Below, in pieces: positions 1-64,000 of a stretch of DNA of 64,000 nt. A program made the position numbers and the translations under genes. The stretch comes from Owenia fusiformis. Its lineage: Eukaryota > Annelida > Polychaeta > Sabellida > Oweniidae. The stretch spans positions 13,344,931 to 13,408,930 of the forward strand of contig CAIIXF020000003.1 in assembly GCA_903813345.2 (NCBI GenBank). Direction: 5' to 3'. The notes beneath the pieces are model-generated. The model was not told the DNA's origin. It did no database searches and was given only the letters and a program-made list of their open reading frames with translations. Position 1 is the stretch's first letter. Each line of letters begins with the position of its first letter.

Positions 1-175
1 CAGATACCCGTTCAACTTCAAAGTTGCGTGTTTAGAACGGGAGATTTTAAAATTTCACGTTGCTATCAACGGGAATCATTATACTCATGTCTGTTGAATA
101 CCATCCTTGCAATTTTGATTTCGATGCAGAGTATAATTCTTTCTGAAGAAGATGATGTATGTTACGCATGATTTA
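1..175. repeat. Interspersed repeat, copy 1
   Basis: This stretch shares a long diverged match, in the same orientation, with 40434-40600: blocks such as 'aaatttcacgttg', 'tcaacgggaat' and 'tttctgaagaagatgatg' occur in the same order. It starts at or before the window edge. No coding capacity is seen. The family is not recognised; it is probably a dispersed transposon fragment. Confidence 0.6.
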
Positions 176-625
176 ACTCCAATAATCTTACGAAACGAGC
201 TCGTTTAAAATATGTATTAGAAAACCAGCTATTGAACTTCATCAATGGGATACTATGTAATCATTACAAGCTATGGTGTAGTCTAAACAAACACTAGAGC
301 TGAACGGCTATTTATGTGTGAACTCTACATGTATTTGTATAGGGCCGATTGATACGTTTAAGTTGCGTTTTGGATTTTATACGGTAGCTTAACCTCTCCA
401 TTGTATTATCCACAAAGATATTTTTGAAACTGAATGGCAACATGCTAAGCTGGACAGTTTCATCTATTTGTGCGGAATACGATGCCATTCATGCAGTGAC
501 AAAAAGTTAGTTTGGGGAAAAAATAATATAGGCTAATTAGCGAGGCCATTATTGAAATATTGATTGTTTTCTATATCTTGACATGTAAAAATGAAAGCAG
601 CATAATAAGTTTGTCTAAACTTGTG

Positions 626-1370
626 TTTTCAGGGTTAATGAATAAGATATTGTTAAAATATACAAGAATAACTTATTAGATAGAGTGCATAATTGCAACT
701 TAGCACATTTCATGATTGAAATATCACATTTATTCAGATATTTTCTATATCAAGCTTGTAATACAATGAAAAGTACTGACTAATTAAGTAATTAAGGGTT
801 TCTTAATTGATTTAATTGGGTTGCCAAAAAGAACTAATTTCGGGGGAAATTATATTTATGCAAATAAGGGCAGCCATCGTTGAAATATCTTACATAATTT
901 AAAAAGTAATAATGATAGCATCACAACTGTTGTGCCATTACCCATGTTTTCAGGCTCAATGAATAAGATAATGCAAAAAGATAAGAATTATTTATTACAT
1001 TTTAATGTACTACATTATATGCAAATTAGCCAAAATGTTTTCAGGGTCAGTCAGATGTACGGTAATGCTAAAAGATACAATGATAACTTTTTAGATATTG
1101 TGCATATATGCAAAATAGCATATTTATTATTGTTATTTCGCATTTATTCAAAGTATTTTGTTTATCAAACTTGCAGTACAAAGGAATGACTAATTGGGGG
1201 TTTCCTTAAATTCTTAGTAATTAAATTGGGTTGCCAATTACTGAATTAATTTCTAACATATCTTGGAAAGGAAAAATGATAACCCTGGAGACCCATGTGT
1301 TTAGCGTCAATGAATAAGATAATGTTAAAATATACATTAAAAATAACTTATCAGATAGTGTACATATTAT
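626..1370. repeat. Degenerate tandem repeat
   Basis: Several diverged units begin near 626, 947, 1037 and 1302. Each carries a form of 'tttcaggstcaatgaataag' followed by AT-rich sequence with 'ataacttatyagata'; the first two also share 'gggtttc...attgggttgcca'. The unit length is irregular, up to about 320 bp. The one ORF here (932-1189) is part of the repeat and looks non-coding. Confidence 0.55.
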
Positions 1371-2545
1371 ACGGTATGCATGTTTAGCATATTTAGAAAT
1401 ATCAAACGTTTTGTATGATGAAATTAGATGTGTGTCATCGCCAATAGTTACAAATAAATCAATAAATCACTTGATTTATGTAGGAGTTTAATGTATAAAG
1501 AAATAATATAACATGAAACAGATCCCTGAATCACACCATGAGTAAATAATGAAGTATGGTTGAATGAGACACTGTGTTGGTGTTCTTAGCTATTATACCA
1601 CGTTACCACTATTCCACAGTTGATTTCATCGTATTTAAGGATGCAGTACCGGGTCGGTTTTCACGTCTGTTTGCGCAGGTTTTACTTCCGGTTTGAGAAA
1701 GCTAGCTCCCAAGAACGTCATTTTCGCATTTAGTCTTATTCAAAAATTATAGTTTATTTCGATAATGGTGTTTCCAGAAAAGAATTAAATTGCAAACATT
1801 TTATCAAGCATATTTTATCCCTTTCACTTTTATGGGAAAACTTGTTCAGTCGCAATTAGTGGATACGAAAACCAGGGTTCGAAAGGTGCAAGCTCTATTG
1901 AAAACTCAAAAAAAGTAAAAAGATGGATATAGTTCTGAGTAAGGACATTAGCGGTTACCGCTAGTGATTTGGTTTTCTGAATAAAAAGTCATTTTCTCCT
2001 TCCCTACCCCATTGGAGCGCCATCTGGCGTTTGGGAAGTGAATCGGGACTAAATATTTATAGGGTAGGTCCTAATTTATCTGAAAACATGTCAGAGTTCA
2101 GTGGGAAAACTCATTTTAAGCTGGCGGCGGAGTGATTTTGACCTTGGTGATTTTACCAGAATTCTCTGAGAAATCTGACGATAGAGGGGGTTAGTGTCTT
2201 CAAGTTTATTTATTTCAAAAATTCGGTGGACAACCCATGGTAAGATTGTTATAGCAGGCTAGGCGAGTCTCTCCCGAACACTGTGGTATGTTGCACTAGG
2301 CTTGGATACTAATCGTTAATAAGATACAGGGTAAAATGTTATAATGGCCACCTATGGGAAACTCTACTGTGGTCTTCAACCGATTCATTTTGGGTGGGTA
2401 AAATAATTTTTTTTATTTTGTAATTACCAGACGGTCAATCCTCTTCATATTGCACTTGGATGATGATAACATCATAGTGATACATTGTAAAAAATATGAG
2501 CAAAATCAAATGTCTGGAACTTTTTCTATGCTGACCTGGTACTGC
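1371..2545. other. Intergenic stretch, no gene seen
   Basis: I see no exon-like block, domain or clear repeat structure here. The text 'ggatgcagtaccrggtc' near 1640 and again, inverted, near 2545 is a weak repeat match that may mark another transposon scrap. It lies downstream of gene A. Confidence 0.4.
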
Positions 2546-2620
2546 ATCCTTAAGTTTATTATTAAGCATAATAGTATGGTCAACTGAGTCAAAGGCTTTC
2601 AAAAAATCGCTTTTATATAA
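2546..2620 (-). pseudogene. LINE reverse-transcriptase fragment
   Basis: A short minus-strand frame reads Y-K-S-D-F-L-KAFDSVDH-T-I-M-LNNKL at about 2552-2617. The 'D-x-x-KAFDSVDH-xx-LL-xKL' block is the conserved palm motif of non-LTR retrotransposon reverse transcriptases. No recognisable RT sequence flanks it, so it is a very small relic of a LINE-like element. Recognition is by motif only. Confidence 0.6.
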
Positions 2621-2882
2621 TGGACACCTTAATTTGCATATGTAATTTTTTCCCCAAGGTTGCCCTTTGTCCAACCCAGCTAAATCACTTCATAAAACCC
2701 TTATAATAATGATTCCGTAATAAAACATCGTGTTTTTACAGGTTCAAAGGTTCAGAAAATGACACATCGACTACCAGGTCCTTTTATACTGCAGCTATTT
2801 TTTTACATACTTCTTGCAAGTTTGGATTCATTTGAACGAAACACTGAAACACTAAATATTTTAGTTGATTTCTCACTAGTTA

Positions 2883-2888
2883 TTTATT
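2883..2888 (-). promoter_or_regulatory. Candidate poly(A) signal of gene A
   Basis: AATAAA on the minus strand, about 36 bases past the gene A stop codon. The position is plausible but unusually close; no cleavage site can be confirmed. Confidence 0.35.
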
Positions 2889-2923
2889 CGAAAAAAGCAA
2901 AAAATTACAACAATGTGTCTTTC

Positions 2924-5900
2924 TCAAGGTGCTTGCTCATATTTTTCCATATCAGGCACGATATTTTCAACCTTCCAGCATTCATAATGATGTTCCTCGT
3001 GGTCGCTAATTGTGAATGCAACCCATTTGGATTTCACAGCATTTAGCATACTCCCGTCCTTCAAAATCAACTCCCCATTGTCAAGGGACTTAATCGACTC
3101 AGAGATATCACCTAAAACCCAAAGTATTGAGTAATATCATCAAAAATACTTTAAATAGTCTCTATTTTGTATCCACTCTACGTTACGAGATAGATAAAAT
3201 AGATGTAAATCTAGTTAACAAAACCTTAACTCTCCGACTAAAATCTTATAAACACGATTTGTAAGTTAATTACTTGTACTTACCCATTATTCCACCTATT
3301 TCACCAAGTTTAGTGACGTCAGATACTTCAACGACGATATATGTGCGTGCGCATTTAAGCTTCACATGAAATCGCTCCACTGCAATCACAACTGTTTTTT
3401 CGTCTTCACTTATTCCATGCGCTGCCTAAAAAAATGCCACATTTTAAGCGCATGTTATTCACTGGTTATAAGTTTGATTTACTAACTATGTCATCACCAG
3501 GGGGTTACTTCAGTGAATTACAATTTAATTGAAAATCATTATTTTTTGTAGAAAAACAAACATACGTCTTTCGAACTTAACTAAACGTTAATCTAGTCTA
3601 GTGAAGGAGCGCCTATGTATAATTCATTAAGACAGAGTCAAACTTAGTATTATGTAAAGATACTACATTTAAAATGTCAACTAAAATAACGATATGCCAC
3701 TACACCGTTATATCAAAACATCCGTATTTGATATTAAAACTGCTTACGCTAATTTCGTCTCCTTTATTGGTGACTGTATACAGCAGACTACCATGTTCAT
3801 CCTTCGATGCACGAATAATTTCAAAGGCCGTTTCAACGGTAACAGCTTCTATCAATTTAGAATCAGATCCATCTGCTGTTGTAGTCAGGGTTATATCCAC
3901 GTCTATTGCTGTAATATCAGGTACAACATGAATGGCACATAGCTCACAGTGGCGATTCTATGGTGAACAGAGACAACTGTATGGTGCATATACAGGGCAT
4001 GAAAAAGGCAAGAAACTTCTGGATCGCCCTGTATGTATATCATAATCAAAAAATGCAACAAACCTTTATCTCGGAAAAGCACAAAACTAGTGATGACTAC
4101 ATAGTTTTCGTTCAATGTACCATGAAGCTACGTGCCTCATCTTTGCAATAGTATGTCATTCATTCACATGTGGTCATGGTTGGGTGAAAATCATTCGCAC
4201 AGTGGGTCAAAATATGCTCTGGACCAAGTTTCAGATATTGCAAAAATCAGAGCAAGGGTATGAATGGTATATAGTTCACAGTGACGATTCTATGATGAAT
4301 AGAGACTACTGTACGAGTGGTATGGTATATACATATATATATGGTATATACTCGTATGGTACATATACAAGGCGTAAAAAACGCAAGAAACTTCTGAATC
4401 GCCCTGTATATATTGCATATTAAAAAACGCAACAAGTAGTTATCTCGTTAAACTAGTGATGACTACGTCAATGTCATCCAATGAACCATAAAGCCACGCC
4501 TCTCCTCTTTACAATGATATGTCATTCATTCACATGTGGTCGTGGTTGGACGAAAATCATTTATTTTGCACAGTGGGCCAAAGTGGGCTCTGAACCAAGT
4601 TTCAGATATTGCAAAATTAGTCAAGGGCTAAGTGCTAGTGGGAGTTCTCCTGATCTGAATTGTTGTGAATTTTACAGTTTGAGCTACCTCGGGGAGATGT
4701 ACACCATTCCTCCACCAGATACTGCAAAGCTTCGAGAAAGAATCACCTGCTGCTGTTCTTCGCCTGATGTACCTGAACCAACAGATGGCTCAGAGCTGAG
4801 CCATGCATGGCGAGGAGAGATGAGCCAATCTATGTGCGCAAAGAAGGGGTGGCCATATGCTATGAAGGGGTATGGGGTGTAATCTTGCAAGAATATGAGT
4901 ATGAACACTTAACTGTTTATGTCACACCTGCCACACCTTCAACAAATAGCACATATCTTATGCCCCGTGCACTGATTTTCGCAATGTTTAAAACTTGGTC
5001 CCGCCTGGTTTTGTCCCCTTTTGCGAAACCACATTACAGTATTCGGCCAACCATGACTCCATGTGAATGAATGACATACATGTACCATTGGAAAGAGAAG
5101 ACACATGTCCTTAGCTTGTGGTACGTTGAATGAAATCAATGATGTTATAACTGGTCTTGTGCTTTCCCGATATATATAAGGTTTGTTGTGTTTTTGATAG
5201 GCACTGCACAAGGCAATCCAGAAGTAGCGAAAAATGTGTTGCCATTTAAATTCAGACTCGGTACAAGAGCTCCTGAGTTTATATCTCAAAAATAAAGCCT
5301 CTACTATAAAGAAACCCTTGCTTTGCACATTAAAATAAAAACGCAATCTGACTCCACAAGTCGTTAATACATACCAATGTTTGCTCCATTGAATAGGCCT
5401 ACTTTGTAGTTAGTATTTGAATATTATATTAATACGAGATAATTTCAACAAATTTTATTTCAGATTTCATTTTTAGGTCAATCGTAGTTGCAAATCAAGT
5501 CATACTAACGGATGTATTTATCTTTAAATCTGTCGATGTTGCTTTACTCGCGAATTAAAACCAGGGTCATTGACAAACCTACCAGGTTGTTTTACAGAAA
5601 GAAGTCGATATGTGAACGATCCCTTCCCCGAAATATCGTAACATAGGGTTTCGCCAGGGCCATCTTCACCGCCTGCTACCTTTTGCCAGATATGGGGATC
5701 ACCAAAAACTTAAATGAAAGAATATTACGTTTTTAATTGAGACTGAGCTTGTAAAAATGGTTTATTTATCTAATTAAGCATCTCATATACTCTCTTACAG
5801 GGTGGGTCAACGTGTTTTGATTGCCATAAGTTATTGTACGTTATTAATTGCAACACAGAAATATTGAAGCGTTTGGCTCACTCTGTATCTAAAATGTTTC

Positions 5901-8900
5901 AAAACGATCATAGTCAGTCATTATTTATTGGTTATATTATTTTGCTTTTCTGATACAGCTGTATTAAAATGATGATAGCTTTTGTGTTATATCATGTTAC
6001 GTCTCGTAATATTATTGTTCTACGTCGGTTATATGACATACATTATGGATTGGCTATGGTCACTGCTACCCACCTAGTTACACAGACGTATCGTCAGTGT
6101 ATCATGGCTGAACTACTCCCGGGATTTGAATTTGGTAAGATATTTTTATTTCTCGATTTACATCTACTTATAAGACACGATGTGGATTATAATTTGGCTC
6201 GAAGTTATGGGAGATAGTCTAGTTTGAGAATGTGTCGATGGTTTTAGGTTTGGTATGTTAACGAAGACGCATTTCACATATTTAGTCCCTCGCTTTTGTT
6301 ACACTGACGATCGGCATTAATATTCCCAATATTACACTGATATTGGTCGTTCGGCAGTGTAAAAAAAGCGAGGGACTAAATTGTGTCTTCGTTAACATAT
6401 AAAACCTAAAACCATCCACACATTCTCAAACTAGACTATCTTTCTTAACTTCGAGCCAAATCATTATCCTCAACGTGACTTATAAGTAGATGTAAATCGA
6501 GAAATAAAAAACCGAAACCTCGTCCCGGAAGTAGTTCCGCCATGATGCACTGACGATACGTCTGTGTAACTAGGTGGGTAGCAGTGATGGTTATTCGTAG
6601 ATTGTTTGTTTATACTTACTAACGTCATCATTACTCAGTCCATCATTGGTGTTACCTAAAAATATGAAACAAACCGCAAAAAGTTTTTTAGGTCTAAATC
6701 ATTTCATTATTATTTTATCTAAAGAATACATTTTGCGATAGTTAAAACGATTAAATCAATTCGTTCAGATCAAAAGGACCATTTACTATTCGCTAACAGG
6801 TATTTATGAAAAATTGTCAAACTGATATATCACCCTAACATAGCTAGACATATGAATTTAGAAATAAAATATTCATGAAGGCCAATCATGTTATACAGTT
6901 TTTCAAGGGATTTCTGAAGAAGATTCGATGTCTCTTCCCTATACTGGCATGTTAAATACAATTTTGAGGCGCCAATTTTTTGTCTCTCTGGACATCTCCA
7001 AAATCCCTAGTAATACATTTTCTCATTTAAGATGAATGACGTTTTGTGATATACCCTTGCACAGTACATGATGTGCACATTGGTCTAGACAGAACTTAGA
7101 TTGAGCTACAGGGATTTGAGAATGCTTCCTTTACTTTTAAGTAATTTTTTCAATTTTAGAATACTGAATCTGAAAAAATGATTAAATACTGAACGTTGTA
7201 TACACTTGATCTGTACGAGTCTCATGCAATATTAATAACAAACCTTTCAAATCATCATAAGTAGGTCCACAATTGATATTCGTATTCTCTTTTCTTTTGC
7301 AAATCTGTTTCCTCCTTATCGCAAGGCAATCCAATGGAGAGCGAATTGCCAATCTATTTTCCCGTTTTAGACAATAGAATGGGTAGAATATTTCGTTCTC
7401 TTTTAATTTGTTTGTATCTACTTGTTCGGTTTCCGAACAACCCATTGCAAACTGCAATGATATGAAGATATTCAAAATACAATACAGTAGTGAAACATAT
7501 ACACTGACATGCATAGGTTAGTTAACGGGAAGTTTTCATTGCATAGTATATCAAAGAATGCTAATAATGTTTAAATCTTATTTTTCAACATTTTGATACG
7601 CCAAAAATAATAGGCTTTGATAAGCAGCTCAAAGGGAAACTTCCGGTTGTCAAACTTATAGAGGGCGCTCTGGATTGTCATCCTCCGAACGCAGGTTCCA
7701 GACGTCATCCTTTAAGTTCTTTCCTTCTTCCATGAAAGAAGGAGGTACGAGTTCTGGAGGCCTGTGTTCGGAGGATGTGGATTGTAGTTTGCGAAACTAT
7801 ACCGTATACCTATATATCTAACCGAGCATTCGTTGCATCTTCCGTAGCTCTCCAAAGTATAAAAATAAATCTAATATACCACCGATACATCACCAACAGA
7901 TCACCAATACACAATGAAAAGTGATTTACTCATTCCAAGTAATGTGTAACTTGTGTACGTATTAAAACTGACGACATTCAACTAGTACATCGCTGATGGG
8001 TAAAAGGGTAAAAGGCTAAAAGCCCGGTAAAAGTAGGGTTCTCAGGTTGAGTGGGGTGTAATTTGTGTATTAACTTGATTTTATAAAATGGTGTATGAGT
8101 TGAATATCAAAATTGATCCTTGATTTAGAATGAGAAACCCCACTCTCTGATTGATTAATGATTTTATTTCATTTGCATGGTAATGTTTTCAACTGATATA
8201 TCGCCTGTTACGTCATTGGCAAAAAGTGGATTGTTAACAAATATCAACCCATTATAATTAGCAGGCTATTTTTCACTTGTGATGACGTCAGCTGTGGCAG
8301 TTATTTTGATTCCTTATACACAGTACAGCATTTAGTGATGCCTACCTTGTTTTTGGAGAAATTTGTTTTAGACTTTTTGCATGTATGACTCTCAAAAATG
8401 AAAGAATAAATATCGTTTAGCTTACAATAAGAACCCTCAGTCTTTAAAATATTAATACACATGTACATATATGGAGGATCTTAGACTCAGTAAAAAATAC
8501 CAGAACTCTGTCTGAATCAGAGTTACATTACACATAATATTGTTACCTTCCTTCTTCTGGCATCAGGATTACCGGGATCGCATACAATGAAAACGCAGTC
8601 TTTCATGGAAAGCATCATTGCACCAACCCGAGAGAAGCCAGGAGTGTCGCAATCTTAACAAGAAATTAAATTTTAATTTAAAAGTAAATAATGGTGTGCG
8701 AATATGCTCTTGAAAACGCCATTATTTGTCAAAACATGGCCATATTGTTTAAAGGAATTATTGATTGTATCCTGATAATTTACCTTGCGAAACCTATAAT
8801 CTGACTAACAGTTATAGTACATTTCAATAGGAAACCTGCAATGGGTAACTTCATTGTAAAGAATAACAGGGTCCCATTTGATGCAAGACAAGTTCATTTA

Positions 8901-9354
8901 TCAGTTTATGAAACTCCTTTTTTACAGGGTGTACAAAAGCGGCCAGGATTTAAAACATATAGAAATCATAGTAAACCTTTATGAGAAAGAATATAATTAT
9001 TTCTAACCGGGATTACGATCAGTTTATCTTTGAGCTGAGTCGTGAAAGTCTTATATTATTATTTAGAAAATATCAAGGTCACACACTATAATAACAGGTA
9101 AATCAAAGAAACTAATCCGTCAATTAGAAATCCTCTTCAAAGCTTTAGAAATGGCTAATTTAGAACACTGCAATAGTTCTAACAACGGACAACAACTATT
9201 TATGATAAGAAAATAATTTTACTTCATTCAATAAAACGCAAAAACTGAAATACTTACTGATGTCTTGCATCATTTCTGGACTTATATCCAAAACTTGCAT
9301 AAGCACACATTCAAACAGACTTAGCAAGAAAACCAATTGAATCATTCCCGTCAT
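2924..9354 (-). CDS. Gene A: short secreted 8-Cys / ITIH_C-like protein
   Basis: Eight exons, reading downwards: 9354-9258, 8653-8547, 7451-7244, 6655-6620, 5708-5583, 3908-3748, 3425-3284 and 3111-2924. They total 1065 nt (354 aa). All joins are GT-AG and in phase. Exon 1 encodes a hydrophobic signal peptide (MTGMIQLVFLLSLFECVLM). Exons 2-3 encode the 8-cysteine module (VVCDP-like IVCDPGNPD.RRRK; FYPFYC; DCLA; QIC; NCGPT). Exon 4 is a 12-residue acidic linker. Exons 5-8 encode the ITIH_C-like domain: FGDPHI and LCYDISGKG in exon 5, a beta-rich segment in exons 6-7 ending GGIMG, and a last exon ending near ECWKVEN before TGA. Two extra residues precede LCYD compared with paralogs B and C. The exon 3 donor (GTTTGT) is weak. 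The protein has no TSP1 repeats, VIT or VWA. It is likely the minimal family member; function unknown. Confidence 0.82.
3990..5240. repeat. Composite inverted/tandem repeat cluster in gene A intron
   Basis: Two diverged direct copies (about 3998-4260 and 4370-4620) share 'gcaagaaacttctggatcgc', 'atgtcattcattcacatg' and 'accaagtttcagatattgc'. A third copy lies inverted at about 4960-5240. This looks like a palindromic MITE-type element with an internal duplication. It sits in the intron between gene A exons 5 and 6. ORFs inside it are repeat-derived. Terminal duplications were not resolved. Confidence 0.6.
6056..6591. mobile_element. Long-palindrome MITE, copy 1
   Basis: The element (6061-6586, 526 bp) is one near-perfect hairpin. 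It begins CACTGCTACCCACCTA and ends with its reverse complement, with arms of about 260 bp meeting near 6325. It is flanked by a 5-bp duplication ATGGT (6056-6060 and 6587-6591). It lies in gene A intron 4, only 28 bp from the exon 4 splice donor. A second full copy is at 28825-29363. No transposase is present. Confidence 0.85.
7679..7777. repeat. Short imperfect hairpin repeat
   Basis: The ends CATCCTCCGAACGCAGG and its diverged reverse complement (at about 7752-7777) enclose about 50 bp. The hairpin lies in gene A intron 2 and is probably a small MITE. Confidence 0.5.
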
Positions 9355-10289
9355 CTTCAACTACTGATACTTTTACGTCTCAGCACATCCTCCAAATCTA
9401 CACAACTTTTGCTAAGGCGTCAACAGTCAAGACTGAAATACGTATCAAATCAAATCATTTTTAATTAAAATCGATTTATTTGTATTTGATGGAACGTGTC
9501 AAATGAAATAAAGTAAAACAGTTTTTGTGAAGGAAATGCGTTCATTACAAGAGTCATCATTTATGCGTTTAATTGAATAATATCTTAGCAATCTATATGC
9601 AAATCTAAAGGTAAAAGTCATATTTACTTACTTTTAAATTAATTGGCTTTAAATTATATTCTTGAATTGGTTTGGACAATACTGTCTGTACTGCCTGCAC
9701 TGTGTGCACTGACTACTGGCATACTAAAGCGGAATGCAATCTCTTTATCGGTACATGTTCGAAACAGTCGTTGGAAACAATTAGGGAAAGTAAATTTGTA
9801 TTGAGAAAAGCAAAATATCGACCTGCAAGTCCGATTTAATTGCAATTTTCTGAAATTTTGGATAAACGTTTTTTATTTACCACTCCCCGAAGAATATCAA
9901 AAAATCATAATTTGATAATTTTTTCATATTTATTTACTTCCACGATTACAGTCAATTCATTCATACACCATCTGTGCTATTTCAAATTAGATGCAAATAT
10001 TTAAATCAACTGAAACACTTTGAAGTAACATTTACATTTAATTATATTGTGATCGTATATACTAACTGATTACTAAAATTTTCATTTCACATAATTATAG
10101 TAAGACCTTACCACTTGTTACGAAAATAATAGTTAATGTATTATTATGATCAGATCTAAACAATACACGTTTTAACTTTACAGGCAATACTAATAATTGT
10201 ATTATTTTGATCAGATCTACATAATGTACGTTTTAACTCTACACAGTCAAAACAATTTCTTAATAGCAATGTGCAGAAATGTACTGCCT
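9355..10289. other. Intergenic spacer between genes B and A
   Basis: About 0.9 kb of AT-rich DNA separates the gene B stop (10290) from the gene A start codon (9354). It must hold the gene B 3' end and gene A promoter. Minus-strand AATAAA matches occur near 9929-9934 and 9871-9880. No further exon or domain was recognised; the ORF at 9654-9845 has no recognisable features. Confidence 0.5.
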
Positions 10290-13200
10290 TCAGACTTTAT
10301 ATTTATTTATGTCAATGATATCGCCGTTTACATTCCAGCAAGAAAAAGTGACATCATTGGCTTCTCCATTGCCGTGAACGAATCTTTTCTTCAGAGCAAC
10401 ATTAAGGGTCTTCCCATTCCGAAGTTTCAGCATGCCATCTGTTATTGAGACAACTGAATGCATTACATCACCTGAAGCAGAATAAACTCAATGTATGATT
10501 AGGCTGATTTTGTCTCGTAACAAGCAAAGTGACATCTTGTAACCATTACTCATTTGATACTATACTAATAATAATATATCTTGTATAATTATATTACATA
10601 AATCGAGTCAACTTACTATAAGGTATTCATTTACGAATGCCGAAATACCACTAAAGTCATTTTAATACCCATGTACATATTGCAAAGCAGTAATTTTAAA
10701 CATTGAAAATTAATAAATACCCATTATTCCCCCAGCCACTCCATCGATATTATGTAGCTCTGTGATTTTCAACAGTATATGCGTTCGCTTCCCCACCAAT
10801 TCTACTTTAGATTTTCCAATTTGGACAGTTATGACCTTCTCATCTTTACTTGTTAAGATTGACACCTGTAAGGATTATAGATTACATGCAGACATTTGTC
10901 ACATTTTTTTTACCTGGATTAGAATTTGGGGATATTTCCTTATGCCTAGTTGTGTGACATTTTCCAAATGAAATAAATTCCTTACTTACGTATATATAGT
11001 TAATAAATATAATTATGATTTAACTGATTTTACTGGACGAAAGATAAAATTTTCCATCGTCTAATGTGACCGACATCCACAATTTGACCTTACATCAGTT
11101 TTAACAGACATTCTGTTAGATTTGTACACCAAGTGGCCGCGTTTCACACTGTCTAGACCAACGTCTATATCACTGGAGTTAGTCCGTATGGCTACAGATT
11201 TGACAAGATTCGCCTTTCCCCTTCCATAACTTCCTAACTTGATATCAAGCTCTGCCGCTGGTAATAAATATAAGATAAACCTATTATTGGTGAGCCAAAA
11301 AGGTGGCTTAAACAAATCTTAATAACTCAGTCATTCAGTATGGGTTCTAAGTCATACTAGTATTTTAGCAAGATTAAACCTTGTCCATTGTTCTTTCATT
11401 CTACTAAGTTTTGTTGGTCCATACCAAATGGTCTGTTTTATGGCCATTATACGAAACATGCTCCAAATGCCAAAATATACCAAAATCACCTAATATGAAC
11501 CCCCAGAATTTTGTGCTTCGAAAGATAGTGTGTATGTCAACAACCCTAGAAGCATCAGTAATTGAAACAAGAGATTAGAAGGAGAATAAGCGCCATTTCA
11601 CAAGATATCTGTGAATGTGTACAGTAGTCAGAAATATTCACTCCATACGTTCATGTTTGCCTCCAAAGACACAATCGGCATTTGTAAAATGGCTATAAAA
11701 TCTTGACCATTTAAAATAGACCAATAAAACTTATTTGAATGAAAGAACATTGAACATGGTTCAATTGTGACAAATATGGATTAAACCTAAACTGAATGAC
11801 TGGGTTATAAAAGATTTGTTTGGTTGCCTTTTCTCCTCATCGTGTATTAGATAATCATTAGAAATATATCTGTCTGCCTATTGGATTTAAATTATTTAAA
11901 CATATACAAATTAATTGCAAAAAGCTACGAGACAATTGAAGTTGTAAACAAATTGAAAATATATCGTAATAAACAACAAAAATACGCTTAAAACTGTACA
12001 CAAATCAAATCAGTATACAAAAGCTAGTAACAAAACAATAGTCCCATCTTCTCGATCCCAAGGCGTACATGTATATTATTTTCTTCACTTAACAAGCACG
12101 TCCGAAAGGGAGGGGCGATGGGGGCGACCGTCTCTTACATTTCTTTTAGATTTGTATTTAATGATGCAAATATAGGGTCAAAACTCCCTTGGGAAATCCT
12201 TTGGAAGAGCCTGTATAATACGTTATAATCTAATACTTACAAGAAGCAGATTCTGTTAACAGTCTATATGTTGCTAATGCCTCACCCTTGACATCATAAC
12301 ATATTGTGTGAGTACCACCAATGACCATTTGAGCTATATGAGGGTCACCAAAAACTGAAAAACATTTCCAACAGAGTTATCTATTTTATCACTTGCATGT
12401 CTAACGCTCTATTACACGAATCAATGAACTTTGGCTTCAGTTATGCTCTTCATAACATGACTTCAATTATTACATAGTTTCTTAATTATTTAAAAGCATT
12501 CAAGAGTTATATATGGGCAACGCTTCTTCAATACGTTGTGCTTATTTGAAAAAATCCCCATAACGATTTTTAAAGGGAACACTGAATTTCCCAATATGGT
12601 AACTAATTTTCTGGTTTATTCTTTCCCTTCCAAGGAAAGGAAATGGGAAACATTAAATTCCCGAATATGTCAACTTTCTGGCTTATTCTTTCACTCCAGG
12701 GAAAAGTAACGCAAGTGTAATAACAATCATTTACAATATCTAAATTTTATGGTCTTGAAACACCCAATGTTATTTGTTCTAATTTGAAGAAACAAGATTT
12801 CAAGATTTCAAATTCAAGAGAATAGCCTTCTCGACTCCTCACAAAATCCCGTGCTAAAGACTTTTACAAATGGTGTATAATTATGAATATATAAAATAGA
12901 ATAATTAAAGGGCTTGACTTTAAAAGTAAAAATATACGTTTAAAATAGCGATTTTATAATACTGGTCAGCAACAAAATGGAACGCAGTAATCAATACGGT
13001 TATCTTTTACCTTGGTCCTGTTGTAATGGCGTATCCTTAACCTTAACGTCTTGTCTAGGAGCTGAAAACATATACGTTTGTAAATGAATTAAGAGTTTTA
13101 TTTTAAACCTTTTTTTATGCAATGTGTATCGCAATACAACGCATGTCAAGAGCGGGGTTATTTCTACTGGCTCTTGTATATTTTTGAATAATATAGTTTC

Positions 13201-16200
13201 CCGGATTGTACCGACTAATTATAATTAATTGATATAGCAAAACGTTCTTTATTATTGGTTACCATTTATTTGAGTTGATGTACAAAAAATTACTCCATAA
13301 AGAGAATACTACGTATACCTGAATCATAAAGTGGGGATTGTGGCCTCCGTCCTAGAAAAAAAATTGCACATGTTTATCAAAAACAAATATACTTCAATTA
13401 AGATGCGGTACCATTGAATCTTACATGTATTTCTAATAATTTACATAATGTGGGGGTAATTAAAATTCTTAACATATGTTTACTCACGTCTTGGCGGTAT
13501 AGCTGGTGTCTCTGAAAAAATACATAGTATATTAATTACTGTTATACAAATCGGAATAAACTAATTAATTTGTTTTTTATTATTGGTGTTCATCCCATCG
13601 ATGTTTTTGACATTTTCATTTAAAATATATCGAAAAGTTCTCTTTTAAGTGAAGTCGAACGAGTGCAACAGGTTACCATTGGTCAATGCATTGTAATACA
13701 AACTCCTTATATGCAATGCGAAAAATGAAGAACAAAATGCAATGCAATGTTATCATTCGTAAAGGGTAATATTGACATAAACTATGCTACCTGATTCGGA
13801 GAGTGAAACTGGTGGTAACTTTCCTACAACATAAAAGTATTACATTATTATAAACAGCATTTTGATGATTGTTCCTGTTTCAGTTACTAATGGGATTTTG
13901 GACTTGAAACCTATGCTATAAGATAAATGTATTGTATTGTATTGCATTATATTGTATTGTATCGTATTCTATTGCTTTTTCCTTCATATTGAAATCTAAT
14001 CAAAGTTTTTTTTATTTGTCTATAAGACCTCATCTCTTCTAATCAAAGTATTTAAAATTGTCTGTACAAGTCATCACATCTAATAAAAGTATTTCGAAAA
14101 AGAACGCGTCTGGTCTAATCAATGTATTTCGATTTGCCTATATAACTCGTCTCATATAAATAAAGTATTTTAGTTCGTTTATAGAACTTGTCATATCTTA
14201 TCAAAGTTTTCAATTCATCTATAGAATTCGCCAAATCTCATCAAATTGCATTCTTACCAGTTATTAATGGCCCGTCGTCTTCTTAGTTTAGAGGAAATGT
14301 AGATGAAATGACAGCATACTTACCAGGAAAGTCAAATCCTGCAGGAACTGAAAATAAGATATGTTTATCCAATAAAGTTTTTATATATTTTTAACGACTT
14401 TATAATGGTGGCACACATCAATTAGTTAAAGTTAAATGTTTATTATAGTGTCACATTAGTGCCATGTGTTTTAGTGTGCAATAGAACGCAAACATATCAT
14501 GGATATGAAACTTTAAATGCAATTCTGATTCAGCGAATTTACTAACCTATTACGTCGTCTTCCTGGTTTGGAGGAAGGGGCAGCAAATCTACAACAAAAA
14601 CATGATAGATGGTACAATTTACCAATTTGTATTATCTGGATTTGACAAAAATAAGGCTGATTTTTAAAGAATTCCAAAGTAATGTAAATGTAAAAATATA
14701 TGCACTTACTGTCAGATACACTCAAAAAGTTGAAATGAGGATATTTATACCTGCTTAGTTAATAATCATAAAATACATTAATAGACCCTGCCACCTTTCA
14801 GTGCATCAAAAAAGCAATGATATATTGGTTAGACTGATGATGTCATTGTAATATTTCAAACTGAGCAATAAGTTATAATTCCATTTATTTTGCTTGGACA
14901 GATTGCTACCTAAAATCTGTATGACACCATCCATCTACTAGACAATATTTCAGAGCTTCTTCGATCGAATTATCAAAAAGTAGACGACATTTGTCCAGAA
15001 AGATCTATAAAACATGAATAGATAATTAGCACTACTGCAAAGAGATAAGACCAAAATAACAACATTACAAAACAAAGTATAGAAATAGCTTGAGCCATAT
15101 TTGTAGCTTATACTAAAGCATAGATAAAAACCGCAAATACATTTTCTAAACCACCCTTATACTTACCGTTTGGATCTTCCGGTGTATACAACCGATTCCC
15201 CAAGCCTGAAATTGAAAAGGGCAATTAAGAATAATTTCTTATTTAACATAAGTATAAGTGGATTATATCTTAGTTTGCATTCACGAATGCAACTTTCGGC
15301 TGTCGGCTACCGGATGAACCTACTATTTTATAGCAAACTCATTTAAATATGAATGAATTAGTGGCAAGTATTGGTCATATTTAAATGAGTTGCCAATAAA
15401 GAAGAACCTGTCGCGCAGGCTTTGGCTTAGTTGCATTCGCGAATATAAGGTTAGCGTTCGACTGTCGGGTCGGCTACAGGATTAACCTACTATTTTATAA
15501 CGAACTCATTTAATATCAATGCCACTATTCCATTCATATTTAAATGAGTTAGTCATTAAATAATAAGTTAATCCGATGGCCGTTAGCCGCAAATAGACAA
15601 ACCTCACTTACAAAAAGCCATATTCACATTCACACTCCACTGAAGATTGTTTGATTAGCCACGCTGACTGCAGAAGACTGTCCTTACCTTCTCAACACAA
15701 ATTGTACATAGTTCACCACATACACACACCGTTTACACACGCACGCTAGACCAGATATATTTACCTTTTAGATCTTTGAAAGTGGGTCCACAGTTAATGC
15801 GCGTTGTCTCCCTAATCTTACAAATCTTGCTCCAATGTAGTGCAATACAGTCGCGGGGATACATCCTTCTTCGTGCACATGCGTAAGGGTAGAATATGTT
15901 GTTGGACTTTAAATTCACGTTGTTAACCTGTTCTGTCTCTCGGCATTCCATACTGTACTAAAATATCGAAGTTCAACATTAAATAATGTATATAACATGA
16001 TTTCGCTTTTTGCATTGCTGGAAGAGTATCCAAAACACAAAAAATAGCCATAGTTCATACCTCGCTAACCAAAGGAATTGTTCTATTAAACGGGTGTGGT
16101 TGTATTGTCTGTGTGACGATATATGATCAACGTCTTTGGTCCAGAGTTATTTTCTTAATCAAATATTGTAATATCTTTTGTATAAATCAAATTTTCTTTA

Positions 16201-17259
16201 TCTTGTATAGAGATGGCATTTACGATTCAATAGTCATTATAGTGCTTGTAGTTACCTTTTTCCTACGCGGATCTGGATTTAATGGATCACACACGACAAA
16301 TACACAATCCTTATATTGTGCCATGGAAATTCCAACTCGAGTGAAACCCATTTTTCTGCAATCTGTAATAAGAAATGACATGTTTTATTTTGGCTCCTGA
16401 TTATGCAAACATATTAAAGTCACGACTTAGGTCATTTTTAATATGTGCAGACCACACACAGGGTGTAATTTTGCTGATATCTTTGCAACAGATTTGTTTC
16501 AGATCATCTTGAGTCTGAGCAAAGGATTTTATAACTTAACTTTTTATCGTATAAATTTTATTTTTCTAAAGATCTCTGTATTGCATTATCCTACTGAGTC
16601 ATTGCTGATCATAAGCTTTGAGTCGCAGAGTCTGGCATCACATCTAATGAAGCATGTAAGCGTCTCTTATGACATCACACAATTCATATGATTCAATTTC
16701 TTTAATAGTAAAAGCACTTAACAACATATTCAAGTACTGTGGCACTGTGTCACTGTGGCAACCATTACTTATTTAATATTTTTGTTACACTAACTATTTT
16801 TTGCTGGATTTATTAGACATTCGATGCTGTGCATTCTTTGAACATTTCGTTAGAATATTGAAAAATAAAGAAATTGGAGAGATGTCATTATTATCATTCC
16901 TCATATTTCCAATACAACATGGTATCCTCGAAGTTATGGGTTTCCTCACCTCCTGTGATACTCAGTGAAAAATGTAATTGTGGGATACAGAAAAATCCAA
17001 GTTCATTGAAATTGAATAACAATTAATGAACAGGTCAACACTCATTTGTTCTGTGCAAAAATAAGTGACTAGAACGGATATTTGTGAAACTATTGTAAAA
17101 TGATTTTTTTAGAACGTTTAATTGTAATATTCGTAATAACAGTAAACTGTAATTGACTTGAAACTACTTACCTACATCTTGCAGCTGTATATTTGTAATA
17201 CGTTCCATGGAGATAAAATTGAAAAGTTGAAAAACAAGAAGTTCCAATACAGATTTCAT
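10290..17259 (-). CDS. Gene B: secreted 8-Cys / micro-exon linker / ITIH_C-like protein
   Basis: Fifteen exons: 17259-17172, 16362-16256, 15957-15765, 15205-15167, 14588-14547, 14347-14324, 14281-14258, 13823-13791, 13511-13488, 13351-13319, 13061-13011, 12354-12241, 11257-11094, 10865-10721 and 10471-10290. They total 1263 nt (420 aa), with GT-AG borders and one frame throughout. Exon 1 is a signal peptide (MKSVLELLVFQLFNFISM). Exons 2-3 are the 8-Cys module (CVFVVCDPLNPD; FYPYAC; DCIA; KIC; NCGPTF). Exons 4-11 are eight phase 1-1 linker micro-exons of 24-51 nt rich in Pro, Asp and Glu (e.g. ETPAIPPR, GKLPPVSLSES). Exons 12-15 form the ITIH_C-like domain: [25 protein letters not shown] and FSCWNVNG before the terminal KYKV and TGA. 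An additional micro-exon between 15167 and 14588 cannot be excluded. No TSP1, VIT or VWA is present. Confidence 0.83.
11295..11832. repeat. Palindromic MITE-like element in gene B intron
   Basis: The left arm (from about 11295, 'aaaaaggtggcttaaacaaa') is repeated as a diverged reverse complement ending near 11832. Shared blocks include 'cagtcattcagt' and 'gttctttcattc'. The arms are about 150-180 bp. It starts about 38 bp upstream of the acceptor of the 11257-11094 exon, so it lies next to that exon's branch-point region. Confidence 0.65.
13926..13975. repeat. (TATTG)n microsatellite
   Basis: About ten imperfect copies of the pentamer TATTG, in a gene B intron. Confidence 0.8.
13994..14250. 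repeat. About 50-bp degenerate tandem repeat
   Basis: About five diverged units of the form 'tctaatcaaagtattt...tttgtctatarra-yy-gtcatc' lie head to tail in a gene B intron. They end just before the micro-exon at 14258-14281, so the unit duplication abuts a splice donor. Confidence 0.65.
15272..15600. repeat. Two adjacent palindromic MITE copies
   Basis: Copy one (about 15272-15420) and copy two (about 15425-15600) both carry 'ttgcattcrcgaat', 'tcggctacmgga', 'acctactattttat' and the inverted 'catatttaaatgagtt'. A third copy is at about 57748-57905. Each is a hairpin centred on the ATTTAAAT blocks. They lie in gene B intron 3. Confidence 0.65.
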
Positions 17260-19057
17260 GTTTACCTACAGTATCAGTCTTTAGTATTAGAGTCTAATAA
17301 TCGCCTGCGAGTTTGATACATGAAAAATATGGTCAATAAATAAATTAAATAAATTAAAGGTTACTTTAACCTCACTTATTATCAAAACATGCTTATGGTG
17401 ATAGAATTCTAAAATGTGTTTATTAACCAAAGAATAACCTGAAAGAAACCAGACCATTAAAGTATCATCAATAATGTATTACTCAATAAAACTAATCATG
17501 GATATGATTGTGTTCAGATTGTTTCAAAAGAAAAAAATATAATAATATTACCACAGACGCTCTGACATTATTCACCTTGACATTATGGAAATTCAAAGAT
17601 AATTTTAATTTCAGCCTTCAGCATGGCATAAACTTCAAGGACCAAAACACTTGGCAAAAATATGGACGTATAGACCTGCGCAATAAAGGACGACGTAATC
17701 AAACGCTTCATAAGTTATACTGGAACAGTAAATGTGCTATAAGTGAGTTGCAAAATATCTCTAGTACTAGAAGGAAAGTTATACATTTAAAGATTTGGAG
17801 GAATATAGGGGCATGAACATGAATCTCGTTCAACATTGTGTGATCAGTGATATGGGGCTCAACATGTTTTTGTTTTTGTATTGTTCACTTTTATATCAAC
17901 CAATCATAATGTAACACATGAAAATAATAACATCAGAAATAACAAAATCTGAAATCAAACCAGCCACCATTTTTAACTTCACAATTTGAATTGCGAGTTT
18001 TGGTCTTACCTCACAAAAAATTTAAAACACACAGTAATTCTGTCAGAATATCAATGTATTGGCTCAAACCTCTTGGATTTCTACTTTGAATTTACAGCTA
18101 GTTATAATGCCAGATATTATCGCAATTCATTTCATATAATATTATTCTTATAACGATTTTAGAATATTGTTTAAAAGAAAACTTTTCATAACTTTAGTGA
18201 CCACGCCAGGCAACGGAATATCAAGTTTGAATAACGGCTTCCAATCCCCCTTGATATCAAGAGAGAAATGAGCTTGCAAGGAACGTCCCTTAATCATTTA
18301 CAAATCTATTTTGGGATGCCGTCTTTGAACAAATAATGACAATATTAGAGAATGATCAGGTTAAGAAAAAAAAACGCTTTTAAGAAAAATTGTAAGTTTA
18401 ATCATGGGGAACTATATTTACCTACCTACATGTACTTTATTACCATGTAAAGAGAAAATATGTCGAAAGAACCTTTTAATCTAGGAACGTATCAGTACCC
18501 TGTTGTCAGAAAACGTTATACAACGATACACGATCAAAATGTGGAAATATCATCAGATTCATTCAGTTTTTTACTCGGTTTTACTCAGTTATTTCCTATG
18601 TTTCTGACAGATAGATAAAAAATGAAGTATTTTGGAATATCCTGAACAATGGCTTATGCTACGTATTGTATGTCAGTGGAAAACAGTTAGAAACTCTTGG
18701 AAACTGCTGAATAAAAAGGAATGTAATTTCAAAGGCAAATTGGTGATTGTGATTGTGACCGTGATTGTATGATGTGTATGTGTTTTGTCATCAAAGGTCA
18801 ATAAATGAATTAGTGATAAAACTACAAAACAATTCATTTTATTTATTTTTAATCTTTATTTTAGTTAACATCTGAAGTCTACATGTGAAATTCATAGTGA
18901 GCCTCGAGTGTTTCTGATCACTTTGTAATCAACGATGCAGTTATTCGAAATATGACTCCCTCCAATTATGGTCTGTCCTTTTAAAGAAGATACTTGTACA
19001 CCATTACATAGCCACCGTTTATCGTTATTAGTTATACAGAACATACAACAGCCCTAT
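17260..19057. other. Intergenic spacer between genes C and B
   Basis: About 1.8 kb lies between the gene C stop and gene B start. It should hold the gene C 3' UTR, with AATAAA on the minus strand at 18842-18847 and 18855-18860, and the gene B promoter. A 102-codon plus-strand ORF at 17508-17816 has a basic composition but no recognisable domain or splice context, so I do not call it a gene. Confidence 0.5.
18842..18860 (-). promoter_or_regulatory. Candidate poly(A) signals of gene C
   Basis: Two AATAAA hexamers on the minus strand (18847-18842 and 18860-18855), about 200 bp past the gene C stop codon. The distance is typical for a 3' UTR. Confidence 0.45.
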
Positions 19058-22000
19058 TTAAACCTCATAATCATCAATGTTAAATAGTTTTCTAGATCCT
19101 TTTATACGCCAGCAGGATAATACGACATCAGCAAGATCACTATTGCCATGGACCAATTGTCGCCATTTCTGAACGTCCAACGTCTTCCCATTGTTAAGAC
19201 GCAATTGTCCATCAGCTATAGAAGCTACTGAATTCAATACATCACCTGAAGTAAATAAAAAATAAAAAAACTGTATTGTATGTATGTATAGTAAAAATGT
19301 AAATAAAGTTTTACATGGATTTCTAAAATACAAATTATTTTACCATAATACAGAGTGTCCAAAAAAACAGGACCGTAAGAAAGTTGAATAACTCGGTCAA
19401 TTTTCACAACAAAATTCGCATTGAATGAACTAAATAATTCTGAAATTTCAAGGCAAAATATGCAAAATTGACTGAGTTATTCAACTTTCTTACAGTCCTG
19501 TTTTTGGACACCCTGTACTTATATTTCTACACATTGCAAGACATGCACTATGATTTCTGGCACAAAAAACACAGTACATCGATCCAACACCTAAGCACGA
19601 TCCTGTGTTAACAAACAATAAATATTACCCTTGCGGAATGGTTATGAAGTTAAATATTATTAGAATTACCCATTATTCCACCAGCTACGCCATCAATGTA
19701 GTGTAGGTCAGTAATTGAAATCAGTATGTGTGTGTGCTTTCCTGCCAACTCTACCATAAACTTTCCTATGTGAATAACCAGCGCCCTTTTGTCTTCACTA
19801 AGTGTTATGGATACCTAGAAGTAAGATATAATTTACCTCTAAAATATTTTAAAATCCTAGCTTATGGAATTATAAATCCTACGCTATGGAATTATAAATA
19901 ATTTCTTTACTTTACACTCTGGTGAATTTTTAAAAATCATGTACTACATTTTCCGCTACAGAACTTTTGTGAGATACATACTATTGTAGTACTTTTGTTG
20001 TTAATCGACCATTTTAAAACATGAATGAAAAATAAGTAAATATCAAAAAATACATTCAAGGGATGTAAGACCACTGCTGATCACAAGAAAGCAAACCCCG
20101 ACATTTCAAGCAATAATTGTAGGTAAAAAGAGACTAGACTATGTAACACGGTAACTACTTTATAAATGAGTTTGTATCCAAGTGACAGTGCCAAAATATC
20201 ATAATAATGGTGAATGCATATCAAAACTAGCAATGATACAACCATGCCATATTGAGAACAAATTTCAATTAATTAACCTACCATATACGATAATTATACT
20301 TAGGCATGTACATTGTATCCAATGGTGTTAAAACAAATGAATGTAAATAAAATGCCTACGTCAGTTTTTCCTGATTTCTGTTTAGTTGTATATAGCAGTT
20401 CGCCAGTTGATTTCTTATTCAGCTTTACAGATATGTCCATGCTCTCTGTACGTATATCAACAGATTCAACAAGCATGGCCTCTTTACCACGATTTGTTGC
20501 CATTGATATGTCAACCTCTGTGGCTGAAACACGAACGCGAAGATTCTTACAAATAGTCTATATGTCATAGACTCGTTCTAAATAAGATTAAAATAAACAA
20601 TACGAGGGTTGTCCCAGAAGTAATGCACTATATGCTCTAACTTTCTTTAATATTCTTCAATTCAGCTGAAATTTTGTGTATATAACAATTGAAGTTTTAT
20701 CTATTATATCCTGGAGTTTCAACATCCAACATTAATATTAAGTCTTAATATGGTTGCTATAACAACATTGGGGTAGGGGTGGGCCGGGCAGGTACCAATT
20801 TTTCTAATTATGAAAAGATCTAAAGTGTTATTTTATTAATGTAAATAGGGTATTTAACTGTTCATTTTTAAGCATCAATTGCTCTCATTTATTATGCAAT
20901 ATTGTATGCTCCCTAATAATTTGGCGTACTTTTTTCCCACCTTTTTACTTTTCAACCAATCAGATTTGTTGATTGGATAAACACATAATGGAGGAAGACT
21001 TGGTGAGAAATTATCCCATATTTTGTAATATTTCTAATTGATATAATAACCCTAGAGATTAATTACATTCATATTCATAAAGTAGATATTACAAGGTTCA
21101 TGTACATATAAATTATTAGATGTTTCGATAGAAATATGAACTTGAAATTGTAATCTTAGAAACTTGTCAACTTTGTGAACAAAATCTATATTTTGTAAAC
21201 AGACATTTACATTTTGGGTATTACTTTATTCAAGGCAACAATGTTATAGCAGATACATATCAATCAACCATCCAATCAACCACAGCTGTATACAGTTAGC
21301 CCATAGGGTAAGCATATATATTTTAGAGAATATGCATTTCACTTTGAATATTGCATTTATATTGCATTTCTCATTTTCTCATATAAGATAGCGTAATTGC
21401 TTCTATATTAGAGATAGTTGTATTCACAGGATACATTTGGTCATTTATGTAATAATGGTATATATTTCTAGCTTATTCTGCATAATGTAGATGGTCATTG
21501 AAATGCACATTGTTGTTTGAAATGCGCATATGCACAATGTTCAATGCCAAATATCTAAGCTATTTATAACCACTTTTATGTAATTGTGTGTTGATTCAGG
21601 GATGATATGTTACGTATTCTATTTCTGCATTGGTAATTTTATCCATACCCAAAATGTTGTAATTTGTACTTTTACAGGCTGTCTGTCTATGTCTGTCTGT
21701 GTGTCTATGTCTGGCTGATTACAATAAACCATTTTAAATCTAAGATGATCTTATGTGACGCATATCGCATATCATACTAGCCACTTAAAGCCACCACTAC
21801 AAATGGTACTGCGGGTATACAAATGGTACTGCGGGTATACAAGAAGTGTTACTGCTACACGGGTAAACAAACTGTACTGCAAGGAATCTACAGGAATCAA
21901 GTTATACAATTATAGGATCTACATGGTTATACAATCGTAAGGTCTACAGTATATAATCTACAACAGGCAGAAGCAGAAGTGATACTCAAAACAACCTAAT

Positions 22001-25000
22001 TTTGAAATCTCTATTTCATATCTCTTATATTGGTGGAAAAGTTAGAATCATGAACTTTAGATTTTTCAATCAAAACAAAGTCAGGTTATATATTGGCAAT
22101 TGTCCAAGGTCAAGCTATTCAGTTAACCATGATAAAAAACTCAACCACCTGTAGCTTTAAAACACTGCACTGATGAATGGCTTATAAAAAGCTTACTGTG
22201 TTGAAACAATAAACTTTGGAAAAAGGTAGCATTTATTGAACACCAACTGGTAATACTTTGCCAATATTTGTATTAGAACTCTTGTTGTTATATGCTTGAG
22301 TGATTACTGACATTGAGTGTTTACACTTTCGTGGTGACCTATAATTATATTAGTGTGCATGAACATTGCCACATTGTGTACACAATACTCCCACATACTA
22401 GGGTGACATCTATCTTTATCAGATAATATTTATGTGGTACCATCTACCCATGTCAATTATAAGTGTGACATCTATAATTACAATAGCATCCTATGGTTGA
22501 TCATTGACTTAGGTGTATACAATATACATGCCATCTATTGGTATACAGGGTTATATAAGGATGATATCTATCCATGTAAACTATTTGGGTGACATCTATT
22601 GATGCAACATATATAATTATCTGCCATCTATTGGTTTGCAGATATAGCATACTATATATTGCCAAGCTTTATTGTGTTGGTATACATTACTGACATCTAT
22701 TGGTAAATAATTATTACATTTTGCCAATATATTTAATATCATATCACACTTAGTGATTTTAACTCTACCAATATTTACATCATATCACACTTTGTGATTT
22801 TAATTCTGCGGCATATATTTTTAATTTCGTGTTTGATATTTTATCGCGATTTTTTCCGGAGGCTATTCAAATCACAATGCCGCCCAAAAAAGCTAGTCCA
22901 AAGGAGGAAGAAGAGGACTTGGAACAAGAAAAATATTATGACCCGACTGAATTTGAAAACATGAAGGAGGAATTACTTAGGTTGAGGAAATTGAGTCAAA
23001 GATTCAGCCAATTTATGGAAATTGAAAAGAAGCCAACACAACCAGTACAAAAAATAAAATTTCCTAAAAGGCCAAAATTAGGAAACTTCTCAGGAAAACC
23101 AGAAACCACTGATATTTGGGACTGGGTTGAAGACGCTGAATTGGCAATCAAGAAACTTGATGATGATGAGGAAAAGGTTGACTTTCTACTTGAACATCTA
23201 GAAGCACCAGCTAGACGTGAAGTACACTATATTGAACCTTTGACAACTAGGAACATATTCAGAACACTGAAGGAAGTCTATGGAAGAGAATTTTCCGCAA
23301 GCCAAACATTTAGAAAATTCTACACTACTGCTCAAAAGAAAGATCAATCAGTGAAAAGTTTTACACAGGAACTTCTTAGATTGATGGACATAATAAAACA
23401 ACATAGAACAGTTCCAAATGAAAATGAACTCTTGTGTCATCAACTTACAGAAAATCTTAATGATCCACACTTGAGATGGGAACTAAAGAAGTATGAGGAT
23501 GACCACCCTAATCCATCGTTTCAGAAATTACGCCACATTGCTTTAGAGTACGAAGATAATGAAAACAGAAAAAATGAAGAATCTGAACATCACTCACGAA
23601 AAGAAAAGTCCTACAGTGTCCAAGAAAAGGATCCAGTATTCACACAGATAACCTCACAATTAGATGAATTCAAGTCTGCAATCACATCCATGCAAGATAA
23701 TATGAAAACAATGACTGAGAAGATTAATCGATTGGAGAAAGGACAACAAATGATAATGGAGCAGAACGCCAACAATCAATTCCAGTATGAAAACAGAAAC
23801 GACTATTTGTATCCACAGAGAAGTCATAGAGGACAATTTAATGGAAGAAGACCACAAAGAGGACAATTTAGAAGCAGACAAACGACACAGTCAAATCAAC
23901 GACAATTTAACTTAAATGCCCATGATCTGGGAAACGCCAGAGTCCCTTCATGAATAACGGCCAAGATGGGACTGATATCAGTAAAGACCGTTCATCTTAT
24001 CTGTCCAAAACAGTCAAGAATACCCCTTCAACACTTATCACAATTGGAGATGTCACAACAACTGGAATTTATGACACTGGCTCAAGTGTTACCTTAATGT
24101 CACACGATTTTTTCAAACAAAATTTTGAACATGAATCAAATCTCTACAAGGACAAATGGATTAAAATAACAAGTGCTAATGGTTCGGGAATCCCCTACAT
24201 CGGTTCTTTAATCACAACTGTAACCGTGGACAATGTACAACTTGCACTGTATAAAATAACGAATATTGCTTGCAAATAACGAGCAATTCTGGTGTTTATT
24301 TGCTTCGAATTGCATGTTATAACCAGTAATCAACACTGACAGAACGCAGACAATAACTGCATATATGGAACACAAATATATGCAGCTGCATATAACAAAC
24401 ATCCACAGAGAATACTGACTGCATATACGGGTACTGTCACTGAGTATATTTGCTTATATTCAGACATACTTTGCATATTTGCTGTTTACTTGTGATTATA
24501 TGCAGTGCAGACACTGCATATACCTGCTTATTTGGGATAGACAAATATAAGCAGTTGAGTATACTTGATATGTATAGAAATTAACACTGGTTATATTTGC
24601 ATATGATCTGCATATATGCCATTTTTCATGAGTATTCCTGCATATTTTGAGATAAGTGATGTGCAGCTTGTGATTATATTGAGACATGCACGAGAATATA
24701 AACTAACTACATTAGCATATATGGAGTCAAGATCGGTATATTTGACATTCCTTTATGATCATATGCAGCACAAGATATGCATATATTTGCTTATTTAGGA
24801 GGACTGGTAGACGCGGTTTTGTGATTGGGCATCGACCCAGACATAAACGGGAGTATTAAAACTACATATACATGTAAACACAAGTTAGAAAAATTGCACA
24901 TAAACAGCTTTTACGTTTTATATAATTTATTTTAAATTTCTTTAGATGTGTATGTACAGAGTAGACCAATGAAACGACCTCTACAAGTAATAACTTCAAA

Positions 25001-28000
25001 TAGATAAACTAAATTGTACAGTATACATCGGGAAACGGAAATCATGATGTTCAATACTAAAAAAATATGATGAATCATTTTGATGGATATTAGTAGGATT
25101 ATTATGTTTTGGCCAAACCCGTATACTGCTAAATAAATATATTTACATTGCATTGTACATGATGTAACATTATATTTCTATCTTTAAAATGGTGGGAACT
25201 TATGCTCCAAATCAATGTACCCATGTTGCTCGATCTTTAAAACTGTATTCTTGTAGTTAGATATGGCCTGTTTTCTGGTAGCAAATTCTCGTACGATACT
25301 GAATTCTGGTTTCTCCATTCAAACTCCTTTCTTGTACACGTTTCTCAATATATATGTAAATTCAGCTATCACACGATCTCTATTTGCGAGAAATTTGTCA
25401 CTGCACACAACTACACTGCTCTGGAGACACTGCTCTGAAAATACATAGACACTGCTGTGTATTTTAATCAATGATACAAATACACCAGTTTATAGCATAC
25501 TGTTCAGTTATACAGTATAATGGACCTTCCAAGACAATCAAGTAATAAAGTTATCAAGATCAATGCCAAGTCTTATATTTACAACAATTTGTCAAGTGTC
25601 TTAATTGTGTTTTTTATTCATCGAACCTACTTATATCAAAACTCAATCATCTATCCATTAAGGGAAATAAAAAGAGAAATAAAAAGCAAGCTAAAGTTTC
25701 ACTTACGAGAGGCTTCGTCGTGTTCCTGGGTCTGGCGTGGAGCAAACGACTGTCTGGCTAAATTGCGCCAATGTGTAGACATTCTCACAGTATGGCTTTA
25801 TATTTATTGACTACTCGTAGAGCAAGCAAAGCAAAGCAAAATGTCAACCACCTTTGTGCGTGTCACGTACGATCATTACTTGTGCATCATAGCTCAGAGA
25901 CATGCAGCTTGCTCAATATCCACCCTCCCCTCATCTTCAGTTATTCAATAACAATAAATTCTGCAACATGTTCCTGCTATATTGAACAGTCATAATGCTG
26001 TATTGATGAACCCATAATTTGACATCTCTAATAAGTTATCTAAACATAAACAGTGCTAATTACCTGACACAACTGCACAATTGTGGCCGGATGTTTGGAG
26101 AAGCATTCGTGATTTGTATAGAATTACCTTTTCATTCTTGGCATTCAAAATACAAACTAATAATTCACTTTTTGATGTATTCAGTTTTTATTTCAAATAA
26201 TAAGCTTATTCATAGGATTAAATCTGAATGACATTCTGGTGATTTAAGAATTGTATTAATCTTGGACCCCCTCCCGACATAATATCTCTTTAATAATCAA
26301 GAAATTGATAGACATGATTTAATTATATAAATGGCTTATTTAGTTGTTAAGATTACTGATAAAGTGTTTGTTGGATTTATGTAGGCCTTGATATATATCT
26401 TATCTATATAGGAATTCAGCAAGGGATTATTGGGTCAAATGTATTTTCCTCGCTAATGCCTACAGTAGGTCACATTTGCTGCGATTCATCGGCCTGGTTG
26501 AGTATTTTGTTCCAAACTGAAATATGTGTTGCAATCAAATGTTTCGAAAGCCATTTACCATGATTTAAGCAAATCATTAAAGCTCTTTTTCAGACATTCA
26601 ATCAATTTAAATCAATCAAGTTTAAATGCGATCTCGCATATATTGCATACATGTATTTGCAGATGTAGTGATTGTATCTTACTCACATTTTCACATAATA
26701 ATAGCTGTCATTTGACATGTAATATTGAGTTTTCAATATTTTGATATATTTATTTATCATTTTGCGATCATTAAAGCTTTAATCGGGGATACAGATTTTG
26801 AACAAGAACACGTACATTACGTATTACAAGTAAAAAAAAACAGGAACCCAGATGCTAGAAGAAGCAGTAGATAAAACTCACATCAAATAAGCTAGATGTA
26901 ATTATTGAAAGGGTTATTGGTATTAAAAATCTCAATATCTTATTTCAACAAATGCCTTGATCTCAGATATTACTGTCCCATGGATTTAAAAATCACCCAA
27001 GCACTAATTATAAGTAACACCATTGAACACAAGCCGTCTGATTGCATTACTTGCTAAAATAACATCCTTAGAAGTGAACAATACAAACATCTGATAATAA
27101 TCTAGCTAAGTCCCCCCCCCCCTTGGTATCGGTGTATCCATGCCCGCCTTGTTATATTCTTAAAAATGTGGAACTACTTTTGTATTCCTTCTGAGATAAT
27201 CGGTTAATTTCTGAATTTAATAGAAATTTAATTGTACAATGTAGCACGGGACTATACAATCATTACATACATGTAAACTTACCTTGCAAAATAATTTTTA
27301 TGCGGAAATTAGAACCACCGGCTGTAGAAATTAATCCATAAATTAACTATAACAAACGGATTAATATTAGTGACAACTCAACTCATTTGCAAGAATTGAA
27401 TAATACGGGATTAAAGTTTTGTATATTGCTCTGGCATGTCAAAAAGTATTTTTTGTAAGTTTGCTCTACCATGCACAAAACTTATTAATTGATCTGTCAA
27501 ATGAAGTTGCAATAAATGTGCCCGTTTCTTTATCTTTATTATCAAATTATCAACTGAGCATACCAAATCTTTCAAATTTTGTGAATATCTTTGGAAATAA
27601 AAAACAAAGCAAGGCCCTATTCGAAATAGAAACAAGGTTATCTCTGATAAAATGTATAACAGAAAACATGTATTGTGGAATATATTGTTTGCAAGTTGCC
27701 AGCTTTTGCCTGGGGGGAGGGGGGCTCACGTACTTTCAAAAAAGTTATTTTAAACGCAATTGATATTTCATGCAAAGATCATGTAGAATATAGATTTTAA
27801 TGTCAAGGTTATCTCATTTGATTTCACAAAACTAACTAGCTAACCTTATAATCACTATTTGAATCAGGGACAGAGTCAGCAATTGTTTAGGGGGTGAGAT
27901 TTCTTGGGTTTGCATCAATGCGAACGAGGCGAGGCCCGGAACGGCGTTTACCCCCGGAATTTCTGGATGTCCATGTCAATGTTTTTTTCATATTTTGCAA

Positions 28001-31000
28001 AATTGCTTTTTCTTTTTGAGGGGGTGGGGAATGAAAGCGCATATGTCACCCCCCGCCTTGGCTACACCCATGCGAACCTACACCCAGCCGTAAACGGATA
28101 TGGGAATTATGTTATAATGATCATGACATAGATAATGAGACGGAATGTAGCCTGTATAACTGTTGCTTCCCGGGTTTTGTCTCTCCCTTCTCATATTATC
28201 AAATTATCAAAAAATGATATTTTGATTCACAAAACTGCACCGAAACATAGAAAAGTACACGAAGGCAACCGCATTTACAATCTATAGTTCTGAAAAACCC
28301 GGATTAATAAAAGCCAGTATCAAACTGAAGTTAAAAAGCCGGCTTTTTGATACCCAGTTTGTAAAATTCAAATTAGAATACTATCTTTATTTTCTATTTA
28401 AACTTATATCAATTTATTATAAACAAACTATCCGGGCAAACTATGACCAAGCATCGGGAATAGAAAACTCATGTAAATGAGTTATATAAGACAATGAAAT
28501 CAACACTGATTGAAACATAAACACTATAAAATCTTCTTTTGATTCCATTACCTGTCATAAATTTTAAATACCGACTTTACCGAGAGGAATTTAACATGGG
28601 CTTTAATTCAAAGGCAAGAATGTGTTTTGATAACTTATTTAGTGGATTAAAAGTTGTTGGACGTTGCTCCAGTGATTTATATTTTATGATTCTGAATTGA
28701 TATGTGGATTATAATTGAAATCAAAAACATGAGCAAAAGAGTCTAGACTTCCATTTACTTTGATCATGAGGAATTAGAAACAATCAAAGCGGCGATTTGA
28801 AAAAGCAAAAAATTGAATTACCATCACTGCTACCCACCTAATTACACAGACGTATCGTCGGTGTATCATGGCGGAACTTCCTCCGGGACTAGGTTTCGGT
28901 AAGATTTTTTTATTTCCCGATTTACACCTACTTATAAGTCACGTTGTGGATAATAATTTGGCTCGAAGTTAAGGAAGATAGTCTAGTTTGAGAATGTGTC
29001 GATGGTTTTAGGTTTTATATGTTAACAAAGACACAATTCACGTATTTAGTCCCTCGCTTTTCTTACACTGACGAACGACCAATATCAGTGTAATATTGGC
29101 AATATTATTGCCGATCGTCAGTGTAAGAAAAGCGAGGGACTAAATACGTGAATTGTGTCTTTGTTAACATATAAAACCTACAACCATCGACACATTCTCA
29201 AACTAGACTATCTTCCTTAACTTCGAGCCAAATTATTATCCACAACGTGACTTATAAGTAGGTGTAAATCGGGAAATAAAAAATCTTACCGAAACCTAGT
29301 CCCGGAGGAAGTTCCGCCATGATACACCGACGATACGTCTGTGTAATTAGGTGGGTAGCAGTGACCATGCATAATCCAAGATTTAATACAAACGGTGTTA
29401 ACAGGTTGTTATTAAATTATAATACCTTCTCAGGAAGAATTAGGTTGCATTGACTCTGAAAGTAGAGATAACAAGTTCAGCTGTGTAGCCAGCTTTCCGT
29501 GGGGGGGGGGGCGATATCTATAAAAACACGTGTTTGCACACAAGCTATTTTTATTAGCAACTTTTGATAACTACAAGGAAGATCTCTCTTTTCTGGCGCG
29601 ACTGTAAATGTGTCCAAAATCATGATTATAGTAAAAATAGATCATTTCAAAATCCATCTAGTTGCTTAGGTAAAGTCATATTCATTAAGAACTACGGACG
29701 GTACTTACATTCTTTAGTTGTATTGTTTTATCATGCTAAAGAAAAATACGCACAAATAGTCGGTTTTTTATTTGTATGCTCAGTTATAAAATGAGCAGTG
29801 TAACTTAGAAATAGCTTAATATAGTCAGAAAGAAGCAATTATAATGTGTGAATATATTACACACTTACAGAGTATTGCGTTTGCATATATTTGAGTATTC
29901 TTAACTTCACATATAATCAGTGCTTATTTGTGCTGATCTACAAATAAAGAGGAGCAGTACCTGAATATACAGAGTGTTCCATATATGCAGCGAGTATTGT
30001 CTCTGTAATGTCTCTGTTTATATGTGCTGAGTATTGTTGCTGATTACTGCACATTACAAGAGATTCTTACATATAGACACTTCTTATAACAAAGCAATAT
30101 TCTCTATTTCATATAGTGTTGAGACATCCATCATGGTTTGTGAAGGTCATGAACCAAGTACATTCATCATTGGCTCTAATATCCTGCAACACTTACCAAG
30201 TTTTGCGCATCTTTACAAGAAATCGGAGGACAGTGAAAAATCTCAATTTGTAAGATGTTCTGGACCAGAAGAGAAGTTTATTCCAGCAGGATCTAATGTG
30301 AATGTTGATGTTTCGACAGGATCGTTCAGAGGAACAGGAATTGTTGAAAAACTTACTTCTCCATTACCTGGAAACTTACAAATAAGTCCTGGCTTTATAG
30401 ACACAAAATGTGGAAGATCTTGTATAACAGTGACAAATATGACAGAAAGTGATATATGGTTAAAACCCAGAACTCCATTAGGAACAATTATACCTGCGAA
30501 ACAACAATGTTACAGAACTAGTTATGACATCATGACAAACTCACTACATGTTACAGACATACCATCTATGCCAACGAAGGATGATTCAACAACTGATGTT
30601 TACTCTAACATAGACCAAGAATCAAAACCAGCAAATGACCAATATACTATGAAAATGAAAACAGCTATAGAGAAAACACTACAAAACTTTCCAGGAGATG
30701 AGGAAACTAAGCAAAGAGCGAGAGAAATGTTCATGAAACACACACCTATATTTGCATTTGAAAAAGAAGACCTTGGTTGTACTGACGCTTTGAAACATGA
30801 GATACCACTTCTTGATGATCAACCGATAAAACAACCCTTCAGATGTATTCCACCTACACTGTATGATGAAGTACGAGAACATATCGATGATCTGATCAGC
30901 AAAAAGATTATTCAAGAAAGCTCAAGCCCATATTCAAGTCCAATTGTGTTAGTCTGAAAGAAAACAGGAAAACTAAGACTGTGCGTTGACTATAGAATGC

Positions 31001-34000
31001 TGAACAACAAAACAAGAAAAGACGCTTATCCGTTACCCAGGATACAAGAGTCCATGGACGCTCTAGTAGATGCTAAGCTATTCTCTGTAATGGATCTCCA
31101 ACAAGCTTATTATCAAGTTCAAGTAGCTGAAGAAGACATATATAAAACAGCCTTCACAACACCCTTTGGTCTGTACGAATATCTTAGAATGCCCTTTGGT
31201 CTAACAAACGCACCTGCAACTTACCAACGACTTATGCAAATGGCGTTCAGAGATGAGATTTTTAAATCCATACTAGTCTATCTCGACGACTTGATTGTAT
31301 ACTCAGAATCAATTGAAAATCACATTGAGAGACTTGAAAATGTATTCGGCATCCTACAGAAGTTTGGCCTGAAATTAGAACTTTCAAAGTGCTCATTTTT
31401 TAAAGAAGAAGTCAAATATCTTGGCATGAAAGTGTCAAAAGATGGTGTCCAGCCAGATCCTAAGAATATAAAAGTGATCGAGGAATGGCCAGTTCCAGAG
31501 AATGTGAAAGAATTACGAGCATACATGGGATTCAGCAGCTACCATAGAAGATTCATCAAGCAGTTTGCCAAGATCGCAACTCCCTTATATGATATTCTCT
31601 CCAAAGTTGGAACTGTAAAGAAAAGAAGATCAAAGAAAGTATCAATAAAAGAACACTGGAATGACATTTGTCAAGAAGCCTTCATGGATATAAAGAGAAG
31701 ATTAAAATCTGCTCCTATTCTAGCTTTTGCAAACTATAACCTCCCATTTATAGTAGAAACCGATGCAAGCAACAAAGGCCTAGGATGTACTCTTTTACAA
31801 GAACAAGATGGTGTTAAGCGAGTTATAGCTTATGGCAGTCGAGGACTAAGAGGTTCTGAAAGAAACATGAAGAACTATTCCAGTAAGAAATTAGAACTGT
31901 TAGCCTTGAAGTGGGCAATCACCAACCAATTCAGAGATTATCTTCTGGGATCATACTTCACAGTATATACTGATAATAATCCCTTGACATACATCTTCAA
32001 GAAGAAAAAGCTTCCTGCATTGGAACAAAGATGGATAGCTGATTTGGCATCATTTAGATTTGATATCATCTACAAAGCTGGAAAAGAAAACACAATGGCT
32101 GATATATTATCAAGACTTCCAAGATCAGGAGCAACTGAGAGAGATGACGACTCTGAAGAATCTGAACAAGAAGAAGCAGCTATGACAGTACATGTTGAAG
32201 AAGAGGAAAAGTTTCCAAAGGAACCACAAGAACAGAATACAATGGAAGTAATAGCAGCTCATTGTGAAACTACAATTATTCCTCCTGAGATTCACAGTTT
32301 AGCATTAAAACAAGAATACACACGTCAAACTGATAGCAGAGTTCAAAAGGATGACAGAACAGCAAGCACTATATTTCCAACAATGAAAGATGGTTATGAA
32401 AAAATCCAGGACAAAGACAAAGATATTCGTGTCATTAAGAAATGTGTCAAAGAAGGACAGCACCCAAACAAGATTGAACAGAAAAAACTGTCTAAAACAT
32501 CCAAAGCTCTACTTCGGAATTGGAACCGTCTAAATATTATCAAAAATGTTCTAGTAAGAAAAATCAAGGACAACAATGGAAATGAAACTTATCAAATCAT
32601 AGTCCCACAATGTATTCGTGAAGATGTATTGAAAGCTAACCATGATATGAGCGGACATCAAGGATCTGACAGAACTGAAAAACTTGTAACAAAGTCTTTC
32701 TTCTGGCCAGGAATGTATACAGATATACGAAACTATGTACGAGATTGCTCAAGATGTTTGTATTCCAAGAAACCAGTCAGAAATGTAATTACGCCATTGG
32801 GAAGTTTAACAGCCAAACGCCCACTTGAGTTATTATTTCTAGACTTTACACTTTTGGAGAAATCTTCCGATGGAATCGAAAATGTTCTTATAATAACTGA
32901 CGCTTTCACAAAATACACTCTTGCAATTCCTACAAAGAATCAAAAAGCGGATACAGTCGCAAAAGTCCTAGTCAACAATTGGTTCTATAATTTTGGAATA
33001 CCAATGAGAATCCACTCAGACCAGGGACGAAATTTTGAAAGTGAAATTATTGCAAGCTTATGCCAGCTCTATGGAATCAAAAAATCTAGAACAACTCCAT
33101 ACCATCCTTCGGGAAATGGGCAATGTGAACGCTTCAATAGATCGCTCCACTCGCTACTGAGAACACTTTCCGAAGAGAAAAAGAAAAAATGGACGAAGCA
33201 TATACGAGATGTTGTCTTTGCATACAACAATACTCCTCACAGTTCAACAGGTTACTCTCCATTTTACTTGATGTTCGGCAGAGAGGCAAGAACACCAATT
33301 GATATACAGCTAGGATCATTAGATGTAGACACTCAACAAGAAAACTGGGTCACAGAACATAGTGAAAGATTGAAATATGCTTATAAAATGGCAAATATTC
33401 AACTGGAACAAAATTCATCAAAAAGGAAGGAATATCAGGAAAAGAAAGTAACACACAAAAACGAAGACATTGAGATAGGATCTGTAGTACTACTAAAGAA
33501 ATTTCATCAAGGAAGAAACAAAATCCAAGATACTTATGATCAAAAAGAATACATAGTTGTGAATAGGAAAGGAGATGTATATGAAATTCAAGATGAAAGT
33601 GGTAAAAAGAAAAATGTAAACAGACAAAACATAAAACAAAAACCACTCACTACTAGAGATAGTCAAAAGAAAGAAATTGTGAGAACTGAGTCAAAATCAG
33701 ATGAACATGACAACAGGAGATACAATTTAAGAAAAAGAAAGAGTGCAAAGTCGGAATCAAGTGTTAAAGACAACGAAGAAGATTCTGATGATTCTGATTT
33801 CTATTAAAGAAATTCGAATAGCCTCACGCGAATTTTAACTATGTGAAAAATGGAATAGCATATCCAACAGATGTTTAATCATATAAAAATGAATAAAAAT
33901 ACAAAAATATTTATAGTTAAATGTTAAAATTTTAAATTTAAGTGTGCTGTTTTACATGTGCTGTTTTACATGTTTGTAATATCTTAACTTATGTAAGTAA

Positions 34001-37000
34001 ACATACTCATAATAGTTAGGATCGTGGTTGTTTAGCTTAAACATCTAGCTTTATCATATTGGATATTATGCATTATAGGGGAGGAATATCCTCAATATAT
34101 TATGATTACAACTTTACATATGTAATAGATACAATAATTTGATGTTAGTTTATATTTTATAATTTTTGTAATTGTGACCGAGTTAAGGTATCTGCGGTGC
34201 ATTGATAGACATGTCCGCGTGAATGTAAATAGGGTATTTAACTGTTCATTTTTAAGCATCAATTGCTCTCATTTATTATGCAATATTGTATGCTCCCTAA
34301 TAATTTGGCGTACTTTTTTCCCACCTTTTTACTTTTCAACCAATCAGATTTGTTGATTGGATAAACACATAATGGAGGAAGACTTGGTGAGAAATTATCC
34401 CATATTTTGTAATATTTCTAATTGATATAATAACCCTAGAGATTAATTACATTCATATTCATAAAGTAGATATTACAAGGTTCATGTACATATAAATTAT
34501 TAGATGTTTCGATAGAAATATGAACTTGAAATTGTAATCTTAGAAACTTGTCAACTTTGTGAACAAAATCTATATTTTGTAAACAGACATTTACATTTTG
34601 GGTATTACTTTATTCAAGGCAACAATGTTATAGCAGATACATATCAATCAACCATCCAATCAACCACAGCTGTATACAGTTAGCCCATAGGGTAAGCATA
34701 TATATTTTAGAGAATATGCATTTCACTTTGAATATTGCATTTATATTGCATTTCTCATTTTCTCATATAAGATAGCGTAATTGCTTCTATATTAGAGATA
34801 GTTGTATTCACAGGATACATTTGGTCATTTATGTAATAATGGTATATATTTCTAGCTTATTCTGCATAATGTAGATGGTCATTGAAATGCACATTGTTGT
34901 TTGAAATGCGCATATGCACAATGTTCAATGCCAAATATCTAAGCTATTTATAACCACTTTTATGTAATTGTGTGTTGATTCAGGGATGATATGTTACGTA
35001 TTCTATTTCTGCATTGGTAATTTTATCCATACCCAAAATGTTGTAATTTGTACTTTTACAGGCTGTCTGTCTATGTCTGTCTGTGTGTCTATGTCTGGCT
35101 GATTACAATAAACCATTTTAAATCTAAGATGATCTTATGTGACGCATATCGCATATCATACTAGCCACTTAAAGCCACCACTACATTAAAATGTCTTTCC
35201 TTTAAATGGTCAAAATGTTTGGGAAATTGTTAAATTTATTCAGCATGATGTTAACCAAGTACGAATAATGATATTTAGCACTGTGATGTGATAATACCAC
35301 ATTTCATTAGTCACGAATTCAAATACAGTCACAGTCAAGAAATTGCAAAAATGGCTGCAATTCTTACCTGATAACAGAAGGCCTTGCGTTTGCGGTGGCC
35401 TCATTTCATACTTCACTTGGACTCACAGCCACGCAAAACAATGCTACCATGAAGAAAGTATATAAGGAGTACCAGATAGAACTACAGTTATGGGGTGGCA
35501 GAAGAGATTTAAAAGAGACGAAAATAAAAGAGACCCTGTATGACAACTCCAAACATGGGAGGCAAAAACTCCACAAGTCAAAGTGGAAGAAATTGCCGAG
35601 AGTGTTTGACCTGACAGTCATCAAAAGTAAATAACATGCAAAGGCCAATATTTTGAGAAAATGTGAAATGGGACACTGTGCAATATACATCCATTAAATC
35701 TAGGATGTGCTCATAGTAATTTAGTATCTTAAAATGTATTTTTGAGCATACTTCTTATAGCTACACCAAATGACATTTGTTGATTAATTATTTCATACCA
35801 TATTTTCAATTTTTTATTCCTTTTGACGTGACTGTATAACCTGCCCCGCCCTACTCACCAACTCACCAACTTAATTTTATAATAACATCAATATAGTTTT
35901 GTCAGTCAACATGAACATTTTTAGAATAATCTAAATGTCTCTAAGAAACATTTACTGAAACGTTCATGGAAACATATCAATTATTGATTAAGTTATAGCA
36001 TATAGTGCATTACTTCTAGGACAACACTCGTATATATGTAAATGTAACTGCTTTCAAATATTTTTATAACCAAAAAACTTACAAGATGCTGTCTCTGTCA
36101 GAAGTCTGTATTTTGTATGCGCTTTCCCTTTGACATCGTAGCAAATAGTTTCTGTTCCACCGATCACTGTCTCGGCTATATGTGGATCACCATAAACTAA
36201 AATGCGCAAAATAGAACATAATTAAACCAATATGTGATCTACCTTCAATTGTATTACCGAGCATAGATTCTATCTAAAAGTATAATATTCGACCCAGTTG
36301 TATCGATAACATGCAAATTAAAAAAATGTTTGAGATGTTTGCCAGATCATTCTGTACTAAGATAGTGAATTAAATGTAAAATGTAACATTTTCAAACCAC
36401 TTACCAACATCTTTTTGCAAAAGATTAGTGTCTCCTTCACTGGCCTGCACAGGTTCATTGAGCGCATCATCATCCCCAAGACCACCATCCAAACGCGCGC
36501 CTGTAATTGTTTGTAATTTTAGAATATAAAATTATACTTACTAGTATTTGTAATTAGTGGCAATCAAATCAGATGTTACATATTCTATGTAAGAGATTCG
36601 AAGGGAAACATTCACCGAGCCTAGAACTACCTCACAGATTAAGATAAGTGTTTATCAGTTGAAAGATTTGAAAATGCCACCCTCCAAAAATGCACCGGAT
36701 ATAACAAGATTACCCACAATACAATAAGAATACAATCACCATATACTGACAGGACCATGGGTCCTCTGCTCAATCAATGAATTTAGCGAATATGTTATAT
36801 GTTCGCTGATAAAATTATGGTTATATCCTAATTGAATGTATCAAGTTACATTCGATCGGTTGCTTACATTATAATCCTTGATGCTAGCTGCTTGCTTAAT
36901 ATAGTTATGTCATAAATGATAAGGTTCTTTACCAGACATATTTTGAATAGTAGACAGACATACATACCTATAATTACTCAATAATACAAAACATTTTTCA

Positions 37001-40000
37001 AGCAGGTTTATTGCCATATCATATCATTTTTAAGCATTAAATTATTTAAGGCAAATGAGATTTTAAAGCTACATTTATGTACCTTTGTCAGACAGGGGTT
37101 CAGCTACTGGCCTACCTAAAAGTTAAAACATGATATGTATTACTATTATTATAAGTAGGGGCAGAAAGGAGAGTGTAATGTGTTAAACGCAACACCCGTG
37201 TGTCCCGTATCATCTTGTGTACTATCTGATGGAGGATTTGGAATATCTGATCAGATATGTTTACATTTATGACATTAACTAATGCGAATATTTAACATTA
37301 TGAATTAATATAAGAACACGTGTTAAATTATTTGTACTTACGACGCCGAGGTAAATCCACTGGCGCAACTATAAAAGTGTAGTATCATGAAATGAAATAA
37401 ATGTACAAATCACTTATAATTGGCTTATGCTTTACAATATAAGGTAAACACATTTGGATAAGACAGGCGACACCAATTTAGAATACATAGAATTTGAAAA
37501 GGATTATAGATTCGAACAGGTTTCTTGAGAATATCACCGGGAAATAGTATACTAGCATTGGATTTACTAGGCTTAAAAACATTTTTGGGAATGGTAATGC
37601 GGTTGGTTGAATATTAGCTATACTTGGGTTAAATGAATAATAAAAGTTAACAATAAACAATGAATTAAATTAGATTAATTCATTGAACATAACTTTATAC
37701 ATAGGATTACCAGGATTTTCTCTAATACAACATTCACAGGGAAGGATAGCAGTCCATCAGATGTGGATGAGGTTATATTACAAATATGATGCGTTCCCAG
37801 TCACTATGGTCAATGGCTGTAACACAACTACGGAAATATACATTTTATAAACTAAAAAAACATACCATAAGAAAATCAAACATTTAGGGCTGCACGAAAT
37901 ACACTGAGAGAATGGCGTACAGAAAAAAGAATTTTAATGAGATTTATCATTCATTATTATAAATCTCACTAATCTAGGAAACTTTACAAATATGTGTACT
38001 TCATTTAACCAACATTTGATAGCTGTACTAGAAGTAAATATACGTTATCTACCATGGTATATAAGACTTGATATAGTAGAAAAGGCAAACGACATAGAGT
38101 GCGTGTGACAGGGTATTATTCAATCATTTTTAATCAAGTAATTATGAGACAGTGAGAAATACGATAATACAATGCATATTTACCTGAATCCGACAAAGGT
38201 TCTGAAGCCTGGCGTTCTAGAAGAAGGGATTACATGTTTCAATCATTTCAATGGTGCATTCGGTTTACACTATATTAAAACCATATATCGAGTAATAATA
38301 TGTAATTAATGATAATCAAAATTAACAATAATTGGAAGTTGAGGATTAGAATCAAAACCCCAAAAATTGATATACGAGTGATGCATATTTCAAATGTTTC
38401 TTGTTCCATAAAACGGTGTCATGTCAAATTGTATTATGATAAAATATGTACTTACCCCGAGGCGGAATATCCACGACAGCTAAAGTATAGAATATTACGA
38501 AGTATGAGTAGTTCATGTAAGGATGTATTCATGTAAGGCATATGTACTGTACTAGTCATTGTGTAATCATATATCATATAAGAATTTGTATATTGTGTAG
38601 TTATCGTATCATATCAAATTATATCATATTACAGTATTAGTGTATAAATGATTAAAAGTGTGTGTACACTGTATAAAAACTGGTTGAATGAAAATAAGTT
38701 TAGCATTACAATTAACAATATTAGTGTAGCCTGCTATATCTAAACATAATTCAATATGCCTTGCCAATGGTTTCAAACTTTATATTACAGAGTTAAAGAA
38801 ACCGTGAGATAATCATGAAAAATTAAAACGTGTTGCCTACTTACATCCAGGATCGTCTCCCAACTCATCCCCTTTAAATATATATGGAAATATTATTAGA
38901 AATTAAATTGTAGAAACTATTTACAAATATGATATGACAAAATAAAAGATGACAGAATCCAAAAATGTCGCATTTAACAACTTAAATCAGTCTATTGAAG
39001 AGCATTATACATTATTGTGTGTTGTATCCACATATCAGGACATTTGTGATGTCAATATTCATTAATGTGTCGAGGAGTACTCAGTATAAAAACACGTATA
39101 GTTAGTGATAAAACAAATGAAAAAATATAATGTTATTAGGAGATACTCACCCGGTAATGGTGGTAATATCTGGGCTGAAAAAAAATATATGACATTCATT
39201 AATTAACCATTGTTAATTATATACTTCAAGTAATATTGATGAGCACATAGACGTTTTCTTTCACAGAGAATGGAAAGTTTATGCTAGCAATCTTTTTCAG
39301 AACGCAATTGTGAATGAAAGTACGATGTAGCAATGTACAGGGTGTTCCAAAAGTAACAGGACTGGTGCTGGCATTTTGTCAATTTTGCACCGAGTGTATT
39401 CAAATTTTTACAAATTGTACTTTGAAGTATTGCAACTAAAACTGTATAGTTTCAGAAAAATGATGAAATGCGGGTAGAGTTGTGGTTACTGTAGTAACAT
39501 GACATCACAATACCCGGGGCAACTTTTTCCTGAAAATGTGATATCTAACATTTTTGTATTACTGAAGAAAGTATCTAATTCACCTATTGTAATACAACAT
39601 TTCTTGTTTATTTTATCAGTTGCTTTGTTGTAAAGGTGTTGCTTTACAACTCAGATTCAAGTATAATTTCATAATGATAATAATATTTATTCAATTTCCT
39701 GGAATATCACTATGAATTACATTCTGATCAATTAATTGTTGAGTTTTTGAAAAGACCCAATTTGAAGCCAGTCATCCACCTTGATAACGCGACTGCCCGC
39801 AGGTCACCATTAAAGACCATGCTGCTATAGAGGAGCTAAGTCTTGAGTTCTAAAACCATGCGCCATACTCTTCTGATCATGCAACATCCCATTTTTACTA
39901 ACATGGAGAATGGAATGCTAATCAGTGCTGTAAGATCTTTAAAGATGAGAATGACCTTCTCCAAGTTGTTCAATTGACCATGCGTGACATGTCCTCAAGT

Positions 40001-43000
40001 GGGCTCACTCATGTGTTTGAGTCATGGATACAGAGTGCTATTCTTTTACTGACCAAAGAGGAGCCTATTTTAGTAGAGGATAAATAGGAAAGTCAAATTA
40101 TGTAAAACAAATGTTATTCCCACCACTTGTTGCATTTTAACTTTGCTATGGGATGTACAAGATGCTTAATGTCTCTTTCTGTCTTAATGTAACTTTCTGC
40201 ATGGAATGTTGCCCCGGGTATTGTGATGTCATGTTACCATAGCAACCATAACTCTACCCAAGTTTCATATTTTTTGTCGAAACTTTGCAATTTTAGTAAC
40301 GATACATGAAAGTACACTATGTAAAATTTAGAAGACGATTGGTGCATATTTAACGAAATGCCAGCACCAGTCCTGTTACTTTTGGAACACCCTGTATAGC
40401 ACGCATACCAAACAAGCACTTATTAGTATACTTCAGATACGTTTAGCTTCAGAGTTTCGTGTTCGGAGCGCGAAATTCCAAATTTCACGTTGGTCTCAAC
40501 GGGAATTATTATACTCGTGTCTATTGCCATACTAGGCCGTTAATTTTGATTCCGATACAAAGATGAATTGTTTCTGAAGAAGATGATGCATGCATGTTTT
40601 AGTTCCGACTGTTTCCGACTAGAAATTCTCCATTTTCTATTGATTCAATTTCTGTTTCAATTTATGGCATGCCGTATTATCATTATTTGCTGTAAATATA
40701 AGTATAGTTTATATTATGAACCAGATCTTACCATCAGGATCATCTTGATAGCCTGGCGGTAAAGGTATTTCCGTGACGTCATTTGGGCCAGTTGTATCCA
40801 CGGGTTTTTCTGTAGTTGCTAATTCTATAATTGGAATTATTCCTACATAGTTAGTTGATCGTGGTATATATAGCGTTCTTTATGAAAGAGAATTCAAACA
40901 TTCAATTAATTTATTATTCACATGAAAATTGTTTTAGAATATTAATGAATAGCTCACGATGTGAGCTAAAATATCATTTCTTTCCACACAACCCAGGCGT
41001 CAGACATCAAGATCATGAAATAAAAGCCCAGAGTATCAGATTCAAACATGTCTCATACCAGCACCTATATATTCCAGAACCTGTCGTGTCCATATGGTCA
41101 GACGACGGGTTTGTAGATTACACAATTCAATCAGGAACAACATCTCTTGAATAATGCATAGATCCTCAAACACGATTTGGTTTGTTATTCATTGTGTCTT
41201 TAAATGAATATGCGACATTGATAAGCTTAAAAAGGGACCTATCCTTGCAAGAGGCATATACAAGGGCGATCCATATATTTTGAAAAAATGCTTTCATTTT
41301 GTGATTTGTTCATATATCCCTCTCATTCCTGAGAGCACTTTTGGATAGCCACGTGTAACCATACCATGATTACAAGTAACCAGCCAAGAAAAAAATAAAG
41401 AAAACTTATGCTTTTCAAACTTTATAGTAAATGCTACTACCTTTAGAAAATAGATCAGACAAAGAAATCCAGTGGAAAATTCAAGTAAGAATCACCGTTT
41501 TAAGAAAGCACCTGATTTAGTAGACAGAGCTATAAAAACACTTATTATATTGAGAAACAATAACAATATTAAGTTCTGAAATATAATTAATTGATATTAT
41601 ATCGAACAGTAATTTGTATTATAAATGAATTCACTCGGAGGTGTAGGTCTTTGCAAATATTATTGTATGTGATGTTTCAAACGATCGTTTGGTGTTTATG
41701 TAAAAATATATTTCAAACGTTTGGAGTGGTTTAAAATTGGATACATATCAAGCATTTTAGATGTTATAAAGCGGCCCGTTTGTCGTAATTGACGTCCTTT
41801 CTTAGAGAAAGGCCTCGATTCAATTCTAAGTATAAAAAGTTAGCTTTTACAATACGACTTATTATCTTGTGTGTTAATATTCAAGTAAGTAATATACAAT
41901 TACATAAAACACGGTACATGTAACATGGTTATCCCAAGACACAACCTTGATTATATTCAAATTCATTCAGTGTCGTTAGCTACTCACGGGGACATCGAAA
42001 CTCATTACAAGGTATAGTATTAGTTTCTTCACTCAAACGAGTACCATCAAGGGACAAACAGTCTTCTCCACCAAAAGCTGGTTTTGGTTTGTCACAATAT
42101 CTCACAGATGTTGATGTTCCGCCGCCACAACTTACGGTACAACTTCCTACTGACCAGTCACCCCAGCCACCATTTACTACAGGATAAATAGTAAAGTAGT
42201 TGACTAACGTAATAATATTTGATTTGGAAATATTGTAAAGATCGATCGACTCTATGTTATCTCCATTATTATCATCTTTGAGATTTCAAAAACACACATG
42301 AAATATTTTCTACTCTTAGTTTTGTATTTCCATGTATCATGAATCTAAATCACTTTTTTATTGTAGTGTTACGAGTTCAAAATAAGATTAACGTTTGTAT
42401 AATGCTTGCAGATTAACCTAACTAAAACAAATAGTTAAATATAAATAATACGCATTACTTGGACATAGCTGTGTGTTACAAATACGCGTCTCAGATTCAT
42501 CCAGTGTAGGTACACCTTCTGAGTCTACACACATTTTGCCGCCAAACTCTGGGGAGGGGTTGTTACATGCTCTACTGCGTGACTGGATACCACCGTTACA
42601 TGTTTGACTGCAATCCTCAAAGACTGTCCAATTTCCCCAACCCCCGTCAACTAATGTAAAGAATCTGATTTATAAGAATTACAGATAAATACACTCAAAT
42701 GATGAAACATACGAGGGAAGATCCAAAACTTTCCGGCCTAACATAGTTCCCGATGTCTGAGAGCAACCATTCTTCACAGTTCAAATGTTGCTTATGTATG
42801 AACATAATTTATGCATATGATTAACCTCTAGGGGTCACAGCCTCATTTTGAGAATATTCATAATGAGGTCAGGTCACAGTGGCTGCACAATGGAGAAAAC
42901 TGAATATAGAGCTGTGATAAAGTTTCTATATCAAGAAGAAAATGGAGGGCAGGAAATCTACGATAGACTTAAGGATGTGTATGGGGAAGGTGCTCCCTCC

Positions 43001-46000
43001 TATTCCACTGTAAAATTTTGGGTGGCTGAATTTAAACGTGGACGGGAATCAATTGATGATGCACCACGTTCTGGAAGACCTAAAGATGTCACTTCAGATA
43101 GAAATGCTGATCTTGTACATCGAACAATATTGGAAGATAGGCGGAAATCTATACGTGAACTTGTAGAAGAAACTGGATTATCATATGGTACCGTTTGTAG
43201 AATAATTCATGAAGATTTACACATGCAAAAGTTAAGCTCAAGATGGGTGCCCCGTATGCTCACAGAGGACATGAAAACAAAACGAGTTGCTGTTGCAAGA
43301 GAGCTTTTGGACATGTATAACACTGATCCACAAGGTTTTATGGAGAGAATAGTCACTTGTGATGAAACATGGGTGCGTCATTTTGAGCCTTTAACCAAAC
43401 ATGAGTCAATGCAATGGAAACATATGGGGTCCCCACCCCCAAAGAAGTTTCGCACCACCCCATCCAACAAAAAGATGATGGCCACCATTTTCTGGGACTG
43501 TGAAGGTCCTATCTTAGTAGACTACCTTCCAAGAGGTACTACAATGAATGGAGAATATTATGCTGCTTTGTTGCGTACTTTAAAAGCTAAACTTGATGAA
43601 ACCAGACCACACAAAGTCCGTCTTGGAGTTTTGCATCAACAGGACAATGCACCTGATTTCTTCAAAACTGGACTTGAGATGCTGCCAAGAAGATGGGCCA
43701 AGTGCATCGAAGTACAGGGAGACTACATTGAAAAATGACACTATCATTTTGAAAATCCATCAACTAGAACTATGTTAGGCCGGAAACTTTTGGATCTTCC
43801 CTCGTACATTATTGTAAACAGCAATTCTTAAATCAAAGTCCCTAGCTTGGATCTGATTGTTACATGGCTAGCTCAGAATCGACTGTGACTAGAATGACGG
43901 TCGAAATGAAACACAGTATACTGTTATAAACTTACTAGGGCAGGGTTGTGTGTTACATGTTTCAACCTGTGATTCCTCGAGTTGCTCTACTCCCTCAACA
44001 GTTATACACTGAGAGCCTCCATATTGTGGCTCTGGGCTATTGCATAATCGAATGCGTTCTTTGGTACCTCCTCCACATTCCAAAGAGCATGTGCTATAAT
44101 TTGACCAATCACCCCATCCTCCATCAACTAAAATGTTATCTCTAATTTTTACCTCTTGAATGAATCTGTATTTGAATGAGTTTACTGTGATTAAAGATTT
44201 TGAGGATATCTGATCTAATATTGACCATGGGTGAGCGGGGATTCACTATGCAACATTAGTCTATTACAAACTTACTTTGACATGGTTGCGTGTTACATGG
44301 TTCGATCTCAGATTCTACAAGTTTTTGTTCTCCCTCTGCAGTTAGACACTGAATGCCTCCATATTGTGGCTCTGGACTATTGCATAATCGAACACGTTCT
44401 TTGGTACCTCCTCCACATTCCAAAGAACATGTGCTAAAATTTGACCAATCACCCCATCCTCCGTCAACTAAAATGTTATCGCTAAACTTTACTTGTCGAA
44501 TATATCTATATTTGAATGAAGCTACTGTGGTATAAAAATTTTACCATTTGACAAATTAACCCCATCCATCGAATATATAGTTGATATCATCAGAGTCGAC
44601 TAAATTTACAATACAATCAAATAACGTGAATATCAAATATCTACACAAGGCATTAACAAACAAAATGCCACTAGCTGCCATTTGTTACAAACGTCTTGCA
44701 CGCCGAACGCCAACCACCATTACAAAAAAAAGAGTTAAAAAATAAAAAGAGATACCTATCTGAATAAGACCAATTCTCTTGTCAAATATTTTTCCGCTTA
44801 AGAAAAAAACTCCTCAGAAAAACCTGAAGTAACGTTACAATTTGTGATTTCAAATTACAGTAAAAATCGATCGAAAATATTTAATATCAAAGACAATCCA
44901 TCCTTTAAAATGTAAAGACACGCAAAATGCTTTCTATTCTGCGCTTGCACTTGAATTGCAAATCACATGAGATTCTGATTGTAGTACACTGTGGCAATGA
45001 AAATTCTTACTTGCGCATGGCTGTGTGTTACATGGTTCAATCTGTGATTCCTCGAGTTGCTCTACTCCCTCAACAGTTAGACACTGAGAGCCTCCATATT
45101 GTGGCTCTGGGTTGTTACATAATCGAACACGTTCTTGGGTTCCTCCGCCGCATTCAAGTGAACATGCGCTATAATTGGAAAACTCTCCCCATCCGCCATC
45201 AACTATAAATATACACTGAGTATGCCAGAGTTTCCTAAATCCATAATTGACTTCGTCCTTATTTTACGTTTTAACTGTCTTTCCAAAGATAGGCAATAGA
45301 TGTTGTAAAATATTTTTCCACTAAAGAATGGCAATGAAAATTCTTACTTGGACATGGCTGTGTGTTACATGGTTCAACCTGTGATTCCTCCAGTTGCTCT
45401 ACTCCTTCAACAGTTAGACACTGAGAGCCTCCATATTGTGGCGCTGGGTTGTTACATAATCGAACACGTTCTTGGGTACCTCCGCCACACTCAAGGGAAC
45501 ATGCGCCATATTCCGAAAATTCTCCCCATCCTCCGTCAACTGAAAATAAACATTTTACATGCCACAGTTTTCTTAAATGGTAACCTAGATGATGAAAAGG
45601 TTATTACCGTGTACTTATACTTCATTCTTTAACAGGTGATAACGTGCTTTCCAGAGATTGTAAATTACTAAATGGTATAATTAATGGAGGTATTTAAAAT
45701 ACGAATATTGATAAAGTTGTAAATATTGATCTCTTCATGATACAAAAATAAGAAAAATGTATAAATGGACTTAATGTTGTGGTAAAAGCATGATTTGCAA
45801 CACAATTGTATTTTGTGCTAATTGAAATATATCAATACATTCTTGTCCTTTCATCTGAATGCTTCTTGTTGCTAATTCTAGAGTTGTGAACTAAACATAT
45901 CTAAGGATGTATCCAAATAATCTGCCCCTTTGAAACTTAGGTAACTTAGTTTTTATAGAACTTTTAGGTTTAGATTACTCATCAATTTCTATACAACAGT

Positions 46001-49000
46001 ATTTGAGATTTGAATTGAATGCAATATGTCGATTTCATGTAGATATAAGTTGCGTCTTGCAATAAACGTGATGGTGGTAGTGTCCTTGAGTAGACAATAC
46101 GAGTTCCACATGACTTACTTTGGCATGGTTGTGTGTTACATGATTCAAATTGGAATTCCTCGAGTAGCTGTTCTCCCTCTGCAGTTACACACTGAGAGCC
46201 TCCATATTGTGGCTCTGGGTTGTTACACAATCGAACACGTTCTTTGATACCTCCGCCGCATTCAAGTGAACATGCACTATAATTGGAAAAATCTCCCCAT
46301 CCTCCATCAACTGAAAATATACAGTGTACATGCCAGATTTTTGTTAAAATGCCACCTCGATGATAAATAAATAATAGTTAGTCTTCAGTTTCAATTGAGT
46401 ATGTTATCTAGTCCTATTTATATATCACAAGTAGCCCAATCATTCCTCTTCATAAATTTGCGAATTGCATTCCAAATTCTGTTCATGAATGCTATTCATC
46501 AATTGCACATCATCTTGGCATATGCTTGACCATGCCCTATTTTTACATTTAGCAATGTCATTTCAAAGGAAGGCAATGACACTTCCATATGACTTACTTG
46601 CACATGGATCAGTGTTACATGGTTCAACCTGTGATTCCTCTAGTTGCTCTACTCCCTTAACAGTTAGACACTGAGAGCCTCCATATTGTGGCTCTGGGTT
46701 GTTACATAATCGAACGCGTTCTTGGGTTCCTCCGCCACATTCAAGTGAGCATGCGCCATATTCGGAAAACTCTCCCCATCCTCCATCAACTGAAAATATA
46801 CATTGTCAATGACAGAGATTTCTTAAATGACAGCCTAAAATGAATAAACAAATGCCATGTAATATGTAGCTTTGACCTTGTGCTTATTTGAGAGTGTGAA
46901 TGTCATTGATGAAAAATAAATAGCGATGGTGGCCATGTAAGTATAGTATGTTGAAAGCCAGTAAAGATTTATCCCTCAAATTTTTGAAAAAAAATATTCA
47001 GAGGATTAGCATTCAGATATTATGCAGAGATCTAAATTCACTTTGAGATATGTTCATCCTGATAATGCTATCTAGGCTAGGCCAATTTTAATACTCCAAG
47101 TTACCAATCTCTCTAATGAAAAAATTGAGATTTGCATCAAAAGGCATTCATGAATAAATCTATCAGTTGGAATTGTTGAGATCCTTTCATGCTGCACTTT
47201 CATTTATGGTCATATGGCATAGTTGTTTGTGTCTTTCTACAGAAAGGCAATGGCGGTTCCATATGACGTGCTTGTGCATGGTTGTGTGATACAGGGTTCA
47301 AACTTAAACTTAAAGGGTATTAAACTTTTTGAATCTCTTTTTTCAGAAAGGCAATGGGAGTTCCATATGACTTACTAGGACATGGCTGTGTGTTACATGG
47401 TTCAATCTGTGATTCCGCAACTTGTTCCTCTCCCCCTGCAGTTACACAATGAGAGCCCCCATATTGTGGCTCTGGGCTGTTACATAATCGAACACGTTCT
47501 TGGGTACCTCCGCCACATTCAAGTGAACATGCACTATAATTGGAAAAGTCTCCCCATCCGCCATCAACTAAAAATATAAAGTGTACATGCCAATTGTTTT
47601 CTAAATGATAGCATTAATAATGAAAAAATAATAACCATATGAAATGGAGATTTTGAGTTTATGTGAGGTGTGAATGTCGTAATTGAAAATTTAATGGGAA
47701 TGGTGGATATGTGAGTATAAGATAGTGAAAGCCAGTAAATATTAAATCCACAAATATTTGAAAAATGCATTCATCGGCTAATCATTCAGGACCCCAGTAC
47801 GCGTGGACCTTGTAAGATGTGCAAAGGGTTATTTTTACTTTCAGGTTTAAATTCACTTTTGAGATTTTTTCATCATATTTTATGTTTTAAATTTTTTTTT
47901 TCAGAAAGGCAATGTGGGTTCCATTGACTTACTTGGGCATGGCTGTGTGTTACATGGTTCAACCTGTGATTCTTCTAGTTGCTCTACTCCCCCTGCAGTT
48001 AGACACTGAGAGCCTCCATATTGTGGCTCTGGGTTGTTACATAATCGAACACGTTCTTGGGTACCTCCGCCACATTCAAGCGAACATGGGCTATAATTGG
48101 AAAACTCTCCCCATCCGCCATCAACTGTAAATATACATTGATTGTGTATGCCAGAGTGTCCTAAACTACAGCTTCAATAATGAAAAATAACTACCATTAT
48201 CGGCTACGGCCGTATCGCTGATAATAATCATTGCGCATGGAAGAGGTTTCTTCAATGGGAGCCCTAAATGAAGCAATTAAAATACAGTCATGAAATATAT
48301 AGCTCCGACATTTTATTTTATTTAAACGTGGGAATTTGTGAATGATGATTAAATGGGAATTGTGGCTATGTGATTAAACGTGTAATGAAAATTTAAAATT
48401 AACCCTCAAATATTTGAAAAACTGTATCAAGGTCCAAGCATTCTGGACCCACTAAGCATAAATCTTGTTTAAAATACTGTTCAAACGTTTTTTTTTTACA
48501 TAAATGAGATTCTTCTTCCTTAGAATTATATCCAGTCCCATTTAAATCAGTAATGTCACCAGTCACCTTTACTTTATCAAAATTTGAGATTGGCATCAAA
48601 TGCTATTTGTGAATGATATCTATTAATTGCTTCATCTGTAGATGTATTTGCATACTGCACTTCATATGTGTATAGCATTATTTATGTTTGTTTGTGTTTT
48701 TCTAGAGAAAGACAATAGGTTTACCACATGACTTACTTGGGCATGGCTGTGTGTTACATGGTTCAACCTGTGATTCCTCGAGTTGCTCTACTCCCTCAAC
48801 AGTTAGACACTGAGAGCCTCCATATTGTGGCTCTGGGTTGTTACATAATCTAACACGTTCTCGTGTACCTCCGCTACACTCAAGTGAACATGCACTATAA
48901 TTGGAAAACTCTCCCCATCCGCCATCAACTGTAAATATACATTGAATATGCCAGAGTTTCCTAAATGGCAGCTTCAATAATGAAAAATAATAACTACCAT

Positions 49001-52000
49001 TATAGACTACGGCCGTATTAAACTTTTTAAATGTATTTTTTTCAGAAAGGCAATGGAGTTCCATATGACTCACTTGAGCATGGCTGTGTGTTACATGGTT
49101 CAACCTGTGATTCCTCTAGTTGCTCTACTCCCTCAACAGTTAAACACGGAGAGCCTCCATATTGTGGCTCTGGGTTGTTACATAATCGAACACGTTCTTG
49201 GGTACCACCGCCACATTCAAGTGAACATGCACTATAATTGGAAAACTCTCCCCATCCGCCATCAACTGGAAATATACATTTAGTATGCCAGAGTTTTCTA
49301 AATGGCAGCTTCAATAATCAAAAAGAAATTACCATAATTGACTTCAGCCTTATTTTACGTTTTAACTGTCTTTTAAAAGAAAGGCAATGACGGTTCAATA
49401 TGACTTACTTGCGCATGGCTGTGTGTTACATGGTTCAACCTGTGATTCCTCGAGTTGCTCTACTCCCTCAACAGTTAGACACTGAGAGCCTCCATATTGT
49501 GGCTCTGGGTTGTTACATAACCGAACACGCTCTTTGGTACCTCCCCCACATTCGAGTGAACATGCACTATAATTGGAAAACTCTCCCCATCCGCCATCAA
49601 CTGTAAATAAACACAGAGTATGCCAGAGTTTCCTAAATGGCAGCTTCAATTATGAAAAAATAACTACCATTATAGAATACGGCCGTATTAAACTTTTTAA
49701 ATGTCTTTTTTTCAGAAAGGCAATGGGAGTTCCATATGACTCACTTGAGCATGGCTGTGTGTTACATGGTTCAACCTGTGATTCCTCGAGTTGCTCTACT
49801 CCCTCAACAGTTAGACACTGAGACCCTCCATATTGTGGCTCTGGGTTGTTACATAATCGAACACGCTCTCGTGTACCTCCGCCACATTCAAGTGAACATG
49901 CACTATAATTGGAAAACTCTCCCCATCCGCCATCAACTGGAAATATATATTGAGTATGCCAGAGTTTCCTAAATGGCAGCTTCAATAATGAAACAATAAC
50001 TACCATTATCGACTACGGCCGTATTCAACTCTTTAAATGTCTTATTCAGAAAGGCAATGGTAGTTCCATGACTTACTTGCGCATGGCTGTGTGTTACATG
50101 GTTCAACCTGTGATTCCTCGAGTTGCTCTACTCCCTCAACAGTTAAACACTGAGAGCCTCCATATTGTGGCTCTGGGTTGTTACATAATCGAACACGCTC
50201 TCGTGTACCTCCGCTACACTCAAGTGAACATGCACTATAATTGGAAAACTCTCCCCATCCGCCATCAACTGTAAATATACATTGAATATGCCAGAGTTTC
50301 CTAAATGGCAGCTTCAATAATGAAAAAAAATAACTACCATTATAGACTACGGCCGTATTAAACTTTTTAAATGTCTTTTTCAGAAAGGCAATGGTAGTTC
50401 CATGACTTACTTGCGCATGGCTGTGTGTTACATGGTTCAACCTGTGATTCCTCGAGTTGCTGTACTCCCTCAACAGTTAGACACTGATAGCCTCCATATT
50501 GTGGCTCTGGGTTGTTACATAATCGAACACGCTCTCGTGTACCTCCGCCACATTCAAGTGAACATGCACCATAATTGGAAAACTCTCCCCATCCGCCATC
50601 AACTGGAAATAAACATTTAGTATGCCAGAGTTTTCTAAATGGCAGCTTCAATAATGAAAAAGAAATTACAATAATTGACTCCAGCCTTATTTTACGTTTT
50701 AACTGTCTTTCAAAAGAAAGGCAATGACGGTTCAATATGACTTACTTGCGCATGGCTGTGTATTACATGGTTCAACCTGTGATTCCTCCAGTTGCTCTAC
50801 TCCCTCAACAGTTAGACACTGAGACCCTCCATATTGTGGCTCTGGGTTGTTACATAATCGAACACGTTCTTGTGTACCTCCGCCACATTCAAGTGAACAT
50901 GCACTATAATTGGAAAACTCTCCCCATCCGCCATCAACTGTAAATAAACACAGAGTATGCCAGAGTTTCCTAAATGGCAGCTTCAATTCTCGAAATCGCT
51001 GTTCCCTCTTCAAAAGAGGAGACGCGAAAATCTTTCCTTATAAGGTCAAAATATTTCCCATGATGCAGTTCGCGGAGGAACAAATTTATACTTCCTTGTT
51101 TTCCCTCATAGGTTTAACATGGGGATTTTAACACCTATTTTTCAAACAATATATTCGTTCATATTCCCGTACGAGGGTACAGAAAAAATTATTAGAAACG
51201 ATTGATCTTTTATTAATCTTAATATAACAGCTATTTTTTCATTGTATTGATTCATAGCGTGGTGAAAACGATGATTGAAAAGTGAGAAAATATTCCGGAA
51301 GAGAAGGTCACATCATCAGTTGACTAGTCGCCATATTGGAAAAAACATTTCCATTCGGCTTTCAATACTTTCATGCCAATCTTACCGCACTACAAACTGC
51401 ATCATCGATGCAACAACGGAATAAAAGTATTCATCATCAAATTACATCATAGAGTTACGTTGAAAACCAACAAATAACTGAGCAGTAGACCAAAGAAGAA
51501 GCGTCACTATTATCTAGGTCACTCTGTTCAGTGGTCCGAAAGCAAATCTATAGTACTCGTTTCCGAATTTTGTTGTTCATTGTACAATCTTTTATTGATT
51601 AAACTCGGTATACAGACTATTAAAGCAATGACAAAGAAGAATACTTCCGATGTTGTCATTGTTTTATTTAGCGTGCGGGTGTAAAAACAAAATTGCGTAA
51701 TTAGTTTGATATAGAACTTTCGTGTCACGCAAAAAGCTACGCGTAATGCATAATGAGAAAATATAAGCCAATCAAATTTTGTCCTTTTTGAGTGCTTTTT
51801 CAGTGCATATTTGCGAACGTTCTGATTCAAAGAGCGAATCGCGAAAGGGAGAATTATGAAAAAATAACTACCATTATCGACCTCGGCCGTATTCAACTTT
51901 TTAAATGTCTTATTCAGAAAGGCAATGTGGGTTCCATTGACTTACTTGGGCATGGCTGTGTGTTACATGGTTCAACCTGTGATTCCTCGAGTTGCTCTAC

Positions 52001-55000
52001 TCCCTCAACAGTTAGACACTCAGAGCCTCCATATTGTGGCTCTGGGTTGTTACATAATCGAACACGTTCTTGTGTACCTCCGCCACATTCAAGTGAACAT
52101 GCACTATAATTGGAAAACTCTCCCCATCCGCCATCAACTGTAAATAAACACAGAGTATGCCAGAGTTTCCTAAATGGCAGCTTCAATTATGAAAAAATAA
52201 CTACCATTATAGACTACGGCCGTATTAAACTTTTTAAATGTCTTTTTTTCAGAAAGGCAATGGGAGTTCCATGACTTACTTGGGCATGGTTGTGTATTAC
52301 ATGGTTCAACCTGTGATTCCTCGAGTTGCTCTACTCCCTCAACAGTTAGACACTGAGACCCTCCATATTGTGGCTCTGGGTTGTTACATAATCGAACACG
52401 TTCTTGTGTACCTCCGCCACATTCAAGTGAACATGCACTATAATTGGAAAACTCTCTCCATCCGCCATCAACTGTAAATAAACACAGAGTATGCCAGAGT
52501 TTCCTAAATGGCAGCTTCAATTATGAAAAAATAACTACCATTATAGACTACGGCCGTATTAAACTTTTTAAATGTCTTTTTTTCAGAAAGGCAATGGGAG
52601 TTCCATATGACTCACTTGAGCATGGCTGTGTGTTACATGGTTCAACCTGTGATTCCTCGAGTTGCTCTACTCCCTCAACAGTTCGACACTGAGACCCTCC
52701 ATATTGTGGCTCTGGGTTGTTACATAATCGAACACGTTCTTGTGTACCTCCGCCACATTCAAGTGAACATGCACTATAATTGGAAAACTCTCCCCATCCG
52801 CCATCAACTGTAAATAAACACCGAGTATGCCAGAGTTTCCTAAATGGCAGCTTCAATTATGAAAAAATAACTACCATTATCGACCTCGGCCGTATTCAAC
52901 TTTTTACATGTCTTATTCAGAAAGGCAATGTGGGTTCCATTGACTTACTTGGGCATGGTTGTGTGTTACATGGTTCAACCTGTGATTCCTCGAGTTGCTC
53001 TACTCCCTCAACAGTTAAACACTGAGAGCCTCCATATTGTGGCTCTGGGTTGTTACATAATCGAACACGTTCCCGTGTACCTCCGCCACATTCAAGTGAA
53101 CATGCGCTATAATTGGAAAACTCTCCCCATCCTCCATCAACTGAAAATATAAATGGTGCTTGCCAGAATTAACCGAAATGGCAGCCGCAAACATGAAAAA
53201 ATAACCGTGAAATATTAAGTTTTGAATTTTTATTCATGTTAGCTTGTGAATGTCGTAAAAATGAACGGGGACGTTGGCTATGTGAGTTAATTATAGCGAA
53301 CGCAAGTTAAAAGACCATCAAATATTTGAAAATACCATCAAATACGGCAGAAATACAAAAAATGTTTTGATTTGCTAAATATTTAGAATGATCTTCAAGA
53401 TATTGCAGGTAGTAGTATTTTTCTTGCAAATGTGGTCAATTCAGTGTAAAATCAATCCTTTTCTGTCCATAAAAACGTAAGATATACGTTTGCATTACAT
53501 TAATTCATCAACTGCATCATCTGTAGATATCCTAGCTTGCAATTTAGTTGATTATTGCCGATTTTAATATTTTTGGCATTTTTTCTCTGAAAAACAACGA
53601 GAGTTTCGCATGACTTACTTGCGCAGGGTTGTGTGTTACATGGTTCAATCTGTGATTCCTCGAGTTGCTCTACTCCCTCAACAGTTAGACACTGAGAGCC
53701 TCCATATTGTGGCTCTGGATTGTTACATAATCGAACACGTTCTTTGGTACCTCCCCCACATTCGAGTGAACATGTGCTATAATTTGTAAAAGCCCCCCAT
53801 CCCCCATTAACTGAAAATAGACATTGCACATGCAGGATTATTCTTAATATTGAAAATAGTGATTCCCACGTTATTTCCAGCTTCATTTTTGTGTTCATAT
53901 GAATTTGTGAATGACATGAAAAGAGGAATGAATGGAGGTAGTAGAGATGAGAGTGAGTTGCTTTAACACTTTAAAGTTTTAAATAAAATATATATCAAAG
54001 GACGTATTGATAGGCCTAGCATTATTAAAATATTTTTAGGTCTCTGTTTTGTCCTATTGCACAATATACAAACCGAGTATACTTGTTTCTAATTTTAGTG
54101 GCAGAACTCGGCGATTTGAAAATGCTTATTTAGAAAATGCACTTCTTTGAAACGTTGGTTTTTATTTCGTACACAGCGTCTGGGTTTGAATTCACTTTGA
54201 GTATTTTGTTTCCAGTCATATTTATCTAGTCCACCCATCGCTTTTTTAATTTGCATTTCAAATGCAAACACATGGGTGATATAGTGGAATCCTGCAATTT
54301 ACTCGTGTAACGAATGGATGTATTTCTTTATTTCTCATGTCTTTCTTACAGAAGTAATGAGAGTTCCATATGACTTACTTGGACATGGCTGTGTGTTACA
54401 TGGTTCAATCTGTGATTCCTCGAGTTGCTCTACTCCCTCAACAGTTAGACACTGAGAGCCTCCATATTGTGGCTCTGGGTTGTTACATAATCGAACACGT
54501 TCTTGGGTACCTCCGCCACATTCAAGTGAACATGCACTATAATTGGAAAACTCTCCCCATCCGCCATCAACTGGAAATATATATTGAGTATGCCAGAGTT
54601 TCCTAAATGGCAGCTTCAATAATGAAAAAATAACTACCATCATCGACCTCGGCCGTATTCAACTCTTTAAATGTATTTTCCAGAAAGGCAATGGTAGTTC
54701 CATGACTTACTTGGGCATGGCTGTGTGTTACATGGTTCAACCTGTGATTCTTCTAGTTGCTCTACTCCCCCTGCAGTTACACACTGAGAGCCTCCATATT
54801 GTGGCTCTGGGTTGTTACATAATCGAACACGTTCTTGGGTACCACCGCCGCATTCAAGTGAACATGCACCATATTCAGAAAAATCTCCCCATCCTCCATT
54901 TACTGAAAATGTATAATTGTGTTTGCTAGTATGCAATACCAAGACACGGTATTGAGATTTTATTAGAATGGAAAGATCTCTCTATTTCATGTAATGTTGC

Positions 55001-58000
55001 CGTTGCTTATTCGCGTTTGGAATTTATCCCAATTTACGCAGAATTCCGGAATCTCAATGTGGTCAAAACTGTTTGTATTAATGAATATTTATCACGAAGT
55101 GTTAGCGCAACACTAAGCTAAATACTTTTGTAATTAACAGCATTATCATTCCCCTCGATTAATTCATCATGACCCAGTGATTTTAAAGATTACAGGTACA
55201 ATAGCATATTCTGCAATTTCTCGAATATATCTTTATTTAATATCTTAGAACAATCAATTTGCATACTTTAGATGAATAATACTTTTTGTAATTATCATAG
55301 TTTTGTTATTGTGAAAGTTTTAAAACTGGTTTCCGAATTCCAAATAGTACAGATACAAGGGCAAAGACAGACATCCAGCAAGTGAGGTTTCTGCTTCGCC
55401 AATCTTTTACAAACATGAATTAAGTTTAAATTGAAACTGAAAACTGCATTCCAATTTACCGAGCTGTGGATCGGCCGTTTATTTAGCTCGCATATTTTAG
55501 ATTATGGCTTCTTTATTTGACACATTCGATTTCAGAAACCAGGGATATACTCACTTGAACATTCATGCCGGTTGCATGTACCAGTAGAGGTCTCATTCAT
55601 CTTTCTTTTTCCATCGCTCCCTATGCACATCAATCCACCATGTTCCGGTGTAGGGTTATCACAGTATTTGATCGTTTGTGTTATTCCTCCGCCGCATGGT
55701 TCGGAACACGCACCGATGGGTCGATATGAGCCCCATCCGCCATCTAAAGTAATACGAAATATTATAAAATACTGCGATATTAATGATGCTGATGATGGTA
55801 CAACCAAACACTCTATTCTTAAACCCGATCAAAATTCATTGCTTTGGGATACTGGTCAGTGGTCAAACTTCTATTATGATGCTTAACTCAACTTAAAATG
55901 AAAACGATCATCTACATGGCACTCCTGATGAGGGTGCACCATAAAACTCCTGACCACAACCAGTTACTCAGCTTATTCTTTTAGAATACACTGGGGGTCA
56001 TTAACAGAAACTCAGTAAAGTTACGACTTTGTAAATCAATTGCTGCAACCATGTGTACATAATGACATCACAGTTGGAGAACAATGAATTTATAACGAAT
56101 TCTTAACTTAAAAAGTTTTTGATAATGGCCCCCGGGACAATAACATCGGCTCATAGTCAATTTTGACATTGAAGGTCTAAAATGCTGATACTAAATAGAC
56201 TCTTGATACCCCGATCATGTTGATAACTTTGTTTAAAACTGACCACTTCAAGCAAAATCTTTCGGGTAGATGTGGGCCCACCAAGCTGCAGTGCAGGACA
56301 AAATTAATTGAGACGCTGGATTGTTGAGGTCAGTATTTGGCTTGCTGTACACATTTTCAAATAATGTATTGCTCATATTAGCATGGGTATCTACTTTTCG
56401 AGTACAAAATTAGATTTTCTGAAAAGTATGACGCGATCCTTTATTTGACTTACTTAATGGCCTGCATCTTACGTTTGCAACATCTTCACAGATCTGCGCG
56501 CGCATATAAGTCATACAATCGATTGGATGTAGTTTGAGCTTCGCACATTTCCCTGGGTAATACACTGTAGGTGAATCCGTTCTATTCAGTTTACGAATGT
56601 TTATCTGTTCGCCTATTTTGCATCCACCGGTAAACTAAAAATCAATGTCTTACTTTTGCGTACACGTGCATATAACAAAAAATAGAGCCAACAAAAAGTT
56701 CTAAAAAGCAAGCCCAATGTCCTGTTTAAGAACCCATTCTTACTATTGAAAATGGATTCTAGCAATCCTGTCTCACGTGAATCAACTTGTTGAGATTCGA
56801 TCAACTTAATTTCTTCTGAGAAAATGAGGCTTACAGCAAGAGTGTATTGGCTTCATGGGCCCGGGGATATAGACATTTTACTTAAAGGCTGCATGTCATA
56901 ATGTCTTCATACACAAACTCCTCATTATCTCAGAAGAATTCAAGTTGATCGAGTCCCAACAAGTAGATTCGTATGAGAGATTATTGGTAGAATCCATTTC
57001 AATAGTACGAATAGGAGTTCTTTTGAAAATTATGGTTAGCGCCAAAACATTCTCAAACATGTACGCATGTTTACAAATATTTCATGAGAACAAAAATGTT
57101 AACGTCTTCTTTTTATGGGAGTTTTGATTTTCGAAAAAACATACGTTACAGCACGCCCAACCATCGACAACGTACAGTGACAAAATATACGGGTGTACAC
57201 TTAAGCTGTTTGAAACAAAAATGGTGATTTAGGTTTTAAAAGATTCCTTTAAAGAATATGATGAAGTATTTCATGTTTAATTCCATGCGCATTCTCTTGG
57301 CAAGACTTTTAACTTTCTAATCACGTTAACAGATTTTTAAGCAGAGCACGAGTTTTGTCTTGGTAATTCCACCCACGTCCATGTGAATATAACCAACATT
57401 TTCCAACCGGTCAATTATGTGGGTGGAAACACCTAAAAAAAGATTCACTGCTCGAGGATCTTTCAACGTAATTAGAAAGTTAAGTCTTGCTAGAAGCATG
57501 CACATGAAATTAAACATGAAATACTCCATCATATTCCTTAGATAAATCTATTAAAACCTCATCACATCACCATTTTTGCTTCAAACATGACAACGTACAG
57601 CTGAAGTGTACAGCCATATATTTTGTCACTGAACGTTGTCGATGGTTATGCGTGTACAAGGCATATGGGAATCCACTGGTTACGTCGGGAAGATTGGAAA
57701 TCATTGTAACGAGCATAAATACTAACATACTAGACCCTCTCTTAGCTTGTATTCGCGAATGCAACTCTCAGCTGTCGGCTTCCGAATTAAACTACTATTT
57801 TATGTGCAACTCGTTTAAATATAAATAGTTCCTGTCACAATTCCATTCATATTTAAATGAATTGGTCATAAAATACTGGTTAATCTGGTAGCCGCTTGTT
57901 GCATTCGCGAATATAAGTTTGACGAGTAAAAGAAAAAAGAAATATGTTGACACGGATGCATGCTCACACCGGAATAGCCTGACAACGTTACGTTAAAGTC

Positions 58001-60284
58001 AGATACCGTTGTCACAAATGGCGGACATAACCGTCGCTTCAACTCTTTAATCACTTGGTCCTCATTTCATGGGATTTTATCGTCTCTAATTTTGTGCATA
58101 TATTAAGCTTTTGTGATGATGCATCATATGAAATCCCAATTTAGATCAAATCGGGTCGTGAATCGCCACAATATAGCGTCTTCGATATCGTCAATGACAA
58201 CGGAAAATGAATTTGAATTTGAGACTTTATTATAGTAACTGCACAATGAGTAAAAAGACACTTTGATTGATTGTTGTTCCAAAGGAATTTAGTCTAGGTG
58301 CTGTATTAAACGGTTATGTCCGCCATTTGTGACCACGGTATCTGACTTTACCGTTGTCGGGCTATTCCGGTGTGATGCTGTAGAATGTTCCAATTCAATT
58401 CAATTTTAATATATCTATGTAGTAAATCATAGCAGATAGGCCTATAAAATCTCCTCTTGATCTGACCTTACCTTTCTTCGTCTTACGTCTGGATTTGTCG
58501 GGTCACACACGACATACATACAAAGTATTTCAAGATGGTTGGGGTCGTCGGATATCATTGTAAACCCCCTTGAGTTTTTACAATCTGAAGCATATATTGC
58601 ATATTTCATATGATATATATACCGCGTGACACAAAAATATGACACCCACCCACATAATATTTTATGACTTTTTTCAACTGTTCTTTTTCGCACATTTAAA
58701 CTACACTCCATTTTGCAACTCCCCAAGAAGTTTCAGATGACTAGCTCACTTAGATGCACATTTATGAGCGTTACAAAATGTGTCTTCTATTCCTTTGCTG
58801 GCACAGCTGGATCTTACACAAAAAATGACACCCACCTTTTGTAACATAATTTTGGAAATCAGTTATAATGATTTTATCAATGACAACAAAATTATTTTGT
58901 GTTTAATTGAATGGACTTCATTTCCCTGGAAGTACAAGCCGAAATCATTAGTATTTACAAAGTTGTTACAAAAGCTGGGTGACACTTTGTGTAGAATCCA
59001 TATATGTCTGCAAAGGAATGGACGACATTTAGAGCAAATTTGAAACGCTCATAAAATTTGAGCTACACATCTGAAGTTTCTTGAGGTGCTTTCGTATTAT
59101 GTCTACTTTAAATGTGCCAAAGGACAAGTCTATATGTTAATAGACAAACAAGTTATGCGACGTATTAAGGTGGGTGTCATTTTTATGTCACCCTGTACCA
59201 TGACGTTGTAAGTGTATATATCGATCCAAATATTACATGTATGTCAACCTTGAACGTTAATGGGATTAACATTAAGACTTGAGATTAGTTGAGAGTAGGC
59301 TTCGAAAAAGATTGCAATTTTAAAACATGTTTTATTGCCATCATTCATTCTCTTTTTGTTGTAGTTAAAGATTTCTAGTTTTTCATGATAATTTCAAGGT
59401 ATCTGCCCTTTCTGGATCTCAAATCTTCTGCTTCCATATTTGATCTGACAGGAAATCAAGTATGTTCAAAATAATAAATCAATAGTTATGTGACATAGGC
59501 GAAGTCATGGGATGGAGGTGCATCCCCATTACTTTTGAAAATAAATAACATAGATAACCATTAAATAGACGTAGAAAAGAGCTTTAAAATGTTCTTTATT
59601 TGAAACTTCTAGCTCAATTTCGAAGGAAGTTGCATCAATCTTTGTAAAATTCAATTTTTTGGCTCGTTTAAGTTATGTCACAATTGCAACCCCTTTGACT
59701 CTGACTACGCCCCTGTTCGATCCATATACAGATATACCATCCATGTAAAGCGTCTATTATACTGAATAAATAAATTTATATTAATTATGATAATTCAAAA
59801 TAATAGAAAATAATTATAGTTCATGACCATTGACATATACAATAACGCCAATTTGAGCTTTGGCATTGTAATATGAAGATTCAAAACACTGAATCTGTTT
59901 TCTGCTCTTCCAACGAGTCATTGGGCTATAACCACATAAATTGATTTTTCTAAAATGTGCTGTTTTTGAGGTTATTTCTTAGAAAGGGCCTAAATGTATT
60001 GCATACACATTGTGTCAGCAAAAATAGAGTAATGTCAAAGGTTGTTTCTTTCAAAAAGTAAATTAAAATAGAGTAATAAGTCACCAGTACAATAATATAG
60101 AATAAATAAGTCACCAGTACAATAAAATAGAATAGATAAGTCACCAGTACAATAAAAATAGACTAAACTACTCACCAGCCTCGGATGCATCCACTTTATA
60201 CTCAGCTTCCTCAAGGGGAGCCGTAGCTCCTTGATCTACCAGGGAGAAAGCGCCCAGGCAGAACGCAAATACCAACCAGTTCAT
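19058..60284 (-). CDS. Gene C: giant secreted 8-Cys / TSP1x25 / ITIH_C-like protein
   Basis: Forty exons totalling 6165 nt (2054 aa). Order: 60284-60176 (signal peptide, [16 protein letters not shown]); 58584-58472 and 56634-56454 (8-Cys module: [32 protein letters not shown]); 25 TSP1 exons from 55743 down to 41988; eight linker exons from 40824 down to 36405; and the ITIH_C-like exons 36196-36083, 20523-20360, 19814-19670 and 19245-19058. Exon 1 ends in phase 1, exon 2 in phase 0, exon 3 in phase 1, all TSP1 and linker exons are 1-1, and the terminal domain runs 1-1, 1-0, 0-1, 1-stop, exactly as in genes A and B. Motifs in the last domain include [23 protein letters not shown] and LSCWRIKG before DYEV-TAA. 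No frame break was found, despite several transposons in introns. Likely a secreted matrix protein. ITIH_C assignment is by motif order, not a profile search. Confidence 0.83.
19351..19515. mobile_element. 165-bp palindromic MITE (Tc1/mariner type)
   Basis: The terminal inverted repeats start CAGAGTGTCC / CAGGGTGTCC and continue through 'aaaaaacaggac'. The arms extend to 'aaagttgaataactcrgtcaa'. TA flanks both ends (19349-19350 and 19516-19517). It lies in the last intron of gene C. The CAGGGTGT ends resemble those of the larger element at 39338-40394. Confidence 0.8.
20840..21801 (+). repeat. 5' LTR
   Basis: 962 bp, beginning TGTAAATAGGG and ending CCACCACTACA (TG...CA). It is almost identical to 34225-35185, with a single length difference noticed. 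It includes an AATAAA (near 21724) and a TGTCTGTCTATG-type run near its end. Confidence 0.93.
21804..21840 (+). promoter_or_regulatory. Putative primer-binding site, duplicated
   Basis: Two bases after the LTR comes TGGTACTGCGGGTATAC, in the place and with the TGG start expected of a tRNA primer-binding site. The 20-bp block aaatggtactgcgggtatac is perfectly repeated in tandem (21801-21820 and 21821-21840). The matching tRNA was not identified. Confidence 0.5.
22401..22704 (+). repeat. Repeated TGACATCTATTGGT motif in retrotransposon leader
   Basis: Seven to eight copies of TG(A/C)CATCTATTGGT or close variants occur between PBS and gag. They start near 22404, 22439, 22466, 22529, 22563, 22589, 22622 and 22691, spaced roughly 25-70 bp. 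This is the same position as the protein-binding cluster (insulator) of Drosophila gypsy, but the motif is different. Function is inferred only from clustering. Confidence 0.55.
22829..23953 (+). CDS. gag: Gypsy gag polyprotein
   Basis: 374 codons from the first ATG; a more probable start is Met17 ([13 protein letters not shown], at 22877), which gives a conventional basic/acidic N-terminus. The central region ([19 protein letters not shown] ... [18 protein letters not shown]) has the capsid-like pattern of the retrotransposon gag family. A predicted coiled coil is followed by an Arg/Gln/Asn-rich tail ([13 protein letters not shown]). No CCHC zinc knuckle is seen; the RG-rich tail may bind RNA instead. 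The frame is intact. It ends in ATGA, overlapping the start of the next ORF. Confidence 0.88.
   Translation: MFDILSRFFPEAIQITMPPKKASPKEEEEDLEQEKYYDPTEFENMKEELLRLRKLSQRFSQFMEIEKKPTQPVQKIKFPKRPKLGNFSGKPETTDIWDWVEDAELAIKKLDDDEEKVDFLLEHLEAPARREVHYIEPLTTRNIFRTLKEVYGREFSASQTFRKFYTTAQKKDQSVKSFTQELLRLMDIIKQHRTVPNENELLCHQLTENLNDPHLRWELKKYEDDHPNPSFQKLRHIALEYEDNENRKNEESEHHSRKEKSYSVQEKDPVFTQITSQLDEFKSAITSMQDNMKTMTEKINRLEKGQQMIMEQNANNQFQYENRNDYLYPQRSHRGQFNGRRPQRGQFRSRQTTQSNQRQFNLNAHDLGNARVPS
23950..24251 (+). pseudogene. pro: Gypsy protease segment, truncated by insertion
   Basis: This frame is -1 relative to gag and overlaps its stop at ATGA, so expression would use a -1 frameshift or reinitiation. The aspartic-protease signature [11 protein letters not shown] is present. 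The frame continues to 24251, where the 5.86-kb DNA element begins; the few codons after that (to 24279) belong to the insertion. The protease C-terminal part and linker resume at 30114. Confidence 0.85.
25184..25782 (-). pseudogene. Two-exon ORF candidate inside the 5.86-kb element
   Basis: An ATG at 25782 opens a 76-nt exon ([20 protein letters not shown]...) ending at a GTAAGT donor after 25707. A TTTTCAG acceptor precedes 25434, and the phases agree (1 to 1). The second exon reads [20 protein letters not shown]... to a TGA at 25319-25321, giving 63 aa. The same frame then stays open ([16 protein letters not shown]...) to a TAA at 25184, suggesting that the TGA is a disabling mutation in a longer protein. 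The family is not recognised; it may be a remnant of the element's own gene. Confidence 0.3.
27112..27124. repeat. Poly-C/G tract
   Basis: A homopolymer run of C, matched by a poly-G run at 29502-29512 elsewhere in the same inserted element. Such runs are prone to assembly error. Confidence 0.6.
28820..29368. mobile_element. Long-palindrome MITE, copy 2
   Basis: The hairpin (28825-29363, 539 bp) has the same ends (CACTGCTACCCACCTA) and internal blocks as the copy at 6061-6586. It is flanked by a 5-bp ACCAT duplication (28820-28824 and 29364-29368). Its arms are closer to identical than in copy 1, so it is probably younger. It is nested inside the 5.86-kb element. Confidence 0.87.
30114..33807 (+). 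pseudogene. pol: Gypsy pol: RT, RNase H, integrase (broken)
   Basis: Frame 1 resumes after the insertion at 30114 and is open to a TGA at 30955-30957, at the start of the reverse transcriptase. It is then open again, in the same frame, to 33807. In the 936-codon downstream ORF, RT motifs [13 protein letters not shown] and YLDD lie near residues 68-98, RNase H (TDAS) near 253, the integrase HHCC finger near 548-590, and the integrase D,D,E residues near 615, 673 and 710. A basic tail ends RRYNLRKRK. With an insertion and a stop, no full Pol can be made. No env-like ORF follows. Confidence 0.92.
34225..35185 (+). repeat. 3' LTR
   Basis: 961 bp, nearly identical to 20840-21801, with the same TG...CA ends and followed by the TTAA duplication. 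No purine-rich tract lies right at its 5' edge; the nearest (ggggaggaa, 34078-34086) is about 140 bp upstream. Confidence 0.93.
36083..36196 (-). other. Gene C exon with the GDPH motif (ITIH_C-like domain start)
   Basis: This 38-codon, phase 1-1 exon reads [14 protein letters not shown]...[10 protein letters not shown]...YRLLTE. Equivalent exons are 12354-12241 (gene B) and 5708-5583 (gene A). In inter-alpha-inhibitor heavy chains the Asp-Pro bond of the same DPH motif is cut and the new C-terminal Asp is esterified to a glycosaminoglycan. That knowledge belongs to the vertebrate family; here only the motif and its context are seen. The following intron is 15.6 kb because of the nested transposons. 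Confidence 0.7.
39338..40394 (+). mobile_element. Decayed Tc1/mariner-type element, 1057 bp
   Basis: Terminal inverted repeats CAGGGTGTTCCAAAAGTAAC are flanked by TA (39336-39337 and 40395-40396). Blocks further in, such as 'ccagcaccagtcctg' at the right end, extend the repeats. A broken plus-strand transposase remains at about 39760-40090: [11 protein letters not shown], then [13 protein letters not shown], then a C-terminal stretch ending at TAG, with stops between. It lies in the gene C intron between linker exons 1 and 2. Confidence 0.75.
40434..40600. repeat. Interspersed repeat, copy 2
   Basis: Diverged match to 1-175 in the same orientation ('ccaaatttcacgttg', 'caacgggaattattatactcg', 'tttctgaagaagatgatg'). 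Non-coding. Confidence 0.6.
40825..41987. other. Intron with an unexplained plus-strand ORF
   Basis: This is the intron between the last TSP1 exon and the first linker exon. A 99-codon plus-strand ORF at 40855-41154 has a protein-like stretch ([20 protein letters not shown], then [16 protein letters not shown]). I do not recognise it; it may be a transposon fragment. Nothing else was seen. Confidence 0.3.
42710..43806 (+). mobile_element. Mariner transposon, internally deleted
   Basis: The element is 42712-43804, 1093 bp, flanked by TA. The terminal inverted repeats are essentially perfect over about 38 bp (CGAGGGAAGATCCAAAA-TTTCCGGCC), differing by one length change. It lies in the gene C intron between TSP1 repeats 23 and 24, in the opposite orientation to the gene. 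Fresh ends and an almost open transposase show it is recent. Confidence 0.93.
42848..43738 (+). pseudogene. Mariner transposase, missing third catalytic acid
   Basis: A 296-codon open frame; the true start is probably Met15 ([14 protein letters not shown], at 42890). It has a helix-turn-helix N-terminus ([22 protein letters not shown]), a second HTH ([14 protein letters not shown]), [11 protein letters not shown], and catalytic Asp172 in VTCDETWV and Asp266 in QQDNAP. Right after QQDNAP the protein jumps to [26 protein letters not shown], the normal C-terminal end. The PYSPDLAPSDYH-type segment with the third catalytic residue is absent. The deletion keeps the frame. The product could fold and bind ends but not cut DNA. 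Confidence 0.9.
44650..44720. repeat. Interspersed repeat, copy 1 of pair
   Basis: Shares 'gcattaaca', 'caaaatg-cac', 'tgccat', 'acgccgaac-ccaac' and the following A-rich end with 63888-63985, in the same orientation. It lies in the intron between TSP1 exons 22 and 21. Confidence 0.5.
47266..47304 (-). pseudogene. Relict 3' end of a TSP1 exon
   Basis: The forward text 'tgcttgtgcatggttgtgtgatacagggttcaaac' matches the 3' end (with donor) of the TSP1 exons. The donor has lost its GT (now GCACGT), and the rest of the exon is gone. It is followed by intron-type sequence leading into the intact exon at 47376-47567. Confidence 0.7.
50985..51855. mobile_element. 863-bp insertion with AATT duplication in a TSP1 intron
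   Basis: The neighbouring introns read 'ggcagcttcaattatgaaaaa' without interruption. Here the same text is split after 'cttcaatt' and resumes at 51852 with 'aattatgaaaaa', giving an AATT duplication (50985-50988 and 51852-51855) around 50989-51851. The ends are imperfect inverted repeats (CTCGAAATCGCTGTTCCCTC against CTCCCTTTCGCGATTCGCTC). No transposase was recognised. It is probably a non-autonomous DNA transposon. Confidence 0.75.
57748..57905. repeat. Palindromic MITE, third copy
   Basis: Same family as 15272-15600: 'attcgcgaatgcaact', 'tgtcggctt', 'actactattttat', 'catatttaaatga'. It lies in gene C intron 2. Confidence 0.6.
58622..59195. mobile_element. 574-bp MITE with TA flanks
   Basis: Ends CCGCGTGACACAAAAATATG and, inverted, CATTTTTATGTCACCCTG, then CACCCACC on both arms, flanked by TA (58620-58621 and 59196-59197). 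An internal repeat of the arm core (acacaaaaaatgacacccacc) is near 58816. It sits about 37 bp upstream of the acceptor of gene C exon 2. Confidence 0.7.
60063..60175. repeat. 30-bp minisatellite next to the gene C exon 1 donor
   Basis: Three copies of 'ataagtcaccagtacaataa...atagaat', followed by 'actactcaccag', which is the true splice donor of exon 1 in the same register. The array appears to have grown from the donor region. The repeat copies read CTGGTGACTTA on the minus strand, so they are poorer donors than the real CTG|GTGAG. Confidence 0.7.
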
Positions 60285-62860
60285 TTTACTCCCCCTAATC
60301 CTTGTAAATGGTATTTTCTACATCAATTGAATTTGCTTGATTCTGGGATATTTTCAAAAAGTAATTTTGAGCTCCCTCTAAAGCGACTGTTATATGTCAA
60401 ATAAATTAGTTAAAAAGAAGAAGTTAAAAAGGTAAGAATAAAATGGATTAATATATAAGTAAAAAATATGAATTTTAATTTTTTAATTTAAAAAGGAAGC
60501 TCAAGGTCTAAATTGATATACTTTAATTAAGATGCATATATTAAAAAGTAATTAAACATCAAAACAGTCGGGAAATAAAATTACAGCTGTGTGACTCTTA
60601 TCCTCATTAAGATCTCGTTTTACTTTCAAAAATGCATTCATTGGATTAGATGTAAAGATAATGAATACGCTACAATTAGTATATTCTCAACGTCTGACAT
60701 TTGAAATATTTTAAAGTGTCAATTAATGCTTAGATAGTTCATAAGTATTCGATTTTCAGTTTGCTACTTGAGAGTGTCAAGTTCGTCGGACCCGGTTTTT
60801 GGGGTTACTGGGATAACATTCTGGGGGTTCGGAAGATAGATTCGCCGTTTATTTTTTGCATGTTTAATAATTTCCCCAAAATGTTAGTAATAAGCTAAAA
60901 TGTTGCTTACTTGTTTTCTCCAAATAAGATTTATTTCATGAATAAGAAAAACAATGGTATAAAATATATTTTCCCAATGATTTTCATCAAAATTATTTCA
61001 TCGCGTCTTATCTCGCGTCTGATGTGGACAAGGTACCATGAAAGGCTGACCTATTAGTAGTACAAACTAGGGTGATATAATGACCACTTCTGCACTAAGG
61101 TTCCAATACACCGTTGGAAAGCTGAAAGGGTCAGCCATTCTAATCTTTAGTGAATGCAAAATTAGATTTACCCCTTGGTGATGAAAGGGATAATATCTAA
61201 TTTTACATTCAGTGAAAATTCAAATGGAGGTTAGATTCGATCCTCAAGCTGATACTCTTAGCTTTCCAATGGTGTATCGCAACCTTAGTGCAGAAGAGGT
61301 AATTTAAAATCACTAAGGAACGCAATTAGAGGCTCTATTTTGCTCAGCTATATCCCTCTGAAGTCCTCATGACAAAAATTCCCAAAATAACCTCAAATTT
61401 GATCCTTGGCACAAATGATTTATTTTCGCTAGATTAAGAACAGAGTGGTTGGGAATGTTTCATCAACTCTTAACTGTTAACAATAGATATATCCCAAAAC
61501 TTGGTCACGAATCACCAATATTTTTGGCTATCTATATATTTTGGAAGTTTATCATTTTCAAAACATCAGAATGCTATAGGCTATTGTCTACTGGAAGACG
61601 TGTTTTCTCTCTAGATAGCCCAAAGTAAAGGCAAATCCCATTATATTCAAACTACATGTAGGGGAATGATCTCATACGTATAAGTACGCTATTTACTGTT
61701 TATCATTAACAACTATCTTATACAAATATGAATGACCTAGTACTGTACATCATTATCAGTCAAACTAAATGCCATTCATAATTCAGTTTTCTAACAAATA
61801 AATAGCACCTAAATGGAAATACCGATAATGAAGTAGACATCCAAGTTTAAATTGACATTCGCTCATTGAATGCTTTATATAACACAAACAGGGGAAGATG
61901 ACGATGAAGATGAAGATGACATGCTAATACGTATCCACTATCTACAAGAATTGAGTTTGTGAAGTTTCACGATTTCCAGCTTCATAAACTCATGTAAATA
62001 GGCCACTCATAAAAATGAAAATACATGTATCATGGGTATCAATATGACTAGGTTGGACATTTTCTGGAAAATTAAGAAAAAGTAATATACCATTCAATTT
62101 CAATTTCAATTTAGTGTAAGAGAAAGATACAGTAGTTCAAAATATCATACAATTCGTCCAAGTCAAAAAGTAGGCTAGCACAAAATAAAACCCCAAAAAT
62201 CGCTACCCTATATTGTGACACTGATGTGGGCATGGGATGGTAATGGTTTCAGAATTATTGTTGCTCATAGGGTTGGGGTAATATACATGCACCACTGTGT
62301 AAGAGATGTTTAGTATAAATGGAATACATAATGGGATATCATAAAATAAATGGACGTATCATAAAATAATGGACGTGCAAAAATTGTTCACATTTTGAAG
62401 TCTTTTTACTTTTAACAAGTGTTATCTTACATATGCTTTAGAATGCATATACATGTACCTATAGGCTATAAGATAAATTTCAAAAGACATCTAAACTATC
62501 AATTAAGTACCTGACCAGAATTTATTTCATCACATTTACTTAGTTTTACTAACAGTACAGTATATAAATTACTTACACATTTTTTTTTGACTCAACCTTC
62601 TCAAATTATTTGTACCCTTTCACGTTACCAATACAGATGTATATCCCCCGGGTATATATACGGTATACATGATTCAATATACAATATCCCCGCGGTACAC
62701 AGTATCCCACGGGGTATATACAATGCAGCTTTTACATGAAAACCTCACATATTTATTATAATAATTAAACATGTAAATTCTATCTATCCAATCATGATTG
62801 TTAGATGTGTGTCAACTTAGCTTCTTTTTCTGATAATCAAATATCACGTCTTGTTTTCCA
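60285..62860. other. Upstream region of gene C
   Basis: About 2.6 kb 5' of the gene C start codon, expected to contain its promoter and 5' UTR. No clear core promoter element was recognised. It holds a palindromic repeat (61083-61308), a GATGAA microsatellite (about 61893-61921) and short self-complementary motifs near 62640-62725 (tatcccccgggtatatatac, ccccgcggtacac). No exon was seen. Confidence 0.4.
61083..61308. repeat. Palindromic repeat
   Basis: 'ttctgcactaaggttccaat' at 61087 returns inverted at the right end (about 61260-61305), with 'ccgttggaaagct' and the central 'aattaga' blocks. The arms are about 100 bp. It is probably a MITE. Confidence 0.65.
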
Positions 62861-62889
62861 ATGGACATATACGTTATTTGCATTGGCAG

Positions 62890-63770
62890 GCCCATAGCCA
62901 GGATTTGCCGAGGGGGTTCACTTTTTGAAAAATTCCAGGGGGGTTCACTTGTGACAATGTTGGTCCAAAAATGGCAAAAATCATTTAAAAGTGATCAGAA
63001 TGGTAAAAAACTGCATGATTTTGAAGGATTTTTTTCAAAAGTTCTTTCAAAAGCATGCAGTTTTTCAAAATATTCTCCTTATATAGATCAAACTGTTTTA
63101 CCTTTGAAGGCTGGTTCAAAATGAATCAATTCTAACATCTGAACATGCATGGTTGATTTTTAAGATTGACTAGACAGGAGCGTAGCCAGGGGAGTTCATG
63201 GGGTTCAACCCCCTCCCCCCAGCCAAAAGTTCTTTCAAAATGATGCAATTTTTCAAAATATTCTCCATATTCGACTTTCCCCAAAGTCCAAGACCAAAAT
63301 GTACTCAACCGCTGCGCTGATTGGTTGATGAAAATCAATGACGTCAAACATGGGGTTTTGTACAGTCGGCGTAATTTGAAAAGTTAAAGGAAACATTGGA
63401 CTCTTCACATCCATATTTCTCTATTCATTTGATTCCCCAGAACAATATAAAGAAGGGGGAATATAGACGTGAGTATAATTATTAAATTCCATGACATTTA
63501 TCATAAATATCATTACAACTAAACATAATTTGACAATAAAATTAATAACCAGTTTCCATCACGTTTCACATTGGCTTCTAATGTGTTAAGATTTTCCCGC
63601 GAAAATCTGCCCTACTCTGACGTCAAAGATTTCAGGTTTGCTAATTATATTATAATATTCATGAGCTGACTTTGGGGAAAGGTGAATATAGACCAAACAG
63701 TTTTACTATTGAAGACTGGTTCAAAATGAATCATTCTAACATTCATGGTTGATTTATAAGATTGTACTAG
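62890..63770. mobile_element. Two copies of a 'gtagccagg' repeat, one split by a MITE
   Basis: Copy one (about 62890-63172) and copy two (about 63177-63265, continuing at 63687-63770) both run from 'tagccagg' through 'ttctttcaaaa', 'tttttcaaaatattctcc', 'ctggttcaaaatgaatca' and 'catggttgatt'. Copy two is interrupted by the element at 63270-63686. The ORFs at 62861-63124 and 63132-63347 are products of this repeat. Confidence 0.6.
63268..63688. mobile_element. 417-bp MITE inserted in a repeat
   Basis: Inverted ends TTCGACTTTCCCCAAAGTC and TTCACCTTTCCCCAAAGTC, flanked by TA (63268-63269 and 63687-63688). The host repeat resumes on both sides, which fixes the borders independently. Confidence 0.75.
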
Positions 63771-63887
63771 GCCTATTATTACATTTGTCTTGAGATTCAA
63801 TGTTCTATCAACAGGACCAAATTATATAATCACAGATAAGCACAGAGAAAGAGTTTCAATTTATCAGCCATGACTAGTTTAAACCAG

Positions 63888-63990
63888 GCATTAACATGCA
63901 AAATGTCACCACTTGCCATATGCTACAGATGCCGAACACCAACAGCCTAACACCAACAACCCAACACCAACTGCCGCCACAAAAAAGTTG
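63888..63990. repeat. Interspersed repeat, copy 2 of pair
   Basis: Matches 44650-44720. A short repetition (caccaacagcc-taacaccaac) follows, near the window end. Confidence 0.45.
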
Positions 63991-64000
63991 GAGACTATAA

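Follow-up and report, generated by a model that had tools for sequence, protein, structure and literature searches.

Three genes in tandem on the minus strand of an Owenia fusiformis (annelid) contig encode proteins in which a divergent C-terminal domain of the ITIH type (inter-alpha-trypsin inhibitor heavy chain) stands behind new heads, a known kind of domain in a new combination. The window, the whole stretch of 64,000 nucleotides that was analysed (C3:13,344,931-13,408,930), holds genes A, B and C, and a paralogue, D, lies outside it. Each gene runs from a signal peptide through a two-exon head with eight cysteines (8-Cys) and optional phase 1-1 inserts to a four-exon C-terminal domain, here called the tail. 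The inserts are 25 TSP1 and 8 linker exons in A and 7 linker exons in B. The family is not an ITIH heavy chain, since it is without VIT and VWA domains. Features are given below by their positions in the window.

60284-2924, minus strand, three-gene set: A 60284-19058, B 17259-10290, C 9354-2924
60176..60284, minus strand, A exon 1, signal peptide (from hydrophobicity and a phase-1 donor only)
58472..58584, minus strand, A exon 2, first half of 8-Cys head (cysteines C1-C3)
56454..56634, minus strand, A exon 3, second half of 8-Cys head (cysteines C4-C8)
41988..55743, minus strand, A TSP1 array, 25 phase 1-1 exons
55743-55555, 54902-54711, 54570-54379, 53810-53619, 53140-52949, 52807-52616, 52471-52280, minus strand, A TSP1 exons 1-7
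52137-51946, 50937-50746, 50602-50411, 50268-50077, 49936-49745, 49600-49409, 49265-49074, minus strand, A TSP1 exons 8-14
48928-48737, 48124-47933, 47567-47376, 46789-46598, 46310-46119, 45539-45348, minus strand, A TSP1 exons 15-20
45202-45011, 44467-44276, 44127-43936, 42650-42459, 42176-41988, minus strand, A TSP1 exons 21-25
36405..40824, minus strand, A linker, 8 phase 1-1 exons, exact match to P0002
40824-40732, 39174-39151, 38871-38845, 38479-38456, 38216-38184, 37368-37342, 37115-37083, 36500-36405, minus strand, A linker exons
36083..36196, minus strand, A C-domain exon 1, YGDPHI...ICYDV, exact in P0002
20360..20523, minus strand, A C-domain exon 2, exact in P0002
19670..19814, minus strand, A C-domain exon 3, ends GGIMG, exact in P0002
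19058..19245, minus strand, A C-domain exon 4, SCW...DDYEV and stop, exact in P0002
17172..17259, minus strand, B exon 1, signal peptide, exact in P0001
16256..16362, minus strand, B exon 2, first half of 8-Cys head, exact in P0001
15765..15957, minus strand, B exon 3, second half of 8-Cys head, exact in P0001
13011..15205, minus strand, B linker, 7 phase 1-1 microexons of 24-51 nt, exact in P0001
15205-15167, 14588-14547, 14347-14324, 13823-13791, 13511-13488, 13351-13319, 13061-13011, minus strand, B linker exons
12241..12354, minus strand, B C-domain exon 1, FGDPHIAQMVIGG...ICYDV, exact in P0001
11094..11257, minus strand, B C-domain exon 2, exact in P0001
10721..10865, minus strand, B C-domain exon 3, ends GGIMG, exact in P0001
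10290..10471, minus strand, B C-domain exon 4, SCWNVNGDIIDINKYKV and stop, exact in P0001
9258..9354, minus strand, C exon 1, signal peptide MTGMIQLVFLLSLFECVLM
8547..8653, minus strand, C exon 2, first half of 8-Cys head
7244..7451, minus strand, C exon 3, second half of 8-Cys head
6620..6655, minus strand, C tentative 36-nt linker microexon, NTNDGLSNDDV (from splice-site pattern only, weak donor)
5583..5708, minus strand, C C-domain exon 1, FGDPHIWQKVAGG...LCYDI
3748..3908, minus strand, C C-domain exon 2
3284..3425, minus strand, C C-domain exon 3, ends GGIMG
2924..3111, minus strand, C C-domain exon 4, ECWKVENIVPDMEKYEQAP and stop

Exon limits were set from GT/AG sites, phase and conservation among paralogues, and the linker exons of A and B were placed by exact match to the public Owenia proteins P0002 and P0001. 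The 14 spliced exons of B matched P0001 (412 aa) letter for letter, and the 3' 13 exons of A did the same for P0002, which is marked partial, from the last TSP1 repeat onward. Phases were common to A, B and C (exon 1, 0->1; exon 2, 1->0; exon 3, 0->1; inserts, 1->1; tail exons, 1->1, 1->0, 0->1 and 1->stop), and the 1-1 symmetry of the exons between head and tail means that TSP1 or linker exons can be gained or lost in frame. A sequence-only reading of this DNA had proposed three minus-strand genes with the same exon phases between 2924 and 60284, each with a two-exon 8-Cys module and a four-exon C-terminal domain, and 25 TSP1 repeats in one member. The models agree with it throughout: GT/AG sites and identical phases were found in all three genes, A starts at 60284 and the stop of C lies at 2924, the eight cysteines fall in invariant columns in A, B, C and D, the same four tail exons recur with the same phases, and A has 25 TSP1 exons of six cysteines each. 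The variable middle that it also proposed was found in A and B, the linker exons of which are exact in P0002 and P0001, but was not confirmed in C, whose model joins exon 3 directly to the GDPH exon.

It is very improbable that this layout is an artefact, with unrelated exons joined or pseudogenes read as genes. A and D are represented by records marked partial, and C had no protein record among the matches of two protein database searches; yet all 14 exons of B, 24-nt microexons included, splice to the exact sequence of a public protein, and the head-to-tail order recurs in D (P0003) on contig C10, which argues that the layout is not chance. Moreover, the public Owenia annotation was built with RNA-seq splice junctions, Mikado, Augustus and PASA (PMC9977687), so B and the 3' part of A are likely to be transcribed. 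Searches for further family members in the 100 kb flanking the window on each side gave chance-level matches only (best E 0.045).

Gene A comprises 40 exons and ~2,054 residues (1,935 without the linker and 119 in the linker). Its repeats matched Pfam TSP_1 (PF00090) at 9.1e-15 when a shortened A with 3 of the 25 repeats was searched. Of the 25 repeats, only the last four (22-25) have WxxW and only the last two (24 and 25) have CxxS/TC; both motifs carry sugars in TSP1 repeats. Repeats 2-21 form an expanded set in which neighbours are 75-97% identical, and exon and intron repeat together as 334-335 bp units in two parts of the array. SCO-spondin is a secreted TSP1-repeat matrix protein with a long TSP1 run and a VWD-like domain. 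A resembles such proteins in being secreted and in combining a long TSP1 run with a VWD-like domain, and differs from them in that this domain is C-terminal and of ITIH type, and in that WxxW is absent from 21/25 repeats and CxxS/TC from 23/25.

The A linker is rich in proline and acidic residues (exons of 24-96 nt), and some linker exons look like duplicates (RRPQSPLYDS stretch). RRRR in A and PPRRRRP in B each span an exon junction. A furin site at RRRR was considered for both linkers and rejected: the motif spans the junction, is followed by proline, a poor furin P1' residue, and is absent from the C model and P0003. No middle exon of at least 15 residues was found between the head and tail of C, and the 36-nt microexon at 6655-6620 is only suggestive.

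The intron between C-domain exons 1 and 2 of A holds an LTR retrotransposon on the opposite strand (20838-35185, plus strand), with a gag-like frame at 22763-23953 (PNMA, 2e-6) and a pol frame at 30958-33807 (RT, RNase H and integrase). Its LTRs (20838-21801 and 34222-35185) are identical at 964 of 964 bases, and it is probably a very recent insertion. Another intron of A, the one that separates TSP1 exons 23 and 24, contains a mariner-type transposase frame (42821-43738, plus strand; Transposase_1 5.1e-23, HTH_48). Diverged repeat copies shared by 6097-6634 and 28777-29416 (minus strand), with short stretches ~57-93% identical in translation, are probably an interspersed element.

The head carries its eight cysteines over two exons, together with VVCDP.NPD and CGPT..DLK. 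It had no Pfam match, and PDB sequence searches with the family gave one chance-level row each. Two protein database searches, covering 652 and 4,773 candidates of 0.55-1.75x query length that shared short exact words, found no relatives of the head outside Owenia, giving only three Owenia proteins at E ≤ 10. The 8-Cys head itself may be a new domain. Searching the Owenia genome (498 Mb, 525 contigs) with B gave 43 matches. Of these, 18 lay in the window, 17 were GDPH exons elsewhere and 8 were exons of further 8-Cys modules. The gene of P0003 (D), on C10, accounts for one of these modules and is complete with a tail; two more lie in tandem at C4:2.17 Mb and another at C2:29.49 Mb, so that the genome holds at least seven, those of A, B and C included. 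For the C4 pair, the 17.5 kb stretch searched gave no tail. Downstream of the C2 head lies what is likely to be the last exon of a tail, ...SCWHASDTAQLVNVADFLIV, which matched D at E 0.009, and between the two a weak candidate for the first tail exon with NDPHS for GDPHI (E 1.8); the best chance match in 200 kb of flanks had an E of 0.59.

Plain Pfam searches of B, C and a shortened A gave no PF06668 (ITI_HC_C), VIT, VWA or VWD match at E ≤ 10, the tail failing the PF06668 gathering score of 27 bits, and the exact exon chain of B also held neither VIT (PF08487) nor VWA. Taken alone, the Pfam silence counts against the ITIH_C-like end that had been read from the sequence; the same check made profile against profile came out in its favour. 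A profile of the four family tails aligned with mammalian ITIH1/3 C-domains over 187 columns, nearly end to end, at a score of 33.3 that none of 150 column shuffles equalled (reversed profile, 20.2; at most 31.1 in 150 shuffles with the GDPH-LCFN block kept). The probability of this match was 10-38% in local mode and 47.9% in one global run, and the last three exons, without the GDPH exon, matched weakly (8 of 150 shuffles as good). Against full-length ITIH the best match was to the C-terminal pro-domain (33.7 vs 19.0 for the next). With the Owenia PF06668 gene L034 in the profile, the probability was 91.5% (E 8.7e-7) over 145 columns, which span the first three tail exons and leave the last one outside; L034 alone gave 91.3%. 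This gene (C3:5.727 Mb) is over the PF06668 cut-off, and the start of its third exon was chosen by hand. After gap filtering, the L034 comparison scored 50.9. The highest of 100 full shuffles reached 29.1, and when the first 30 columns were kept in place 100 shuffles rose no higher than 38.0 (0/100 as good).

Gene structure pointed the same way. Splice sites of L034 and of two further PF06668-like loci, L035 and L036, were read from the sequence only. Intron a lies nine residues from a conserved tyrosine (the tyrosine counted) in phase 1, and intron c lies within G[IL][ML]G in phase 1, in A, B, C, D, L034, L035 and L036 alike; the middle intron b is in phase 0 in A-D, in phase 1 in L034 (by reading) and absent from L035. 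The tail therefore agrees with L034 in the position and phase of two of three introns (a and c). The Owenia genome holds 21 PF06668 places, 14 of them over the cut-off, and 7 of the 17 off-window GDPH-exon matches lie within 6 kb upstream of such a place on the same strand, compared with ~0.002 expected under uniform placement; these are not seven independent cases, because there are near-copies among them: C12 has three, C3 has two, and those on C8 and C1 are alike. Two of the seven neighbours are over the cut-off (C3:5726688 and C3:5709050). Together, the profile match with L034, the two introns and the seven neighbours support the earlier ITIH_C-like reading.

On these comparisons we take the tail to be homologous to ITI_HC_C. 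GDPHI opens the tail in A, B, C and D, with DPHF at the same place in the ITIH alignment, and the two share the DPH start, [IL]C[YF][DN], G[IL][ML]G, CW near the end, two cysteines (in A and B) and a four-exon layout with two matching introns. They differ in that the family lies below the Pfam cut-off, has another phase in the middle intron and has a tail of ~200 rather than ~240 residues. C and D have three tail cysteines, those of D at other positions. Relative to ITIH heavy chains, the family has the 8-Cys head, with TSP1 repeats in A, in place of VIT and VWA. L035 (259-520, plus strand; C8:29.66 Mb) and L036 (minus strand; C1:61.16 Mb) carry PF06668-like domains below the cut-off, with a Cys-rich stretch (DCLSDEQC...CGTNADC...QVCGDPHIKQ) upstream in the same open frame; they add a second example of a Cys-rich head followed by an ITIH-type tail.

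A VWD relation had also been put forward for checking, and was borne out at the level of predicted fold but not by Pfam VWD (PF00094) or by a VWF D1-D3 profile. The latter scored 13.7 against the tail, with 21 of 100 shuffles as good, which rules out a VWF-type VWD by sequence; ITIH in the same comparison scored 32.7 (0/100). The structure model had a mean pLDDT of 46.5, with values of 75-85 only in about residues 271-330 and ~33-51 over the 8-Cys head, and AlphaFold2 on P0001 alone gave 32.7. With modest confidence, the tail model has a VWD fold that starts at GDPH. Its Foldseek matches were to FCGBP, MUC2, MUC5AC, VWF and RGMB, none reaching E 0.001; the PDB ITIH4 entry 9c4f was not among the fold matches listed, which carries no weight. 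The predicted beta-sandwich is shared with the VWD of mucins, VWF, FCGBP and RGM, and GDPH takes the position that it has in RGMB, model Pro216 being paired with RGMB residue 169, whereas the family has no CGLCG and no Pfam VWD, C8 or TIL match and its tail has no sequence-profile similarity to VWF D1-D3.

PMC10880436 describes Asp-Pro cleavage in many GDPH-containing VWD domains and places the GDPH of ITIH3, 5 and 6 in a predicted VWD-like domain, and ITIH heavy chains are described as losing a C-terminal pro-domain of 239/244 residues on ester-linking to chondroitin sulfate (PMC7170535). By analogy with both, self-cleavage of the Owenia tail at GD|PH is likely. The tail is probably a divergent self-cleaving domain of ITIH type, released from VIT/VWA and attached to new heads in secreted matrix or mucus proteins. 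Under this scheme A, B and C would encode such secreted proteins, and the folded tail would break its own Asp-Pro bond, as many GDPH-containing VWD domains do. The cut would leave the head, with the TSP1 rod in A, ending in that Asp, and the tail might either stay bound as a second chain or leave as in ITIH heavy chains. The worm's tube and mucus would be the obvious setting.

Three other outcomes have to be weighed against this scheme. The domain could be purely structural, GDPH being a conserved turn that stays uncut; the uncertain NDPHS candidate of the C2 module would fit, but A, B, C and D all keep GDPHI although identity to B over the full proteins is only 33-48%, and we regard an uncut turn as unlikely. 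A serious contender, if somewhat short of an even chance, is plain VWD behaviour, in which a hydrolytic Asp-Pro cut would only stabilise the domain and the pieces would stay together as a two-chain protein. The fold matches agree with it, as does the stabilisation of VWD domains by autocatalytic Asp-Pro cleavage described in PMC10880436; however, the tail has no VWF-type sequence signal, none of the 17 off-window GDPH-exon matches lay at any of the 149 PF00094 places of the genome (compared by eye), and both tail cysteines of A and B follow GDPH, so that no disulfide across the cut is evident. Finally, cleavage could be coupled, as in inter-alpha-inhibitor, to a transfer in which the new C-terminal Asp forms an ester with a matrix glycan. 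Such coupling would be in keeping with a kinship of ITIH rather than VWF type and with the heavy-chain pro-domain being lost on ester linkage (PMC7170535). In plasma, however, the acceptor is the chondroitin chain of bikunin and the donor carries VIT and VWA, and PMC10880436 describes the GDPH cleavage of VWD domains as a hydrolysis. Covalent attachment of the head to a matrix glycan is possible, and the full coupled reaction rather improbable; its outcome, with the 8-Cys head (and the TSP1 rod in A) fixed to tube or mucus polysaccharide and the tail shed, is a similarly doubtful prospect.

The open-licence literature, which leaves out most subscription journals, yielded no description of this layout, and within that literature the earlier statement that no protein of this layout has been described holds. 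In plasma heavy chains the ITIH C-domain is known as a disposable end. A bolder reading, which we consider quite unlikely, is that in Owenia it acts as a portable self-processing anchor, separated from VIT/VWA, exon-shuffled behind different Cys-rich heads (the 8-Cys head of A-D and the one seen at C8:29.66 Mb and C1:61.16 Mb) and fixing each covalently to matrix glycan. If this were true, the ITIH C-domain would be a general module for protein-to-polysaccharide ligation. B, compact at 412 aa and without VIT/VWA, offers a direct test of whether the domain alone suffices for Asp-Pro cleavage and glycan transfer. The family also offers an 8-Cys domain without Pfam or PDB match, and the 25 TSP1 exons of A and the microexon linkers plainly illustrate the shuffling of phase 1-1 exons.
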